Below are positions 1 to 64,000 of a DNA stretch of 64,000 nt, piece by piece. How positions within the stretch are numbered: the stretch's first letter is position 1; the number at the start of each line of letters is the position of its first letter. The DNA comes from Haloflavibacter putidus. Lineage in GTDB: Bacteria > Bacteroidota > Bacteroidia > Flavobacteriales > Flavobacteriaceae. A model generated the notes under the pieces. The model was not told the origin of the DNA and did no database searches. It worked only from the letters and a program-made list of their open reading frames with translations. The translations under genes and the position numbers were made by a program. The stretch lies in contig NZ_VIAR01000005.1 of NCBI RefSeq assembly GCF_006546625.1, forward strand, positions 1 to 64,000, given 5' to 3'.

Positions 1-151
1 CAAACAATATGGCACGTTAAATAACTTACTGTATGGGAGCCTTTTCTTTGATAACTCATAGTACGAAAATATAGATTTTTTCGCACTACTAAAGTGCTGC
101 AATAAAATTGCAGGGTTTAAATCCCTTTTTTGAGACCAATAAAACAGAAAG

Positions 152-184
152 AATAAAGCCAAGGGTTATACCGTTGGCTTTATT
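152..184. terminator. Strong hairpin, likely intrinsic terminator
   Basis: A perfect 11-bp stem (AATAAAGCCAA paired with TTGGCTTTATT) encloses an 11-nt loop. Flanking T-rich sequence is clearer on the minus strand, so it may end transcription leftward, but no gene directly feeding it is visible. Confidence 0.55.
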
Positions 185-262
185 ATAAGATGGTTGGAAA
201 ATTTTGTCATCAATACCAAAGGCATCCGTTAAAATACACGACATTTGTAAGTATTTAAAACA

Positions 263-367
263 TTAATTATCTCTTGAGTGCCAATACTCATCATGATCTG
301 GATTCAATTGGTTTGAGTAATTATCTAACTCTTCTTGTGAATGATCTACGTCTGGATTTAAACTCAT
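263..367 (-). CDS. Possible tiny protein, 34 residues
   Basis: ATG at 367 to TAA at 263 encodes a very acidic, hydrophilic 34-residue peptide beginning MSLNPDVDHSQEEL and ending DEYWHSRDN. There is no signal peptide or membrane segment. The tail YWHSR is distinctive. No family is assigned. It is isolated, with no gene within 400 bases on the same strand, and could be chance. Support is only a clean ATG, an intact frame and protein-like composition. Confidence 0.35.
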   Translation of the reverse strand: MSLNPDVDHSQEELDNYSNQLNPDHDEYWHSRDN

Positions 368-654
368 AATTGAAATTTTTAAAGATTTATAATAATTTGT
401 AGCAAATATAAAACTAGAAAAAATTGGATCCATATAAATATTCTACGATAGAAAAAAATTACGAAATGATATAAATTTAGTACAAGTCAGAAATATGCTA
501 AAATTGATATTTAGTTGACACACAATTTCAGCGACCTATTAAGATAAGATCTAGAAGACTTACAGGGTTTTTATATATTCGAAACTACTATTTTAAAACT
601 TTTAAAAAGAAGTTATCTATAACCCCCATAAAAAAAATCATCAAAGATTAACAT

Positions 655-687
655 ATTTGCAAAGGTTACTTTATCACCTTTGCAAAT
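655..687. terminator. Terminator of the BREX operon
   Basis: A perfect 12-bp stem (ATTTGCAAAGGT paired with ACCTTTGCAAAT) with a 9-nt loop. T-rich runs lie on both sides: TTCTTTTTC on the plus strand, and a run of eight T on the minus strand about 20 bases past the stem. It sits 130 bases after the last gene of the minus-strand operon and is its most likely end point. It may work in both directions. Confidence 0.65.
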
Positions 688-816
688 TCTTTTTCTTGAG
701 CATAAACCATAACGCCATAAAACTTTTCTATTTTCTAAAAATACAGAGTTTTTCAAATAATTTTGTTTTGCTATTGTTAGGTAAAGTTACACGATTGCAA
801 TAGTCCTTGGTGTACT

Positions 817-1548
817 TTAAAAAGACCACTTAAAACCAAATTGTAGTAAAATTATTACTAATGATAAAGCAATCAAAATTATAGTTATATAGAAAAATCT
901 TTTTTGTACTTTTATCAAATAATCGATTTTATCGATGAACTTAGATTCTACCTCAGATACTTTTTTTGCTATATCTTTTTCATTCTCATAGATTCCATCT
1001 AATTTCTCCGACTGTTCATTAAAGCCAATCCCAAAGCCTTCATTAATCTTAGAAAGTTCAGAAAAGATTTTGTTCTCTAACTTAGAAATCAGTTTTTCTT
1101 GCTCAGAAAAGCTATTAACAATTTCATGTTTTAATTCTGATATTTCAGATGATAGTATTCCGAAACTTTTAAAAAAATCGAAAGCTGCTAACTTTTCTTC
1201 TGTATTAGAAATATGCTCATTAAGAGACTTCAATCCTTTTAAGGTTTCATTGGCTTTAATCTCGAATTCATTAGAAACTTTGTTAGAATCTGTTTCTAAT
1301 CTATTTAAAATCGTCTCAAATTCAGACTTTAAGTTATAGGATAAGCGATCAATTTCTGTTGATATATTTGAGTTTTTAACATCGACCTTATCTGTCAACA
1401 TTTCTATTGAAGAAGTTGATTTCTGAACAGATTTTATTAGTTGCTCACTGGAATCTATGATACTTAAGACCTGTTCACGAGCGGACTGAAGGTTTTTTAA
1501 GTTATTTTCGATATCAATTAAAGAACTTTGGATTTCAGGATTATTCAT
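817..1548 (-). CDS. Coiled-coil protein with C-terminal membrane anchor
   Basis: The 243-residue protein is not recognised as any named family. Residues about 1-210 are almost entirely helical and charged, with long heptad-like stretches that predict a coiled coil. Residues about 217-238 (FFYITIILIALSLVIILLQF) form one hydrophobic segment, leaving a very short tail, so it looks tail-anchored in the inner membrane with the coil in the cytoplasm. It starts 2 bases after the methyltransferase-RecQ gene and is the last gene of the operon. By context it may tether the helicase or other BREX-associated proteins to the membrane, but that is inference. No catalytic motif is visible. Confidence 0.75.
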   Translation of the reverse strand: MNNPEIQSSLIDIENNLKNLQSAREQVLSIIDSSEQLIKSVQKSTSSIEMLTDKVDVKNSNISTEIDRLSYNLKSEFETILNRLETDSNKVSNEFEIKANETLKGLKSLNEHISNTEEKLAAFDFFKSFGILSSEISELKHEIVNSFSEQEKLISKLENKIFSELSKINEGFGIGFNEQSEKLDGIYENEKDIAKKVSEVESKFIDKIDYLIKVQKRFFYITIILIALSLVIILLQFGFKWSF

Positions 1549-1550
1549 TT

Positions 1551-4500
1551 TTATTGAATATATTTATTAGTTATTATTTCTAATTGTTGGGCGTGGATTA
1601 TTACCTTGGTTTCTTGCCTTAAAGTATTGTAATCGTCTTTTGACATATAAAGTTTTATATACTCATTAAACTCATCAAATAGGTACCAAAAGCTTTTTGA
1701 GCTTTCACTTCGTTTCATAAAGCCCTTCATTCCATTCACATAACTAGTAATAAACCGGCTTTCAATCGTTTTGTTTTTTTTAATTCCTAAATAAATGAGG
1801 CAAAATGATTCTAGTAAAGATAGTGAAGGGTTAGAGTCTGTTAAAGAGCGACTAATTAGTCTAACAGCACCATTTAAATGTTTCACATTATCTAGAGGTG
1901 TACCTACTCCAACTATGTCATCATCAATTACCCTAAGATATTTCTTTAAAATTTGTATAGAAGATTCTTTACCACCATTTGTATCTTTAACCAAGGAAAA
2001 CTCTTCACCATTATCTGCTACGTAGTCTTCTTTAGCATACTTCGAATTAAAATAATAGTATATGAAATCTTTTAATCTTTCATTAGATTTGATCCAATTA
2101 GTTTCTTTACTAAGCCCTTCCACACAAAAAGTTCTCATATCGTCAATCGCTCTTTTCCTTTTTACGGATATTTTATCGTAAATAAAGGAAGTTAAATACC
2201 AAAGACATTTATAAATTTCCTCTGTAATTGGGTTTAAGTCATCAACTTTTAATTTGTGAGTTTTAGCTTTTAAAACTTCTTGTTCTGCTCTATTCATTGT
2301 GTAATAACGCAACAAGAAGATCTTCAGGCCTTCTAAATACCCTCCAGGCTTCATTCTTTTTGCTATAATCCGAAATTGCTTGATAACGAAGTTTTGTGTA
2401 AAATCTTCAATTAAACCTATGCAGCACATTCTGTAAATAGCTTTAGCTAAATCTGCATATTCTTTTTCAGTATAAGGGACATATATAGTCACCGCATCAC
2501 CGGGAAGGGCGTTTACAAGCGGCGTTAAAAAACCTTCACTTTTTTCTTCATTTTTTTTATGAGCAACTACTACATTTTCTTTATTTAAAAGACGATGCAT
2601 ATACATTTTTTCAACGTAATCTCCTTTAAAAGATTGATCAAAGAAATATAATGTGGTGTCATAATCAGCATTTAAGTACCTGAAGTTTCTCTCGCTGATT
2701 TCTATATTTTCTTCTGAAAGCTTAGCTATTAGTTCATTTTTAGACTGCCATCTTCTTGCCTCATCACTAGCATATTTTAAAGTGCATTTATTAAAGACAG
2801 GACAATCCTCATTGCACTCCCTGAAAGCAAACATTTTATTATTTCTGGGGCAAAATAATTTTACGACATCCGATTGAGGAGAAGCAACGAATATATCATC
2901 TTCTGTATAATCTATATTATACTCCTCTAATATTTGTATCAAGTCATCTTTATAAAACCACTTATCTCTTAGTAAGCCTAACGGGAAACCCTTTTTTTCA
3001 AGATTAGTAAACTGGGCTATTTCATAATCAGTAACAAAAATAGTGGCCAATGCCATTTTACGGTCTCTGCCTGATCGGCCAGCCTCTTGCACAAATGATT
3101 CTAATGAACTAGAGTAGTTTAAGTTTATAGTAAAGCGTACATTAGGTTTATCTATACCCATTCCAAATGCTTTTGTTGCTACCATCAGAGGGCTTTTATT
3201 ATCTCTAAAAAGTTCTAAGCTTTCAGTAGCTAAAGCATCATCATCCTGGCCAGAAAACGAAGCTACCTGAGGAATTAATTCTTCTCTTAGTTTGCTTGTA
3301 TTCTTATTAACAGATATACCAGAATTATTTACATGTGGACAAAATACTATGCCTGCTTGTTTAAAAACTTCATTTGTTTCGAAATAATCAGTTGGCATTT
3401 CAACCTTTAAATCTAAATCACTTCCTTCCTCATTATTTTGTCTTTCTACAAAACTTTCTTTAATATATTCAATATTTTGCGGTTCTTGAAGCTCATTAAT
3501 AAAATCAGGAACTCTCTGAAGATACTCTTCTAGAAACTCAGATTTAGCATCATAAATTTTCCATTTAGAGCTATTGATCTTTACAGCTCTCGGTAAATTT
3601 TCAGGAAGCAGTTTTTTCTTATCGAAGGTATCATCTTCTTCAAAAGAAATTGGAATTCTTTCAATTTTATACTGTAATTCTAATCTGTTGGTGTTTTCAT
3701 ACCTCACAATTACTTCAGAATCTAAGGTAAATGCACCATTTCCAGACAATTCTCTTTCTACATCGGCTAAAACATCAAATGAAGCTGTAGCCGTTAGGCC
3801 AAATAGTGAAATTTCATTTTCTTTAGCTCTGACGTAGTTATATAAGTTTCTCCCTAAATGTAAATATGAAAATCTAAAGTCGTGCCCCCACTCCGATACA
3901 CAATGGACTTCATCAATAACAGCATACGAAAAATACACGTTATAGTCGTGCATATGCTTTAATCTTTCTCTAAAAGAAGCAATAGCTAAGCGCTCAGGAG
4001 AAAGGAATATAAATAATAATTCAGAAGACTCTAATTGGAGTTCAGCCGCTTCTTTTTCTTCTGAGCTCAATGATGAATTAATATAAGCAGCACAATCTAT
4101 ACCTGCATTTATCAAGCCATCATATTGATCTTTCATCAATGATTTAAGCGGGTCAATAATAAGAGTTACCCCTGGCTGCAATAAGGCTGCGATTTGATAA
4201 GTCAAGGATTTCCCTCCACCGGTTGGCAATAAGCCGATAACAGGTAAATTCTTTAAAGCTCTATCGAGTATAGGTAATTGTCCTGATCTAAAAGATTCTT
4301 TGCGAAATAATAATTGCAGAAAGTAAGTTAAATGCCTTTCGTTTTCTATCGCCGTTTGATAATTACCGTGATTATCTTTAAAAACTACATCCTTATACTT
4401 AATTAAGGAAGAAGTGTAGATATTTCTTGACTCTCTTAATTTTTGAATTGTTTTTATATTAAAATAACAATTATTTCTACATTTAAATTCACTAAAAGCT

Positions 4501-6038
4501 TCTATGCTTTCATTTACAGTTGTTAAAGTAGATTGCGTCACTACCAAATCAAAAGTAATTGAGGAAATTTTTGAGTTTATCCCTGTATAGACTTTTTGAT
4601 TTAAATGCAATTTTGAATCTTGAAATAATCTGTCACCAATTATCGTTAAATTGATTTTTGGTAATTTTAACTTATCATATTTTAGACTTAATGAGCTTAA
4701 ACTTTCAAAAAGTTGCTGAAAGTCTTTAATCGCTAATGTTGCAAATGGCACATCCTTTTCTTCAACCAATATATTCCACTCCTTCACCTCTAAGCTTAAA
4801 TGATCTGTAATCAAAGCTTCAACTAACACTTTTTGAAACCTAGCTATAGCTAAAGGACTTAATAAAACTTGTAGCTCTTCTAATAAAGTTTGATTTTTCC
4901 AATCATTTTTATCAAGGTATGATTTAAATATGCTGTTTAATTCTTCAAAATCGTATTCATTTATAGGGTTAAAGCTAATTTCTCCATACTTAATCTCTTT
5001 AATTGTGTTTCCAAATGCGTTTTGAAAGGCTTCTTCTATAAATAAACTAGAACGCGTTGGCAAACCTCTTGTTATAATATTATTTAGTACAGCAAGTATG
5101 GGCTCTACATCTTCATATACACTAGCACCCAAATCAAATGGTGCTGCGACCTCAAAATGTGAAAGTTGGTTGTTGTACTGCTCTTTACTTTTTCTTCTGC
5201 TGTTTCTAATGCAATCTAGCTCATAGGCTGCGGCAAATTGAACCGTTGGGTAATATTCAATAGGTATAAGGTGACCTTCTACATTTGCTTCAAGTTTATA
5301 AATTTTGGCTTTATACGTCCAATTATTACCAAACTGATAATTTTCTTCGGCATATAACTCTTGTAATAGATCTAAATTAAAGTACCTAAAAAAACTATCA
5401 ATCCTTTTGTTATTCGGATTCAATGGACCAACAGCTACTAGATAGTTATTTGAAACAATACTCCCATCTATAATATAGGTAAGATGCTTTAAATCTATTT
5501 GAGCAACATCTAAGATATTAGAGAATATATGAATGACTGGATAATTATTTTCCGTTTCAATATCATCTGCATTAATATTCTCAAAAAACTGATTATGGGT
5601 TTTAATAGGTATGCTTTGATCAAGATAGGTTTTAACATGTAGTTCTGCTCTACTTAAAGCCATTTTAGATGGCTCAACAAGTGTTACTGATGATATATTT
5701 TTGAGATTATTCGATTCTTTAAGGAAATCAAAAAGATTTATGGTACCCAATGCTTGCCCACAACCCCAATCGATAATATGAAACGGTGTTTCAAAAGCTT
5801 CGTTAGGGATATTTTTAAAGGCATCTAACAATTTTGCTTTGTGCATATTACCGAACGACCTTAGATACTGGCATAAATGCTGGTGCGTATCTAAAAGTGC
5901 TAAACCTCTATTCAAGCCAATATAGAATTCATCTGTCTCTGCAGAGTTAAATTCTGCTAATTCAGCCACAGCCAATTGTCTAATAGCGTCAAAGCTTGGG
6001 TTCTCTAAAGCTAATACGTTCTTCTGATAAGTTAGCAT
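1551..6038 (-). CDS. Methyltransferase-like domain fused to RecQ-type DNA helicase
   Basis: A giant 1495-residue protein. The N-terminal part (about 85-200) has a Rossmann-type SAM-binding motif, IIDWGCGQALG at about 88-98, followed by VEPS, the usual acidic strand. Residues 200-560 match nothing I recognise. A RecQ-like SF2 helicase core follows: motif 0 FRSGQ (583-587), Walker A PTGGGKS (605-611), DEVH (710-713), TATAS (749-753), FGMGIDKPNVR (958-968) and QEAGRSGRD (984-992). A Cys cluster (CPRNNK...CNEDCPVFNKC, about 1072-1094) resembles the RecQ zinc site. The C-terminal 400 residues are unassigned. It should unwind DNA using ATP. Whether the methyltransferase domain is catalytic is unclear. 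It starts 1 base after the AlkB-like gene, so the two are cotranscribed. Family RecQ enzymes are usually 500-700 residues, so this is a large fusion. Confidence 0.85.
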   Translation of the reverse strand: MLTYQKNVLALENPSFDAIRQLAVAELAEFNSAETDEFYIGLNRGLALLDTHQHLCQYLRSFGNMHKAKLLDAFKNIPNEAFETPFHIIDWGCGQALGTINLFDFLKESNNLKNISSVTLVEPSKMALSRAELHVKTYLDQSIPIKTHNQFFENINADDIETENNYPVIHIFSNILDVAQIDLKHLTYIIDGSIVSNNYLVAVGPLNPNNKRIDSFFRYFNLDLLQELYAEENYQFGNNWTYKAKIYKLEANVEGHLIPIEYYPTVQFAAAYELDCIRNSRRKSKEQYNNQLSHFEVAAPFDLGASVYEDVEPILAVLNNIITRGLPTRSSLFIEEAFQNAFGNTIKEIKYGEISFNPINEYDFEELNSIFKSYLDKNDWKNQTLLEELQVLLSPLAIARFQKVLVEALITDHLSLEVKEWNILVEEKDVPFATLAIKDFQQLFESLSSLSLKYDKLKLPKINLTIIGDRLFQDSKLHLNQKVYTGINSKISSITFDLVVTQSTLTTVNESIEAFSEFKCRNNCYFNIKTIQKLRESRNIYTSSLIKYKDVVFKDNHGNYQTAIENERHLTYFLQLLFRKESFRSGQLPILDRALKNLPVIGLLPTGGGKSLTYQIAALLQPGVTLIIDPLKSLMKDQYDGLINAGIDCAAYINSSLSSEEKEAAELQLESSELLFIFLSPERLAIASFRERLKHMHDYNVYFSYAVIDEVHCVSEWGHDFRFSYLHLGRNLYNYVRAKENEISLFGLTATASFDVLADVERELSGNGAFTLDSEVIVRYENTNRLELQYKIERIPISFEEDDTFDKKKLLPENLPRAVKINSSKWKIYDAKSEFLEEYLQRVPDFINELQEPQNIEYIKESFVERQNNEEGSDLDLKVEMPTDYFETNEVFKQAGIVFCPHVNNSGISVNKNTSKLREELIPQVASFSGQDDDALATESLELFRDNKSPLMVATKAFGMGIDKPNVRFTINLNYSSSLESFVQEAGRSGRDRKMALATIFVTDYEIAQFTNLEKKGFPLGLLRDKWFYKDDLIQILEEYNIDYTEDDIFVASPQSDVVKLFCPRNNKMFAFRECNEDCPVFNKCTLKYASDEARRWQSKNELIAKLSEENIEISERNFRYLNADYDTTLYFFDQSFKGDYVEKMYMHRLLNKENVVVAHKKNEEKSEGFLTPLVNALPGDAVTIYVPYTEKEYADLAKAIYRMCCIGLIEDFTQNFVIKQFRIIAKRMKPGGYLEGLKIFLLRYYTMNRAEQEVLKAKTHKLKVDDLNPITEEIYKCLWYLTSFIYDKISVKRKRAIDDMRTFCVEGLSKETNWIKSNERLKDFIYYYFNSKYAKEDYVADNGEEFSLVKDTNGGKESSIQILKKYLRVIDDDIVGVGTPLDNVKHLNGAVRLISRSLTDSNPSLSLLESFCLIYLGIKKNKTIESRFITSYVNGMKGFMKRSESSKSFWYLFDEFNEYIKLYMSKDDYNTLRQETKVIIHAQQLEIITNKYIQ

Positions 6039-6039
6039 A

Positions 6040-6654
6040 CTACTTAATTACTCTAAAAGTTAGGTTCACACGTTCTCCGATTTCTTTTTTGGTTTTAGGG
6101 ATCTGATGTTTCCAATAATGTTGTAGTTCACCTTGCATAATTAGTAAACTTCCGTGCTTTAAAAGAATGTCTATACGCTCATTAGTCTCAATATGTTTAA
6201 GTTGAAATTTTCGTTCTGCACCAAAATTTACAGAAGCAATTACTGGATTTTTTCCTAACTCTTTTTCAGCATCGGTATGCCATGAAATTGAATCGCTACC
6301 GTTTCTGTATCTGTTAAGTAAAACGCTATTAAATTTCACTTTTGCCTTTGGTTCGATATCTGATTTAATCTTTACTAAACCTGGACTCCAGGGATTAGGG
6401 TCTAAAGTTATACCTGAAAAACTATACGGTTTATCTTGGTCGCCATACCATGCAGTTAAGCGTGGAAAAGGAACTTTTTTTCCGTACATATTCATAGATT
6501 CCTGTTTCCAATTAATATCCGTAATTAATCGTTTTAAATAGCTATCTGCAGTCACTTTATCATAAAAATCAGGAATATAAATATATTCACCATGATTTAT
6601 TTTTATGGTCTCACCGCGTTTGGGAGACTCTGAAAACATATCTAATTGACTCAT
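6040..6654 (-). CDS. AlkB-like 2-oxoglutarate/Fe(II) dioxygenase
   Basis: The 204-residue protein is a complete AlkB-family enzyme. These enzymes remove methyl groups oxidatively from DNA or RNA bases using 2-oxoglutarate and iron. The iron triad is visible: H126 and D128 in SWHTD, and H183 in YWKHQIPK. The 2-oxoglutarate pair is R195 and R201 in RVNLTFR. The motif NRYRNGSDSISWHTDAE is typical of the ALKBH2/3-like branch. It lies between the small ORF (101-base gap) and the RecQ fusion (1-base gap). Possible roles are repair of alkylated DNA or removal of base methylation, which would be notable beside a BREX methyltransferase. The substrate cannot be told from sequence. Confidence 0.9.
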   Translation of the reverse strand: MSQLDMFSESPKRGETIKINHGEYIYIPDFYDKVTADSYLKRLITDINWKQESMNMYGKKVPFPRLTAWYGDQDKPYSFSGITLDPNPWSPGLVKIKSDIEPKAKVKFNSVLLNRYRNGSDSISWHTDAEKELGKNPVIASVNFGAERKFQLKHIETNERIDILLKHGSLLIMQGELQHYWKHQIPKTKKEIGERVNLTFRVIK

Positions 6655-6755
6655 TTCTTTTTATTTAATCACACTTAAACTTATTCAAGACTTCTTGGCT
6701 TATCTTTTATTTTTATACGGTGTATTATAATTATTCCTGTGATTGCTTTGCTACT

Positions 6756-6971
6756 TCATCTTATTAAATAGAACTTTAAAGCTTTTTTATTAATACTTCT
6801 TCTACTTTTTTTGCTGTCATCTGTTAATTTCACAAAATCAGACACAACTAATACACATTTGTTTTTTCCAAAGTCTTTCAGGTCTATTACACTTAATGCA
6901 ATGGAAGCTATACTTATTTGCTTGAGGAAGTTTTCTAACTCATAAACAAATTTGTGTTTATTGCTTAACAT
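6756..6971 (-). CDS. Small hypothetical protein, 71 residues
   Basis: This frame starts inside the last codons of brxL (7-base overlap) and runs for 71 residues with a basic C-terminus (KKSRRSINKKALKFYLIR). No family is recognised. The overlap with brxL is the spacing seen between other genes of this operon, which favours a real gene. The 101-base gap to the next gene is unusual for the operon and could hold a secondary promoter for the AlkB-RecQ-coiled-coil genes. Confidence 0.5.
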   Translation of the reverse strand: MLSNKHKFVYELENFLKQISIASIALSVIDLKDFGKNKCVLVVSDFVKLTDDSKKSRRSINKKALKFYLIR

Positions 6972-8989
6972 TTTAAATATGTAATTTCACATGCTTTACA
7001 TAACCGCTGTTCTTGAACATATTCATTAATATCATACCAGCCACCTGTCTTTTGCCAGATATCTAAACCTCTACCTAAAATTACTTTCCAACCATTATCT
7101 AAAATGATGGAGCGGTCGTGAATGCAATTGTCAAACTCGTAACTAAAAATGATACCTACCCGCTCTAGAGAATATACAATTTGCTTGAATGCTTCTTTAG
7201 CATCTTCTATATAATCCTCATTATTTGCAGTCACCAAATGAAGTTTTACTTCAACATCTGGGTCTTTCTTTTCAGAAAGTAATTTAGCAAACTCCATAAA
7301 ATTCCTTAATTGATATGGAAGACGAACATATGGATCTACGAGTTTAACATCCGTGGCACCTACTAAATAAGCCCCGAATAATAGATTATAAGAAATACCC
7401 GATTGATTATCCCGAATTATTTTCTGGCCCTCAGAAAGCTCTATAGTTTTTTGTTGAGATATCACATCTACATTGTTGTTAGCAGCTTCTAAAGTATCAA
7501 CTTGATCGATAGTGATTAGATTATCTCCACCGTTTTCAATAACTTCTAAAGTCTCTACATTTATAACTTCTCCTGAGCTTTTAATAGTGTAACTAAAATC
7601 TACAGGTTGCTCTAAGAAAGTTTCATCCATTTTCTCAAGCTGTTGCTTGACACGCTTCCTATTTTCAATAGCAAAGTCTAACAACTCTTTGGCTTCGTTT
7701 TCATTAAAATCTCCTTGCGGATATATCACTTTGATTAAACCTGCGAAGGTTTTCTCGATTGCCGTTTTATCACGAGTGGTAATAGAATTAGATAACTCAA
7801 AAAATTGCGAGTACTCATTGGTTCTGTCTTCTTTGCGTAAATCACGTAGGATTTCAGCAAGATAATCAACGATAAAACCATAGTCAGAACTAAACATCTC
7901 ATTACGTAATTTGAGAACTTCCCAACCCGGTAAATAGGCGTGTATTCTATCTAAAAAAGCTGCATCATAATAATCTTTAGGCAATGCGTCAAAAAGGTCA
8001 CTATGCTTGAGCATATAGGGAACAGAATGGTCTGTATTCCCTACAAATACCATTGATGCTGAAGCTCCATATTGTTGTGTTCCTCTTGAGAAGAATTTGT
8101 TAGCCATATAGTTCTTCAGAATGTCCACTAAACCTCTGTCAGACTTCTTTGTCTTTCCTGCAAATTCATCATAAGCTACCACATCCCAATACCCAACTAA
8201 TCCTATTTCTCCAGTACTATTGTTGACAAAGAGTTTTGCTTTGGATACCTCACCACCAGAAATAAGCATTCCGTGTGGTGATAATTCTGAGAAGATATGA
8301 GATTTCCCAGTTCCTTTTGGCCCCAATTCAATCAGGTTGTAATTATTTTCTACAAATGGCACTAATCGTGTTAATTGTAAGAGCTTAGAACGTTTGGTAA
8401 ACTCATCGGGATTAAGACCTATAGATTGCATCAATACATTCATCCACTCCTCTGTAGTAAACTGTTGTCTTGCACTTTTGTATTCTTCTATATCTACATT
8501 AGATATTTGAATAGGTTTGATACTTTCTATTATCCAGGGAACGATTCCTTTTTCATCTGAAGAATAGTATGCTAATGTTAGAATACACCAAACACCGCTT
8601 GAGAGTAGTTTTTTATGTTCTTTGATGACATCACTGGAGATCGGAATACGACTTAGTCCAAGATTTGCAAAAGAGGCTTCATACTGGTCTTTTATATCAT
8701 TTAATCTAACAGAAACTTTATCAATGATTCTATGTGAGCCTTTTTCTCGTACTGTTGATTTGATTAGATTAGCCTCATCTCTATGTACAAAGTGTTTTGA
8801 TATAATATTCTTAACGGTTTCTACACCTTGATTGATGGTCTCTTCATCATCTGTAGCGCAATATTGTCCTAATAAATATTCTAGTACGTAGGTAGGTACA
8901 ATTGCATTACCCTTAACTAATTTGGTTAAGTCTTTTCTAACTACTTTTCCTTCAAAGTGTTCATTAAGTTTTATATCTAGTGCTTTCAT
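6965..8989 (-). CDS. brxL: BrxL, BREX ATPase with MIT_C-like C-terminus
   Basis: The 674-residue protein has the BrxL N-terminal region (KLNEHFEGKVVRKDLTK onward) and an AAA+ core with Walker A GPKGTGKS (223-230) and Walker B VVAYDEFAG (270-278). In type 1 BREX the usual partner is a C-terminal Lon-like protease domain. Here I see no Lon Ser-Lys motif. Instead residues about 535-674 carry KLVDPYVRLPYQLRNF and HDRSIILDNGWKVILGRGLD, the signature of the MIT_C (phospholipase D-like fold) domain. BrxL is a DNA-binding ring protein needed for phage defence but not for methylation in studied systems. It starts 3 bases after pglZ. Confidence 0.9.
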   Translation of the reverse strand: MKALDIKLNEHFEGKVVRKDLTKLVKGNAIVPTYVLEYLLGQYCATDDEETINQGVETVKNIISKHFVHRDEANLIKSTVREKGSHRIIDKVSVRLNDIKDQYEASFANLGLSRIPISSDVIKEHKKLLSSGVWCILTLAYYSSDEKGIVPWIIESIKPIQISNVDIEEYKSARQQFTTEEWMNVLMQSIGLNPDEFTKRSKLLQLTRLVPFVENNYNLIELGPKGTGKSHIFSELSPHGMLISGGEVSKAKLFVNNSTGEIGLVGYWDVVAYDEFAGKTKKSDRGLVDILKNYMANKFFSRGTQQYGASASMVFVGNTDHSVPYMLKHSDLFDALPKDYYDAAFLDRIHAYLPGWEVLKLRNEMFSSDYGFIVDYLAEILRDLRKEDRTNEYSQFFELSNSITTRDKTAIEKTFAGLIKVIYPQGDFNENEAKELLDFAIENRKRVKQQLEKMDETFLEQPVDFSYTIKSSGEVINVETLEVIENGGDNLITIDQVDTLEAANNNVDVISQQKTIELSEGQKIIRDNQSGISYNLLFGAYLVGATDVKLVDPYVRLPYQLRNFMEFAKLLSEKKDPDVEVKLHLVTANNEDYIEDAKEAFKQIVYSLERVGIIFSYEFDNCIHDRSIILDNGWKVILGRGLDIWQKTGGWYDINEYVQEQRLCKACEITYLKC

Positions 8990-8992
8990 ATC

Positions 8993-11491
8993 TTATATGT
9001 CATCAAAGTCGTTAGTGAATGATATGTTTAATGTGTAAAAGAAGCTTTGGTATTCTTTCCACTTAGTGGTTCCTTCTACAGGCTCTTCTAAAACTAATTT
9101 TACACGTTGATTCTTATACTTTCCACTAGCTTTAGACATTAGTTGGAAACGGTGTTTCACTTCTCGCTGTCGTTCACTTCCTTCATCTATATCAAAATTG
9201 TAAGTAAATAAATCACTTAGACGTTCTTCGTCCTCAGCATAAATAGCTGCTCTAATGGTGCGCGGTAATACTTGCTCTGTTACCAAATTGGATTGGATGA
9301 ATGAAACTGCAAGAATATTTGTAGTAATCCTATCTGTAGACTTAATAATGTCAATATCTACTTGAGACGTGGTATCTTGACGCTTTTTACTCACTTTAAG
9401 CAACGGTATTACAATTTCTTGCATCGTTGCTCCACCGTGAACAAATCGTGAACCAGCACCGCTTATTCTCAATCTATTTACAGATTTTGGTATCAACACA
9501 TCCACATCCGAATCAATATTTAATTCTGAACCTTTGAAGGCTTTTGTAGTATCATCACCATTTAAGTCTTCACCGATAACAAAACGCCTATTCTCCTTCC
9601 AAATGGTTCCCGAATGTCTGGATGTCACAAAATCACTTTCATCTAAATCGCTATGCTGATAAATATAACCGTGGTCTGCAGTAATCATCATATTGTTACC
9701 GTTCATATTAGCAATCTTCTTCATCATATCCATCAAGAAGTCAAACTCTTGTTCTACAGCATCAAATACTCGTTCTTCCGTAGCTTTATCATCACCTGTT
9801 TTATCTATTCTATTGTGATAGATATAGATAAGGTCATACTGTTTTACAAAGGCTCTTCCTTCTTTGTTAGCATTCATACTCATAAAGTCATCTGCTTTAA
9901 TTGCCGTGGCTCTTACTCCTGAATTTTCGGCTAAAATTTTAGAACGGCCTTTGGTGCCAGCACTTGACATTCCATCAACGACAACCGCATCTGTTTTCGC
10001 TTTAAGTGAAATACTTTTATTCGGTAATAAAGAAGCCATCCCCAGTTGCGTATAGGAAGGCAAACTACTTAGCATATGCTCTATGTTAGATTCATATCTA
10101 TTTTCAGATTTTAATCTTCTGTTAAGTTCTGCACCATTTTCATAGCGTAAGGCATCAGATATGATAACAAACAAACGTTGTTTTTTCTTTGCAAAAGGTT
10201 GTACGTGCTGTTCAAAAAAGCGTTGTTGACTGTAGGGCTCTTGATTAGGCCATTCGATCAAATCATCCACTACTTTTTGCCAGTTGTTGTTATATTTTAA
10301 CAACCAGTCGTTAGCATATACTTTTTCTATTTTTTGTGCTAGCGTTGCAAGTATTCCGTTTTGTTTGGCTTGTCTAAAACTCCAAACAAACTTTCTGTAG
10401 GCTTGGTCTACTTCATACAATTCTGAAGTATAACTTTCTATTCCCTCACTAAAATTAGAATAAGTAGTTCCGTCATATTTACGAATGAGATGCAAGGTTT
10501 CTGCACCATATTCTAGACTATCGTATAAAGCTTCTGAAGTAGTGTACCAGTATTTGTTTTCTCTTTGCTTTTTATACCGAACTACTTTTTCATAAGCTAT
10601 CTCTTCTTCTGCGATGAGATTGACTAGATCGTAGATAATCTTTTTATCGCTTAAGCGAAATAAATCATCCTTAATAATGTCTTCTATTCGGGCTTGCTGA
10701 AGTTTGGTTTCTACATCAATATCTGCTGCTATTTTTTCTGAAACCGTACCAAAACTTTCTCGATATTGTATGGTATCTTTCCAAAGTCCAATAAGTAAAC
10801 GAGATTCTTTGGTCAATTCTGAAGGACGACCTAAACTAAAACTATAATTAAATACTTCCAATAGGAAATCGTAAATAGAAGGCTCCTCTGCTGCATAGTT
10901 AAATGCATTTTTAATTTTAGCCCAATAGTAGCTTTTTAAGTTAAATCGGTCTAAATTCTTATCAAACTTTTCATTAGCATCTATAAATGCTGCACTATGC
11001 GCGTGTATAAACGTGCTAAGGTTTACGTAATCTGTATTAAACAACACCGCAAGCATTTTACTGCGTATATCCTCGTGTTCATCACCTGCGCCTAGCAGCT
11101 CTTTCAATTTGTTTCGACGGTCTTTGGCTTTAAAGAATTCAATATGCTCTGCAACGAGTTCTTTTAAGTGATAGCCTAAACCTAATTCTTGCAAAAACAT
11201 TGCTTCTTGGTCGGTATGGAATAGATGGTTTGCCAGTTCGATATCCAGTAACCAATTCTCTTCTTTACTAGGTTTCTTACTTGTGAAGTAGAGTAAAAAT
11301 TTATCTTCTGGTTGTTGTTTCATAATGATATGCTTTACCTCAAACTCATTCTGATTCACGTGAATTTTTTCCACATCAGCAATCTCCAATTTATCAAATT
11401 CTTCGGTGAAGTCTTTCTTTTCATCGTACCAGAAAATGACACGATGGTCTTGAAACCGCTTTATTAATGCTTGTTTTATATTTTGACTCAT
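8993..11491 (-). CDS. pglZ: PglZ, BREX phosphatase-fold protein
   Basis: The 832-residue protein matches PglZ type A (BrxZ) of type 1 BREX. The alkaline-phosphatase-like C-terminal half carries FVIISDALRYE (about 441-451), YIYHNRID (556-563), TADHGYIY (604-611) and RFVHGGATMQEIVIPLL, which supply the metal-binding Asp and His residues of the superfamily. The N-terminal half is helical and probably mediates complex formation. PglZ is essential for BREX defence and for methylation by PglX in studied systems; its enzymatic substrate is not settled. It overlaps the TPR-S1 gene by 4 bases and is followed by brxL. Confidence 0.95.
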   Translation of the reverse strand: MSQNIKQALIKRFQDHRVIFWYDEKKDFTEEFDKLEIADVEKIHVNQNEFEVKHIIMKQQPEDKFLLYFTSKKPSKEENWLLDIELANHLFHTDQEAMFLQELGLGYHLKELVAEHIEFFKAKDRRNKLKELLGAGDEHEDIRSKMLAVLFNTDYVNLSTFIHAHSAAFIDANEKFDKNLDRFNLKSYYWAKIKNAFNYAAEEPSIYDFLLEVFNYSFSLGRPSELTKESRLLIGLWKDTIQYRESFGTVSEKIAADIDVETKLQQARIEDIIKDDLFRLSDKKIIYDLVNLIAEEEIAYEKVVRYKKQRENKYWYTTSEALYDSLEYGAETLHLIRKYDGTTYSNFSEGIESYTSELYEVDQAYRKFVWSFRQAKQNGILATLAQKIEKVYANDWLLKYNNNWQKVVDDLIEWPNQEPYSQQRFFEQHVQPFAKKKQRLFVIISDALRYENGAELNRRLKSENRYESNIEHMLSSLPSYTQLGMASLLPNKSISLKAKTDAVVVDGMSSAGTKGRSKILAENSGVRATAIKADDFMSMNANKEGRAFVKQYDLIYIYHNRIDKTGDDKATEERVFDAVEQEFDFLMDMMKKIANMNGNNMMITADHGYIYQHSDLDESDFVTSRHSGTIWKENRRFVIGEDLNGDDTTKAFKGSELNIDSDVDVLIPKSVNRLRISGAGSRFVHGGATMQEIVIPLLKVSKKRQDTTSQVDIDIIKSTDRITTNILAVSFIQSNLVTEQVLPRTIRAAIYAEDEERLSDLFTYNFDIDEGSERQREVKHRFQLMSKASGKYKNQRVKLVLEEPVEGTTKWKEYQSFFYTLNISFTNDFDDI

Positions 11492-13020
11492 AGTTTTTCT
11501 AATATTTTTAAACTATACCCTTTTTCTGTTTTTTTAATGATTTTAATCTTCACAAAATCATTAGCATCATAGATTTCCTTAAAATTTGATTCTAATACTG
11601 AAATATGGGAAAGACCACTTTTGCCAGAGTCAAAATCAATAAATATTCCGAAGTCTACGATATTTTGCACTTTCCCCTTAAATATTTCACCAATTATCTC
11701 ATCTTCTTTTTTAAGGGTAATTATTTTAATATTTTCCGCAATAGGGTCAGCTTTATAATCATAATCGCTTACAAAAGAGATTTCGGCATTTTTAAACTTA
11801 TCTATTCTATGATGCGCTTTATTGAAAGAATTCTTTGTGAAATTTATTACGCTTTCATCAGTGCACTTAATCTTTCCAAACCTTCCGTTTTTATGAATAA
11901 AAATGATTTCTCCTTTTGAAGAAGGAGAATCACTATATAATTCATCTTTATAGTAGCTGTAGAGTTTTTTAAATAAAGTTTTTGCATTTCCAGTTACTTC
12001 TTTTAATTCAAAATAATTAACAAGCTTTTGATACTTGGCTGAATTATTCCAAAGACCTTCTTGAATTCCAGCGTATATAACTTCAGCAAACCTTTTTGCT
12101 TCATTTATTCTATTGAGTCTTACCAAAATCCTAGATTGATGTAACAATAAACTGGCACAAAATTTTACATCTTTTAGAACAATTGCAGAACGAAGCGACT
12201 TCTCCCAACTTTCTTCATATCTTTTTTGATTAAACAGAATTTCTGAAAATTCTTTAAATAAAAAGTATTTGCTACTGCCAGCTTTAGAATTAATAATTTC
12301 TAAATATTGTTTTTCCGCTAAATCAAGATTATTAAGTTTAATATATGCACGAGCTATTCTCATTTTGAACCATAAATCATTATCATAATGAAATTCACTA
12401 ATACTAGAAAGAGCTAAATTACACGCTTTTAGAGCCTCTTCAGCTTTATTTAATTTATCGCAGGCTTTAGTGTAATATTGAAAGTACGTTTCATAAGGGG
12501 ATGCCTGTTCAACATCTCTCCCTTCATTAGTAGTATAACTTGAAGATTCTTTGGATAAAAAATCAGGATTGATAATTTTACAGTAGTCAAAAATCTTATT
12601 TGCATTAAAAAGATTGTTTGAGTGTGCTGCCCAAAGATTAGAAACAATTAAGTAAAATGGACAAGGATATTGATTATTAAGACTAACATCCTTCTGTTTT
12701 AAAAGTGGAAGGTATTGACCTATAATATTTTCGAATTGAAGTATTTGTTGTGGTGATTTATTCTTTATGTAATTATCAAATATGTACCATCCGCATAAAC
12801 TAAAAACAATTTCGTCTTCTTTAAACTTCCCTACTATTTCTTGTAGTTTTATAATATTAGTTTTGTGTGCCTTTCGTGCAGCTTGCAAAAGATTTACCGC
12901 ATCAAATTTATTGAACTCTTCGGCGTGATTCTCATAGATTTCTAAACAAATTTCTATTGCTTTAGAAGGGTCCTTTTGAATAAATCCTTTGGCACTGTCT
13001 TGAAGTTCTCTTTTAGTCAT
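11488..13020 (-). CDS. TPR protein with cold-shock-like and S1 domains
   Basis: A 510-residue protein that is not a known BREX component. Residues about 1-350 are helical repeats resembling TPR (for example ARAYIKLNNLDLAEKQYLEI). Residues about 368-436 (GEIIFIHKNGRFGKIKC...) look like a cold-shock-type OB fold. Residues about 444-510 (GEIFKGKVQNIVDFGIFIDF...GLSHIS) are a clear S1 RNA-binding domain. The architecture suggests binding to RNA or single-stranded nucleic acid together with protein scaffolding. It overlaps the NERD gene by 8 bases and pglZ by 4, so it is translationally coupled to BREX. Its role is inferred only from domains and location. Confidence 0.8.
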   Translation of the reverse strand: MTKRELQDSAKGFIQKDPSKAIEICLEIYENHAEEFNKFDAVNLLQAARKAHKTNIIKLQEIVGKFKEDEIVFSLCGWYIFDNYIKNKSPQQILQFENIIGQYLPLLKQKDVSLNNQYPCPFYLIVSNLWAAHSNNLFNANKIFDYCKIINPDFLSKESSSYTTNEGRDVEQASPYETYFQYYTKACDKLNKAEEALKACNLALSSISEFHYDNDLWFKMRIARAYIKLNNLDLAEKQYLEIINSKAGSSKYFLFKEFSEILFNQKRYEESWEKSLRSAIVLKDVKFCASLLLHQSRILVRLNRINEAKRFAEVIYAGIQEGLWNNSAKYQKLVNYFELKEVTGNAKTLFKKLYSYYKDELYSDSPSSKGEIIFIHKNGRFGKIKCTDESVINFTKNSFNKAHHRIDKFKNAEISFVSDYDYKADPIAENIKIITLKKEDEIIGEIFKGKVQNIVDFGIFIDFDSGKSGLSHISVLESNFKEIYDANDFVKIKIIKKTEKGYSLKILEKL

Positions 13021-15970
13021 TTTTAACTAATGTTTTAATAATTTGTACAAGATCTTCAGTAGATTTTTCTTTAATAGTCAAACAAGAAAAGAAGCCGTAG
13101 TTGCGCTCCCTTGTGGTATATCTAAGGTTGAAGTTAACCACTTCATTATTTCTTGTTACGGTGAACCTATCCTCATTTTGATGGGATTCTTGAAGATGTA
13201 ATTGACAATTTTGTTTGCTTAGTTCAAACTGCCAATCTTTATAAATTTTCTTTCGAAAGTCTTCAGGATAACTTGCTTCCTTTGCTTTATTAAATAATTT
13301 ACCAATAGCTTTTTCTAAAGCTTCTCTATTATTCTCGTTGGTGCGTTCAATTCGTATGGAAGAAACTTCTTGATTTCCTTTATTATTAATTGCTAAAATT
13401 GATTCCTCATTAGTAGAAGAGCAGAACGTTACCTTTATTAAATATGCTGATTTTTTCTGAATGTTTAATATGCTGTATCCTTCTAGTTCATTGAGTAAGT
13501 GTTTTACCGCTATAAGACTATTAAGGTTTAAATCTTCGGTAACATAAGTTTTTATCGAACTTGGGATATCTTCTTCTTCAAAACTCAAGTTGGGATTAAC
13601 ATCAATAAATTCTAAGTTTTCATTTACTGCAACTTCATCTATAAAAGTGCAATTATCAAATGGCGAAATTGTTAAAGGATTAAGCATAAACAACTGAGTA
13701 TTGGCAGCTGTTAATCCTGAATATAACCATCTAAAGTAACTTGCATTTGTTATTCCAGAATCCTCTTGTTGAGTGGCTTTAAATAATATACTTTCAAAGT
13801 TTGAACCTACAGACTTATGAACTGTAATTGCCCACCCATAATTAACAAGAGCAGCATTAATAAAAGGGTCATTTTTCCTTAAGGATATTAAAAGATTATT
13901 ACTGTATATTTTTTTATAAGAACGTTCTACTTTATTTCTTTGAGTTTTATATTTTTTTAAGTCTTTTTTTAAAACTTTTTCGCCTTCATTTTCTCGTTTA
14001 TTCCATTCTTTTATGTTGTTTAAAGCTTCATTAAACTCTTTGTCATAAAGTAAATTCTGATATTCTTGACTCTTTTCAAATGGATATATTTTCTTGGATT
14101 CTGCTAATTTCTTATTAATAAAAATCTTAAATGCCACTAATTCTTTCTGAGACAATTCTTCAACTCCATCAAGGTAATTTTCTAAGATTATAATTTCTGC
14201 ATCTGCCGAAGTTACATTTCCTAGTAATTGAACTTTTAATCTTCTAAACATTAAATTAGCAACAAGCTCATTGTTTCTTTTGGTAACTGTTTCGGGTATT
14301 TGTTCCTTCACTTCTTTGACTAGCAAATAACTACCATTTACAGCTTTTGTTGGCACGCCAAGACCTGTAATGTCGGGTATATTAATGTTATTGTTTAATA
14401 TTAGTAAATCGTTTACCGCTAATTTTTTACCTGTTTTTAGAATATTTTTTTTGATATATAAATTTGTAGTCCTTGCATCTTTCTTTGAAAAAAACAAAAC
14501 CGCTTCTTTAGGCTCAGCTTCAAAAGGATGAGAAAACCAATTTTTTATACAATTCAATCCGTCATCGTGCTTCGCGTAGTGTAGTGATGCATCAAATTGA
14601 TATGTTAAATTGTTGAAGTAATTTTGGTCTATCGCGTTTCCCAGTACTTTTCTAGTTTTTAATAACTGAACATCTGAATCACGTTTTTCAGGTGTATGTC
14701 TATAGTTTATTATATTACCATCTGGGAATAGCTCATTAAGGGTATCTAGATTTAGAGCGGAATCTTCAACCTTTCCGTAAGAAAGCATATATGGGTCTCC
14801 GATGAATATAATTTTTCTATTGGTCTTTTTAAGTCGTAGAAATTGAATCAAATCTTGAAGTAACCTTCCCGTTCCAAATTTCATTAAATCGGTTTGATGC
14901 AGACTTTGAGAAACTAAATGTGCCTCTGGAATAATGATAGTTGCGTTATCATCTATCTCGCTATCGCTTTTTAAATCTATTAGTTCCTGTTCTAATTCTG
15001 ATTCCTCTGGTGTTTGCTCATCTTCTATTTCCCCGTCTTCCTTTTTTAAATCATTATCTCTTCCTCCGTATATTACAGCATACAGGCTGGAAACGTCAAA
15101 TTTTGTTCTTAGATTAATTTTACGTGCAATTCTGGAAGAGTGACACCAAATATCAGTTTCTGGTGAGCCATTGTCTAAAGCATAGGTATTAACCATCGCC
15201 ATCCACTCATCCCTTAGCGTTTGGCTCATTGATTCTAACACCAGTATTCCTGATTCATTATTAGCATAAAATTCTTTTAGAGCTGGCTCAATATTTTTGT
15301 CTATTACTTGATGCTGGGCTTTTGGTTTTGCGTAATAGTCATCAGCCTTTATTGTTAAGTCTCCACTCCATTCTTTTGCAGGAAATAAAGCTTTGAATTT
15401 TGCAGCTATAGGTGCTTCAAACTTATTGGGACTGGCATATTGATTAAGAAATGTATGCAGGTCTAATTCGCTTTTTAGTTGGTAATACGGAACCCTTCTA
15501 GACGTTTCTCTATTTTTGGTTATAGGGCCCGAGAAGATATTGAGTGCACAGATTTTTTTAATATCAACTACATAACGCAACAGTCCGTCATCTTGCACGA
15601 TACCCTTCATCACACCTCGGTATCTATCCAATTGTTTAAAAGGATTTGTATGGTTATTTCCTGCTTCTATTTTAATGCGATTACCATCTTTAGTATTATT
15701 AAACCACGCTTTAGTTCTAAAGTCATCATCGTTGGTAGGCAACATAATTTCACCTTTGTAATCCTTAAAATCGATGATTATTAAACCGTTTGTATATAAT
15801 AAAATGGCATCGGCTCTAAACCTTGGATAGTCTTCGTTAAACGGATTTCCTATTAAAAGCCCATCCCATTTTTGTTCTTTGAAAAATGGAACCAAGTGAA
15901 GGGCTACACGGTCAAACTGTACATTTTCGTGGAGATTTTCTGTTTTATTGAATAATACCTCTAATGCCAT
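13013..15970 (-). CDS. NERD-domain protein with degenerate SF1 helicase region
   Basis: The 985-residue protein opens with a NERD nuclease-like domain (about 1-190). It has FRADAILL followed by IIIDFKDYKG, so the acidic residues D54 and D67 and Lys K69 are in place. The rest follows the plan of UvrD/DUF2075-type helicases, but the ATPase motifs are broken: the Walker A position reads GILVLESMSQTLRDE with no GKT, the Walker B position reads IIIPEAHLVS rather than DEAH, HKSVGSNF stands for HKxQGxEF, and LYSGLTAANTQL lacks the arginine of TRA. GDPYML is retained. It is probably a nuclease or DNA-binding scaffold without helicase activity. It starts 5 bases after pglX and overlaps the TPR-S1 gene by 8. 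Confidence 0.8.
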   Translation of the reverse strand: MALEVLFNKTENLHENVQFDRVALHLVPFFKEQKWDGLLIGNPFNEDYPRFRADAILLYTNGLIIIDFKDYKGEIMLPTNDDDFRTKAWFNNTKDGNRIKIEAGNNHTNPFKQLDRYRGVMKGIVQDDGLLRYVVDIKKICALNIFSGPITKNRETSRRVPYYQLKSELDLHTFLNQYASPNKFEAPIAAKFKALFPAKEWSGDLTIKADDYYAKPKAQHQVIDKNIEPALKEFYANNESGILVLESMSQTLRDEWMAMVNTYALDNGSPETDIWCHSSRIARKINLRTKFDVSSLYAVIYGGRDNDLKKEDGEIEDEQTPEESELEQELIDLKSDSEIDDNATIIIPEAHLVSQSLHQTDLMKFGTGRLLQDLIQFLRLKKTNRKIIFIGDPYMLSYGKVEDSALNLDTLNELFPDGNIINYRHTPEKRDSDVQLLKTRKVLGNAIDQNYFNNLTYQFDASLHYAKHDDGLNCIKNWFSHPFEAEPKEAVLFFSKKDARTTNLYIKKNILKTGKKLAVNDLLILNNNINIPDITGLGVPTKAVNGSYLLVKEVKEQIPETVTKRNNELVANLMFRRLKVQLLGNVTSADAEIIILENYLDGVEELSQKELVAFKIFINKKLAESKKIYPFEKSQEYQNLLYDKEFNEALNNIKEWNKRENEGEKVLKKDLKKYKTQRNKVERSYKKIYSNNLLISLRKNDPFINAALVNYGWAITVHKSVGSNFESILFKATQQEDSGITNASYFRWLYSGLTAANTQLFMLNPLTISPFDNCTFIDEVAVNENLEFIDVNPNLSFEEEDIPSSIKTYVTEDLNLNSLIAVKHLLNELEGYSILNIQKKSAYLIKVTFCSSTNEESILAINNKGNQEVSSIRIERTNENNREALEKAIGKLFNKAKEASYPEDFRKKIYKDWQFELSKQNCQLHLQESHQNEDRFTVTRNNEVVNFNLRYTTRERNYGFFSCLTIKEKSTEDLVQIIKTLVKND

Positions 15971-15975
15971 ATATA

Positions 15976-18900
15976 TTATTTTATTGTGGTTGTATCAATC
16001 CAATCAAACTTCTTGACCTTGTCCTTTGCTTTTTTATCATTAAGCCCTTTTACTAATTTAATGGCGTTACCAAACTTGTTGTAGTTGACTAGCACACCAT
16101 CATCTAAGTCTATTGTGATACGTTCTGTGGCGAGTGGGTATAAAACTTCTCTTTCGTATTCTTGTAGTTCTAGCAACACTGCTTTGAGCTTGTCTTTTTC
16201 TTTGGCTGCTTTGGTTTGCTCGCTAGAAGTACCAGACTCAATTAAATGGTCTAGGTGTTCCATACGTGTGTTGAGCTTTTCTCTGTATTCTACTAAGTAG
16301 CCATTAAGAATTTGGTTAAGCGTATCTGGTGTGTAGCGGTGCATATAAATAAGCACGTTAAATGCTCCTTTAGGTGATGAGAACATCCAGTAGATAGGAC
16401 GTTTTTTATAACGCTTTATATGGTCGTTATAAAAGTCCTTTACAAAGAACTTACGGATGTCTTTACCTATGCAATCTTCTATAAATGCAAGATTTTTTTC
16501 AAATTGGCTTTCGCCAAAAGTGACTTTTAAAAACTCATAAAAACGACCTACGATATCATCTTCAAACCACTCGTCATCAAGTACTGGGATGATGTTGTCG
16601 TCATCTGGCATAAAACTAGCTGCTAGTTGCTGGTTGCTAGTTGCTATTTTTTCCAAATAATCCTCTAAGGTTTCTCCTTGATTGGCTAGGATTAAACCTT
16701 CTTTGACTAACGAGTAGCGACCAAACATACAACCTACTGCATAACTTATGAATTGTATAAATACTTCTTTGGCATTAAAAACTAGCTCACCGTTAACAAT
16801 GTCTGTTTCTTCTTTTAAGATGGTTATATCTTCTAGCGGCACCTCTGGTGTAAGCTCTTCTTGTAAACTATAGATGTCTATAAACTGCTTGTTGAGTTCT
16901 TCTTCGTTTTTATGTAGGTGGAAGAATTTATTTGTCCAATACTGTTGGTAGCCATCGTAAGATTCTTCTAGCGTATCTGATTTATGTTTAACGAGTTCGT
17001 TTTGAGTAAAATCTAGAGAAGTTTCCCTAGAATTCCATTCAAGAATATAGTCTTCTAAATTACTTTCATTTTTGAAATCAAAGATTCTAGGGTTAATTGG
17101 AATTCCTAGAACATTCCCAACATTTAAGGCTAATGTAGGATTAATAATTTCTAAATAATATTTCGCAACTTTAGAATTCAAGAACATCATCATACCATTT
17201 AGAGAATAACTTTCTTCATTTAAAGAAAATATCGCTGGTGATACTGAATTATATAAAGCTTCATTAGTCAGTAGTCTAAATGAATTGTTACTTCCTGATA
17301 TTATAGACCAAGTTATACCTCTTTTATCTCTATTAGTTTCGGAGGTTATTCTTGCGATTTTATCTTTCCTGTAGTGTATTTGACATTCTTTCGTCCACTT
17401 TAATACAAATTCATAATTACCGTAATGCTTTCTCGTTTCACCTCCTTTAGAACAAAGTCTCCACTTTTTATCTTTACCGTAATCAATTTTTTGAATTTCC
17501 CAGTATTGTCTAAGATATTCAGCATCTTTACCTGATTTACAAGGCCCATCGGACACAAAATATTCATTAATTTTCTTAAATTTCTCAAAAGATTTAATAA
17601 CAGTTTGTGGTGACCAATATCCTATTGGATGATTTGGGATTTTTAAAAAATTATTTTGATTTGTTTTATAATACCAACCGCATCTCGAATTTTTAATAGC
17701 TTCGAGAGCTTTTAAAGATTTTAACTGGGTATTCTTATCATCAACCAATCGAATATAATTTCCTTTTGCGTCAGTGTTTTTTTTAACCAAAGTAAATGCA
17801 ACATTTTGTACTACTTCACCTCCTATTTCAGGAAAAGTTCTAGCTCCTAAGTGTAAAAGTGTATCAATGTTTATTTCTCTAATTAGTTTTTTACGTAGCC
17901 TTTCATAACTGCTTAAAAACATCCACGAATGTTGGTTAATCATTCCTAGATAACCTTTGAGTTGTAAAACTCCCAAACCAGCTTCCATAAAACAAGCCAT
18001 TAAATCTGCTTTGCTGGCTGGATAATTGGTTTTTACAAAATCAGCAAGAGGGTTGTTCATATTACCACCACCCATATATGGTGGGTTATCTACTACGCAA
18101 TGATACTTTCGCGAAAGCGAAACCAACTGTGCTAAAGCAATTACAAGTTGCTGTAATTTTTCTTTTATAAAAAGGTCTGAGTTAGTTTGTTCTTTAACCT
18201 TTAAAGATTGTAGTGTTTCTTCTAAAAATAAAGTACTTGAATGTGGTACGATGAGTGAACCAAGATTGGTCGCTTGTTGTATGTTTCCTAAATCGTAAAG
18301 TAGTTCATTTGATAGTTTGGTGTCTATACTTTTAAATACTTCTCTTATCTCATCCGTAGTTAGTTTTAAGTCTTGGTAGCACAGAATATGCGGTGTCAGT
18401 TGTTTTCTAAACACACGTTTATGGTATTCACGAGCTTTCATCATTAAAGCTAATCCTGCTAATTGTGCAGCACGTTCATCAATCTCAAAACCATACAAGT
18501 TTTTTTCAACGATAAGCTGCGGTATTTCACTTGGGCTATAACCTTCTTCTTCATAGATTTTGGTCAATAGCTCAAAACCATATACCAAGATGTGACCACT
18601 ACCACAAGCTTGGTCCAACAAGGTTATTTCTTCAACTGAGTTAATCTTAAGAAAGTCATCACTCTCTGTTGCTGGTGACTCAATGTAATATGGCATATGG
18701 TCTTTCAAACTAGAGTTGGGTCTATTTTGCAACCATAGTTTCCCTACTGTATTTTGCACCATATATTCTACAATCCAGCGAGGTGTAAACAATTGGGTAG
18801 CTGCTGGTATGTCTTCTTTTTTTACTTTGCCTTTAGCAGCAAAGACCTCATCTTTTCGTTCAGAAATATAAAACTGGTATATCCATCCAATAATTTCTAC

Positions 18901-19479
18901 CTCAGCACAGTCTTCTGTAGACATTCCCTCTCTTATGTCTTGTACTATAGAGAACTCAGAGGTTAAATCGTCTGGTAAGAGTAACTCTGCATAATCGTTA
19001 ATCTTTTCAAATAGAAAAGGAAAAATGGTGTTGAGGTGGTTACAGGCACCTATGAGTAGTTCCTTATACGCTTCGTTTTGTGCATCGCTACTACGTATGG
19101 TACCATCTAGTAATTCAAAAATATGTTTGGTATCTACAGATAGCTCGTTTGGGATGTTACCTTGTTTGGCTTCGTCTAATAGTTCTGGTAAGGTATAACC
19201 CTCTTTGGGTGTGATTACGCCTATTTTTATAGGTTGGTAATCGTTAGCATCCATAAAACGCAGTGCCATCAACCTATTAAACCACGTGTACGCCACCTTA
19301 TCTACAACCTGTTCTTTTGAAGTCTTTTGTATTTCGGCTTTTAGCTTTTTTACCTGTGCTTCTTTTTCTCGTAATACCGCAGAGTCTGTAGTTAACACAT
19401 AGTCTAGCTTTGCAGCCACTTGTGAAACGATTTTTATACGCGCTTCTTGAGCGAAACTTTTGAGTTGGTTGGTGTTCAT
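15976..19479 (-). CDS. pglX: PglX, BREX adenine-specific DNA methyltransferase
   Basis: The 1167-residue protein is the BREX-1 methyltransferase, which puts N6-methyl groups on adenine of a non-palindromic site to mark host DNA. Visible motifs are LFTPRWIVEYMV (about 231-241), the SAM-binding motif LLDQACGSGH (287-296), the acidic YGFEID (about 329-334), and the catalytic DNPPY (464-468). The large C-terminal half would hold target recognition and contacts with BREX partners. Length is normal for the family. It starts 8 bases after the GmrSD-like gene and is followed after 5 bases by the NERD gene. Confidence 0.95.
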   Translation of the reverse strand: MNTNQLKSFAQEARIKIVSQVAAKLDYVLTTDSAVLREKEAQVKKLKAEIQKTSKEQVVDKVAYTWFNRLMALRFMDANDYQPIKIGVITPKEGYTLPELLDEAKQGNIPNELSVDTKHIFELLDGTIRSSDAQNEAYKELLIGACNHLNTIFPFLFEKINDYAELLLPDDLTSEFSIVQDIREGMSTEDCAEVEIIGWIYQFYISERKDEVFAAKGKVKKEDIPAATQLFTPRWIVEYMVQNTVGKLWLQNRPNSSLKDHMPYYIESPATESDDFLKINSVEEITLLDQACGSGHILVYGFELLTKIYEEEGYSPSEIPQLIVEKNLYGFEIDERAAQLAGLALMMKAREYHKRVFRKQLTPHILCYQDLKLTTDEIREVFKSIDTKLSNELLYDLGNIQQATNLGSLIVPHSSTLFLEETLQSLKVKEQTNSDLFIKEKLQQLVIALAQLVSLSRKYHCVVDNPPYMGGGNMNNPLADFVKTNYPASKADLMACFMEAGLGVLQLKGYLGMINQHSWMFLSSYERLRKKLIREINIDTLLHLGARTFPEIGGEVVQNVAFTLVKKNTDAKGNYIRLVDDKNTQLKSLKALEAIKNSRCGWYYKTNQNNFLKIPNHPIGYWSPQTVIKSFEKFKKINEYFVSDGPCKSGKDAEYLRQYWEIQKIDYGKDKKWRLCSKGGETRKHYGNYEFVLKWTKECQIHYRKDKIARITSETNRDKRGITWSIISGSNNSFRLLTNEALYNSVSPAIFSLNEESYSLNGMMMFLNSKVAKYYLEIINPTLALNVGNVLGIPINPRIFDFKNESNLEDYILEWNSRETSLDFTQNELVKHKSDTLEESYDGYQQYWTNKFFHLHKNEEELNKQFIDIYSLQEELTPEVPLEDITILKEETDIVNGELVFNAKEVFIQFISYAVGCMFGRYSLVKEGLILANQGETLEDYLEKIATSNQQLAASFMPDDDNIIPVLDDEWFEDDIVGRFYEFLKVTFGESQFEKNLAFIEDCIGKDIRKFFVKDFYNDHIKRYKKRPIYWMFSSPKGAFNVLIYMHRYTPDTLNQILNGYLVEYREKLNTRMEHLDHLIESGTSSEQTKAAKEKDKLKAVLLELQEYEREVLYPLATERITIDLDDGVLVNYNKFGNAIKLVKGLNDKKAKDKVKKFDWIDTTTIK

Positions 19480-19487
19480 AAATTTTA

Positions 19488-21344
19488 CTAATCTTCTGCT
19501 AATTCTGTTTCCAATTCTTCCTCCTCTTCCACTTCCACTTCTTTTGGCACTTGAAAGTGTTTATCTATGCCCCATCTATTAATAATCCACTCATTGAGTG
19601 TTTCTTTTCTTTTTTTGCAACTCTCTGGTGTCCATTCTTCAAATTCAGCAATTTTCCGTTCTTGCCTTATATCTGAATTTGCATAGCAATGGCCTAAACC
19701 AGGTTTTCCTTTCTTTCTATCATATTCAAAATTGGAGTAATGGGAATTATCTTTCGTCAAGACAATATTTGAAATATCGTGTAAGTATAACGCAAGCTCT
19801 TCTTGGCTCCAATGTTGTTTCCATTGTGAGTTTTCCGTTGGATTTTGCGGTAGAATATGCTCAAAAGTAGCATCGGTTAAATCTGACCACGCCAACTTCG
19901 GTTTAGCTCCTTTTCCTTCTTTTTGCAATAAATACAATTCATATTCATACAGAGTATATCTCAGTAGACGTCTCCACTGGTACCAATTGTGAAAGTCTTG
20001 CTGGAGTTCTTTTCTAAAACTATTTTCGTTAGAGTATCTATTTATTAATCCTTTAATCCAGCTCGTGACTGTTTCTACACTTTGTTTATTTTTAAACACG
20101 TCATCTGCCCATCTATAAAATTTAGAAAGTCCGGTATTGCTGCGTTTTCCTTCCCATAAGAACACGCGATAGGAAAATAATTCGATTGCTTTTAACAGAC
20201 TAATATAGCTTTCAATAGATGTTGAATTTGAAAGTACAGACTTTCGAGTCGCGACAATTAAGGGTAGGAAATTAGCAACGTTACCCAAGTTTTTAATTTT
20301 AGTTAACCACACATACTCACCTTCAATAATAGAACTTTTACTAGGTTTCATTATTTCTGCATAATGCAATGAAATTTCGGCAAGACCTTGGGTAAATTCT
20401 TTTATAAATTGTTTTGTATCTTCTTCAGATCGTATTGAAAAATCTCGTATTGGGATAACATCGTCTGATTTAAAGCCACTATAACTTTTCCAATGTCTAG
20501 GCGTGTGTGATTGGTATAATGTCCACGCAATGCGTAAACATCTGTTTTCGCTACCATTACACTTCGCTATATTGGTATAGACCTCTTTCCAGGATTTGTT
20601 GATGCGTTTGGTGAAATCTTTCTTCTCATATTGTTCACGAATATTTCTGTAAACCCAATACATTAAATAATTTTTTAATAATTCTAAGGCGGATAAATCT
20701 TTACCCCTAGAATTCATCAATTCGAAAGTCATCCCTATTTCACTTTCTTCTTCTATAGGGTAAAATGAAAAGTTTAATTTTCTAATAATGGCATCAAACA
20801 CATCTCTTAAGTACTCTATTCTTTGTTCTTTTGACTTGTCTTCAAGTTTGTTAGTCAAATGTGTTTTAAAATAATTGTAAGCCTGGAACAATCTTTTTTG
20901 ATGAATGGTATAAGCCGTTACATTTGTGCTTCCCTTAGTAATTAAGTCATAAAAGAACTCTTCGGTATCATTATTGAGTATTAATCTACTTTTTGAACCT
21001 GAATATAAAAGCGGTAGTTTTGATTCAAAAGCATTTTCTCCTAATTTAATTAATTCATTTAAAATTACAGATAAGTATAAACTACTTGTGGTTAATCTTT
21101 GTTGACCATCTACTACATCTACCTTTTCTAGTTTATCTATACCATAGTAATCAGTAGGCTTTTCTTTGGGTTGATAAATAACGATAGTACCGGTATAATG
21201 ATTAGTAATTTTATCGTCTATTAAAGCATCAATATCTTGAGCGAAATCTTTCCATTGAGATTCCTCCCAGGCATAGCCTCTTTGGTAATCTGGAATTCTA
21301 AATATTTTTCCTTCTAAAATGTTAGATAAAGTTTTTTTCTCCAT
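19488..21344 (-). CDS. GmrSD-like (DUF262/DUF1524) type IV nuclease
   Basis: The 618-residue protein joins an N-terminal DUF262 domain (IPDYQRGYAWEESQW at 17-31; DGQQR at 79-83, the nucleotide-handling motif; FELMNSRGKDLSALELLKNY near 207-226) to a C-terminal DUF1524 HNH domain with FEHILPQ (494-500) and N526, then N533/Y541 in the expected positions. Such fused GmrSD enzymes are nucleotide-dependent nucleases that cut phage DNA carrying modified cytosine. BrxU, found with some BREX systems, is of this family. Here the gene sits inside the core, 9 bases after brxC and 8 before pglX. The last 16 residues are an acidic tail rich in Glu. Function by family is likely; the modification recognised is unknown. 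Confidence 0.88.
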   Translation of the reverse strand: MEKKTLSNILEGKIFRIPDYQRGYAWEESQWKDFAQDIDALIDDKITNHYTGTIVIYQPKEKPTDYYGIDKLEKVDVVDGQQRLTTSSLYLSVILNELIKLGENAFESKLPLLYSGSKSRLILNNDTEEFFYDLITKGSTNVTAYTIHQKRLFQAYNYFKTHLTNKLEDKSKEQRIEYLRDVFDAIIRKLNFSFYPIEEESEIGMTFELMNSRGKDLSALELLKNYLMYWVYRNIREQYEKKDFTKRINKSWKEVYTNIAKCNGSENRCLRIAWTLYQSHTPRHWKSYSGFKSDDVIPIRDFSIRSEEDTKQFIKEFTQGLAEISLHYAEIMKPSKSSIIEGEYVWLTKIKNLGNVANFLPLIVATRKSVLSNSTSIESYISLLKAIELFSYRVFLWEGKRSNTGLSKFYRWADDVFKNKQSVETVTSWIKGLINRYSNENSFRKELQQDFHNWYQWRRLLRYTLYEYELYLLQKEGKGAKPKLAWSDLTDATFEHILPQNPTENSQWKQHWSQEELALYLHDISNIVLTKDNSHYSNFEYDRKKGKPGLGHCYANSDIRQERKIAEFEEWTPESCKKRKETLNEWIINRWGIDKHFQVPKEVEVEEEEELETELAED

Positions 21345-21353
21345 AGTTAGTTT

Positions 21354-24300
21354 TTAAAGTGTAATTTTTAAGTTTTGGTTAATGCGTTTTAGGTAGGCTT
21401 CTTTTAAGGCTTCGGTATATGCCAATACATCTTCTTCCGAGGTTAACTCACGGTTTGGATAGTCTATGTGAATAGACGATTTTTTGATATATTTTGCTTT
21501 AGGTTCTTCTGCTTTACCAGACTCATCTTTAGGTGCCAGCAATTTAGCTATATGATTGAGCTGGTCGTTGTAGAAGTTGTCTTCAACCTTTCTAATTTCA
21601 TTACGAATATTACCAATGAAGCGTTCTGCTTTTACTTTCGCTTTAAGCGAAACAATAATCTTCTTAATTTCATCTTGTTGTGCAGTATCTAACTGTTGGA
21701 AAGAATCTGTTTTTTCTAAATCTGAGAAAACTGCATCTAGCTTGTGGTTAAAACGTTTTTTCTCACTATCAATGCCATCAATTACTTTTTTGGTTAAGCT
21801 ATCTTTGGCAGCTTTTGCTATTTGAATAGCATTACCTTTATAAGGAGTTTTACTATTGATTAGTGCCGTCAAGGTTTCAAATTCATCACCTTCTATATAA
21901 TCTATGTTTGCTGTGTTACTATTGACGACCTTTTTAATATCGAGATAAATATTTGCCTGTTCGCCATTGATAAAGCTTTTAATAGGGTCTAGCAGATCTT
22001 CTTTGCCATCTAATAAATCATCCTCAAAATCGCTGATACTGGTCAAATAGTATTTGTAATCTTTGCCTGATAATCGTTGTAATCTTTCACTAAAACCTTC
22101 TAAAACAGAAAGGAATGGGAAGTCATTTTTTCTGTAATGTAATTGTTTTACCTCAACAGTGAGATCTTTAATTTTTTCTTTAAAGGCTACCGCAACATCT
22201 TTTGCTTCCTTAAGACCTGTAGTCTCATCAAAAGCATCTGCATAGAGTGTTTTTAAGTGTTTTAGTTGCTTTGGATCCACTTCGGCTTGTGGCTCTAATA
22301 AAGTAGAACCGTGGTTGGAACTGTTAATTAACGAAGTCAAAACATCTTCATCTTCTAACAAGCTGGCATTTTGCTTTAGCTCAACCTTACCACGTTTATA
22401 TAATTTTGCGGTAACTGTCCAAATAGCATTAGGATACCAACCGTATGGTTTTTTAGTAAAGTGGGTTTTTATATCATTTAAAGATGTTCTGTCTGATTGC
22501 TTTTTTCTTCTTTTGATAAAATTTAGAATTTCAGATTCGGCTTCAGAAATGGTTTTATCATCAGTACCAAATAAATCATCTTGCTTACTGCGTACCGTAT
22601 TACGAATGGCATCTTCTGTAATTAAGCTACTACCTAGCATCTTTAAGTTAGGATACACCTGCTTGATTAAATCTTGAAAAGCATTTATAACTTTAGTCTT
22701 ACCCTCTTTACTATGACCAGACTCGTGCTTGCTACCATTCATAAATACGGTTGCTTCTGCCAAGATAGCATTAGCCATTATGATGAGGTTACGTCTCCGT
22801 TCTGCATTCTGTTGTGCTTTTTCCTGAAGAATACGTTTTACCTCTACACGATTGGTAGTCGATTGATTTTGCTTTACATATTTGTTAGTACGTAAATACA
22901 TTTTTAAATCTTTCATAAACAAGGCGTTAGAAGCTAACTTCAGCTTCATACCCGTTGTCCCCATAGTTTGATTTTGATGAAAAATGTCATTATCATAATC
23001 CACAAAATTCTCTGTGATGATTTCAATAAACAGCTCCTTTTCTCTACCCAGTGAACTACCATCTATTTTACTGGTGAAATCGTAGTCTTGTTTATTATCT
23101 AGAAACTTAATCTTGTTATCACGGATGATTTCATCAAAGAACAATTCTCTAAGAAGTTGTGTAATTGCTTGGTCATCAATATCTGTGTTTTTGATTTCTT
23201 CTTCTACATCCTTTTCATCATCGGTTAAGAATTCGTACACATCCCCATTACGCTGCACATAACTTTGGTTTTCAAGAATATTTAAAGCCTCGTCAACCTT
23301 TTGGTTATGCTCGTTTAGGTCTACCTGAATATCATCAATAAGTAGTACTGAAACATTTCTTTTGGTTGTTTTAAAGTTGCCAAAGTACTTTACGAGAAAC
23401 AGTGCTTTGAGTACTTTAATTGCAAAAGGATTATTTAGGTTTCGTTCTGCCATAATTACAGAACTTTGGATCTCTCCACGCAGTTCATTTCTAATCCCTT
23501 CGTACATTAAATCAAAGCTCACCAGCGCTTGTGCATCTTTATCTTCAATGATTTGAGTCACTTGCTGAAAAACACCTAGCATAGAGCGTTCACCTACGGA
23601 AGCGTGCTTTCCTTGAAATGCATTGTGCGTAGACAAGGCTCTACGACATTGTTGGAATAAGTCAAATTGATAAGGTATAAAGGGAAACTTATTCCCAAAA
23701 TCTGAGGCATCATTAAAGCCTTTAAATTGCACCCCGGCCTCAGAAAAAGAAAGTAAGGTATCTAATTGTGCACTCGTCTCTTTATAAGAAGCAATTAATT
23801 GTTTTTGAGCGTCTTCGTTTTTACTTAACAATCTTTTTTCGATTACTTCATCAACGTTTGCTGAGGTTAGTGGTACTTTAATTGCAAATCTTGCCTGTAT
23901 ACGAGAAAAGTCATTTTGCTGGCTTTTGTTCATATCACCTACCACCTTTTCCATATCTTCTTGAGAAGTTACCAGAATCCAAGAATTCCCTTTAGTACGA
24001 GTTGCTAAGGTTTCTGCAACTGTTTGAAGATTTAACATCAACTTTGTATTGTCGCTAATGTATTGGCCCACCTCATCTACAAAAAAGTTTAGGCGAAAAC
24101 CTTTAGGTTTGGTAGAGATGTATTCTTGTACACGTTCGCAGAAGTCTTCGATTGATGAGGTGCTGTCTTTACGCATTGTATCGATAATATTTTGATACTT
24201 AGAGGCATCATCATCAAACAATTCACCTAAAACTTCACCTAGTTTTCGTTTTACTTTTGGAGCAAAATATTTTCTTCTATCATCTGTCCAATTCTTACCA

Positions 24301-24851
24301 CTTTTTTCTAGGTACAACTCTTGAAAAGATTCCCATTTGCTTTCGCTATTTAGCCACATCTCAAACTCAGCGACAGGTTTTTTTGAACCATAAAAACCTA
24401 AATGGTCATAGAAGACCTTATAAAACACAGATAAGATAGCATTTGGGTCTTCCTTACTTGTAATTTGTGCTTGTTGATCAATATTGAACAAAACAGACTC
24501 TGAAGGGATTTTGGTAGCTGCAAGAACATCCCCTTTGAGCATTTCATCATTAGTGATTTTACTTGCAAACACTTTTCCGCTTTTTTCCCCATTAAACTCT
24601 TTGTTTTCAAAAACATAAGACAATATTTTAAGCAAGTGGGATTTACCACTACCAAAGAAGCCTGATATCCAAACCCCATTCACACCACTGTAATTGTTAT
24701 AAGCTTGAAATAGGTCTCTTATTTTTTTACCTATTTCGTTTGTAATTACATACTCTTCGACTTCATTAGAAATTTGGTCTCGGTCATCTGCTTTGATAAC
24801 GGTTTCAATATTCCTGTTAATGTCTTTCTCGAAAAAATCTTTTATTATCAT
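21354..24851 (-). CDS. brxC: BrxC, BREX P-loop ATPase
   Basis: The 1165-residue protein is the large BREX ATPase. Walker A is GFFGSGKS at about 64-71, and downstream FRLNFFVDEVGQYIS supplies the Walker B Asp-Glu. DEV with SWILVTSQEDM is the sensor-like strand that follows. It is ORC/Cdc6- or STAND-like in fold by family knowledge, and needed for both methylation and defence in studied systems. The C-terminal half is helical and coiled-coil rich. Length is typical. The start codon overlaps the brxB stop by 4 bases. Confidence 0.95.
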   Translation of the reverse strand: MIIKDFFEKDINRNIETVIKADDRDQISNEVEEYVITNEIGKKIRDLFQAYNNYSGVNGVWISGFFGSGKSHLLKILSYVFENKEFNGEKSGKVFASKITNDEMLKGDVLAATKIPSESVLFNIDQQAQITSKEDPNAILSVFYKVFYDHLGFYGSKKPVAEFEMWLNSESKWESFQELYLEKSGKNWTDDRRKYFAPKVKRKLGEVLGELFDDDASKYQNIIDTMRKDSTSSIEDFCERVQEYISTKPKGFRLNFFVDEVGQYISDNTKLMLNLQTVAETLATRTKGNSWILVTSQEDMEKVVGDMNKSQQNDFSRIQARFAIKVPLTSANVDEVIEKRLLSKNEDAQKQLIASYKETSAQLDTLLSFSEAGVQFKGFNDASDFGNKFPFIPYQFDLFQQCRRALSTHNAFQGKHASVGERSMLGVFQQVTQIIEDKDAQALVSFDLMYEGIRNELRGEIQSSVIMAERNLNNPFAIKVLKALFLVKYFGNFKTTKRNVSVLLIDDIQVDLNEHNQKVDEALNILENQSYVQRNGDVYEFLTDDEKDVEEEIKNTDIDDQAITQLLRELFFDEIIRDNKIKFLDNKQDYDFTSKIDGSSLGREKELFIEIITENFVDYDNDIFHQNQTMGTTGMKLKLASNALFMKDLKMYLRTNKYVKQNQSTTNRVEVKRILQEKAQQNAERRRNLIIMANAILAEATVFMNGSKHESGHSKEGKTKVINAFQDLIKQVYPNLKMLGSSLITEDAIRNTVRSKQDDLFGTDDKTISEAESEILNFIKRRKKQSDRTSLNDIKTHFTKKPYGWYPNAIWTVTAKLYKRGKVELKQNASLLEDEDVLTSLINSSNHGSTLLEPQAEVDPKQLKHLKTLYADAFDETTGLKEAKDVAVAFKEKIKDLTVEVKQLHYRKNDFPFLSVLEGFSERLQRLSGKDYKYYLTSISDFEDDLLDGKEDLLDPIKSFINGEQANIYLDIKKVVNSNTANIDYIEGDEFETLTALINSKTPYKGNAIQIAKAAKDSLTKKVIDGIDSEKKRFNHKLDAVFSDLEKTDSFQQLDTAQQDEIKKIIVSLKAKVKAERFIGNIRNEIRKVEDNFYNDQLNHIAKLLAPKDESGKAEEPKAKYIKKSSIHIDYPNRELTSEEDVLAYTEALKEAYLKRINQNLKITL

Positions 24852-25435
24852 TGCTTTGCTTCTATGTTGTCAATGTTAAATGCTCTATAGTAATTGTCAT
24901 CTTTCAATAAACCGAATAAGTTTAGAGAATGGCCATTATATTCACCAGGAAAAAATGCTACAGTTGGTGAATCTTTTGCTATGCTTTGCAAATTATTTAG
25001 GATGGTGTGTGAACGTATAAAAGGGAACACCAAGCCAATCCCTGTTAGAAAATACACCTTAGCTGATGATGCTTTAATAAGGGTATCAATTTTAGGCATT
25101 AATACCTGATGAATTTCAAGTACAGATTGGATTGCATCTAAAAATTCTTCCTTATCCATTTCCTTCTCAATACTGAAGAATTCTTCTAATCCTATTTCTT
25201 CCTCCAGAATACTACACGCAATATCGTATAAGTTTAATTCTAATACGGGCACACCCGAAGTTTCTAATTTTTTGATGAGACGCTTCGTTGCATCTTCCAC
25301 TTTAAGCTGCTGTTTAGCCTCATAGGCTGCGATGAAAAAAGGAATTTCACCACCTAGCGCTTCTTTGCTAAGAAATCTATCTGAGGAAACGACATCGTAT
25401 AAGTGTTTAAATTTATTGGTTAGGTTTTGCATCAA
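24848..25435 (-). CDS. brxB: BrxB (DUF1788)
   Basis: The 195-residue protein matches the DUF1788/BrxB family by length, order and sequence (ALGGEIPFFIAAYEAKQQL, then KIDTLIKASSAKVYFLTGIGLVFPFIR). It has no obvious catalytic motif. In characterised BREX systems BrxB is needed for methylation and defence and contributes to the PglX-PglZ-containing complex. It overlaps brxA and brxC by 4 bases each. Confidence 0.92.
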   Translation of the reverse strand: MMQNLTNKFKHLYDVVSSDRFLSKEALGGEIPFFIAAYEAKQQLKVEDATKRLIKKLETSGVPVLELNLYDIACSILEEEIGLEEFFSIEKEMDKEEFLDAIQSVLEIHQVLMPKIDTLIKASSAKVYFLTGIGLVFPFIRSHTILNNLQSIAKDSPTVAFFPGEYNGHSLNLFGLLKDDNYYRAFNIDNIEAKQ

Positions 25436-26031
25436 TTAAAATTTTCAATATCTATATCACTAACAAAAAATAGTTTAAGCCATTTTTTATCATCATTTGC
25501 AATAACTCTCATTAGTTTGCTATCTAACAATTGAGGTTGAATTTCTTTATTTTTAGTATTATCAATAATTCCAGCTTCTACTAAGGTTCTAAACAGAACT
25601 TGACGAATTTTCTCGTTAGTAGCCTCAGTAAAATTTTGCATTTTGTAATATGTTTCAAGCTTTCTTCTAAAAAACGATCTATATTCTCCTTCGGTTAGAG
25701 TATAGTCAAAAACCAATACTTTTTCTCTACAAACTTCAATGACAAAATCTCTAATAAAACCGTACACCTTGCACATAGCCAAGAAAGCTATCTGTTTTTG
25801 TTCATAAAAATCACCATTCAATAAAATGTCAATTTGCTGTTCATTTAAACTATCTAAACGTTTATTTATTTCAATTAAAAATCTTTTTCCAGAGCTGGTT
25901 TTACCTTGTCCTATTTCTTGGATAATATCGAAATTCCTTTTATTTTTATTTACCATAGCCACCTTTACCAACTCTTTTACTCTTAATGAAAGCGCTGTAA
26001 ACCCAAAATCATATTTTTCTTCTAACAGCAT
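25432..26031 (-). CDS. brxA: BrxA (DUF1819)
   Basis: The 199-residue protein matches DUF1819/BrxA (LEEKYDFGFTALSLRVKELVKVA near the start). BrxA is a small DNA-binding protein; in studied type 1 systems it is required for defence in some and dispensable in others. Its start ATG shares one base with the stop codon of the upstream regulator gene, and its end overlaps brxB by 4 bases. Translational coupling is therefore likely. Confidence 0.92.
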   Translation of the reverse strand: MLLEEKYDFGFTALSLRVKELVKVAMVNKNKRNFDIIQEIGQGKTSSGKRFLIEINKRLDSLNEQQIDILLNGDFYEQKQIAFLAMCKVYGFIRDFVIEVCREKVLVFDYTLTEGEYRSFFRRKLETYYKMQNFTEATNEKIRQVLFRTLVEAGIIDNTKNKEIQPQLLDSKLMRVIANDDKKWLKLFFVSDIDIENFN

Positions 26032-26207
26032 CAGTTCACCAGGTCTTTTATAGGCACTTCTAATAGTTGGCTTAATTTGACTAAATTTTTTTTACTTGGG
26101 CTAGATTTTTCTTTTACCCAGTTGGACATCGTAACTGTACTGACCCCCATACGTTGAGCTAGATAAGACTGTTTAAGCCCCTTGGATTTGATTACATCTT
26201 TCAGCAT
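26031..26207 (-). CDS. Small Xre-type regulator at the head of the BREX operon
   Basis: ATG at 26207 to TGA at 26031 encodes a 58-residue helix-turn-helix protein (MLKDVIKSKGLKQSYLAQRM, then VSTVTMSNWVKEKSSPS and LVKLSQLLEV). The order KQSYLAQRMGVSTVTMSNW is a classic Xre/Cro HTH. Its stop overlaps the brxA start in TGATG, so it is the first gene of the operon. It probably controls BREX expression, perhaps through the TTGAGTA sites upstream. A separate BrxR-type WYL regulator is not seen. Confidence 0.85.
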   Translation of the reverse strand: MLKDVIKSKGLKQSYLAQRMGVSTVTMSNWVKEKSSPSKKNLVKLSQLLEVPIKDLVN

Positions 26208-26535
26208 TAGTTTAAAAAAAATTAAAGTTTAGCTTGAGTAAAGATAAAAGAATTAATGATTTGAGTAGACGAGTTTTTTAGAAATTCTTTTTACTTCATA
26301 TTAAAAGTGCATCTATCCTATTTTCCTTAGCCCCAAAAATGATTGGAGTGCTATTTCAAATTTTAAATAATATGTTTGAAATATGAACAACAAAAAAGAG
26401 AGTTTAAATAGAAGTGCTTTATAATGAAATAGATTATTGATTAACAAGCAATCAAATTGTTTGAGTACTCAACTATTTAATTCATAAAAAAACTTAGAAA
26501 AATATGTATGGACAATGAGGGGTGTTTTGTTTTAA
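26208..26535. promoter_or_regulatory. Promoter and operator region of the BREX operon
   Basis: This non-coding stretch must hold the operon promoter. A candidate -7 element on the minus strand, TATCTTTA, lies at 26239-26246, close to the Bacteroidota consensus TAnnTTTG; no clear -33 TTG is seen. TTGAGTA occurs at 26234-26240 and 26261-26267 and again inside the perfect palindrome TTGAGTACTCAA at 26461-26472. An 8-bp stem (ATTTCAAA/TTTGAAAT, 26353-26382) may be a terminator for neighbouring transcription. Confidence 0.45.
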
Positions 26536-26670
26536 TTATTGTCAACGGTCTAGATTATGAGTAGATGCGTGGGTTAGCACGAAACTTTGCAAATACACAC
26601 AAAACTGAAAATTCCGAAGAAACTTTCAGAAGTAGCACAGAACAAGTAATACTTATTGTCATTGCCAGTA
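26536..26670. repeat. attC-like imperfect-repeat element 1
   Basis: This non-coding element sits just after the stop of the 26676-27512 gene. It runs from TTGTCAACGGTCTAG to TTATTGTCATTGCCAG and contains GTTAGCACGAAACTTTGC with a related GAAACTTTC/GTAGCAC further on. The end motif resembles those of elements 2-4. The palindromic character is weaker than in elements 2 and 3. Confidence 0.45.
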
Positions 26671-26675
26671 GTATT

Positions 26676-27512
26676 TTATTTTAAATATTCTATATCAACA
26701 TTTCTGTCAAACATATGTAAAACACATTTTCTCAATTTTCCTTGATTATGATAAATAGACAATCCATAATCAGAAAATGAAGCTCCCATTTGGTCTGTTC
26801 CAAATCCAACTAGTTCAATTTTTTCATTATCAGCAGATTGAATTTTCATTTGTTTTGGTGCCATTTGAACGCTTGGTTGTCCGCCATCTGTATTGAAAAG
26901 TGTGACAGTCAATCCGTCACCGCCAGTGATATTCGGCTCAACTTTTATTGCTCTTGGTGCTCCTTTGTGAGGACCTGAAACTCTAATCCCATTTTCGTAA
27001 CGTATGTGATCTGAAGAATGAAAAACAAATTCTAGGCCATTATCCTCGCTTTTTCCATCAGAATAAAATTCTATCATTTTATCTGGTGTACTAAATGAAA
27101 AAGTGATTTTAGCTATTTTTCCATCTTGCAAAAATAAATTACAACAATATGGTTCATTACTGTTGAAATCCGTGTGGCTTCTTGTTTCTCCGACTGTCAT
27201 TTTAAACATTGTAATTCCCATATTACTATCCCCATTTCCTGAACTTGGAACTTTTATTAATTGAAGTCTGTCTGTGGAAGTTATGAAAATGTCAAAATCA
27301 TTTTCTTTTGATAATTCAGAGTATAAATTTGAATCGCCAAAACTAATTACCGAAACTGTGCCGTTTGCAGTTTGTTTTTCTCTATTTGTAATTATTTGGG
27401 TCGTTTCTCCAAAATCTATCTTTTTTCCTCCTTTCCATATTTCATAACGGTTTGGTTTAAAATTAAATTCTTGAAAATTTAATTTTTGGAAAGGTTCAAA
27501 TGAATCATACAT
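26676..27512 (-). CDS. Hypothetical protein, cassette-like
   Basis: The 278-residue protein is not recognised. It is soluble, lacks a signal peptide, and is rich in beta strands (FNFKPNRYEIWKGGKKIDFG, GNPYxx-like loops, repeated FSF/VISFG strands). No catalytic motif is visible. It stands alone between two palindromic elements and so looks like a mobile gene cassette. Base composition is similar to its neighbours. Confidence 0.7.
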   Translation of the reverse strand: MYDSFEPFQKLNFQEFNFKPNRYEIWKGGKKIDFGETTQIITNREKQTANGTVSVISFGDSNLYSELSKENDFDIFITSTDRLQLIKVPSSGNGDSNMGITMFKMTVGETRSHTDFNSNEPYCCNLFLQDGKIAKITFSFSTPDKMIEFYSDGKSEDNGLEFVFHSSDHIRYENGIRVSGPHKGAPRAIKVEPNITGGDGLTVTLFNTDGGQPSVQMAPKQMKIQSADNEKIELVGFGTDQMGASFSDYGLSIYHNQGKLRKCVLHMFDRNVDIEYLK

Positions 27513-27561
27513 ATATTTTTATGTTTAAATTTCTATTGTATTTGAGTTTTGTTATATTACT

Positions 27562-27696
27562 GGCAACGTTTAGTATATAAAAAGTAGGCGATTTCGAAGC
27601 TCTGAACGTTCGGTTAAGCAATAAAGTTTGATTAGAGCTAAAAGCCTTGAGTTTATTACTGATTCGCCTATTTTTTATATATATTGTTGGAACACG
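27562..27696. repeat. attC-like palindromic element 2
   Basis: Two arms form a long imperfect stem. TATATAAAAAGTAGGCGA at 27574-27591 pairs with TCGCCTATTTTTTATATA at 27664-27681 (17 of 18 positions). GGCAACG and TTGTTGG lie outside. A smaller inverted repeat AGCTCT/AGAGCT sits within. The right end touches the 3' end of the next minus-strand gene. The plan (short simple sites outside, imperfect stem, variable centre) is that of integron attC sites. Confidence 0.55.
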
Positions 27697-27699
27697 TTT

Positions 27700-28362
27700 T
27701 TATTCTTTAATTCCTTCCTCAATATACTTTTTCGCTCCAAATGGTTTCATAGACACTTCTCGAACTTCTATCGCATGAATGTTTGACTCTGGAATTCCCA
27801 TTAGTTGTCTTTTGTCGGTAAATTCTGTTTCTAATATTCCGTAATACATTTTGTCGTTAGGGTCTTTTGCGACCAAATAAACATTAGCTTTTCTGTCGGA
27901 ACTTTGTAAATGAGCGATTACTAAAGGATTTGTGGTGTCTTCTTTTAAATCTTCAAAAGCATTTTCAAGTCTTTTATTCAAATCAAGTGAAATTGAATAT
28001 GAAATGTCGTCTAATTGTAATGAGTCAAATGGCGTTTCCTCAAATCCAATTAAGTGAACATTTTTGTGATAAGCTATTTCTTCTCTTTGACCATTTTTTA
28101 TTTCTTCTCGAAACCGAAATTCCGACAAATTCAATCGGACAATCTCTTCGTTTTGTGCTTTTTCAATTATTGATTTAGTCAAATATGAATTGAAATCAAC
28201 GATAAAACGTTTTCCTTCACTTCCAAAAATGTACGGTCGATAATCGGAATTTAAAAGTCCAAAATCCTGATATTCCACTTCTACTAATTCAATTATTGCT
28301 ATCCGTTGATTGGTGACCTCCATTTCGGAATCTACAATATTTAATACTCTAAAATCTTTCAT
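27700..28362 (-). CDS. Hypothetical protein
   Basis: The 220-residue soluble protein is not recognised. It is acidic and appears to have alternating strands and helices (ELVEVEYQDFGLLNSDYRPY; IHAIEVREVSMKPFGAKKYI). No signal peptide, membrane segment or catalytic motif is seen. It starts 20 bases after the stop of the 28383-29087 gene, so the two are likely cotranscribed and may function together. Confidence 0.65.
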   Translation of the reverse strand: MKDFRVLNIVDSEMEVTNQRIAIIELVEVEYQDFGLLNSDYRPYIFGSEGKRFIVDFNSYLTKSIIEKAQNEEIVRLNLSEFRFREEIKNGQREEIAYHKNVHLIGFEETPFDSLQLDDISYSISLDLNKRLENAFEDLKEDTTNPLVIAHLQSSDRKANVYLVAKDPNDKMYYGILETEFTDKRQLMGIPESNIHAIEVREVSMKPFGAKKYIEEGIKE

Positions 28363-28382
28363 TTTTATTCAATTTTCTTTTA

Positions 28383-29087
28383 CTAAATGCCATTAAACAC
28401 AGATAAAAGTCCCATTTGGTGAAACTTGTCGTAATTGTTTTTATGTTCAACTGTTGGGTTTAAACTGTATCCATTCTCATTTTTAAAATAGGCTCCAAAA
28501 GCACCTTGAATTCCGTAATCATCATCTAGGAAACACTGTGGAAATCCGTCCATTGAAAATAGCAAGTCAATGTTAAGGCCATTTGAATTTAAAGATTTGT
28601 CAAATTGCATAGCGTGTAAATGAGGAAATGGACCTATCTGGTCAATCACAGATTGCGAAAGTCCGTTTGCTTTTAATTGATACATTTCTTTAACCATTTC
28701 AAATGTTTCTCTTGAAAAGGCTGCAATAATTCCGCTCTCTCGAATATCCATAAATTTAACTTCAACATTCGTTGGGTTAATTTCATTCACAGGTTTGTAG
28801 TCGTTTTTAAATTCATTGAGAATGGTTACTGTCAGTTTACCCGAACTCAAAAAACCTCCTTTTTCAAACTCATAAAATCCGATAGGTTTGAAATACATTC
28901 CGCTATTGTCTCTGCAAAGCATTTCGAGATTAATGTTACCGTATTTTGTTTTGAATAGTCGAAAAGACATATCTCGACTATCAACAGGTGTTTTTTCATT
29001 TCCTGATTTGAACTGTGCTTTAGCTTTTACTAAAGTGTCTTTTTCAAACAATACACTTACCATTTCTTGTGTTGGTGTCATTTTCAA
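28383..29087 (-). CDS. Hypothetical protein
   Basis: The 234-residue protein is unrecognised, cytoplasmic by sequence, with no obvious motif. It is the first gene of a two-gene unit with 27700-28362. The second ATG (codon 3) is equally possible as the start. The upstream region shares sequence with that downstream of the 33500-34174 gene (see repeats). Confidence 0.65.
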   Translation of the reverse strand: MKMTPTQEMVSVLFEKDTLVKAKAQFKSGNEKTPVDSRDMSFRLFKTKYGNINLEMLCRDNSGMYFKPIGFYEFEKGGFLSSGKLTVTILNEFKNDYKPVNEINPTNVEVKFMDIRESGIIAAFSRETFEMVKEMYQLKANGLSQSVIDQIGPFPHLHAMQFDKSLNSNGLNIDLLFSMDGFPQCFLDDDYGIQGAFGAYFKNENGYSLNPTVEHKNNYDKFHQMGLLSVFNGI

Positions 29088-29122
29088 CGGTTTTTTTAAA
29101 TGTGTTACAACTTGTGTATATC

Positions 29123-29240
29123 CCCAAAAATATATAACTTTTTCGATATATTTTAATATATATAGGGATTTTTATTAAATACCACTAGGTTTTATGTTTA
29201 TTTAAGAAGCAGATGATATCATTTTTGAGGTCTTGTCTTA
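29123..29240. repeat. Direct repeat copy A, with 33437-33550
   Basis: The block starting CCCAAAAATATATAACTTTT and running through a stretch that includes ACCACTAGGTTTTATG is repeated almost identically at 33437 onward. With the pseudogene it forms one duplicated segment of at least 600 bases that flanks the DNA in between as direct repeats. Confidence 0.8.
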
Positions 29241-29771
29241 GATATGCTATGGGCTCTCCTACTTCAGGGGAAGGCGATGTTACAATGCTGAAATCAAGTA
29301 TTTTTTGATAAATGAATTGCTCTCCCAGGAAACGGACTAAATGCTCATAAATTTCATTAATTATGGTTGTTGTGTTTGATAAAAACATATTCCGGACAAT
29401 ATTTCCTAACCCCAAATCGTCTTGATTCCTCACAGGTTTTATAGATATAATATGTTAGTTCATTAAATTGGATTTTTAAATTATTTTGCTTTAATAAAAA
29501 TGGATCCGTTTTTAATTTCCGCTGCTGTGCTATCCGCTTCTTCAAAAACTGTAATTACAAGTCCCTCTAACTTTGGTGGATTATGCATTAAAGCGACAAT
29601 AACTTCTATGAAAATCGGGTTTCCTCTGGCATTGAAATTTATTATAATCTTCTCATTTACAATACTAACGGTAAAGAATAAATCTTGCAATGACAGGTGT
29701 AGAAAAATTAGCCTAAGTGCAATCTGATAAAAAAATGGGGCCGGATTTATTTCTTGCTGTTTCAATATCAA
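29185..29771 (-). pseudogene. Frameshifted copy of the 33500-34174 gene
   Basis: Three overlapping frames together match the intact 224-residue protein encoded at 33500-34174. Shared stretches include ARGNPIFIE, FEEADSTA, QFNELTYYI/QFSELTYFI, CEESRR, IYEHLVRFLGEQFIYQKI and the C-terminus CFLNKHKT. At least two frame changes (around 29481-29545 and 29357-29433) break the gene, and the N-terminal third is lost or unalignable. It is therefore a decayed duplicate. Confidence 0.85.
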
Positions 29772-29939
29772 TTGTTAAATTGATTAGGCTCTCTAGCTTT
29801 GCTACAGCTTCATAAATAAAATCGTTATTGCGATACATAGTTTTTTGTTCATTATTTTTAACTGTTCAGTGACAATGAACATTAAAATATAATGAACTTA
29901 GAAGGAAAAGACAAGGAATAATTAATAGAAACAACCTAA
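29772..29939. other. Non-coding stretch
   Basis: No ORF. It may include the decayed N-terminal part of the pseudogene on the minus strand. A short inverted repeat, TTCA-GTGACAATGAA, is near 29866-29880. I see nothing else. Confidence 0.4.
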
Positions 29940-29942
29940 GGA

Positions 29943-30208
29943 AATTGTTTTGAACCCTATAAAATAAGAGTACTCTTTCTTTTAGTTACCTCTAGTCTTT
30001 TTGCTCAAGATGCCGTTATCACAGTTAACGAAGTCCGTGATTATATTGGGCAGGAAGTAACTTTACAAGGTAAAATAAATCAAATTGTTCATTTAACTAC
30101 TTTGCCTATGAGGGTAAAACAATAAAGGTTTTAGATACTATAGAAACTTTTCGGGGCAAGCCTCAAATGGTTGTTAATGGTCCTGGACAGATGGAGGTTT
30201 TGGAGTAG
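29943..30208 (+). pseudogene. Remnant of a secreted OB-fold protein gene
   Basis: Frame from 29961 reads a signal-peptide-like KIRVLFLLVTSSLFAQDAV followed by ITVNEVRDYIGQEVTLQGKI, then a stop at 30123. A second frame from 30107 reads YEGKTIKVLDTIETFRGKPQ and ends QMEVLE with a stop at 30206. Together they resemble a small periplasmic OB-fold protein with an internal deletion and frameshift, and no ATG at the start. It is a degraded gene. Confidence 0.6.
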
Positions 30209-30369
30209 GTGTATTTGGTGACGTGTTTGTATATGACAAGTAAGGTGCAGAAAAGAGCGAAATTTTCGGTTTAGCACAGGTTTTAGCAATTTCAAGTGGA
30301 TTCGGACGTAGTTTCCCTAAGGTTTGGGACTCCGTAATTGCGGTTATACATTGCTAGGCACTGGCTTTT
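30209..30369. repeat. attC-like element 4
   Basis: Non-coding. It ends with ATACATTGCTAGGCACTGGC at 30346-30365, nearly the same as the end of element 3 at 31300-31319, and overlaps the 3' end of the next minus-strand gene. The other arm is less clear (GGTTTTAGCAATTTCAAG; CTCCGTAATTGCGG). Confidence 0.45.
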
Positions 30370-31016
30370 ATCCGCTTTCTTAATTCAGATTTCGCTTTAT
30401 TTAGGTCAATATTCAGTTCGTTTTCAATATCCATAATCAGTGTTTTTCCATATTGCCATAGGAATTTGTCAAGTTCATAATTAGAATAATTCTCTAAGCT
30501 CAATTCTCGTTTAAATTTATCAAATGTTATGTAAAATTCATTAAAATTCTCAGGGTTTTTAAATGTGATTTTAGTTTTATTTTTTTGTCCTAAATATCCT
30601 TTAATTATAATCCAAATGTAGCTATCGTAAATTGGCGTTTTGTATTCGCTCAAAAAGTGAACATATTTTGAAGCAAATGAAAGATTGTTTCTTTTAAAAC
30701 GATTCCCTTTATTATTCGTCCACTCAATGTTTGAAATCTTATCCACGAATTTTACGTAATCATTGAGTTCATTTAGCTTAATTTTTTCGCTGTTTACATT
30801 TATGATTTTCTCAACAACAGGATTTATATTTGTGATTGCAGTCGAATAGATTTTATTCAGAGCAGCAACTTTAATCAGCACATTATATTTGTCATTATCA
30901 TTGTCAAAAGTCCGAAATAATTTGAGCAGATTTTCATTCAGCTCGTTTCCTTCTTCACGAGAATATTGGGCGAGTATTTTAGTAATAAATTCTTTAGTTG
31001 GTTTTTGTAATTGCAT
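30354..31016 (-). CDS. Hypothetical protein, cassette-borne
   Basis: The 220-residue protein is basic, helical and soluble. The central stretch FASKYVHFLSEYKTPIYDSY resembles a motif seen in uncharacterised bacterial proteins often found in defence-type regions; this is recollection, not proof. No catalytic residues can be named. The gene is bounded by repeated non-coding elements on both sides, like a single-gene cassette. Confidence 0.65.
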   Translation of the reverse strand: MQLQKPTKEFITKILAQYSREEGNELNENLLKLFRTFDNDNDKYNVLIKVAALNKIYSTAITNINPVVEKIINVNSEKIKLNELNDYVKFVDKISNIEWTNNKGNRFKRNNLSFASKYVHFLSEYKTPIYDSYIWIIIKGYLGQKNKTKITFKNPENFNEFYITFDKFKRELSLENYSNYELDKFLWQYGKTLIMDIENELNIDLNKAKSELRKRIKASA

Positions 31017-31023
31017 TTTTTTA

Positions 31024-31170
31024 GCTTGTGGCTAACTAGTTATATCACCTCAAATATACATTTTTAATACAATTTTTTACTGGATCAAGCGCTACAAGGT
31101 TATTAGAGCGTAAATCTGGTAGGTGCACAATTAGCCTGTCGAGGCTGGATTGGTTTATAAGGCAGGCGGA
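31024..31170. repeat. Intergenic repeat, copy 1 (second copy 33246-33393)
   Basis: Sequence from AGCTTGTGGCTAACTAGTT onward, including TTTTTACTGGATCAA and CTGTCGAGGCTG, closely matches 33246-33393. Both copies lie just upstream of a minus-strand gene. The shared core is non-coding. Confidence 0.75.
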
Positions 31171-31179
31171 ATAATACCG

Positions 31180-31323
31180 TCTAGACAACGGTCTAGTATA
31201 AGAATAGTAGCGGGTTTTCTATCCTAAACCTTTCGGTTTTGCACTGACCTTTATTTTATATATATAATTTCGTTTATCACTTAAACCGCTATTATTTTTA
31301 TACATTGTTGGGCACTGGCTTTT
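31180..31323. repeat. attC-like palindromic element 3
   Basis: TATAAGAATAGTAGCGG at 31197-31213 pairs with CCGCTATTATTTTTATA at 31286-31302 (15 of 17 positions). Outside lie GACAACGGTCTAG and ATTGTTGGGCACTGG. On the gene strand the end reads GCCCAAC, matching the attC core RYYYAAC. A small hairpin AAACC/GGTTT lies in the middle. Same family as element 2. Confidence 0.55.
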
Positions 31324-31325
31324 TT

Positions 31326-31994
31326 TTAATCAAAGTATTGCTCTAATTCAGCTCTCATAACTTCATTTTCGCGAATTATCCATCTTTTAAAAGCGGTAAA
31401 ATTTGATGATTTTTTCAAATGTCTTTTTATATGAGCTAAAAAATTAGCTTTATCATCATCGTCAAAACCGTCAGAATAGTAATTAAATAAATATTCTTGA
31501 AAATCTCTTATCTCTTCCAAAATCTTGTTTCTTAGATTACTAGATTCGATAGTTTTCAACTTAGTTGTACCATTAAAAACAGCATTTAATAATTCAGCTG
31601 TGGAAAGTGTTGATTGATTTTGGTCTAGAGGTTCAATTGTAACTGTTTCTTTTGGAAACGGTTTCATTGTTATTTTTAGTCTATTTTCTATATCTTCATT
31701 AATATCTGTGCAGTCAATAATATCACCATAGTTGTCAAGTTTAGTATTATTACAATGACTACAAGACCAAAATAGATTATCCCATTGGAACTTTAAATCC
31801 TGATTGCCTTTGTGAGGTCTAAAATGTTCAACATTTATTGTTACAGGTTCTTTATAACCACAGATGTAACACTTGTTTTTAAAATCGGTTTTTATTCTTT
31901 CTAATACGTCACCACATTTGTAATCACCATTTGCTTTTGCTTTTTCGGTATCCAAACATTCTGGTGCTGGTTGAGATTTTTCAAAATGCACCAT
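31326..31994 (-). CDS. ptuB: PtuB-like HNH endonuclease of a Septu-type system
   Basis: The 222-residue protein has an HNH nuclease fold with a structural zinc site: CYICGYK, then VEHFRPHKGN, then LFWSCSHCNNTKLDNYGD. In the Septu system PtuB is the nuclease effector that cuts nucleic acid when released or activated by PtuA. It starts 3 bases after the ATPase gene in the same direction, the usual ptuA-ptuB order. C-terminal helices (about 140-222) would contact PtuA. The alternative is a retron-associated HNH, but no reverse transcriptase is present. Confidence 0.78.
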   Translation of the reverse strand: MVHFEKSQPAPECLDTEKAKANGDYKCGDVLERIKTDFKNKCYICGYKEPVTINVEHFRPHKGNQDLKFQWDNLFWSCSHCNNTKLDNYGDIIDCTDINEDIENRLKITMKPFPKETVTIEPLDQNQSTLSTAELLNAVFNGTTKLKTIESSNLRNKILEEIRDFQEYLFNYYSDGFDDDDKANFLAHIKRHLKKSSNFTAFKRWIIRENEVMRAELEQYFD

Positions 31995-31997
31995 AAT

Positions 31998-33233
31998 TTA
32001 CTCTTCTTTTTTCTTTTTGGTTAATTCTTTTAGACTCAGCTCTTGAAGTTTAACCAATAATTCATTAGAGAGATACTTTGGTGAATGAGCGAAATAGTTT
32101 CTTAAGTCAATAAGATTTTTTCTTTGTTCAGGTGTTAAATCATCTTTCTCAACTAGTTTTTCAAACTCTTTAATCTTAATCTTTATTTCATCTGAGTATT
32201 TGTCAGTCTTAAAATAACTTTCTATCAATGCATCATATGAATAATTGGATAAGTCAGTAGTAACTATTTTAGTTTCTAAATCACAAATTGTTGCATTGGA
32301 AATGGATGATAAAACGAAAGGTGAATGAGTCGTTACAATAAATTGAATTCTTGGAAAGAAATCTGTTAAAAAAGGAAGTATCTTTTTTTGTAAGTCAACG
32401 TGTAGGTGAGTTTCAATTTCATCTATAATTACGATTCCTTCTAAATCATAAGTTTTAACATTATGAGCTTCCATTCTCAAAATAAGTTCGGAAACTATAC
32501 TAATAATAGCTGAATAACCGTCTGATAAATTATTGAAATTGAAAGGCTCAATTTCATTGGTTATAATTTCAAAATTATAAGACTTTCTGTCAAACTTAAG
32601 TTTGAGAGAATCAAAATCAAAAATATTCTTAAGTCGCTCTTCAAATCTTTTGAACCAATCGTCAATTTTGTTGACAGTTTCAATTTCATCATCGTCTCGT
32701 GCAAATGACCTGTCAGCTTTTAGGTTAACTAAATACTGAATGAAATTGGTATTGACTTTATCTTGTATTCTATATTTCTTTTTTAAATCTAATTTTTTTA
32801 TTCCTTGAGGAATATTCAAATTACTCAATCTTTTTGAGTCAAAAAATGATAATAAAAACTCTCCTTTTTGACATTGGTTGTGAATTTCCATTGTTTCGTT
32901 TGAAAACTGAATTTCTGTGCCACCGAATTGATTAAACCAATTTTCCAAATGTCTAATGGTATTTTCAGTTTGTGCAATTTGCTTCTTGTCAGTTAATGCT
33001 TTTATCCTGTTTTTAGAAAAGCTTAGACTTTGATTTTGAGCATCCCAACTTTGAAAACTTCCATTGTCAATTTGGGTTAAATACTTGTTCAACTCCAAAA
33101 GAAGACTAGTTTTTCCACTACCATTTTTCCCTGTTAGAATTAAATGTTGTCTTTTTTCTTTCGAAAGAGGAATATTAAAGTCTTTTATATTCCTAGAATA
33201 GTTAATTTTTATATTGGTTATAAAGTTTTCCAT
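31998..33233 (-). CDS. ptuA: PtuA-like SMC/ABC-type ATPase of a Septu-type system
   Basis: The 411-residue protein carries Walker A LTGKNGSGKTSLLLEL (about 33-48), a signature-like FNNLSDGYSAIISIVSEL, Walker B GIVIIDEIETHLH and the H-loop IVTTHSPFVLSS, as in AAA_15/AAA_21 OLD-like ATPases. In Septu PtuA senses infection using ATP and controls PtuB. The gene lies directly before the HNH gene. The protein is slightly short relative to some PtuA proteins, but all ATPase motifs are intact. Confidence 0.8.
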   Translation of the reverse strand: MENFITNIKINYSRNIKDFNIPLSKEKRQHLILTGKNGSGKTSLLLELNKYLTQIDNGSFQSWDAQNQSLSFSKNRIKALTDKKQIAQTENTIRHLENWFNQFGGTEIQFSNETMEIHNQCQKGEFLLSFFDSKRLSNLNIPQGIKKLDLKKKYRIQDKVNTNFIQYLVNLKADRSFARDDDEIETVNKIDDWFKRFEERLKNIFDFDSLKLKFDRKSYNFEIITNEIEPFNFNNLSDGYSAIISIVSELILRMEAHNVKTYDLEGIVIIDEIETHLHVDLQKKILPFLTDFFPRIQFIVTTHSPFVLSSISNATICDLETKIVTTDLSNYSYDALIESYFKTDKYSDEIKIKIKEFEKLVEKDDLTPEQRKNLIDLRNYFAHSPKYLSNELLVKLQELSLKELTKKKKEE

Positions 33234-33245
33234 TTAGTTTTTTTT

Positions 33246-33393
33246 CAGCTTGTGCCCAACTGGTTATATCAACTCAAATATACACTTTTAATACAATTTT
33301 TTACTGGATCAACCGCCTCAAGGTTATTGGGGCGAAAATCTAGCAGGTTGACAGTCACCCTGTCGAGGCTGACTTGCTTTTTAAGGCAAGGAG
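33246..33393. repeat. Intergenic repeat, copy 2
   Basis: Matches 31024-31170 closely, from AGCTTGTGCCCAACTGGTT through TTTTTACTGGATCAA to CTGTCGAGGCTGAC. GCCCAAC again fits an attC-type core, and GGCAACTAGTT follows at about 33420. It precedes the Septu pair. Confidence 0.75.
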
Positions 33394-33436
33394 AACACTA
33401 TGCAATCGTGCACCAGCGAAGGCAACTAGTTCGTAT

Positions 33437-33550
33437 TCCCAAAAATATATAACTTTTTCGATATATGTTACTATTTATAGGGTTTTTTATTAAATACCAC
33501 TAGGTTTTATGTTTATTTAAGAAGCAGGTGATATCATTTTTGAGGTCTTG
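33437..33550. repeat. Direct repeat copy B, with 29123-29240
   Basis: Near-identical to 29123-29240. It continues into the 3' end of the intact 33500-34174 gene, as copy A continues into the pseudogene. Confidence 0.8.
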
Positions 33551-34174
33551 TTTTAGATATGCTATGGGCTCCCCTACCCCTGGAAATGGTGATTTCACAA
33601 AGCTGAAATCAAGTATTTTCTGGTAAATGAATTGCTCTCCTAAAAAACGAACTAAGTGTTCATAAATTTGATTGATAAGGCTTGCTGTATCTTGGATAAA
33701 GACATATCCCGGGCAGTATATCATTACGGCATAACGTCTTGATTCTTCACAGAATTCATTTATAAAATAGGTGAGTTCACTGAACTGGAATTTTATATTA
33801 TTTGTTTTGATGCTAATAGCGTTGTTTACAATGTCATCTGCTGTGCTATCGGCTTCTTCAAAGGCTGTAATTTCAATTCTTTCTAACTTCGGTGCTTTTT
33901 GAACTAAAGCTACAATAGCTTCTATAAAAATTGGGTTTCCTCTGGCATAGAAATTTATAAAAATTTGCTCATTTACAAAACTAACGGTAAAGGACAAATC
34001 TTTGCAGTAATAGTTAAGATGTAAATTAAAAGCGTTCATAAATTCCTTAATTGCACTTTGAGAGGGGTGGTTTTGAACCATGTATATATGCTGGCGGAAC
34101 CAGCTCCAAAAATGTTGTGGATTGTTATAAATGACTTGTTTTTTTAATTCGGTTTTGATTGAAATCTGTATCAT
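33500..34174 (-). CDS. Hypothetical protein with decayed paralogue
   Basis: The intact 224-residue protein is not recognised. It is cytoplasmic, mixed alpha/beta, with no catalytic motif I can name. The middle part (FVNEQIFINFYARGNPIFIE, then KAPKLERIEITAFEEADSTA) is the best conserved with the pseudogene at 29185-29771. It begins 29 bases after the ATPase gene of the mobile element and is probably cotranscribed with it. Confidence 0.7.
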   Translation of the reverse strand: MIQISIKTELKKQVIYNNPQHFWSWFRQHIYMVQNHPSQSAIKEFMNAFNLHLNYYCKDLSFTVSFVNEQIFINFYARGNPIFIEAIVALVQKAPKLERIEITAFEEADSTADDIVNNAISIKTNNIKFQFSELTYFINEFCEESRRYAVMIYCPGYVFIQDTASLINQIYEHLVRFLGEQFIYQKILDFSFVKSPFPGVGEPIAYLKQDLKNDITCFLNKHKT

Positions 34175-34203
34175 TTTATTTGATTTTAGTAGTTGGCTAA
34201 TAA

Positions 34204-34896
34204 TTATCTTTTGTCTTGGGTATGGGGATGAAATGCGATGAGGTTGAGCATTTCTCTGAGCTTTGATCGCACGCGTTTGCCGTAGCGCTCTTCTATTTCA
34301 CTAGCGTTTAGGTTGGTGGTAATATGCGTCATTCTCTTTGTAAAAAACTTGGGTTTAGTTCTGTAATTGGTATAAAACTCGTGTCTACTAAGCAGCACCT
34401 CAGCCATTACGTTTGTATCTTTACCATAGAAACGACCCGTTGGCTCTAGGCCGAGATCATAAAAGCAATAAGTCTTTTGATTGCCGTATTGAGAGATGAT
34501 CTTACTCCCATGTTCATTATAAGCGAAGGTAATTTCGCGCGCCGTTACCATTTGGTATTCGGGTTTTTGGTAGCATATTTCTGGCATAAGCTGCATAAGC
34601 GAAGTTTTGCCCACACCAACGGGGCCAGATAGCAAAACACCTTTATTGAGGTTGAGGTGTAGCCTTTTGGCGTTGCGCTTATCTTGGATCATAAGTACGC
34701 AGAGTTTGTAAATCAGTTCGTAATCGGATGAATTAATTTTAAAATGGCTCCCAAAGCGTTCTTTGCCTTTCGCGGTTAAGAAAGCAACCACTTGTTTTAG
34801 GCTATAATGAAAATGATTATCGTGTTTTATGGCAAGGCAAAACTCTTGGTTATTGGCCGCCTTAATAAGTTTACCTATAGGATTAGAGTGGTTCAT
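34204..34896 (-). CDS. DnaC/IstB-like P-loop ATPase
   Basis: The 230-residue protein has Walker A LLSGPVGVGKTSLMQL (about 88-103), a Walker B-like TYCFYDLGLEP and the sensor strand MTHITTNLNASEIEERYGKRV with an arginine-finger-like R (RSKLREM). It resembles helicase loaders or DNA-transposition ATPases. It overlaps the upstream winged-helix gene by 14 bases. The pair recalls the DnaD-DnaC type replication modules of mobile elements. Function is inferred. Confidence 0.7.
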   Translation of the reverse strand: MNHSNPIGKLIKAANNQEFCLAIKHDNHFHYSLKQVVAFLTAKGKERFGSHFKINSSDYELIYKLCVLMIQDKRNAKRLHLNLNKGVLLSGPVGVGKTSLMQLMPEICYQKPEYQMVTAREITFAYNEHGSKIISQYGNQKTYCFYDLGLEPTGRFYGKDTNVMAEVLLSRHEFYTNYRTKPKFFTKRMTHITTNLNASEIEERYGKRVRSKLREMLNLIAFHPHTQDKR

Positions 34897-35548
34897 TGTA
34901 CATTTTGTTTTGGTTGAGTTGATGATTATTATCGATACCTTTTTGATTAAACTGCTGAAAACCTTTGGCTGAGGTCAGCCACTTTTTAGCCAGGGGTTGC
35001 CAATTTGTGATTGGCTTCACCCCTGCTATGTTCCAGTTGAGCTTCTCATAATACGCGATAAACTTTTCTGCCTCCATTATTAAATCAAGCTTGCTTGATT
35101 GATCTTCTTTTTTAAAAAAGTGGATGACTTCATTTTTAAAATTCAGCTTAAGCTGTTTATAAGATTTATAATCTTTATATAGTTTATATATGTTTATATA
35201 TGGTGGTAGTACATGTTTACCACTTGTTCCCTGCATGTTTATCGCTTGTTTAGCTTTTGGGTAAAAATTACCTAAGCTAAAGCGACTGCTTTGATAGACG
35301 TTCTTGGACGGATAATAGCGGATGTAATTCCACTTTTGAAGTTCGTTCAGGCATTTGTAATAAGTTTTTGTGGAACCTATTTTTGAATACTGCATAAGCT
35401 CCTCTCGCCCTGCTTGGAATTCAGTTTTGAATCTGCTTGCATTCGCAAATTGAAACAGGGCCATATAAAGAGAAATATGTGTTGGCCTGAGCTTTGTATC
35501 TTCATGAATCTTCCGGAACGCCTGGTTAAGGTGTTCGATGTAGTTCAT
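34883..35548 (-). CDS. Winged-helix replication-type protein
   Basis: The 221-residue protein begins with a helical winged-helix-like domain (RPTHISLYMALFQFANASRF, then MQYSKIGSTKTYYKCLNEL). This plan is seen in primosome-type and phage replication proteins of Bacteroidota mobile elements. The C-terminal part (TNWQPLAKKWLTSAKGF) resembles a DnaD-tail-like segment. It starts 4 bases after the HTH gene and overlaps the ATPase gene. No firm family name. Confidence 0.6.
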   Translation of the reverse strand: MNYIEHLNQAFRKIHEDTKLRPTHISLYMALFQFANASRFKTEFQAGREELMQYSKIGSTKTYYKCLNELQKWNYIRYYPSKNVYQSSRFSLGNFYPKAKQAINMQGTSGKHVLPPYINIYKLYKDYKSYKQLKLNFKNEVIHFFKKEDQSSKLDLIMEAEKFIAYYEKLNWNIAGVKPITNWQPLAKKWLTSAKGFQQFNQKGIDNNHQLNQNKMYNEPL

Positions 35549-35552
35549 GAGA

Positions 35553-35819
35553 CTAGATTTTATTATCCATTAAAAGTTTATCAATTTGCTCAACATCATA
35601 ATAATACGAGCCACCAATCTTACTACAAGGAATAACATTATTCACCCTATAATTCAGCAAGGTGGGTTTTGAGATATTGAGATACTCCGCTGCCTCATCC
35701 GTTCTTAGCCAGCGTTTTTTAATAGCGTTTTTCTGATTGAGTTCAATCTCATTTAACTTGTTTAGGAGATCATTTTTTAAATCTGTTAAGTGTTTTGTGG
35801 TTACAATTTCTGCGTTCAT
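35553..35819 (-). CDS. Excisionase-type helix-turn-helix protein
   Basis: The 88-residue protein has a MerR/HTH_17-type DNA-binding domain (RTDEAAEYLNISKPTLLNYR, then CSKIGGSYYYDVEQIDKLL), common in excisionases and small regulators of Bacteroidota elements. It lies beside the integrase and RteC genes and may control excision or the replication-like genes that follow. Confidence 0.82.
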   Translation of the reverse strand: MNAEIVTTKHLTDLKNDLLNKLNEIELNQKNAIKKRWLRTDEAAEYLNISKPTLLNYRVNNVIPCSKIGGSYYYDVEQIDKLLMDNKI

Positions 35820-35940
35820 AGTGTTTGATTTTGATTAATACTTGTTTTGAGACTTTCCAGGAGTAAAAATCAGTATGAAGCAGAAACAAATCACCCGATA
35901 TCAGGTAGATATCGGGTGAAAATTTAACATTTAAGTATGC

Positions 35941-36753
35941 CTATAAATTGTTTTTCAGTGCAAATTCAAGTTTATTAATGAATTTTGTAAGATCCTTACG
36001 GTTCTTTATATCATCAATTGTTTGGTAGTAATTTTTAGGAAGTTTAATATGAAAAGCTTTCGAAAGAGATTGGATAATTTCTTTGATCGTTGTATCCCCG
36101 TTATTGATTGACTTGGAATAATAAAGCGCATAAGCGATTTCGACAAAATCTGTTGAACTTGCTGTCCAAGGATGCCTAACATCGAGATTTGATATTTCTA
36201 TTTTACCGGAATTTTTTTGATGTTGTCTTTTATCCAGGTAAGATTTAAATTTTTCTATTGCTAGGCTTTTCGCATAAATACCACTGTATGCACACTCATA
36301 AAAGTCGTATGAAAGTGCTTTTACATACATATCATTATTAGAAGAATTCGATTCTGATGCTGTAAAATAAAGCTTATCTACTTTATCTGGATAGTATCTT
36401 AGATTGAAAATAAATTCTTTATGTTTATCATAGAACTTATCTATTTTTTTTAAGGTCTTATCATAAATTTTTTCTTTTTTTAAAGCTGACTTACCTATAA
36501 GCTCAACTTCGAAATCTCTAACCTTTTTATAAAAATAAATATGCTGCGTTATACTCGGCTTCACATACTTAAAGAATCTTGTTTGCTTTGAAATGGATTT
36601 GTCTTCATCTGTATAATATATTTGTTTAAGCTTGACAAGATATTCTTTTGACATGGACAAAGCTTCAATAGCTTCATTTACAACTTCCTGCGATTTATTT
36701 TGAATTTGTTTTAATTCCTCATCAAAAGCATTGATTATTAACTGATACTCCAT
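35941..36753 (-). CDS. rteC: RteC-like protein
   Basis: A protein of about 270 residues matching RteC, a regulator first known from the conjugative transposon CTnDOT, where it activates excision genes. Helical, with C-terminal helix-turn-helix-like residues (NNGDTTIKEIIQSLSKAFHI). The frame is open to 36813, but the first 20 residues are hydrophobic and odd; ATG at 36753 (MEYQLIINAFDEELKQIQ) is the more natural start. It lies between the integrase and the HTH gene. Confidence 0.78.
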   Translation of the reverse strand: MEYQLIINAFDEELKQIQNKSQEVVNEAIEALSMSKEYLVKLKQIYYTDEDKSISKQTRFFKYVKPSITQHIYFYKKVRDFEVELIGKSALKKEKIYDKTLKKIDKFYDKHKEFIFNLRYYPDKVDKLYFTASESNSSNNDMYVKALSYDFYECAYSGIYAKSLAIEKFKSYLDKRQHQKNSGKIEISNLDVRHPWTASSTDFVEIAYALYYSKSINNGDTTIKEIIQSLSKAFHIKLPKNYYQTIDDIKNRKDLTKFINKLEFALKNNL

Positions 36754-36826
36754 TATCAACCATATATTTAACATAAATATTAGTAAATATATAATTTTAA
36801 ATAATATCAACACTAAATAAATATAT

Positions 36827-38050
36827 TCATTTGTTTCTTATTGCACTTTTAGGATTATCAATACTTTCTAAGCTTCTTAAGTCTTCAGACACTTTTGTAT
36901 CAACGATTCGCGCATAAATTTGTGTTGTAGAAAGCTTGGTATGACCTAATAGTTTAGACACTGTTTCAATTGGAACTCCATTAGACAAAGTGACTGTTGT
37001 AGCAAAAGTATGTCTAGCAATATGAGAAGATAATGCTTGTTTGATGTTAAGCTCTTCAGCAATTTGTTTGAGGTATTTATTCATTCGTTGATTTGTAAAG
37101 ACCGGTAATAACTTATCGGTTTTACAGACGCGCGGATGATCTTTATATTTCTGAATGATTTGCAATGGCAATTCTAATAGCGGAATTCTTAAGGAAGTAT
37201 TTGTTTTCTGCCGGCGTGTATAAATCCATTTTTTACCGTCAATCCCTAATGTTATTTCATCTTTAGCAAGTTTCTTTAAATCTGAATAAGCAAGACCCGT
37301 ATGACAAGCAAAAAGAAAAACATCTTTAACCACCTCTAAAGTGTCGTTTTCAAAGTCTGCATTAATGAGCTTGGCAAGATCGGTTTTTGTAAGATAGCCT
37401 TTATCAACTTGCTCAAACCTTAGCTTAAAGCGTTTGACAGTATTCTTTTCAATCCACTCTAAATCTTCTGCAAAGTTAATGAGTTTCTTTAGTCTCTCAA
37501 GATGCTTCATTAAGCCATTATTGTTTAGGCCGTCCTGCTCTCTCAGGAAATCTTCAAAATCAATCATAAACTTATAATTGACTTGTTTGATATAAACATC
37601 AGTTGATTTGTACTTTAGCCTGACAAACTCATTTAGATACTTTTGGGTAGTGTAATAATTCTTAAGCGTTCCTTTCTTTAAAGTCGCTTTCATTTTTTGT
37701 TGATGGTAGTTTATAAGCTGATTGAGGGTTTCATATTTTACATCAAGACCAAGATATCTATTCTTAATCAGTATTGGTGTGAGAAATTCGCCTTGGCGTT
37801 CAATTTCCTCACAGATTGATGTAATTTTAGATTTCGCTTTGTCAATTGTGTTATTGACTTTTCGTGACTCAATAGAACTGCCTTTCGCTTTTTGAGCTTT
37901 GGCGCTCCATTGCTCTAGCTTAATTTTAATCCCTAAGCTGATCTCTACTCTTTTTCCATCTTTGGTGATTCTTAAATAAATCGGGACTTGGTTTAAAGAA
38001 TCTTTTTTTGCCTTTTTAACCCAGGCTAGGATTGTGACTTTTGGTAACAT
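36827..38050 (-). CDS. Tyrosine integrase of the mobile element
   Basis: The 407-residue protein is a Bacteroidota phage-integrase-family recombinase. It has an N-terminal arm-binding region, a SAM-like core-binding domain (about 100-200) and the catalytic domain. Visible catalytic residues: HIAR (H-x-x-R), the later GHT, and tyrosine in TTQIYARI. The usual first Arg is replaced in TGLAYSDL, as in IntDOT-type enzymes. It is transcribed away from the tRNA genes at 38391-38620 and marks the right edge of the accessory region. Confidence 0.92.
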   Translation of the reverse strand: MLPKVTILAWVKKAKKDSLNQVPIYLRITKDGKRVEISLGIKIKLEQWSAKAQKAKGSSIESRKVNNTIDKAKSKITSICEEIERQGEFLTPILIKNRYLGLDVKYETLNQLINYHQQKMKATLKKGTLKNYYTTQKYLNEFVRLKYKSTDVYIKQVNYKFMIDFEDFLREQDGLNNNGLMKHLERLKKLINFAEDLEWIEKNTVKRFKLRFEQVDKGYLTKTDLAKLINADFENDTLEVVKDVFLFACHTGLAYSDLKKLAKDEITLGIDGKKWIYTRRQKTNTSLRIPLLELPLQIIQKYKDHPRVCKTDKLLPVFTNQRMNKYLKQIAEELNIKQALSSHIARHTFATTVTLSNGVPIETVSKLLGHTKLSTTQIYARIVDTKVSEDLRSLESIDNPKSAIRNK

Positions 38051-38322
38051 AACTTTTTCGATTAGAGGATTAATCGAAAAGTCTCAAAACAAGCAAAGGA
38101 ATTTATTGAAATAGGTTGAATGGAAAGTCTGCCTATTTTTAATTCAATTGTAAATATATAGTTTTTTTGATAAATAGAAAGTTGTTGTTTTTTGATTTTA
38201 AGTTGTTTGACGCAAATCGCGTCATTAAAAATAAATCAAAAAGAGGTAACCGAATAGGTAACCGAATAGGTCACTTTCTATTTATTACTAAATAGAAAGT
38301 TCTTTACTTTCTAAAAACAAAA
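38051..38322. other. Integrase upstream region with repeats
   Basis: No ORF. Holds two tandem copies of GGTAACCGAATA at 38245-38256 and 38257-38268 followed by a partial third (GGTCAC), then a perfect 12-bp inverted repeat ACTTTCTATTTA/TAAATAGAAAGT at 38273-38300 with a 4-nt loop. A further ATAAATAGAAAGTT lies near 38172. These may be integrase binding sites or the right attachment site. Confidence 0.5.
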
Positions 38323-38351
38323 AGACCTGTAAATCAATGACTTACAGGTCT
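38323..38351 (-). terminator. Terminator of the tRNA operon
   Basis: A perfect 10-bp stem AGACCTGTAA/TTACAGGTCT with a 9-nt loop. On the minus strand it is followed by a T run (TTTTTGTTTTT), as expected for the end of the tRNA-Ser/tRNA-Pro transcript. Confidence 0.8.
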
Positions 38352-38390
38352 ATTTGGTACTATTTATAAGTATTTATAAATGAGTAAAGT

Positions 38391-38464
38391 CGGGGTGGCA
38401 GGATTCGAACCTGCGACCTCCTGCTCCCAAAGCAGGCGCGATAACCGGGCTACGCTACACCCCG
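38391..38464 (-). tRNA. tRNA-Pro (anticodon TGG)
   Basis: A 74-nt cloverleaf. Acceptor CGGGGTG pairs with CACCCCG, the anticodon arm reads CCTGCTTTGGGAGCAGG with TGG in the loop, and the T arm has GGTTCGAATCC. The CCA end is not encoded. It lies at the boundary between the mobile element and the core genes. Confidence 0.95.
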
Positions 38465-38538
38465 ATAATGGTTATCTGTTTGCGAGTGCAAATATAAAAT
38501 TAAATTTTACTTTTGCAAAACTCTTTAAAAAAAATTGC

Positions 38539-38620
38539 GGAGAGACCGGGATTCGAACCCGGGCATCCAAGAAGGATGACAGCTTAGCAGGCTGCTGCAT
38601 TACCACTCTGCCACCTCTCC
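38539..38620 (-). tRNA. tRNA-Ser (anticodon GCT)
   Basis: An 82-nt tRNA with acceptor GGAGAGG/TCTCTCC, anticodon loop CTGCTAAG (GCT), a class II variable arm CATCCTTCTTGGATG and T arm GGGTTCGAATCCC. It is cotranscribed with tRNA-Pro 74 bases downstream. Confidence 0.95.
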
Positions 38621-38741
38621 GAAAATTATGAACTTACGCATTTTATTTTGCGACTGCAAATGTAGGCTTTACTTATCTTCTTACCAAAATTTTTTACTAT
38701 TTTTTTAAAAGCTAATTTCCATTTCACTGGTAAGCAAGTTT

Positions 38742-39992
38742 TTAAAAATTAATTTTCTTATTTTTATCTTCTAATCTAATCAAGTTTGCTACATTTTTAA
38801 TAATAGAAGTATGTTTACGCACAAACGGATTGGTATGATCCCAAACATAGCCTGCCAACACCGCACAAATTTGTTGTTTTATTTGATTATTCGGGTTTGG
38901 GTGTAAAATTAATTTTTGCAAATTTCCGTTATACCATTCTCTTACATAACTTTCAAAAACAGCTGTTCCTTTATTAATATAATCTTCATAATCTTTTTGC
39001 CAATCTACTTTTTCGTTTTGTAATTCTTTTAAAATTAATTTTGCCGCACGAAGGCTAGACTCGGTTGCAAATGCAACTCCCGAAGAAAATATAGGATCTA
39101 AAAATTTGGCGCTATTTCCGGTTATCACAAAACCTTTTCCGTAAGTTTTGCTTACATTCTTAGCCATATTATTCACCTTTTTGGGTATAAACAAAAACGC
39201 TTGGTTTATAAACTGCTCTTTAAAATTTTTAGAATAAGAAAGCATTTCTCTAAAAGCTGTTTCCAGATTATCAGAAAATTGCGAAAACCAATTATTTGGT
39301 CCTACAAAACCTATACTGGTATTACCATTGGAAAATGGAATGTACCAAAACCATACATCTCTTTCTATAACTTCAAAGGTAATTTGCGCACCCTTCTCCC
39401 CTTCTGGGCGTAATATATCTCTTACTTGGGTAAAAATACTAGAATGTTGTGCGAGATTTAACGGCGCATCCAAATCCAGTTGTTTTGCCAACACGCGTCC
39501 AAAACCACTGGCATCTATTACAAAAGAAGCTTCTATTTGCTTTGTTTCGCCATCCTTTTCTACTTCGGTTACAGAAGTGGTATCCGCTAAAAATGATACT
39601 TTATTAATTTTGGTGTTGTAATCAATTTTTACGCCTTTTTGCTGGCAGGCTTCTGCCAAAACATTATCAAAATGATCGCGTGGCACTTGCCAGGTGTAAT
39701 TCCAACCTTCTCCAAATTTTTCGGCAAAATCAACTAATCCTACCGTATTGTTTCTAATAAATTTAGCTCCTTTTTTAATTTGGTAATTTTGCTTTTGCAA
39801 AGTATCTAAAAGTCCGGCTTCTTTAAAGTTTTCCATACAGTGCGGAATCAAACTTTCGCCAATTGTATAGCGCGGAAATTTGCTTTTTTCTACAATGCTT
39901 ACCTGTATTCCTTTTTGTGCTAAATAAGCAGCAGCAACTGTACCAGCAGGTCCCGCACCTATTATCAAAACATCTGTTTTTTCTTTCCTCAT
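38742..39992 (-). CDS. FAD-dependent halogenase-like oxidoreductase of pigment biosynthesis
   Basis: The 416-residue flavoprotein has the N-terminal FAD motif IIGAGPAGTVAAAYL (about 10-24), FPRYTIGESLIPH (about 39-51), typical of tryptophan-halogenase-like and geranylgeranyl-reductase-like proteins, and VIDASGFGR. The halogenase GWxWxIP box appears as VWFWYIPF, so true halogenation is uncertain. In flavobacteria such genes sit in the flexirubin/dialkylresorcinol cluster, beside ammonia-lyase and FabG genes as here. It is divergent from the lyase gene with a short shared promoter region. Confidence 0.82.
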   Translation of the reverse strand: MRKEKTDVLIIGAGPAGTVAAAYLAQKGIQVSIVEKSKFPRYTIGESLIPHCMENFKEAGLLDTLQKQNYQIKKGAKFIRNNTVGLVDFAEKFGEGWNYTWQVPRDHFDNVLAEACQQKGVKIDYNTKINKVSFLADTTSVTEVEKDGETKQIEASFVIDASGFGRVLAKQLDLDAPLNLAQHSSIFTQVRDILRPEGEKGAQITFEVIERDVWFWYIPFSNGNTSIGFVGPNNWFSQFSDNLETAFREMLSYSKNFKEQFINQAFLFIPKKVNNMAKNVSKTYGKGFVITGNSAKFLDPIFSSGVAFATESSLRAAKLILKELQNEKVDWQKDYEDYINKGTAVFESYVREWYNGNLQKLILHPNPNNQIKQQICAVLAGYVWDHTNPFVRKHTSIIKNVANLIRLEDKNKKINF

Positions 39993-40019
39993 TCTGCTTT
40001 ATTTGCAAGCCAAAAATAC

Positions 40020-40027
40020 TACATTTG
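40020..40027 (+). promoter_or_regulatory. -7 element for the tyrosine ammonia-lyase gene
   Basis: TACATTTG fits the Bacteroidota TAnnTTTG -7 consensus exactly and lies 34 bases before the chosen ATG at 40062. A TTTG occurs at 40002 but the spacing (14) is short for a -33 box. Confidence 0.5.
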
Positions 40028-40061
40028 TTTGCGTAATTTAGCTTTACTTATAATTATCCCA

Positions 40062-41588
40062 ATGTCGCAACTTAAAAACACTTTATCATTTAAAGATTTT
40101 ACGGCTATAGTGCTAAAAAATGAGTCGTTTAATATTTCTGAAGATCATTTCAATAAAGTAGAGAAAAGCTTTCTTTTTTTAAAGCAATATGCAGAAGATA
40201 AAGTTATCTATGGCGTTAATACGGGTTTTGGACCAATGGCGCAATATAAAATTAACACGGCAGACCAAGTTCAGCTTCAATATAATCTTATTAGAAGCCA
40301 CGCTGCGGGAAGCGGAGAAACTTTAGCGCCAAAATATGCTAAAGCCATTCTTCTGGCGCGCCTAAATTCGCTTATATTAGGAAAATCGGGCATTCATCCT
40401 TCGGTAATAAAAAGCATGCAAGATCTTATCCGTAAAGACATACAACCGGTAATTTTTGAGCACGGCGGCGTTGGAGCTAGCGGAGATTTAGTACAATTGG
40501 CGCATTTAGCGTTAATGCTTATAGGCGAAGGAGAGGTTTTTTATAAAGGAAAAATACAGTCTGCAAAAACTGTTTTTGCGCAAGAAAAAATTAGCCCTAT
40601 TCCTATAAAAATACGCGAAGGTTTGGCTTTGCTAAATGGCACCTCTGCAATGACTGGTATTGGGTTGCTTAATGTTTTTAATGCAAAAAAATTACTGAAT
40701 TGGTCGGTTTTTTGTAGTTCGGTTTTAAACGAATTGGTAAGCGCGTTTAACGATCATTTTTCAAAAGAACTCAACACTGCCAAGTTACATTCCGGACAAC
40801 AAAAAATTGCCAAAAAAATGCGTTTACATCTTAAAGATAGTAAGCGCATAAAAAACAGAAAAGCACATTTTTTAAAATTAAACGATAGTCAGGTTTTTGA
40901 AGATAAAGTACAAGAATATTATAGTTTGCGTTGCGTTCCTCAAATTTTAGGTCCGGTAAAAGATACTTTAGAAAACGTAGAAGATATTTTGGTGCGAGAA
41001 CTTAATTCTGCCAACGATAACCCGATAATAGATGCCGATAATGAAAATGTTTTTCACGGCGGAAATTTCCACGGCGATTATATTGCTTTAGAAATGGATA
41101 AGCTTAAACTGGTTGTAACCAAATTATCGATGTTGGCAGAGCGTCAACTCAATTTTTTGGCCAACGAGAACCTAAACAAAATTTTGCCAGCATTTGTAAA
41201 TTTGGCTAAACCCGGTTTAAATTTTGGTATACAAGGCGCGCAGTTTACCGCCGTTTCTACCACAGCAGAAAACCAAACTTTATCTACTTCTATGTATATT
41301 CACAGTATTCCTAACAATAACGATAACCAGGATATTGTGAGTATGGGCAGCAATGCAGCATTGCTTACTAAAAAAGTTATTACCAATACTTATGAGGTAA
41401 TTGCGGTAGAATTGCTCGCTTTGGTGCAAGCTTTTTATTATTTGGAAGAAGAAAAAGGCTTTTCTGACAAAACGCTTACAGAGATGAAAAAATTAAAAGC
41501 TTTTATTCCTCGCTTTACGGAAGACAAACCCGTTTCCGGTTATATTAAAGAATTAAAAGAATACCTTCTGCAAAAAAATCCTTATTAA
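40062..41588 (+). CDS. Tyrosine ammonia-lyase (HAL/PAL/TAL family)
   Basis: A 508-residue enzyme that removes ammonia from tyrosine to give p-coumarate, the likely starter of flexirubin-type pigments. The ASG triad that forms the MIO cofactor is in GVGASGDLVQLAH. The sequence closely recalls the Flavobacterium johnsoniae enzyme, for example VIYGVNTGFGPMAQY, LQYNLIRSH, IFEHGGVGASGDL, SIPNNNDNQDIVSMG. The frame could start at a TTG at 40029, but ATG at 40062 (MSQLKNTLSFKDF) fits the family. FabG follows after 2 bases. Histidine as substrate is possible but less likely. Confidence 0.87.
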   Translation: MSQLKNTLSFKDFTAIVLKNESFNISEDHFNKVEKSFLFLKQYAEDKVIYGVNTGFGPMAQYKINTADQVQLQYNLIRSHAAGSGETLAPKYAKAILLARLNSLILGKSGIHPSVIKSMQDLIRKDIQPVIFEHGGVGASGDLVQLAHLALMLIGEGEVFYKGKIQSAKTVFAQEKISPIPIKIREGLALLNGTSAMTGIGLLNVFNAKKLLNWSVFCSSVLNELVSAFNDHFSKELNTAKLHSGQQKIAKKMRLHLKDSKRIKNRKAHFLKLNDSQVFEDKVQEYYSLRCVPQILGPVKDTLENVEDILVRELNSANDNPIIDADNENVFHGGNFHGDYIALEMDKLKLVVTKLSMLAERQLNFLANENLNKILPAFVNLAKPGLNFGIQGAQFTAVSTTAENQTLSTSMYIHSIPNNNDNQDIVSMGSNAALLTKKVITNTYEVIAVELLALVQAFYYLEEEKGFSDKTLTEMKKLKAFIPRFTEDKPVSGYIKELKEYLLQKNPY

Positions 41589-41590
41589 AA

Positions 41591-42334
41591 ATGGCAACAG
41601 AAAAAAAATATGCGGTGGTTAGCGGTGGTTCACGCGGTATTGGCAGGGCAATTGCGTTGCAGCTGGCAAAAGATTTAAATTACAATATTTTACTTACCTA
41701 TTATTCTCAAGAAGAAGCTGCTAAAAAAGTCTGTAAAGACATTGAAGATTTTGGCCTGCAAGCCAATGCTTTACAAATAGATGTTTCGCAACGTGATACC
41801 ACAAGAAAAGCCTTAAACCAATGGCAAACCGAAAATTCTAGCGCTGTCATAGAAGTTCTGGTCAACAACGCGGGTATAAGAAACGATGGTTTGTTTGTAT
41901 GGCAAAAAGACGAAGCTTGGGATAGTGTTTTAGCTACAAATTTAAACGGATTTTATAATCTTACGCAAGCTTTACTGGAGCCAATGTTAAAAGCAAAATT
42001 TGGTAGAATTATAAATATTGTTTCCCTTTCGGGGGAAAAAGGCAATGCGGGACAGGTTAATTATTCTGCTGCCAAAGCCGGCGTAATTGGCGCTACCAAA
42101 GCTTTGGCGCAGGAAATTGCCAAAAGAAAAGTAACCGTAAATGCTGTTGCTCCGGGTTTTATAAAAACCGATATGACCAAAAATCTAAACGAAAAAGAAT
42201 TAAAGAAAAGCATCCCGGCCAACAGATTTGGCACACCAGAAGAAGTAGCAAATTTAGTGAGTTTTTTAGCTTCCGAAAAGGCAAATTATATTACAGGACA
42301 AGTTATTCATATAAACGGCGGAATTTACTCCTAA
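41591..42334 (+). CDS. fabG: 3-oxoacyl-ACP reductase (FabG-like SDR)
   Basis: The 247-residue short-chain dehydrogenase has the NADPH-binding GGSRGIGRAIA, NNAGI, and the catalytic Ser and YSAAK pair. It ends with a typical VIHINGG. It reduces a 3-ketoacyl group on an acyl carrier protein. It follows the ammonia-lyase by 2 bases, so a role in flexirubin polyene chain building is more likely than housekeeping fatty acid synthesis. Confidence 0.87.
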   Translation: MATEKKYAVVSGGSRGIGRAIALQLAKDLNYNILLTYYSQEEAAKKVCKDIEDFGLQANALQIDVSQRDTTRKALNQWQTENSSAVIEVLVNNAGIRNDGLFVWQKDEAWDSVLATNLNGFYNLTQALLEPMLKAKFGRIINIVSLSGEKGNAGQVNYSAAKAGVIGATKALAQEIAKRKVTVNAVAPGFIKTDMTKNLNEKELKKSIPANRFGTPEEVANLVSFLASEKANYITGQVIHINGGIYS

Positions 42335-42383
42335 CAGCTTCTCTATTTTAAAATTCGTATATTGGACTAAAAATACTACAACT

Positions 42384-42980
42384 ATGAAAAAATTAATTAT
42401 TACCGGATTGGTTTTGAGTGCAAGCATAATTGGCTTTGCTCAAAATAAAAAAGTTTTACCTAAAGAAATTCAGATTAAGATGGCCACACAAGTAGCTCCA
42501 GAAGAAGACAGAGAAGGCGCTAAAGTCTGGGGTTATAACGAAGAAGGAGAAATGATTGTTTTACAGAAAGGAACCAATAACTTAATTTGTTTGGCAGACG
42601 ATCCCAATAAAGAAGGCATAAAAGTGAGTTGCTACGGCAAGCAGTTAGAACCTTTTATGAAAAGAGGTCGCGATCTTAAAGCAGAAGGAAAAAAAAAAAC
42701 AATGGAACTTCGGGAAATACGTGAAAAAGAAGCAAAAAGCGGCAAATTAAAAATGCCCGATGCACCAAGTATGCTTTACATCTTAACCGGGGCTGAAGAA
42801 AATTTAAATATGGAAACGGGCGAGTTAAGAGAAAGCGATATACGTTATGTGGTTTATACACCATTTGCTACGTTAGAATCTACCGGTTTGCCGGCAAAAC
42901 CACACAAACCCGGTATGCCCTGGTTGATGGATCCCGGTACACATCGTGCGCACATAATGATAACGCCACCTAAAAAATAA
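42384..42980 (+). CDS. Secreted hypothetical protein
   Basis: The 198-residue protein has a cleavable signal peptide (MKKLIITGLVLSASIIGFAQ) and a charged soluble body with LNMETGELRESDIRYVVYTP and a Pro/His-rich end (PHKPGMPWLMDPGTHRAHIM). No family is recognised. It starts 49 bases after fabG and may have its own promoter, since pathway relation is not evident. Confidence 0.72.
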   Translation: MKKLIITGLVLSASIIGFAQNKKVLPKEIQIKMATQVAPEEDREGAKVWGYNEEGEMIVLQKGTNNLICLADDPNKEGIKVSCYGKQLEPFMKRGRDLKAEGKKKTMELREIREKEAKSGKLKMPDAPSMLYILTGAEENLNMETGELRESDIRYVVYTPFATLESTGLPAKPHKPGMPWLMDPGTHRAHIMITPPKK

Positions 42981-43009
42981 TTTGTTGGTTAGGTGACTTT
43001 CAATTAAAA

Positions 43010-43077
43010 AGCCGATTTAAAATTGAGTTTGTTATTTTTAATTAACAAATTCTTTTTTAAATCGGCTACTTTTTCTT
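43010..43077. terminator. Bidirectional terminator between convergent genes
   Basis: A 12-bp perfect outer stem AGCCGATTTAAA/TTTAAATCGGCT with an inner stem TTTGTTA/TAACAAA. T runs flank it. It separates the secreted-protein gene and the aldehyde dehydrogenase gene. Confidence 0.7.
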
Positions 43078-43099
43078 CCGTGAAAACGGTTATAAAAAA

Positions 43100-44482
43100 T
43101 TAACTATTTAAAGCCATAATGGCTTTTGCATTTACAAATTCTTTCATTCCAAAACCGCCGTGTTCTCTACCAAAACCAGAGTTTTTTACGCCACCAAAAG
43201 GCATATTGGGTTGTGCTAAACCAAACGAGTTGATAAATACCATTCCAGTATCAAAATGATGCTTGGCAAGGTCTATAGCTTTTTCTTCATCTTTACAGAA
43301 AATTCCGCCACCTAATCCAAATTTACTATCGTTGGCAATTTTAAAAGCATCTTCTTGGTTTTTAGCTTTTATAAGCGAAGCCACCGGACCAAACAACTCA
43401 TCATCGTACGCGGGTTGCTCTGGTTTTACATTTTCAAGAACTGTTGCCGGATAGTAATAACCGGTTTCATTAGGTATTTTACCACCGCAAAGTATTTTTG
43501 CGCCTTTTTCTACACTTTTTTCTACTTGTTCATGCAATTCGTCTCGTAAATCTTTTCTTGCCATCGGACCAATCTTGGCATCTTTGCCGGTAGGATCGCC
43601 ATAACTTATGTTTTTCATTTTTTCTACATAAGCATCTCTAAATTCTTCGTAAACTTCTTCTACTATAATAAAACGTTTGGCGGCCACGCAAGTTTCGCCA
43701 TTGTTATAAATTCTCCCCGCAATACAAGCTTTTACTGCTGTTTCTATATCGGCGTCTTTTAATACAATATATGCATCGTTAGATCCTAATTCTAAAACAG
43801 ATTTTTTTAATTGTGCACCGGCTTTTTTACCGATAATTTTACCCGCATCCGGACTTCCGGTAAGGGTTACGCCACGTACCAATTTGTTTTCAATTACTTT
43901 ATCAGATTCGTCGTGGTCTATAATTAAGACTTTAAAGAGGTTTTTTGGTAAGCCTGCTTTTTCAAAAATCTTTTCTAACATAAGCCCGGTTCCGGTTACA
44001 TTAGCGGCGTGTTTTAATAATACGCCATTCCCGGCCATTAAATTGGCAATGGAGTAGCGTATCACTTGATAAACCGGAAAATTCCACGGTTGTATTCCGT
44101 AAATAACTCCTATTGGAGAATAGGTTATTACTCCATTTCCGCCATTAGGTAATTCGCGCTTCTCGTCTTTTAAATTTTCGGGACCGTTCTTAGCCGTCCA
44201 TTTGCAAATTTGCGTACATAAGTCTACTTCTTGCTTACTGTGTTTTAGTAGTTTCCCCATTTCTTGGGTCATTAGAGAAGTTAGTTCTTCTTTATGCTCT
44301 TGTAAAGCATCTGCTATTTTTTCTAGGTAAGAAGAGCGTTCTTCTGCGCTTTTTGTTTTCCAATTTAAAAAAGCTTGATGACAATCTTCAACTGCTCTAT
44401 TGGTATCTTCAGAAGAAAAATACGTATAAGACTTTATCTCTTTTTCAGTAGCTGGGTTGATTGTTTTAAAGGTATTACTCAT
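43100..44482 (-). CDS. NAD(P)-dependent aldehyde dehydrogenase, succinate-semialdehyde type
   Basis: The 460-residue enzyme has the aldehyde dehydrogenase motifs: catalytic Glu in LELGSNDAYIV, catalytic Cys in NNGETCVAAKRF, and the C-terminal MPFGGVKNSGFGREHG. Best fit is the succinate-semialdehyde dehydrogenase branch, which oxidises the semialdehyde to succinate. It is divergent from the Crp/Fnr gene and may be controlled by it. Confidence 0.85.
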   Translation of the reverse strand: MSNTFKTINPATEKEIKSYTYFSSEDTNRAVEDCHQAFLNWKTKSAEERSSYLEKIADALQEHKEELTSLMTQEMGKLLKHSKQEVDLCTQICKWTAKNGPENLKDEKRELPNGGNGVITYSPIGVIYGIQPWNFPVYQVIRYSIANLMAGNGVLLKHAANVTGTGLMLEKIFEKAGLPKNLFKVLIIDHDESDKVIENKLVRGVTLTGSPDAGKIIGKKAGAQLKKSVLELGSNDAYIVLKDADIETAVKACIAGRIYNNGETCVAAKRFIIVEEVYEEFRDAYVEKMKNISYGDPTGKDAKIGPMARKDLRDELHEQVEKSVEKGAKILCGGKIPNETGYYYPATVLENVKPEQPAYDDELFGPVASLIKAKNQEDAFKIANDSKFGLGGGIFCKDEEKAIDLAKHHFDTGMVFINSFGLAQPNMPFGGVKNSGFGREHGGFGMKEFVNAKAIMALNS

Positions 44483-44622
44483 AATTTTTTTCTTTGAATT
44501 TAATAAGAACTCCTGGTCTTTCTTCCCAAAAAAATGTTATTAAACAGTATTTTAAGGTTCGTATAAACAAAACCTCCTTTAGCCAATTCTATTTTTTTAA
44601 CTTCACCTAAAAATTACTACTG

Positions 44623-45219
44623 ATGATTTCTGCAACAGAAATAACAAAATTTGGAGCCGAAAAATTAAGTTTTCAAAAAGATGAGTACATTTTCAGAGAA
44701 GGCGAAAAAGCTCTATATTACTACCAAGTAGCTTCGGGAGATGTAAAAATGAATAATTATCACGAAGATGGCAAAGAATTTATACAAGCCATATTTTCTG
44801 CTCCCAGAAGTTTTGGAGAACCACCACTTTTTGCTGAGATAGGATATCCTGCAAATGCCATTGCAGTTACTAAAGCAGAGGTCTACCGTATTCCTAAAAA
44901 AGAGTTTTTTAAATGGCTTTTGGCAAACCCATCTGTACATTTGCAAGTAAGTAAAGGGCTAGCCACGCGTTTGCATTATAAAGCTATAATGGCATCAGAA
45001 TTATCACAACAAAATCCGGAAAACCGTATACTAAGAATTTTAGATTACCTTAAACAACAAGCTAAATATTCTTCTAATGAACACACATTTAAAGTTGATT
45101 TAACCCGCCAACAAATAGCAGATTTAACCGGTCTGCGTGTAGAAACAGTTATTAGAACAATTAAAAGTTTGGCCGCTAAAGACCAAGTGAAAATTATTGA
45201 ACGTAAAGTATATCGATAA
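44623..45219 (+). CDS. Crp/Fnr-family transcription regulator
   Basis: The 198-residue protein has an N-terminal cyclic-nucleotide-type sensor domain (about 10-110) and a C-terminal HTH with recognition helix RVETVIRTIKSL. It contains no cysteine at all, so it is not an iron-sulphur FNR. The E-T-V-x-R helix fits binding to TGA-N6-TCA sites; such a palindrome lies 9 bases downstream of its stop, ahead of the globin operon. Likely a stress or redox-related regulator. Confidence 0.87.
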   Translation: MISATEITKFGAEKLSFQKDEYIFREGEKALYYYQVASGDVKMNNYHEDGKEFIQAIFSAPRSFGEPPLFAEIGYPANAIAVTKAEVYRIPKKEFFKWLLANPSVHLQVSKGLATRLHYKAIMASELSQQNPENRILRILDYLKQQAKYSSNEHTFKVDLTRQQIADLTGLRVETVIRTIKSLAAKDQVKIIERKVYR

Positions 45220-45227
45220 TAGCTTGC

Positions 45228-45245
45228 TTATGATTCCAGTCATAA
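45228..45245 (+). promoter_or_regulatory. Crp/Fnr-type operator ahead of the globin operon
   Basis: TTATGA-TTCCAG-TCATAA is a perfect 6-6-6 inverted repeat with TGA/TCA half sites, like a Crp box. It is centred about 43 bases before the transcription start suggested by the -7 box TAACTTTG, the position of a class II activator. Confidence 0.6.
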
Positions 45246-45266
45246 AATAAAACAACCCAAGCCTCT

Positions 45267-45274
45267 TAACTTTG
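45267..45274 (+). promoter_or_regulatory. -7 element of the globin operon
   Basis: TAACTTTG matches TAnnTTTG exactly, 17 bases before the ATG at 45291. No -33 TTG is seen at usual spacing, as expected if an activator bound upstream replaces it. Confidence 0.55.
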
Positions 45275-45290
45275 TAAAAAATATAAAGTT

Positions 45291-45578
45291 ATGGAATTAT
45301 ATAAAAAGATATTTTCAGATTTTGGTAGTGAATATTATATGCATGCTACTTTGGGTATCATTCTATCCAGTTGTTTGGGTGCTGCGGCAGCTATGTTAAT
45401 TTTAACCAGCGGACACCAATTGCCCCAAATGGTGCAATTGTTTTGGATTACCGCAGTTTGTATGAGTTTTAATGCTGCTGTTTTAGCAAACGTGAAAAAA
45501 GACATTGTATTTACTTTGTTAATAATAAGCCTTATTAGTAGCGCTTTGTTTATATTGTATCACGTATTTACTTTATAA
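45291..45578 (+). CDS. Small membrane protein
   Basis: The 95-residue protein has three hydrophobic segments (about 18-40, 46-66, 71-93). No family name. Its stop directly abuts the start of the haemoglobin gene, so the two are coupled; it may help haem or oxygen-related respiration at the membrane. Confidence 0.72.
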   Translation: MELYKKIFSDFGSEYYMHATLGIILSSCLGAAAAMLILTSGHQLPQMVQLFWITAVCMSFNAAVLANVKKDIVFTLLIISLISSALFILYHVFTL

Positions 45579-45974
45579 ATGGAGAATAAAAAACCTATAG
45601 AAAACATAAGAGATATACAGCTTTTGGTAGATACCTTTTATGCAAAAGTTAGAGAAGATTCTTTGCTCGGACCAATCTTTGAAGACGTTATTAAAGACAA
45701 TTGGGACGTGCATTTGGCAAAAATGTATAGCTTTTGGCAAACTGTTTTACTAAAAGAGCGCACCTATAGAGGCGCGCCATTTGTACCACACGCAAAACTT
45801 CCTATTGCCAAACAACATTTTGACGCTTGGTTAAAACTCTTTCATGCTACCTTAGCAGAAAATTTTGTAGGAAAAGCCGCAGAAGAAGCTAAATGGCGTT
45901 CTGAACAAATGGCTCTTATGTTTCAAAATAAACTAAACTACGATAGAGACCGGCAGTCTTCGGCTCTTATGTAA
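45579..45974 (+). CDS. Group III truncated haemoglobin
   Basis: A 131-residue globin with the shortened 2-on-2 plan. F-helix His is likely in PFVPHAKLPI/KQHFDAWLKLF, and KMYSFWQTVLL is typical of the group III branch. It binds haem, and probably oxygen or nitric oxide. It is in the operon under the Crp-like site. Confidence 0.85.
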   Translation: MENKKPIENIRDIQLLVDTFYAKVREDSLLGPIFEDVIKDNWDVHLAKMYSFWQTVLLKERTYRGAPFVPHAKLPIAKQHFDAWLKLFHATLAENFVGKAAEEAKWRSEQMALMFQNKLNYDRDRQSSALM

Positions 45975-46036
45975 AAGAAAGTATAAATTTTAGCGCGTTT
46001 ATCTATTCTTTTTTATCTTTTGCTAAAAATTAAAGC

Positions 46037-46390
46037 ATGAAAAGAATAATAACTAAACGCGTTTACGACGATGCCGCTCAAAACGATGGATACCGAGTGT
46101 TGGTAGATAAAATTTGGCCACGCGGAGTAAGTAAAGAGGAAGCAGATTTAGACGAATGGAACAAAGACGTAGCGCCTTCTGATGATTTACGGAAATGGTT
46201 TGACCATAAAGAAGAACGTTTTGACGAATTTAGTAAAAAGTATAAAAAAGAATTAAAAGATAATCAAAAGGAAGAGCTCAAGCGTCTAAAAGATGTAACA
46301 AAAGAGCACCAACTTTGTTTGCTTTTTGGCGCAAAAGACCAAGAACATCACCAAGCCGTTGTATTAAAAGAAATTTTAGAAAACCTATAA
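46037..46390 (+). CDS. DUF488 family protein (YeaO-like)
   Basis: The 117-residue protein has the family motif VLVDKIWPRGVSKEEADLDEW and later LCLLFGAKD. Function is unknown; such genes often lie near stress and redox genes. It begins 62 bases after the globin gene and is followed by the haemerythrin gene after 4 bases. Confidence 0.85.
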   Translation: MKRIITKRVYDDAAQNDGYRVLVDKIWPRGVSKEEADLDEWNKDVAPSDDLRKWFDHKEERFDEFSKKYKKELKDNQKEELKRLKDVTKEHQLCLLFGAKDQEHHQAVVLKEILENL

Positions 46391-46394
46391 GTTT

Positions 46395-46850
46395 ATGCCT
46401 CCTATAAAACGCGCCAAAGAAATTCAAGAATTTAGTAGAGAACATCACCACGGTCTATTATTGGGCTGGAAAATTAAAACCGGCCTTTCTAAAAATGTTG
46501 CTCCAGAACGTATAATTAGTTATATCAAATGGTTTTGGGATAATCATTTAGAACAGCATTTTAAAGAAGAAGAGCGTTTGCTTTTTCCTATTTTAAGTAA
46601 GGATCATCCGTTGATTAAAGAAGTCTTAAGTCAGCACGAAGAAATAGAAAACCGCGTTAAAAATATGCAAGCTTCCGCGGAATTTTTAATGGATTTTAAA
46701 ACCTTGCTAGACAAGCATATTCGTTTTGAAGAACGGGAGGTTTTTATGAAAATTCAAGAAGAAGCCACACAAGAAGAACTTCAAAAAATAAAAGAATTAC
46801 ATAAAGAAATAGATTTTGTAGAAAACACCGAAGACGAATTCTGGTTATAA
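46395..46850 (+). CDS. Haemerythrin-like HHE-domain protein
   Basis: The 151-residue four-helix protein has the metal-binding pattern: REHHHGLLLGWK, HLEQHFKEEE, SQHEEIENR, DKHIRFEERE. It is expected to hold a di-iron centre for oxygen, nitric oxide or peroxide handling. It forms an apparent operon with the globin and DUF488 genes. Confidence 0.85.
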   Translation: MPPIKRAKEIQEFSREHHHGLLLGWKIKTGLSKNVAPERIISYIKWFWDNHLEQHFKEEERLLFPILSKDHPLIKEVLSQHEEIENRVKNMQASAEFLMDFKTLLDKHIRFEEREVFMKIQEEATQEELQKIKELHKEIDFVENTEDEFWL

Positions 46851-47036
46851 ACCTAAATGGTGTAAAAATTCTCCAAGTTTTAATTTTCAAGTCAATTTAA
46901 AGACTGTTTGTTTTGTATCCGATTATTTTCGGAAAGAGGTTTTGCAAATGAAGTTTCTATTATTCTTTAATTTTTATAGCAAGAAAGATAGGTTGAAAGC
47001 AAATTATAGTCTTACTTTTACCGAAAATTTATAGAA

Positions 47037-47264
47037 ATGGGCAGTTTTGTTAAAGTAAGCTTACTTAAAAATGTTGTTTTTGCCGCTATTTTTGCAGGCT
47101 TATATTTTAGCCTTCAGGCATTTTCTAAAATGGAGCAAACCTACGTCTTAATAATAGCTGCTTTTGCTGCTGTATTATTGAGTCCGCGTTTACGGAAAAC
47201 ACAAACTTCAGAAGGAGAGAAAATTCAGTTATTCTGGCTGAATAAAAAAGTTTATGAAGCATAG
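47037..47264 (+). CDS. Small two-helix membrane protein
   Basis: The 75-residue protein has two membrane segments (about 11-29 and 35-50) and a basic tail with SPRLRKTQ. No family is recognised. It is followed by a convergent PAP2 gene. Confidence 0.62.
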   Translation: MGSFVKVSLLKNVVFAAIFAGLYFSLQAFSKMEQTYVLIIAAFAAVLLSPRLRKTQTSEGEKIQLFWLNKKVYEA

Positions 47265-47339
47265 AAAAACTTCTGTTGCTTGTTTTTAACTTTTATTTCC
47301 GTAAAGCCAGAATTATTCCGTAAAGAGAATAAAAAGAAA

Positions 47340-48212
47340 TTAAAACACGCCTCTTATACCAATAGAGCCGGCACCTAACTGAAAACGCCAAGAGATTTTA
47401 TTTCTGTTTTCCCGTAAGATTTGCGCATCAGATTTCATATTTTGATCCAAATATTTATCTACAGTATCTACCACGGCAACTGTAATAGCAAGGCTTAAAG
47501 CTACATCTGTTAACCAATGTGCGCCGGCCCACAATCTAGAAACCGGAGACACTAAACCACCGGCAATTAATCCCGCTTTTGCCCACGGATTGTCAAATTG
47601 TTTAGAAAGCGCATAAAAAGTAGTAAACGATAAAATGGTATGCCCCGAAGGAAAAGAGTGATATCCGCCTTCGCTACTAAATGGTTTAAAGGTAAACTTG
47701 CCGCCAGAAGAAGGCCTGGCACGACCTATCGCGGTTTTAGAAATAGTTTGTATTAAACCTGCTGCGCTGGCAGAAGTGATCATTAAAATTCCTGTTCTGC
47801 GTAGTACTTTGTTTCGGGTAAATAGACCTACTAGATAAAGACCGCCATTTACGCCATAATTGTTTTGCGGACTACCAAAATACCAACCAAAATCTTTTAT
47901 TAAGTCTGGTACGCTGGCGTCTTGTCTTTGAAAATAATCGTTGGTTTTTGTATCTAAAATATTCAAAGCGGCCGTGCCTAAAACCACTCCGGCTGCTTTT
48001 GCCCAGTCGTCTTGTTTCCACTGGAAAGGTCTGGAGTAAACATGTTTAAAACCGCCAAAAGCCAAAGAGGCATCGTGTTTTGCCAAATCCCATATTCTGG
48101 GTTGCTCTTCCTTTACGGAAGAATTTGTAGATAAACTGTCTAAACTTGTTTGTGCAGACAACGAAAAATTGTAGGTAATTAACAAGAGAAAGAGTAAAAA
48201 TGTATTTTTCAT
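47340..48212 (-). CDS. PAP2-family lipid phosphatase
   Basis: The 290-residue protein has a signal peptide and the three PAP2 motifs: KTAIGRARP, YHSFPSGH and SRLWAGAHWLTD, so the catalytic His residues are present. It likely dephosphorylates lipid phosphates in the periplasm. It is last in the tamB-tamL-PAP2 operon, starting 8 bases after tamL. Confidence 0.87.
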   Translation of the reverse strand: MKNTFLLFLLLITYNFSLSAQTSLDSLSTNSSVKEEQPRIWDLAKHDASLAFGGFKHVYSRPFQWKQDDWAKAAGVVLGTAALNILDTKTNDYFQRQDASVPDLIKDFGWYFGSPQNNYGVNGGLYLVGLFTRNKVLRRTGILMITSASAAGLIQTISKTAIGRARPSSGGKFTFKPFSSEGGYHSFPSGHTILSFTTFYALSKQFDNPWAKAGLIAGGLVSPVSRLWAGAHWLTDVALSLAITVAVVDTVDKYLDQNMKSDAQILRENRNKISWRFQLGAGSIGIRGVF

Positions 48213-48220
48213 ATAATTTT

Positions 48221-50491
48221 TTAGAATGGATAACCGATTGCAAAATTAAAAACTGGCGAGTCATAATCAAATTTCCAAGAAGAATTTGGCTCTTTTAAAG
48301 GTGCGGCCAAATCAAACCGAATTACAAAGCCTTGAATATCTACCCGAAGACCAAAACCGGTTCCTATACCTAATTGTTTATAAAAATCTGATGTAAATTT
48401 ACCTCCCGGTAAGGCTTCGTTTTCTTGGGTTAACCAGACGTTGCCGGCATCTGCAAAAATAGCTCCATTTAAATATTGCACAATAGGAAAACGGTATTCT
48501 ACATTTGCTTCTAGTCTAATGTCTCCCGCTTGATCAAAATAGCCACTTTCTGCATTTTCTGGTTCGTAAGTTCCCGGACCTAATCCTCTAATTTTAAATG
48601 CCCGAACGCTGTAAGGCCCGCCAGAAAAATATTGTTTTACAAAGGGCAGCGCATCTGAGTTAGCGTAAGGTAAACCCAAACCACCAAATAAACGCCCTAC
48701 CAAAACTTGTCCTTTGTTATCTAATTTTAAATGGTAACGTAAATCTACATCTGTTTTTGCGTATTGTGCATATTTTAAACCTAAAAAGGTTTTTGCTCCA
48801 TCGTTACTTTCTTTCCCAAATAAACTTACTGTATTACCGGCAATATCAAAATTTAGGTTGAAATACAAACTACCTACTTTAGACTGATCTACTAACTCAT
48901 TATACGTAAAAGAATAGGTTAGTCCGGCAATAAATTGCTGCTCAAAACTTTGGCGTAAAAAAGGATTTTCTTCCAAAACTTGTTCAAATTTATCGCTGGT
49001 TTTACCTAAACTTACGTAGTTAATATTTATAGGATTTAATTGGTGGGTGACGTATTTGTTGGCAGCCCACAAATAACCAAAAGAAGTGGAATACGATTGT
49101 AATCTATATAGTTGTGTACGGTTTAGATAATCTGCGCCTACTTCTATCTTTGTTTTAGGAATGGAATATTTGAACCTGCTATGCAAATCTATCGGAAATA
49201 ATAAACGCGGGAAGGTAAGCGAAGATTTTGCTCCCAGTTGCAAGCTAGTGCTCCCTTCTGAAATACCGCTCCCAAACTGTTTTTCGTAACCAAAACTAGT
49301 ATTTATACGCAGCAATTCTCCTCCTTTAAATAAATTGCGATTGGTGTAGGTTACGCCCAAACCGGGACCGGCAAAATTATTAGATTTTGTAACGCCTTGT
49401 AGTTCTAAACGTATGGACCTTTTATTTAAAGGTGATAAATAGATATTTGCATCTAAGCGTCGTTGACCATTTTTGGTTACACTATCTTTTTCTACGTATT
49501 CTATATTTACAAACTTGTATGTACCAATATTAGATAATCTTCTACTGGTATATTTAGATTTGGTAGGATTATATTTATCACCGGGTTTTATAAGTAAATA
49601 AGGCGCTAATCTTTTAGGTTTAAAATAAACCTGATCTTGAACAAATTTTATACTGTCTACGATGGTAGTATCTTTAAAATCTTTTTTTTCTTCTACAGAA
49701 TAGTTTGGATATACATTTACTTCATCAATTACATAAGGCACTAAAGATTTAGAAGGAACTTTGCTCTTTAAATTCAAAAACAAATCAAACCTTCTTTTAT
49801 CATATCGATTGGTATCTGCTTCAAAAATTAAAAAATCGCCATTAAAATTGTAGTACCCGCTTTCCTTTAAATAATTATCTATACGAACGCGCTCTGCTTT
49901 CATCGCGTCTAGGTTAAAACGCATGTTTTTCTGAAGATGTGTATCTGCTAAAGAATTTTCTATTTTATTGTATAGTGCCAAACTGTCTAACGTATCTCGC
50001 TCTACAACATATTTTTCTATACGATAAGGTTTTGCAGTTTTTACGGTATAATCTACCGTGGTAGTTTGCGCAGCGCTATCTTTTTTTATTTCTGAAGTAA
50101 CCCTACTACCAAAAAAACCGTTGTTATTTAACCTGTTTAAAATTAAATCTTCTGTAGAATTTATATCTACATCTTCAAAATAAACCGGTTCTTGTCCCAA
50201 CTTTTTAGCTAAAAACTTATTGATAAAACCCGACTTTTCTTTTTGACCTTTATAATAAAAATAAAGCTTAGGCCGCATTCCTAAAAATTTAGCGTTGGGC
50301 TTTGGCTTCAATAAACCCTGTAGCATAGTTCTGAGTCCGTTGCGGTTTTTAATTTCTATTGTATCGTTAAAAGCAATAGTCCCACCGGTGTATAAGGTTT
50401 TTTCTTCGGGTATGTATTTTTTGACACTACAAGCAGAGAGTATTAAAAGCGTACTTACCAAAATCAAGTATTTTAAGCTAAGTATTTTCAT
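48221..50491 (-). CDS. tamL: TamL, lipidated Omp85-family outer-membrane protein
   Basis: A 756-residue protein with a lipobox (LILSACS, Cys about 21), POTRA-like N-terminal half (for example LILNRLNNNGFFGSRV) and a C-terminal Omp85 beta barrel with the VRAFKIRG motif. In Bacteroidota TamL replaces TamA, works with TamB and carries a lipid anchor. It starts 13 bases after tamB, in the same direction. Confidence 0.9.
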   Translation of the reverse strand: MKILSLKYLILVSTLLILSACSVKKYIPEEKTLYTGGTIAFNDTIEIKNRNGLRTMLQGLLKPKPNAKFLGMRPKLYFYYKGQKEKSGFINKFLAKKLGQEPVYFEDVDINSTEDLILNRLNNNGFFGSRVTSEIKKDSAAQTTTVDYTVKTAKPYRIEKYVVERDTLDSLALYNKIENSLADTHLQKNMRFNLDAMKAERVRIDNYLKESGYYNFNGDFLIFEADTNRYDKRRFDLFLNLKSKVPSKSLVPYVIDEVNVYPNYSVEEKKDFKDTTIVDSIKFVQDQVYFKPKRLAPYLLIKPGDKYNPTKSKYTSRRLSNIGTYKFVNIEYVEKDSVTKNGQRRLDANIYLSPLNKRSIRLELQGVTKSNNFAGPGLGVTYTNRNLFKGGELLRINTSFGYEKQFGSGISEGSTSLQLGAKSSLTFPRLLFPIDLHSRFKYSIPKTKIEVGADYLNRTQLYRLQSYSTSFGYLWAANKYVTHQLNPININYVSLGKTSDKFEQVLEENPFLRQSFEQQFIAGLTYSFTYNELVDQSKVGSLYFNLNFDIAGNTVSLFGKESNDGAKTFLGLKYAQYAKTDVDLRYHLKLDNKGQVLVGRLFGGLGLPYANSDALPFVKQYFSGGPYSVRAFKIRGLGPGTYEPENAESGYFDQAGDIRLEANVEYRFPIVQYLNGAIFADAGNVWLTQENEALPGGKFTSDFYKQLGIGTGFGLRVDIQGFVIRFDLAAPLKEPNSSWKFDYDSPVFNFAIGYPF

Positions 50492-50504
50492 AAATGATAG
50501 ACTA

Positions 50505-53500
50505 CTATTTATCTTCTTTATTGGTTACAGCTTTATTATTTGCCGTTTCCCCCTCTTTTTTTTCGTTTTCCTTTTTCTCTTCTTCTTGTTCTTTTTTCTT
50601 TTCTTCTTTAGCGCTGCCGTCCCACAACTCTTTAAACTTATTAAACTCTCTGGTAAAAATAAGCGCAATTCCGCTAACAAAAACTTGACCGTCTATAACG
50701 TTTTCATATTCACTTTTTCTAAAACCTTTTAAACGCCATCTTCCATCTTCTGTAAGGAGATATTCTATACTCACATTTCCAATTACCGGATTGGCTTCAC
50801 CCGGTCTCCTGTCTCCTTGTACATTTACCTCACTACCGGCTTGTACTACTACTCTATCGTTAAATAATTTCTTTTTTGCACTTATGGCCAAGTCTGTTCG
50901 GTTCTGGGCGGTTTGTCCTTGATAATCTGTATACGAATTAACTCCAAAATTCAAATCTATCCCGGTATCGCCGGTAAGTCTATCTGAGAACATATTTAAT
51001 TGGTCTGATAATGCGTCGTTTAGATTATCGCGCGCCATAGTGGCAATACCTCCTTGGCTGCCATCGCTGCCAGACTCGGGATAAAACTTATTTAAAACCA
51101 ATAAAGAAAATACTTGTTTATTGAGTTGGTCTTCTTGCTGATTTAATTGTCGCACCCTACTGTAAACTGAACCGCCAATAGCGCCGCGTTCATCTTCGGG
51201 CATACCCAAATTAAAGTTAAGTTTTGGTCGCATTAACTCGCCGTCAACATTTAAGTAAACCAAAAATGGCAAACGTTGTTTATACCTGTTTTTTACTTCT
51301 ATACTTGCGCCGGCAGTTTGCGAAGCCATTAAAGAAGAGGCAGATGTTTGTACTTTATAAATGGCTCTCACATCTAAATTGGCGTTGGTAGGATCTCCTT
51401 GCCAAGTAACGCTACTGGACGGATCTAAATCGAATTCTCTTTTTACAAGACCGTATAAATTCATTTGGTAATGGCCACCAGATATATCGTATTTTCCGGT
51501 TAAGGTGGTACGACCGTTGCGAGCAATGCTAAAAATTAAATCGCCCTGCCCTACTATTTTTAAATTATCATCTGTTTGCTCATTAATAATAACATTAAAT
51601 GTAGCTTTTGGTTCTATATTCAATTTTGTTCTGAGCTCAATTCCGGTTATAACCGCAGCAGATTTACTTTCATCTTGACGTGTTAAAATATTGTCTGGAT
51701 TTTCTTTATTTACAAAAATAACTATACCGTCACGCTTCTCAATGCTTAACTGCGTTTCTGGAATTACATAGGTTAAATTGGTTTCTTCTCTTATCGTTAA
51801 GGTAGCTTCTACCACCGGAAAATTTAAATCTCCCGTTATATTTGCTGCGACATCAAAAACCGCTTTCCCATAATATAAATCATTGTCTTCCTTATCGGAA
51901 TTTAAAGCGGTAAAATCTTTTGCTTTTAACTTTAAATCAAACTCGGGGTTGGTAAAACTTTCTGTAAGAATATCGCCGTCTATGCTAAAATTATTACCGC
52001 CTGCATCTTGTATAGTAAAGCTGCTAAAATAAATACCATCGTTATCAATATTAATACGCTCTTCTGCCAGCCTGAATTTTGAATCTAAGCGTTTTACATT
52101 AAAAGCTGCATTGTTAAAAGCCAGATATCCTTTATAGTTTGGCTCTTTAGAAGTACCGGTTAGTTTTATTTTTCCTTCCAAATTGCCTTCGGTATTTTTA
52201 ATTTGATCTGGTACAAATTCTTCTATTGCGTGCAAGGCAATTTTATTGATGTCTAAAGAGAGGTCAAAAGAAGGCGTTTGTGCTGCTGCTTTATAATTTC
52301 CGTTAAAGTCTATATCTACTTCTTCTCCTTTAATACCGGCATCTACCACATAAGTATTATTGCTTTGCGATTCTGCCTCTAGCGATAAAACACCTAGTTT
52401 GCTATTGAACATAGTAAAATCGTTAATCTTTAAATCTGCGGTAAAACCAGGTTTTTTAAACGGATTTTCAAAAACTACTTCGCCATTAACATTACCTTCT
52501 ATTAAATGTTCTTGCGGATTTAAATAGGCCAGAATGCTGGATAATTTAAAACTGTCAAATTCTAAGCCCCAATCTTTCGCATTTCTTTCCGTAAAGTTTT
52601 TAATTTCTACCTGCTGCGTGTTTTGGGAGAGCACGAAATTGCTAAAGTCTAATTGTTTCTCGCCAAAAACTATTTGGTTAGCAGTATTTATCTGCCAATC
52701 TTCTTGATTTAAAATCAACTCTTCCGGCAAAATTTTAAAAATGCGTTTGCTGTCTTTGCCTTCTAAAACAGAATGAATAGCGTAAAGTTTTCCTTCATCC
52801 GTAAAGGACTCAAAATTGAGGTATAATTTCTCGTCTTTAAAATTAGAATTTATTTTGGTTTGCGGCAGTTTTGCGGGACCGGCTTCTATAGCGGCAAAAG
52901 CTGCATCAAAATTTGCTTTCTTGCCATCAGAATTTAAGGCAATGCCCAAACTGTCTACTATGTTTTCGTTATACTCTAAATACGGTAGAGAAATATCTGC
53001 TTTTAAATTGTGTTTTGCTTGATTAAAGGCAATATTAGCGCGCAAAGTATCCATACGCTCCAAACCATCTAGAAAAACCTCCGAAATAATTGGTGTGTCG
53101 TGAAAACGTAAATCTAATTTTAAGTTTACCGGGTTTTTGAGCTCTCGTGCAAAAACCGTATCTTTTTCAAAATAATGTTCTACATGCTGCTGCAAGGCTT
53201 TGCCAATTTGTTGCGGATTGGCATTAGAGTTTAAAGTGGCATTTAAAAAACTACTGTTTACCGCAACTGCAGTGCTGTCTTTTTCTACATTGGCATTTAG
53301 GTAAACATCTCCCAAATAATACGGTCTATTGTCATAAACCACCACGCCTTCATTAATAGCCGTTTTTAGTTTAAAATCTTCTGCATTACCTTTAAAATCT
53401 GCTGTTACTTTTACTTTAGAACGTATTTTCTTTTTAGTAATTCCTAAAGTGTATAAATCTGCGCCTTTTACATTTATAGTCGCATTAACTTCTGGCGCAA

Positions 53501-55607
53501 CGGAGTCTAATTTTACATGCGAGTCTAAGTCGAGATTAAGATTATCGTCTTTAAAACGCATAGCTACATCGCCTTCTCCATCTTTAATTTTGCCACTGAG
53601 TTTTAAGGCAGATAAATCATATTTATTATAGGTTAGCTTAGAAAATTCTGAATTTAAAGTAGCATCTAAATTGTTAAGGTTATCTCCTTTTCCTTCGGTT
53701 TTTAAGGTTAAACTTATTTTCCCTAATTTTTCGTTTTGTAAGATTTCACCTAAATCTAGTTCTACAATTTCTATAGTAGAATCGAATGCAATTTGGCCTT
53801 GTTGATTAAAAGAACCTTGCACATTTACAATGCCGTTCGTAGTTGTTAGGCGTGTATTGGTAGTAAAATTGTCTAATTGGCCTTCAAAATTGCCTGTTAA
53901 TTCTATGTTTTGCGGAATTGCAATTCCCAATGAATCCGGATTTACAAACTTGGCCAACTCATCTTGCGTGGTGCTTGCCGAGAATTCATTTATATCTAAA
54001 TAAAGCTTTTCAACTTGGGTAGGATTATTTACAAATCCGCGTAATTTTATTTCGGTAGATTTACCCCAATTCAACTGCATACGTTTAATTTCCGCTTTAG
54101 CTAAAGAGCCGTTTACTTTTATTCTTCCGCTAATTGGCTGGTTTGCCAATTTTACAAACATTTCATTTTGTTGCAATTCTGGCGCAAAAATATAGGCCTC
54201 TTGCGCATTTAATTTAATGTTACTTAAATTTGCGGTAAATTGAGCATTTTCCGGTTTTTCTATAAACTCTTCTAAACTAGAAAAATTGATTTGTAGATTG
54301 GCGGCAAGCTTACTTTTTTGCGTCGCCAAATTAAAATTAGAAACCTTAAGCTTGTTTTTATCTAAATTGGCCGTAAAAGCCAATTCTTGCAACTCAAAAC
54401 CACTGGCTTCATAAAAATTAAGCTCGTTTATCTGCAAATTAGCTTTCCCGTCTTTGGTTAAGCCAATGTTTTCTGCCAACAAAGTAAAATCCGTAAGTTG
54501 TATGGCATTGGGGTTAAATTCTCCCTTTCGTGGGAAAGCATCTTTCTGTTTATAACAAATAGCGTTATTTTCTAAAGCAATTTCTGCTATACCTACTTGC
54601 CATTGCGGCCATTGAAAAGTTTCTTCCTGTTTTTTCGGCAGTTTTTCTTGGACATCTTTTTGCATTTTGGTGGTATCTATTACCACACTTATATCTGAAT
54701 TTTGAAGACCAAAGTTTGCTACCTCTATTTCTTGCGCTTCTAGATTGGCTTTTGTTTGTGTAATTTTAAAATTTCGTATTTCTGCTAGAGCTTCCAAACC
54801 TTGCGGCGGAGCATTGTAATAAGCCGATAGATTTTCTACCAAAAAATCGTCTACGAGAATATGCGGCAAATTTCCGGTAGAAGTAGTATCTGTACTTTCT
54901 ATAGGTTTGAGTTGTTGGTAATTTACATTGGTGTTTTTTAGTTGAATAGACGCCAAATGAAATTTCATCTTTTCTAAATCTATATCCTTTCCTTCTACCA
55001 ACAACTCCCCCAGGTTAAGTCTGGCATCCATCCCGCTTACGGCATCGCTATAATTAACTTTAAAATTTTTTAAATTAATACTGCCAACAGAAATTTTTGG
55101 TGGGCCGCTTTCTTTTGCAGGTTTTGCGGCTGTGGTATCGCTGGCAAAAGCATCTATTAAAAAAGAGTAATTAAAACCGTTTATAGAATCTTTTCTATAC
55201 ACATTGGCGGTAAGACCTTGCCAATCTACATCGTCTATACTTATAGGATTTCCTTTAATTATGGGAAGAAGCGGAACTTCGGCTTCCAACTTTTTAGAAT
55301 ATAGAAGCGTGTCGCCTTTTTTGTCTTCAAGATATAATCCGTCAAGGCTTAAATTACCAGAAAAGGTTATAAAAAGCTTTTCTATTTCTACTGTCGTGTT
55401 GGTTTTGTCACTTATATAACTGGTAACTTTATTTACAATAATATTTTGCCCCCACGGACTTCTTATAAACAATAAAAGCAGAATTATGAGGATAAGCAGA
55501 CTCAGGAAAATTTTTCCTAAGATTTTTAAAACTTTTTTTATTTTGGCGGTTCGGGTATTTTTCTTTTCGTTTTCTTTCACGCTGTATTGCTCACTGCTGT
55601 TTTCCAA
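50505..55607 (-). CDS. tamB: TamB, envelope-spanning translocation/assembly protein
   Basis: A 1700-residue protein with one N-terminal membrane anchor (about 27-48) and a very long repeated beta-strand body that forms a periplasm-spanning groove, ending in the DUF490/TamB domain (for example NFGVNSYTDYQG... GNVSIEYLLTEDGRWRLKGF). It works with TamL, by family evidence in lipid transport or outer-membrane assembly. After the domain the protein has a Lys/Glu-rich tail (about 1667-1700) that is low complexity. Confidence 0.9.
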   Translation of the reverse strand: MENSSEQYSVKENEKKNTRTAKIKKVLKILGKIFLSLLILIILLLLFIRSPWGQNIIVNKVTSYISDKTNTTVEIEKLFITFSGNLSLDGLYLEDKKGDTLLYSKKLEAEVPLLPIIKGNPISIDDVDWQGLTANVYRKDSINGFNYSFLIDAFASDTTAAKPAKESGPPKISVGSINLKNFKVNYSDAVSGMDARLNLGELLVEGKDIDLEKMKFHLASIQLKNTNVNYQQLKPIESTDTTSTGNLPHILVDDFLVENLSAYYNAPPQGLEALAEIRNFKITQTKANLEAQEIEVANFGLQNSDISVVIDTTKMQKDVQEKLPKKQEETFQWPQWQVGIAEIALENNAICYKQKDAFPRKGEFNPNAIQLTDFTLLAENIGLTKDGKANLQINELNFYEASGFELQELAFTANLDKNKLKVSNFNLATQKSKLAANLQINFSSLEEFIEKPENAQFTANLSNIKLNAQEAYIFAPELQQNEMFVKLANQPISGRIKVNGSLAKAEIKRMQLNWGKSTEIKLRGFVNNPTQVEKLYLDINEFSASTTQDELAKFVNPDSLGIAIPQNIELTGNFEGQLDNFTTNTRLTTTNGIVNVQGSFNQQGQIAFDSTIEIVELDLGEILQNEKLGKISLTLKTEGKGDNLNNLDATLNSEFSKLTYNKYDLSALKLSGKIKDGEGDVAMRFKDDNLNLDLDSHVKLDSVAPEVNATINVKGADLYTLGITKKKIRSKVKVTADFKGNAEDFKLKTAINEGVVVYDNRPYYLGDVYLNANVEKDSTAVAVNSSFLNATLNSNANPQQIGKALQQHVEHYFEKDTVFARELKNPVNLKLDLRFHDTPIISEVFLDGLERMDTLRANIAFNQAKHNLKADISLPYLEYNENIVDSLGIALNSDGKKANFDAAFAAIEAGPAKLPQTKINSNFKDEKLYLNFESFTDEGKLYAIHSVLEGKDSKRIFKILPEELILNQEDWQINTANQIVFGEKQLDFSNFVLSQNTQQVEIKNFTERNAKDWGLEFDSFKLSSILAYLNPQEHLIEGNVNGEVVFENPFKKPGFTADLKINDFTMFNSKLGVLSLEAESQSNNTYVVDAGIKGEEVDIDFNGNYKAAAQTPSFDLSLDINKIALHAIEEFVPDQIKNTEGNLEGKIKLTGTSKEPNYKGYLAFNNAAFNVKRLDSKFRLAEERINIDNDGIYFSSFTIQDAGGNNFSIDGDILTESFTNPEFDLKLKAKDFTALNSDKEDNDLYYGKAVFDVAANITGDLNFPVVEATLTIREETNLTYVIPETQLSIEKRDGIVIFVNKENPDNILTRQDESKSAAVITGIELRTKLNIEPKATFNVIINEQTDDNLKIVGQGDLIFSIARNGRTTLTGKYDISGGHYQMNLYGLVKREFDLDPSSSVTWQGDPTNANLDVRAIYKVQTSASSLMASQTAGASIEVKNRYKQRLPFLVYLNVDGELMRPKLNFNLGMPEDERGAIGGSVYSRVRQLNQQEDQLNKQVFSLLVLNKFYPESGSDGSQGGIATMARDNLNDALSDQLNMFSDRLTGDTGIDLNFGVNSYTDYQGQTAQNRTDLAISAKKKLFNDRVVVQAGSEVNVQGDRRPGEANPVIGNVSIEYLLTEDGRWRLKGFRKSEYENVIDGQVFVSGIALIFTREFNKFKELWDGSAKEEKKKEQEEEKKENEKKEGETANNKAVTNKEDK

Positions 55608-56050
55608 AAATAAGCTACAAATTGGTATGGCAGCGGTTAATACTGTTTAATTTACGTTAAAATTCTACTGAATAAAAGAAAAAAATGGTTACTGCAAAAA
55701 TCCAAAAATTTTACCCCAATATAATTTTTGGCACATTTAGTAAGCATCTGCAGAAGTTGCTTTAAGTCCTAAATGCTAAAACGTCACAGTCTAACTAGTT
55801 GACAATGCAGTAACCATTTAAACAAACTAAAACTTCATTTAGTATTGTCTCAAAGATATTGAGACTTTAGTTTATAGCCTTACGGTTTTCCGTAATTGGA
55901 TGAAAAAATATAATTTTTTTTAAGAAATTTTTAACGAGACAGGCTTCACCTTGCTGTTTATAAGACATTTTAGGGCTATTAACTACACATAGATATAGAT
56001 TTTTTTCGGTTAAACCGAAGAAAATACTCCTAGAAAAATTCCGTAAAGAA
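55608..56050. other. Intergenic region with long inverted repeat
   Basis: No ORF. A perfect 14-bp inverted repeat, AAATGGTTACTGCA at 55683-55696 and TGCAGTAACCATTT at 55806-55819, would close a 137-base hairpin-like structure. Smaller dyads are AACTAGTT (about 55794), TCTCAA/TTGAGA (about 55850) and TCGGTTAAACCGA near 56006. The tamB promoter should lie in its left part. Confidence 0.5.
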
Positions 56051-56713
56051 CTAAATAATACCTAAATCTTTTGCTTTTGCGATAAGGTTAATGGTGTTTT
56101 TTGCTTTAAAATGAATCTTAAGACTATTTAATCTCTTTTCAATAGCGCTTACACTGTTTGGCTTTAAATTTCTCTTTTTAAGTAAGGTAGATATTTCGTG
56201 GTGGCTATAACCTTTTTCTACCAGCATTAGCAATTCTAAATCGAAGCTTTGTACTTGTAGGCTTTCTTGATTTAGCGCCGCATCTACGCTGGGAGAAAGG
56301 TATATTTTATTTTGGTAAACCTGCGTAATTGCTTTTTTAAGATCTTGTATATCCTGCCTGCCTTTACATACATAAGCGTCTATTTTATAGGAGTCAAAAA
56401 GCTGTTTTACTTTCTCTGTCCGGTCTTCTATTGAAAATGCAATGGTTTTTATGCTAAAATCTTCCTTTTGAATGGCACGCAGCAAATCGGTGCCATTTTT
56501 GAGATTTTGTTTTCTAAAGTCTTTTTTGAAATTAAGATCTGTTATAAGAAGGTCAAAAGCTTGGTTTTCTAAATTTGCTTTTTTTAATTTTAGAAAAGCA
56601 TCATCGCAATATTGCACAAAGTCTATATGAGTGATTCCAAAATCTGTCAAAGCTATTTTGACGCCTTCGTTTATCATCTTTATATCTTCTGCAACCAAGA
56701 CTTTTTTAAACAT
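56051..56713 (-). CDS. Response regulator, NarL/LuxR type
   Basis: A 220-residue regulator with an N-terminal receiver domain (VAEDIKMINEG; phosphoacceptor in LLITDLNFKKDF) and a C-terminal LuxR-type HTH (LVEKGYSHHEISTLLKKRNLK). It starts 1 base after the histidine kinase stop, so it is its partner. Confidence 0.87.
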   Translation of the reverse strand: MFKKVLVAEDIKMINEGVKIALTDFGITHIDFVQYCDDAFLKLKKANLENQAFDLLITDLNFKKDFRKQNLKNGTDLLRAIQKEDFSIKTIAFSIEDRTEKVKQLFDSYKIDAYVCKGRQDIQDLKKAITQVYQNKIYLSPSVDAALNQESLQVQSFDLELLMLVEKGYSHHEISTLLKKRNLKPNSVSAIEKRLNSLKIHFKAKNTINLIAKAKDLGII

Positions 56714-56714
56714 A

Positions 56715-58604
56715 TTATTTCTTTTTCAATAAGCTAATTTTAATTTCAACCCCACCTGAAAAAAGGTTTATAATTTTTATTTTACCACCATTTTCTTTAA
56801 CGCGATCTTTTACATTTTTTAGACCATTTTCTATTATGCTGCCATCGTTTTCGTAACCTTTACCGTTGTCTCTATACACAAAATTTATTTTATCTTTTTT
56901 AGCTTCAAAATTTAGAAAAACCAGATCTGCTTTACTGTGTTTTTTCATATTGGTCATTAGTTCTTGCACAATACGGTATAAAGTAATTTTATTTTTGGGT
57001 TCAAAATTTTTAAAGGTTTTTTCTTCCAAATTTTTTACTATAATACTCGCATTTTGGTTTTGATAGCTATAGATAAGATTACTTAGATTCTCGCTAAAAT
57101 CTTCTAAGATTTCTAAAGAAGAATTTTGTCTGGCAATATTTCTGGTCTGTTCATATATTATTTCTAAACGGTCTAACACTTGTTGCTTAGAGAGTTTTTC
57201 TTTGTGTTCTAGCGTGTTTATAAGCTGGTAAACCTCGTTAGCTACTTCATCATGTACTCTTTTAGATAGTTTATTTTCTGTGTCATAAACCGCTATTTCC
57301 TTATTTTTTTTATGGCGGTTAAACATCACAATATAAAAACCAATAGTTAATACCACCAATAGAAATATGATAAAACCTACAATTAAATTAGTGTATTTTT
57401 GCCGCTCTATTTGTAGTTCTTTTTTGGTAGTTTCTCTTTCTAATTGTAAAATGCGCTTTTTGCTTTGCTCTCCCCTATACCTTATTTGCGCATATTTATC
57501 TGCTTTACTAATATTTATTTTATGTAGACTATCTAATAAATGAATATATTTTTCGTAGTATTTATCTTTATTGGCTATCTGCGGTAAACTATGCATAAGT
57601 TTTAATCCACCTAATCTTAACGATAAATTATCTGACGAATCTAAAATTTTATCGATGTATTCTTTTGCTTTTTCCGGATTAGAGTCTCTGTAAAATCTAG
57701 CCAAATACTCGTAAACATAACCAAGGTTAGTGTCAAGTTTTTTTCGTAATCGCAGTGCTTCCTGTAAGGCTGGTAAAGCTTTTTTTCGGTTTCCTATTTT
57801 GGTATACGCATTTCCTAAAAATGTTAAAATACGCACTCTGCTTATATTTTCGTCTTGAAATTCTTCTGACCTAAGCAACGTATTTAGCAGATTAATTGCC
57901 TTTTTATATTTTTCTTGGTATATATAAATCTTTGCTAGGTTAATTTTAACTTGCTGGGCATATTTAGATTTCGGTGCCACCGCTATGGCTTGTTCATACC
58001 AATAAGTAGCTTGCTCGTATTTTTCTAAACCCATAGCGCTATAACCTAATACATTATAGGAAGAAATAAGATAAACAGCTTTAGTATTGGGCGGTAAATA
58101 ATTTAAGCCTTCTATAGTTAATTGTTGTGCTGTAAAATAATCGTTTTCTTTATATAAAATTTTTCCTAAAGAAAAATAGGCTTTTGCTATTTCTAAACTA
58201 TCGCTAAGATTTAAGTACTGGTCCTTTGCCTTATTATAATAAAAATAGGCGCTATCGTATTTTTCTTGTAGTCTATAATAACGTCCATATTTATAAGTAG
58301 ACTCCGCAATTAGCTTTTTACTACCACTATTTTCTGCAAAAGTTGCCAAACTGTCTAACATAGCTTTATAGCGATGGGCAGAAACTTCACGGTGCAAAAT
58401 TTCATATTTGCGGCGTTGAGCAATATAGGCTCTATCAAAATTGGCTACTGCTAGAGCAACTTCCAATGCTTCGTTAATGCTGTCTAAATTCTTAGAATTT
58501 TCTATGGTAGCAGTAGAAAACAGTATTGGTTTACTTGTTTTCTCTTTTTTTTCACACGATAAAAAAAGTAGTATAAAGCTAAGAATATAAAATAGCTTTC
58601 TCAT
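56715..58604 (-). CDS. TPR-containing sensor histidine kinase
   Basis: About 629 residues from the ATG at 58604, which gives a lipoprotein-like leader MRKLFYILSFILLFLSC; the frame is open to 58628. Periplasmic TPR repeats (about 60-380) lead into a membrane segment (IVGFIIFLLVVLTIGFYIVM), a His-box-like KRVHDEVANEV and an HATPase domain with YRDNGKGY and GLKNVKDRV. It phosphorylates the regulator encoded next. If Cys is lipidated, the kinase would carry both a lipid anchor and a membrane segment. Confidence 0.85.
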   Translation of the reverse strand: MRKLFYILSFILLFLSCEKKEKTSKPILFSTATIENSKNLDSINEALEVALAVANFDRAYIAQRRKYEILHREVSAHRYKAMLDSLATFAENSGSKKLIAESTYKYGRYYRLQEKYDSAYFYYNKAKDQYLNLSDSLEIAKAYFSLGKILYKENDYFTAQQLTIEGLNYLPPNTKAVYLISSYNVLGYSAMGLEKYEQATYWYEQAIAVAPKSKYAQQVKINLAKIYIYQEKYKKAINLLNTLLRSEEFQDENISRVRILTFLGNAYTKIGNRKKALPALQEALRLRKKLDTNLGYVYEYLARFYRDSNPEKAKEYIDKILDSSDNLSLRLGGLKLMHSLPQIANKDKYYEKYIHLLDSLHKINISKADKYAQIRYRGEQSKKRILQLERETTKKELQIERQKYTNLIVGFIIFLLVVLTIGFYIVMFNRHKKNKEIAVYDTENKLSKRVHDEVANEVYQLINTLEHKEKLSKQQVLDRLEIIYEQTRNIARQNSSLEILEDFSENLSNLIYSYQNQNASIIVKNLEEKTFKNFEPKNKITLYRIVQELMTNMKKHSKADLVFLNFEAKKDKINFVYRDNGKGYENDGSIIENGLKNVKDRVKENGGKIKIINLFSGGVEIKISLLKKK

Positions 58605-58785
58605 TTTGTAAGAAGTTAGTTGCTTCAAAAATAAAAAATAACTGTTTACAATACATATAAAGTAGAAAACTTTTTAACGTTTTATTGGTATTTGCTTTTT
58701 TAAAAAGTTATAATGCGTTAAAAATAAGCTTTCCTTCCATTTTTTTTTTAAAATTAGCCAGTCTAATATTCAATTATAATTCTAG

Positions 58786-61700
58786 ATGAAAAAAACTTTC
58801 TTATTTTTTCTGTTAATAAGTGCTTTTCTCGTACAAGCACAAGAAAAGGAAATTTCTAAAAGCATTTATTTTACCGCAAATACCGGTATCGAAAAAAATA
58901 GTAAAGCAGATAAAATTCTTAAAGCAATTGTAGAAGCTTCTCAAAAAGATAAAAATGCTGCTTTTGTTGCTATAGGTAATATAACCCGAAACAATGGCTA
59001 TTTAAAAGATGCTAAAGCCAGAAAAAGCGAAGAAGAGTTTTTAAAACGCTCGTTGATGGAGCCGTTAGAAAATTTTAACGGAGAGGTAATTTATACACCC
59101 GGATACCACGAATGGAATAAAGGAGGCCATAAAAACCTAGATGATCTCGAGTCTTATTTGCAAGATAACAGCAAAGCAGAATTCTGGCCAAACGACGGTT
59201 GCCCTTTAGAGCGGGAAACCTTAAGTGATCAGGTAGAATTGGTAATGGTAGATTCGCAATGGTTTTTAGAAGATTGGGACAATTACCCATACATTAATAA
59301 CAAATGCGAAATAAAAACCAGAGAACAATTCTTTACGGAATTTAAAGATGAACTCAAAGACGAGCAGAATAAAACGGTTATTGTAGCCGTGCATCATCCG
59401 GTTTTGAGTGCTACTCGCAAAGGTTTTTTTGGCAGAATGGGCGGTTTTTCTAAACAGAATTACTACAACAATACCATGCAAGATTTGGTTGGCAGATTAG
59501 AAACCTTGGCCAGCCAATTTGAAGATGTAATTTTTGTATCGGGTAATCATAAAAACTTGCAATTTTTAGAAGACGATGGCATTCCGCAAATAATAAGTGG
59601 CGCAGTAGCAACCACAGAAAAAACGAGACCCGAAACAGATAAAGGCTTTTATGGAAGCAACGCTCACGGCTTTGTTAAATTAAATGCCTATAAAGACGGT
59701 AGTTCTGAAGTAGAAATCTATGAATTGGAACCAAATGGAGCAAAAAAAGTTTATTCTAAAGAAATAAAAAGTAAACGCGGAGAGCTGGAAGATTTTACAT
59801 ACCATCAAAACAGTGATTTTGGAGCTACGCACAAAGCTTCTATTTATACCAAAGAAGAAACCGATAAATCTGGTTTTTACACTTGGGCTTGGGGAGAACA
59901 TTACAGACCTATTTACAGCAGAAAAATACAAGCTCCGGTTTTATTTTTAGACAGTTTGCCACATAATCTTCGCGCTTTACGTGCCGGCGGCGGAAACCAG
60001 TCGCGTACTTTACGGCTTATAAACGATAAAGAACACGAGTATAATATTAGAGAATTGCGTAAAAGTGCGGTTCGTTTTATACAATCTGCCATTCCAGATC
60101 ATTACATACGCGATTATATGCGCAATACTATTGCAGAAGATATTGTACAAGATTTTTATACAACTGCACATCCTTATGCCCCGTTTGCTGTAGGAGATTT
60201 ATTAGATGCAATTAATATCTATCACGCTAATCCTGAAATTGTATATGTTCCTAAACAAGAACGCTTAGGAAGGTTTAACGAAACCTATGGCGATAAACTA
60301 TATATGTTTGAAGAACACGTTGGCGATGAAAATAAAACATTTGAAACTTTTGGCGATGCAGACGATATTTTAAGCACCTCAGATATGCTGCTCGAAATAA
60401 GAGATGACAATCAAGCAAAAATAGACGAAGATTTATATATAAGAGCCAGATTATTTGATATGCTTATTGGCGATTGGGACAGACACGCAGACCAATGGCG
60501 ATGGTCTAAATTTGAACAAAAAGATGGTACAGAATTATACAAACCAATTCCAAGAGATAGAGATCAGGCTTTCCCAAAATACGACGGGCCAATAATAAAA
60601 CTACTAAAATTTGGCGTGCCACTCATACGGCCAATGCAAACTTATTCTGGCGAAGTAAAAGATGTAAAATGGCTTAATCATGCAGGTTACTATTTAGACA
60701 AAACCTTTATAAATGAAGCCAGTTGGGAAGATTGGAAAGCCCAAGCAGAATATTTACAAACCCATCTTACAGATGATGTAATAGATAATGCTTTTGGAGA
60801 CCTTTTACCAGATGTGCAAGATAAAAGTATAGAAAGCATAAAATCCTCTTTAAAGCAACGACGCGATAATATGCTTAAAATTACCCGCGATTATTATGAT
60901 TATTTCAAAAAACACGAAGTAATTGTCGCTACAGACGAAGATAGCAAAGTAAATATTATTAGAGAACCAAACGGTATTACCAAAATCACTATAGAGGAGG
61001 AAGATAGACGTATTTTTGATAACCAATATGATAAAGAAAAAACCAAAGAAATTTGGATTTACAGTTTAGATGGTAACGATACTTTTACTGCTTCGGGCGA
61101 AGGAAGTCAACTTATTAAAATAAAAGTTTTTGGCGGAGAAGAAAACGACACCTATAATTTTGAAAATCGCAAGCGTATAAAAGTTTACGATTATAAATCT
61201 AAAGAAAATACCTATAAAAATGTTGGTGGCAAACGTTTAACAGATTCGTACGATATTAATAATTACGATCCGCAAAAGCGAAAATACAATCAGAATATTG
61301 TGTTGCCAAGCATAGGTTTTAGCTCAGACGAAGGTTTTAAAATTGGCTTAACAGACCAGTTTACTACTTATGGTCTAATGCGTAATCCGTTTACAACGCA
61401 ACATACGGTAACTGCCAATTATTATGCCGCTACCCAAGGTATAGAATTAATGTATAACGGAGAGTTTGCGCATATCTTTTATAATTGGAATTTTGGATTA
61501 GACGCACGCTTTACCAGCGATAAATATGCAACCAACTTCTTTGGTGTAGGTAATCAAAGCACTTACGACGAAGATGCAGTAAGCAAAGATTACAACCGTA
61601 CCAAAATTAAACAATGGCATATTGCCCCATCTTTACTCTATAAAGAAAACGAGACTTTTACAGCTCATATCCAAGCGCGTTTAGAAAGTCATGAAGTAGC

Positions 61701-62337
61701 CGACAAGGACAACGGCTTTGCACAAGATTTCTTTAATGCCGGTAATGATGTTTATGAGCAGCAACTTTATGCAGGCGGAGAAGTAGGCGTTAATTTTAAC
61801 AATAAAGGAAGTCTTATTGGCTACCCAAGACGCGGGATGGAGTTAGACCTAAAAGCCGGTTATAAAAGTACAATAGAAGAAAATTACGATAATCAGTTTG
61901 GTTATATAAAACCAACCATCTCTTTTGTTTACCCTATTCACGAAAGTGGTGCCGCAACTTTAGCTACTATAGCTAAAGCCAATTTTATTTTAGGCGATAA
62001 TTACGAATTTTACCACGCCGCAAGAATTGGTGGTAACGAGAGTTTACGAGGGTATAGAAACGAGCGATTTTTAGGAAAATCCTCCTTTTTTCAGAGTACA
62101 GATTTGCGTGTCGGCATAACCAAATTTAAAACCAATTTTGTGCCAATACGGGTAGGAGTTTCTGCCGGTTTTGACTACGGAAGGGTTTGGGTAGAAAACG
62201 ATACTTCAGAAAAATGGCATAACAGTTATGGCGGTTCAATTTTTATTAATGGTTTTAACGCGCTTACAGCAAATATTGGTTATTACAGAAGTTCAGAAGA
62301 TCAACGAATTTTATTTACCTTAGGTTTTAAATTTTAA
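58786..62337 (+). CDS. Phosphoesterase fused to an outer-membrane beta barrel
   Basis: A 1183-residue protein with a signal peptide (MKKTFLFFLLISAFLVQAQ), a metallophosphoesterase-like domain (about 25-330; FVAIGNITRN, YTPGYHEWNKGG, VAVHHPVLS, FVSGNHKN), a middle domain with IGDWDRHADQWRW, and a C-terminal Omp85-type barrel with SLRGYRNERF. It should sit in the outer membrane. The substrate is unknown. It is divergent from the histidine kinase gene. Confidence 0.85.
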   Translation: MKKTFLFFLLISAFLVQAQEKEISKSIYFTANTGIEKNSKADKILKAIVEASQKDKNAAFVAIGNITRNNGYLKDAKARKSEEEFLKRSLMEPLENFNGEVIYTPGYHEWNKGGHKNLDDLESYLQDNSKAEFWPNDGCPLERETLSDQVELVMVDSQWFLEDWDNYPYINNKCEIKTREQFFTEFKDELKDEQNKTVIVAVHHPVLSATRKGFFGRMGGFSKQNYYNNTMQDLVGRLETLASQFEDVIFVSGNHKNLQFLEDDGIPQIISGAVATTEKTRPETDKGFYGSNAHGFVKLNAYKDGSSEVEIYELEPNGAKKVYSKEIKSKRGELEDFTYHQNSDFGATHKASIYTKEETDKSGFYTWAWGEHYRPIYSRKIQAPVLFLDSLPHNLRALRAGGGNQSRTLRLINDKEHEYNIRELRKSAVRFIQSAIPDHYIRDYMRNTIAEDIVQDFYTTAHPYAPFAVGDLLDAINIYHANPEIVYVPKQERLGRFNETYGDKLYMFEEHVGDENKTFETFGDADDILSTSDMLLEIRDDNQAKIDEDLYIRARLFDMLIGDWDRHADQWRWSKFEQKDGTELYKPIPRDRDQAFPKYDGPIIKLLKFGVPLIRPMQTYSGEVKDVKWLNHAGYYLDKTFINEASWEDWKAQAEYLQTHLTDDVIDNAFGDLLPDVQDKSIESIKSSLKQRRDNMLKITRDYYDYFKKHEVIVATDEDSKVNIIREPNGITKITIEEEDRRIFDNQYDKEKTKEIWIYSLDGNDTFTASGEGSQLIKIKVFGGEENDTYNFENRKRIKVYDYKSKENTYKNVGGKRLTDSYDINNYDPQKRKYNQNIVLPSIGFSSDEGFKIGLTDQFTTYGLMRNPFTTQHTVTANYYAATQGIELMYNGEFAHIFYNWNFGLDARFTSDKYATNFFGVGNQSTYDEDAVSKDYNRTKIKQWHIAPSLLYKENETFTAHIQARLESHEVADKDNGFAQDFFNAGNDVYEQQLYAGGEVGVNFNNKGSLIGYPRRGMELDLKAGYKSTIEENYDNQFGYIKPTISFVYPIHESGAATLATIAKANFILGDNYEFYHAARIGGNESLRGYRNERFLGKSSFFQSTDLRVGITKFKTNFVPIRVGVSAGFDYGRVWVENDTSEKWHNSYGGSIFINGFNALTANIGYYRSSEDQRILFTLGFKF

Positions 62338-62577
62338 AAATTCCTAAGAGCGTGCTTTAACCTACTGTCTAAAAATTTGTAAACTTGGCAGGGCAGCAGG
62401 TTTTATAAAAAAGAAGAACTACCGCGAGTAACTAATTAATTTGTTACGTTAAGATTAGCTTAATTGTTAATTTATAAAAAAATAGAATTTCTAACTTGTA
62501 GTTTGATTTCCGTAACGAAAAAATTAACCAGCAAGTATCTTTTCGGTTTACTGAAAGTAATAATTAAAAATCAACAT

Positions 62578-63612
62578 GTGAGCGACCATAAAATACATAT
62601 ATCCGGAAATAAAACCATTAAATTTTTACTTTTAATTAGTTTAATCTGGCTAATACTCACCTATGCTTCAGGATTAATATTGCCTTTGGTAGTAGCAATT
62701 GTAATTGCCACTTTACTGAATAAACCAACCGAAAAAATGAAATCTTGGGGTTTTCCCAAATGGTTGGCAATTAGTATTTCTATGTTGTTATCTATTGTCT
62801 TCTTTACTTTACTATTTTGGCTAATTAGCACACAGGTAAACAATATGGCACAAGATTGGCCTACCATAAAAGAAAAAGCTTTACAGAAATACCACGTTTT
62901 TAGTACGTGGATGCAAGACAGATTTCAAATAAATCCTAAAGAAACTTTTAACGAAAACGTAAATTTCTTTGACCAAATACAAAAATTGGCAGAAGGCTTT
63001 TTGGCTTCTGTTTCCAATGTGATTTCTAATTCGTTTATAATTTTGATTTATGTTATTCTTCTGCTTATGCAGAAAAAGCTTTTTATAGGTTTTTTCAAAA
63101 AGTTGGTAAACAACAACCAAGGCGCATCAAAAATTTTAAAAGGTTCTTCAGAAATTATTAGCGGTTATCTTTTTGGCAAAGGAAAAATAATGTTTCTCCT
63201 AGCTATTCTTTATTATGCTGGTTTTAAAATTGGTCAAGTTCCCTTTGCACTGTTTTTAGCTCTATTTGCAGCTTTATTTTCTATAATTCCCTACGTAGGA
63301 AATATAATAGGCGGCGGCGTTGCAATAATTTTATCGTATTTATATGCCGGTGGCGGTCCGGCGCTCACGGTTCTAGGAGTAATTATGGCTGCACAACTTT
63401 TAGAAAATTACGTTTTAACACCCTGGATTATTGGAGATGAGATAGATTTAAATCCGTTTATTACCGTTTTTGGCGTTATCCTCTTTTCGGTATTATGGGG
63501 AATGGTAGGTGCTATTTTTGCCCTGCCGTTGGTGGGAGTGTTAAAAGTGCTTTTTGAAAACACCAAAAATTTAGAGCCCTACGCCTATTTATTAAAAAAA
63601 CAAAAAGAATAA
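62578..63612 (+). CDS. AI-2E family transporter
   Basis: A polytopic membrane protein of about 344 residues with the family pattern of paired helices and the C-terminal PYVGNIIGGG and LLENYVLTPWIIGD motifs. The frame is open to a TTG at 62464, but GTG at 62578 (MSDHKIHISGNKTIKF) gives the usual length. The family exports small molecules, or in some cases ions; the substrate is not predicted. Two hairpins after its stop end the gene. Confidence 0.8.
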   Translation: MSDHKIHISGNKTIKFLLLISLIWLILTYASGLILPLVVAIVIATLLNKPTEKMKSWGFPKWLAISISMLLSIVFFTLLFWLISTQVNNMAQDWPTIKEKALQKYHVFSTWMQDRFQINPKETFNENVNFFDQIQKLAEGFLASVSNVISNSFIILIYVILLLMQKKLFIGFFKKLVNNNQGASKILKGSSEIISGYLFGKGKIMFLLAILYYAGFKIGQVPFALFLALFAALFSIIPYVGNIIGGGVAIILSYLYAGGGPALTVLGVIMAAQLLENYVLTPWIIGDEIDLNPFITVFGVILFSVLWGMVGAIFALPLVGVLKVLFENTKNLEPYAYLLKKQKE

Positions 63613-63713
63613 AAGTTTCTATTTAAAACTTTTATTATCTTCTTACAAAACTGCTTTTCCTATCAAAAACCTTCTAAAGGCTAAATAAGACTTAAAACCG
63701 ATATTTCGGTTTT
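63611..63713 (+). terminator. Double terminator after the transporter
   Basis: First hairpin AAAAGTTT/AAACTTTT at 63611-63633, overlapping the stop codon; second hairpin AAAACCGA/TCGGTTTT at 63694-63713, followed by TTCTTC. Confidence 0.6.
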
Positions 63714-63741
63714 GTTCTTCGGTTAAAACTAAGTATCTTTA
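63711..63741 (+). promoter_or_regulatory. acnA promoter
   Basis: TTTG at 63711-63714, then 19 bases, then TATCTTTA at 63734-63741 (one mismatch to TAnnTTTG), 28 bases ahead of the acnA ATG. This is the Bacteroidota promoter layout. Confidence 0.55.
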
Positions 63742-63769
63742 GACTGACCATCCTTAAAATTGACAAGCT

Positions 63770-64000
63770 ATGAAAGAAACTATTCAAAAAATTACCAAAA
63801 CCTTAAAAACAGCCAATGGCGATTTAAAATATATCAGTCTTAAAGACTTTGCGGAAGAATATCCTAAGGTAAAAAAATTGCCATTTTCCATAAAGATATT
63901 ATTAGAAAATGCTTTACGGAATTATGATGGCTTTTTGGTAGAAGATCAGCATATCACAGATTTGGTAAATTGGAACCCAAAAGGAAGCAAAAGTTCTGTT
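63770..64000 (+). CDS. acnA: Aconitate hydratase AcnA, 5' part only
   Basis: The 77 codons visible up to the window edge read MKETIQKITKTLKTANGDL, then YISLKDFA and LPFSIKILLENALRNYDGF, the well-conserved N-terminus of the AcnA type of aconitase, which isomerises citrate to isocitrate in the citric acid cycle. The iron-sulphur Cys residues lie beyond the window. Partial by truncation. Confidence 0.85.
   Translation, partial: MKETIQKITKTLKTANGDLKYISLKDFAEEYPKVKKLPFSIKILLENALRNYDGFLVEDQHITDLVNWNPKGSKSSV

Follow-up and report, generated by a model that had tools for sequence, protein, structure and literature searches.

Among described systems, the type 1 BREX locus of pEFER with its embedded BrxU resembles the locus analyzed here: in the available part of its description, it has the same core and a GmrSD-type gene between brxC and pglX, the site of the described BREX insert BrxU, and its additional genes are brxR, brxS, brxT and brxU (PMC8565348). 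The same part of that paper gives no NERD, TPR-S1, AlkB, methyltransferase (MTase)-RecQ or coiled-coil gene among the pEFER extras, unlike the present locus, and the regulators differ, with a WYL-type BrxR in pEFER and a 58-aa XRE-type HTH protein here. In the available text of Rakesh and Krishnan 2026 (PMC12839542), nucleases embedded in BREX operons are presented as a general rule, and it lists GmrSD as well as BrxL carrying an HKD nuclease at its C terminus; RecQ, AlkB, 2OG, TPR and UvrD receive no mention in its main text.

Individual proteins also resemble components of other systems represented in PADLOC. The core of the RecQ-like helicase matches the RecQ-like defence helicases DpdF (3.8e-70) and PsyrT (2.5e-52), but our helicase differs from both in having a tail-anchored coiled-coil partner and an N-terminal MTase domain or, in relatives, a Vsr-like nuclease. 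Membership of Dpd or PsyrTA was rejected, since the match is limited to the helicase core; of the Dpd models in PADLOC, those for DpdF alone match any of the operon genes scanned. The weak match of the coiled-coil protein to Zorya ZorA (3.8e-4) probably reflects coiled-coil composition only, and the protein differs from ZorA in being 243 aa long with one C-terminal helix. RTasDUF1848, listed under DRT and, judging by its name, presumably a reverse-transcriptase-associated DUF1848 protein, is matched (9.2e-41) by the DUF1848 partner encoded in a related locus (L103). In contrast to RTasDUF1848, the DUF1848 proteins considered here are tied to the MTase domain, with a reverse transcriptase (RT) in 1/84 loci (RT of L030 as query).

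The window (the whole stretch of DNA analyzed, 64,000 nt from Haloflavibacter putidus), whose left edge coincides with the end of contig C49, carries the following features.

817..1548, minus strand: 243-aa coiled-coil protein with a C-terminal membrane helix predicted from sequence, cassette gene 3
1551..6038, minus strand: 1495-aa MTase-RecQ fusion, cassette gene 2 (Pfam DEAD and Helicase_C; motifs; MTase model)
6040..6654, minus strand: AlkB-like 2OG-Fe(II) oxygenase of the ALKBH3/ALKBH2 type, cassette gene 1 (PF13532 8.6e-33; PDB ALKBH3 1.6e-40)
6756..6971, minus strand: 71-aa ORF that may not be a gene (7-nt overlap with BrxL; no NCBIfam match)
6965..8989, minus strand: BrxL with a C-terminal phospholipase-D-like domain (PF13337, PF20442, PF16565; TIGR02688 above cut-off)
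8993..11491, minus strand: PglZ, type A (TIGR02687 716 bits)
11488..13020, minus strand: TPR plus S1 protein (PF00575 1.7e-7; PADLOC TPR PDLC01170 9.2e-27)
13013..15970, minus strand: NERD nuclease-helicase-like protein (PF08378 1.6e-4; PF13538 3.4e-4, below cut-off; PADLOC PDC-M16A 1.7e-57)
15976..19479, minus strand: PglX (BrxX) N6-adenine methyltransferase, methylation predicted (NF033452 1232 bits; NPPY at 465)
19488..21344, minus strand: GmrSD-type (BrxU-like) modification-dependent nuclease (PF03235 3.3e-32; PF07510 2.8e-18; DGQQR and HILP motifs)
21354..24851, minus strand: BrxC ATPase (NF033441 1033 bits; PADLOC BrxC)
24848..25435, minus strand: BrxB (PF08747 5.8e-41; PADLOC BrxB)
25432..26031, minus strand: BrxA (PF08849 1.8e-38; PADLOC BrxA)
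26031..26207, minus strand: 58-aa XRE-type HTH protein, likely regulator (NCBIfam RstR-type HTH 3e-8, below cut-off; 1-nt overlap with BrxA)

BrxA, BrxB, BrxC, PglX, PglZ and BrxL follow one another on the minus strand in the order of type 1 BREX, and library models match all six, which bears out the intact core recognized in the initial annotation. The ORFs also occupy the coordinates given there. Neighbors had been described as mostly overlapping or at most 10 bases apart, and 12/13 junctions indeed measure -8 to +9 nt. The widest (101 nt) is upstream of AlkB; by coordinates, the BrxL-AlkB distance is 310 nt if the 71-aa ORF is discounted as a gene. In promoter scans, TTG-N-TAnnTTTG matches occur within GmrSD and ~500 nt 5' of the HTH gene, and none before AlkB.

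Profile matches uphold the identities originally assigned to the genes inserted in the core (GmrSD-like, NERD and TPR-S1). In the first, GmrS and GmrD are joined in one chain encoded between brxC and pglX, as in a BrxU insert, and a 76% identical gene occupies the same place in the BREX of another genome (G195), where the other extras are absent. Weak GmrSD matches (21%) lie near an MTase gene in L176 and L177. The NERD domain barely passes its Pfam cut-off (22.6 bits; cut-off 22.1), PF13538 (UvrD_C_2) is sub-threshold in this protein, and a motif search showed the GK[ST] P-loop to be absent from it. In plasmids, the best 8 of 62 records for NERD are partial matches at 22-23% only. Weak matches to the NERD protein (24-31%) adjoin an MTase gene in L108, L138 and L139. 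In the TPR-S1 protein, S1 is above the Pfam cut-off and TPR is sub-threshold; nearly all matches listed in a search with this protein cover the S1 end, and plasmids gave no match.

The AlkB-like, MTase-RecQ and coiled-coil anchor genes annotated after the core also stand, leaving the small ORF listed with them as a doubtful gene. The AlkB-like protein contains the HxD...H iron site and the C-terminal RxNxTFR of the ALKBH2/3 type (HTD and RVNLTFR). The 1495-aa protein comprises a class I SAM-methyltransferase domain (~1-250), a RecQ-like helicase (~570-1010) and its own C-terminal region, with the motifs DWGCG at 90, LVEPS at 120, SNILD at 173, TGGGKS at 606, DEVH at 709 and QEAGRSGRD at 984. 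Pfam gives no match for the MTase part, and it is its structural model (pLDDT 92.8; Foldseek E ~1e-7) that predicts, with confidence, a class I SAM-methyltransferase fold. The Foldseek matches are mixed, including KsgA, UbiG, Bud23, CmoA, METTL6 and protein and small-molecule enzymes, so the domain may act on RNA, protein or nucleotide; its best PDB-sequence profile matches are YecO and CmoA (8.6e-4 to 4.4e-3). NPP[YFW], the sole form of (D/N/S)PP(Y/F/W) searched, is not present in the 1495-aa protein. In relatives, an ORF with a C-terminal hydrophobic helix lies directly 3' of the helicase.

A search with full-length MTase-RecQ over 99 genomes was swamped by ordinary RecQ matches, and recurrence was analyzed with the MTase domain (best 80 of 335 relatives plus 4 viral, giving 84 loci skewed to close relatives). 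In 65/84 loci, AlkB and/or DUF1848 is encoded on the MTase strand no more than four ORFs upstream (AlkB only, 11; both, 9; DUF1848 only, 45). The partner is downstream of the MTase in 3/84 loci, and 16/84 have no partner, with <1.8 kb upstream in 7 of these 16. For RecQ-fused proteins of at least 1400 aa, the partner is upstream in 36/38. Across the 11 loci tabled, gaps are -4 to +18 nt from partner to MTase-RecQ and -8 to +2 nt from MTase-RecQ to the coiled coil. AlkB, MTase-RecQ and the coiled coil form a separable cassette found repeatedly in Bacteroidota and also outside that phylum.

Association of this cassette with BREX was scored over a tabled neighborhood of six ORFs per side, some contigs being short. 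Among the best 84 MTase loci, 6/15 AlkB-bearing, RecQ-fused relatives have BREX genes or a remnant of BREX next to them and 9/15 have neither; cassettes with no BREX genes among the tabled neighbors include L096, L098, L099, L112, L114 and L117. The six BREX-linked loci and the window belong to one 10-row clade (support 100). The cassette is between PglX and PglZ in L095, L101, L102 and L104, as opposed to after BrxL in the window; it lies upstream of brxA with two ORFs in between in L097, and adjoins a 100-aa PglZ remnant in L100. The PglX-PglZ gap of BREX appears to be a recurrent landing place for whole defence cassettes. The GmrSD, NERD and TPR-S1 genes of the window have no match in the six BREX-linked cassette loci (six ORFs each side), and the whole extra set accompanies BREX in 0/3 other full-length PglZ loci (395 genomes of the order). 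In G433, BREX comes without any of the extras; in G381 it contains none internally, with ~2 kb readable after BrxL. The second PglZ-domain protein of the genome (C49:110625, a 523-aa frame) was rejected as a second BREX; we take it, by its size, to be probably PorX.

The window operon is best understood as BREX carrying separable cargo, rather than a new subtype, because the extras are found apart, the trio also occurs outside BREX and the insertion places differ. The initial annotation had proposed looking for the same gene order in other genomes, and the extras did not recur there as one set with BREX. Nor are they all confined to one genome, as the trio and GmrSD recur elsewhere; the TPR-S1 protein has no full-length match in the 394 other genomes of the order (at most three candidates scored per genome). 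The gene set had also been called unfamiliar as a BREX subtype: no named subtype with this set was found in the literature searched. A new subtype was rejected on the grounds that the extras did not travel together in the other PglZ loci or the cassette loci. That all extra genes are nevertheless parts of one BREX subtype and work in the BREX complex is quite improbable: tight spacing in the window and in L095, L101 and L102 would fit, as would the BREX linkage of 6/15 AlkB-bearing RecQ-fused relatives and of 7/10 members of one cassette clade, but cassettes occur without BREX genes among their tabled neighbors, insertion places vary, and G433 lacks the extras, G195 has GmrSD only and G381 has none inside.

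The domain make-up of the helicase family was compared on a tree of proteins of at least 1400 aa (39 rows, with L131, another helicase, excluded). A nuclease profile matches 23/85 proteins at E 2.1e-18 or better (next best, 0.011); the nuclease is Vsr-like by alignment, its sole Pfam match being sub-threshold (MTES_1575, E 0.049). This domain is present in 19/39 rows, none with AlkB, and absent in 20/39, 16 with AlkB. Judged by sequence, the family appears to consist of a RecQ-like helicase that pairs with a tail-anchored coiled coil and bears a varying, putative N-terminal effector, which would be the Vsr-like nuclease, nuclease plus MTase, or MTase alone, as in the window. In other proteins the MTase domain is joined to LRR or Sel1 repeats in place of a helicase, and L030 and L031 encode MTase and AlkB without RecQ. 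An RT gene lies beside the MTase and AlkB of L030, and another is near the cassette in L100.

The alternation of partners parallels respiration. COX1 was scored in 50/84 loci from 49 genomes (all 20 AlkB-bearing, 29/45 DUF1848-only and L134, which was left uncounted because it shares a genome with L103); the 16 DUF1848-only loci outside this test include viral contigs. COX1 is above cut-off in 11/11 AlkB-only, 8/9 both-partner and 2/29 DUF1848-only genomes, i.e., a respiratory oxidase in 19/20 AlkB-bearing vs. 2/29 DUF1848-only genomes (Fisher p 2e-10, confounded by lineage), and COX1 is present in the genome of the window itself. Exceptions are L161, L105 and L107. Lineage and the incompleteness of MAGs both confound this pattern, and few 2OG oxygenases would be expected in anaerobes in any case. 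The nine loci with both partners do not follow from simple interchange. C304, C308 and C311 of DUF1848 (CX3CX2C) are invariant in 12 aligned sequences (L158, which is not DUF1848, excluded), and fold matches are weak (Cfr, probability 0.96, TM 0.30; Elp3; none at E <= 0.001). A sequence search found no DUF1848 relative among PDB sequences, and DUF1848 is not mentioned in the literature searched, mostly without subscription papers and bioRxiv. Support for the DUF1848 partner being a radical SAM enzyme is weak.

The cassette's composition, its recurrence in and out of BREX, the presence or absence of the nuclease, and the occupation of one position by either AlkB or DUF1848 are observed. We consider it plausible, if somewhat short of probable, that the locus is a complete type 1 BREX with separable defence cargo, the cassette being a methyl writer with a partner acting on the same mark. 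In the proposed mechanism, the coiled coil would hold the helicase at the membrane, and the helicase would engage and open invading or replicating nucleic acid; the MTase domain, in the nuclease's place, would methylate exposed bases and block copying. In respiring hosts, AlkB may act on the same mark and keep host nucleic acid clean, and a radical-SAM-like DUF1848 may play the same role in genomes mostly without the oxidase. The LRR- and Sel1-fused MTases sit poorly with a writer on unwound DNA. A bolder proposal, which we regard as rather doubtful, is a nucleic-acid-methylating, non-cutting defence effector whose copy-blocking marks are countered in the host by a paired eraser, AlkB with oxygen or DUF1848 without it. 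The writer domain would move among RecQ, SF1-helicase, LRR and Sel1 chassis and ride in BREX as cargo. The literature searched yielded no description of the cassette. If the proposal is true, base methylation would be a bacterial weapon and a dedicated eraser its antidote, neither of which is described in that literature. Even otherwise, the partner swap is a clue to DUF1848, which may be an oxygen-independent counterpart of an ALKBH2/3-type enzyme.

The same genes could instead form a self-marking restriction-modification system, in which AlkB or DUF1848 oxidizes or completes the methyl group added by the MTase into a protective host mark, and the helicase with its nuclease, or the BREX machinery in BREX-linked copies, attacks unmarked DNA. 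Oxygen-dependent and oxygen-independent enzymes for one step are a pattern of biosynthetic pathways, which the partner pair resembles; MTase, nuclease and helicase share a single polypeptide in 19/39 tree rows, like single-chain restriction enzymes, and BREX, in which the cassette is embedded, is itself methylation-based. We nevertheless think self-marking somewhat unlikely: Pfam matches of the scanned proteins include no target-recognition domain, the 1495-aa protein lacks NPP[YFW], ALKBH2/3-type enzymes are known as erasers, and neither the LRR nor the Sel1 fusions are readers of DNA. An RNA-directed response, in our view unlikely, would have the MTase and AlkB/DUF1848 change or repair RNA (tRNA, rRNA, phage transcripts); the helicase or the repeats would serve as sensor, the methyl group would stop translation and the partner would restore it. 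The RNA methyltransferases KsgA, Bud23, CmoA and METTL6 among the best fold matches point this way, as do YecO and CmoA as the best PDB-sequence profile matches, the activity of ALKBH3 on RNA and the RT gene adjoining the MTase-AlkB pair in L030. RecQ-type helicases, however, act mainly on DNA, other members carry a Vsr-like nuclease, and the fold matches do not discriminate between RNA and other substrates.

The genome of the window encodes a second AlkB. A motif regular expression for AlkB missed 4/50 rows (L103, L052, L057 and L061), the motif in L103 being RINLTYR. On the AlkB tree, the window protein groups on the cassette side, and the AlkBs of L030 and L031 fall, weakly, on the other side.

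Fourteen ORFs run on the minus strand from 26,207 down to 817 of the window, which covers the opening 64 kb of contig C49 in a 2.92-Mb genome, and they match the gene composition proposed in the initial annotation (an extended type 1 BREX operon with at least six non-core genes), which is almost certainly correct as described. The BREX core is type 1 by NCBIfam (PglZ type A, PglX BREX-1). The genes had also been described as closely packed; this applies to 12 of 13 junctions (-8 to +9 nt), the sole exception being the 101 nt between the 71-aa ORF and the AlkB gene.

Gene order of the operon (26,207 to 817, minus strand)
First part: 58-aa XRE-type HTH protein, BrxA, BrxB, BrxC, fused GmrSD, PglX
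Middle part: NERD protein, TPR-S1 protein, PglZ, BrxL (with a C-terminal phospholipase-D-like domain)
Last part: 71-aa ORF, AlkB-like 2OG oxygenase, 1495-aa protein, 243-aa coiled-coil protein (ending in a C-terminal membrane helix)

The last three genes are referred to here as the cassette. The 1495-aa protein comprises a class I SAM-methyltransferase (MTase) domain (about residues 1-250; motifs DWGCG, LVEPS and SNILD) and a RecQ-like helicase whose motifs are intact. Pfam gives no match to the MTase domain itself; the domain's predicted structure (pLDDT 92.8) resembles SAM methyltransferases (E about 1e-7), with matches that do not discriminate substrate. The AlkB is of the ALKBH3/ALKBH2 type (1.6e-40, versus about 1e-3 for E. 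coli AlkB), and a second AlkB in the same genome is 48% identical to it. In an AlkB tree of 50 rows, a supported branch (100/99) separates all 21 cassette AlkBs from 23 of 26 other sampled AlkBs; the non-cassette AlkBs of L048, L050 and L054 group on the cassette side, those of the RecQ-less pairs L030 and L031 fall on the other side, and support for the cassette group as such is weak.

Relatives were collected in one scan of genome contigs, queried with a six-member MTase-domain alignment and keeping the best 80 of 335, and a viral scan added four. Across these 84 loci, AlkB and/or DUF1848 is encoded within four ORFs upstream of the MTase gene in 65 (AlkB only, 11; both, 9; DUF1848 only, 45); the partner is downstream in three, and 16 have none, seven of which had less than 1.8 kb of sequence upstream. 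Pfam named DUF1848 in one protein (L103), the other members being assigned via phmmer; PADLOC places DUF1848 under DRT as 'RTasDUF1848'. Fusion partners of the MTase domain vary (RecQ, SF1 helicases, LRR_5, Sel1 repeats). Where it is fused to RecQ, the next ORF has a hydrophobic helix (mean hydropathy ≥1.9) lying no more than 10 residues from its C-terminus, except in members cut by the locus end, L124 (no ORF downstream cleared the filter) and L109 (helix 1.74). At L125, L128, L140 and L158 the domain is joined to Sel1 or BspA-type leucine-rich repeats, the same writer on a sensor-like chassis. L030 (8819-11816) has consecutive genes for an MTase-like protein, AlkB and a reverse transcriptase, without RecQ. 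AlkB, an SF1-like helicase and a 2CompART/2CompARG (ADP-ribosyl) gene cluster at L147, L161, L172 and L085, the first three also holding DUF1848 and an MTase gene.

At least 6 of the 15 AlkB-bearing RecQ-fused relatives, and at least 6 of the 84 MTase loci (some contigs are short), are adjacent to BREX genes or a BREX remnant.

Placement of the cassette in BREX-linked loci
Between PglX and PglZ: L095 (Flavobacterium tegetincola), L101 (Robertkochia), L102 (Gillisia), L104 (Lewinella)
Upstream of brxA, two ORFs between: L097 (Algoriphagus)
Adjoining a 100-aa PglZ remnant: L100 (Ignavibacteriales)

Gaps on either side of the cassette are at most 31 nt at L095, L101 and L102, and the six loci share with the window one ten-row clade (support 100). 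Of 395 genomes of the order, 8 hold PglZ relatives, four of these being full-length (own included), so adjacency at this frequency is not due to chance. Nine AlkB-bearing relatives show no match to the window's BREX genes among six tabled ORFs on each side. Since some relatives adjoin BREX and these nine do not, the cassette is separable, with one lineage that prefers BREX, and the operon is very likely a BREX system carrying separable cargo, not a subtype.

In four helicases that lack the MTase domain (Haliscomenobacter and Salinibacter plasmids; genomes G178 and G001), its place is taken by a stretch that appears, from its alignment, to be a Vsr/PD-(D/E)XK-like nuclease, conserving (V)D and (E/D)-x-DG..H; a coiled-coil protein of the type already described follows. 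The stretch has one, sub-threshold, Pfam match (MTES_1575, E 0.049), and its profile recovers 23 of 85 proteins at E 2.1e-18 or better (next best, 0.011). In the 39-row protein tree (midpoint root, some forks open), 19 rows combine MTase, nuclease and helicase, none with AlkB; the 20 rows lacking the nuclease, the window's included, have AlkB (16) or DUF1848 only (four). AlkB-bearing rows do not form one clade, Runella together with Flavobacterium Ww45 lying apart from the main group. Our inference is a loss of the nuclease, not a gain. L033 (4977-10929), in a genome of the window's genus, encodes a nuclease-type RecQ with a coiled-coil gene, close to which a 74-aa ORF matches the end of window 33500-34174 at 94.6% identity.

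A search for COX1 (PF00115) covered 49 genomes, representing 50 of the 84 loci; it exceeded the cut-off in 11/11 AlkB-only, 8/9 both-partner and 2/29 DUF1848-only genomes, i.e. 19/20 AlkB-bearing versus 2/29 (Fisher p 2e-10), a pattern confounded by lineage, as DUF1848-only genomes are mostly Bacteroidales or Bacillota by title. Exceptions are L161 (both partners, no COX1) and L105 and L107 (DUF1848 only, COX1 present); the window's own genome has COX1, as do 8 of 14 control genomes. The pattern points to, without proving, a shared role for AlkB and DUF1848, of which one would be oxygen-dependent. With CX3CX2C invariant in its alignment and weak fold similarity to radical SAM, the DUF1848 protein may be radical-SAM-like.

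The cassette is probably a defence unit, given its BREX company and the large type I restriction subunit-like gene (judged by eye) near relatives in five loci. No description of it was found in the literature by title or abstract start, in a search short of most subscription papers. Tentatively, the MTase domain would act as writer of a methyl mark on nucleic acid and the AlkB or DUF1848 protein as its eraser, given an eraser-type enzyme that adjoins a methyltransferase, a nuclease that is absent wherever AlkB is present among the members compared, and the oxygen pattern. The LRR and Sel1 fusions, the loci with both partners and an MTase substrate that the matches do not indicate speak against this writer-eraser view. 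Both enzymes might instead build a protective mark on host DNA, which we consider rather unlikely, or both act on RNA, which seems slightly less likely again.

Within BREX, the NERD protein matches PADLOC candidate PDC-M16A, and a motif search found no GK[ST] P-loop in it. The TPR-S1 protein had no full-length match in 394 other genomes of the order (at most three candidates scored per genome); its S1 end reappears within larger proteins at L136 and L083, the latter (genome G376) directly 3' of BrxL in another BREX locus. Embedded additional effectors in BREX operons are already known (PMC12839542).

A tyrosine integrase adjoins a tRNA-Pro gene in the window (36827-38050 and 38389-38464), so the BREX region probably belongs to an island inserted at tRNA-Pro, its left end beyond the contig. 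An HNH protein matching PtuB (8e-65) and an adjoining AAA ATPase (31326-33233) probably make up a Septu-type system within this island. Genome G195 has homologues of window genes 34204-35819 upstream of its BREX (L080, 356-2238); a similar island may carry BREX in another genus. Outside the window, C49 encodes a second PglZ-domain protein (110625-111197, 523-aa frame), which by its size is probably PorX.
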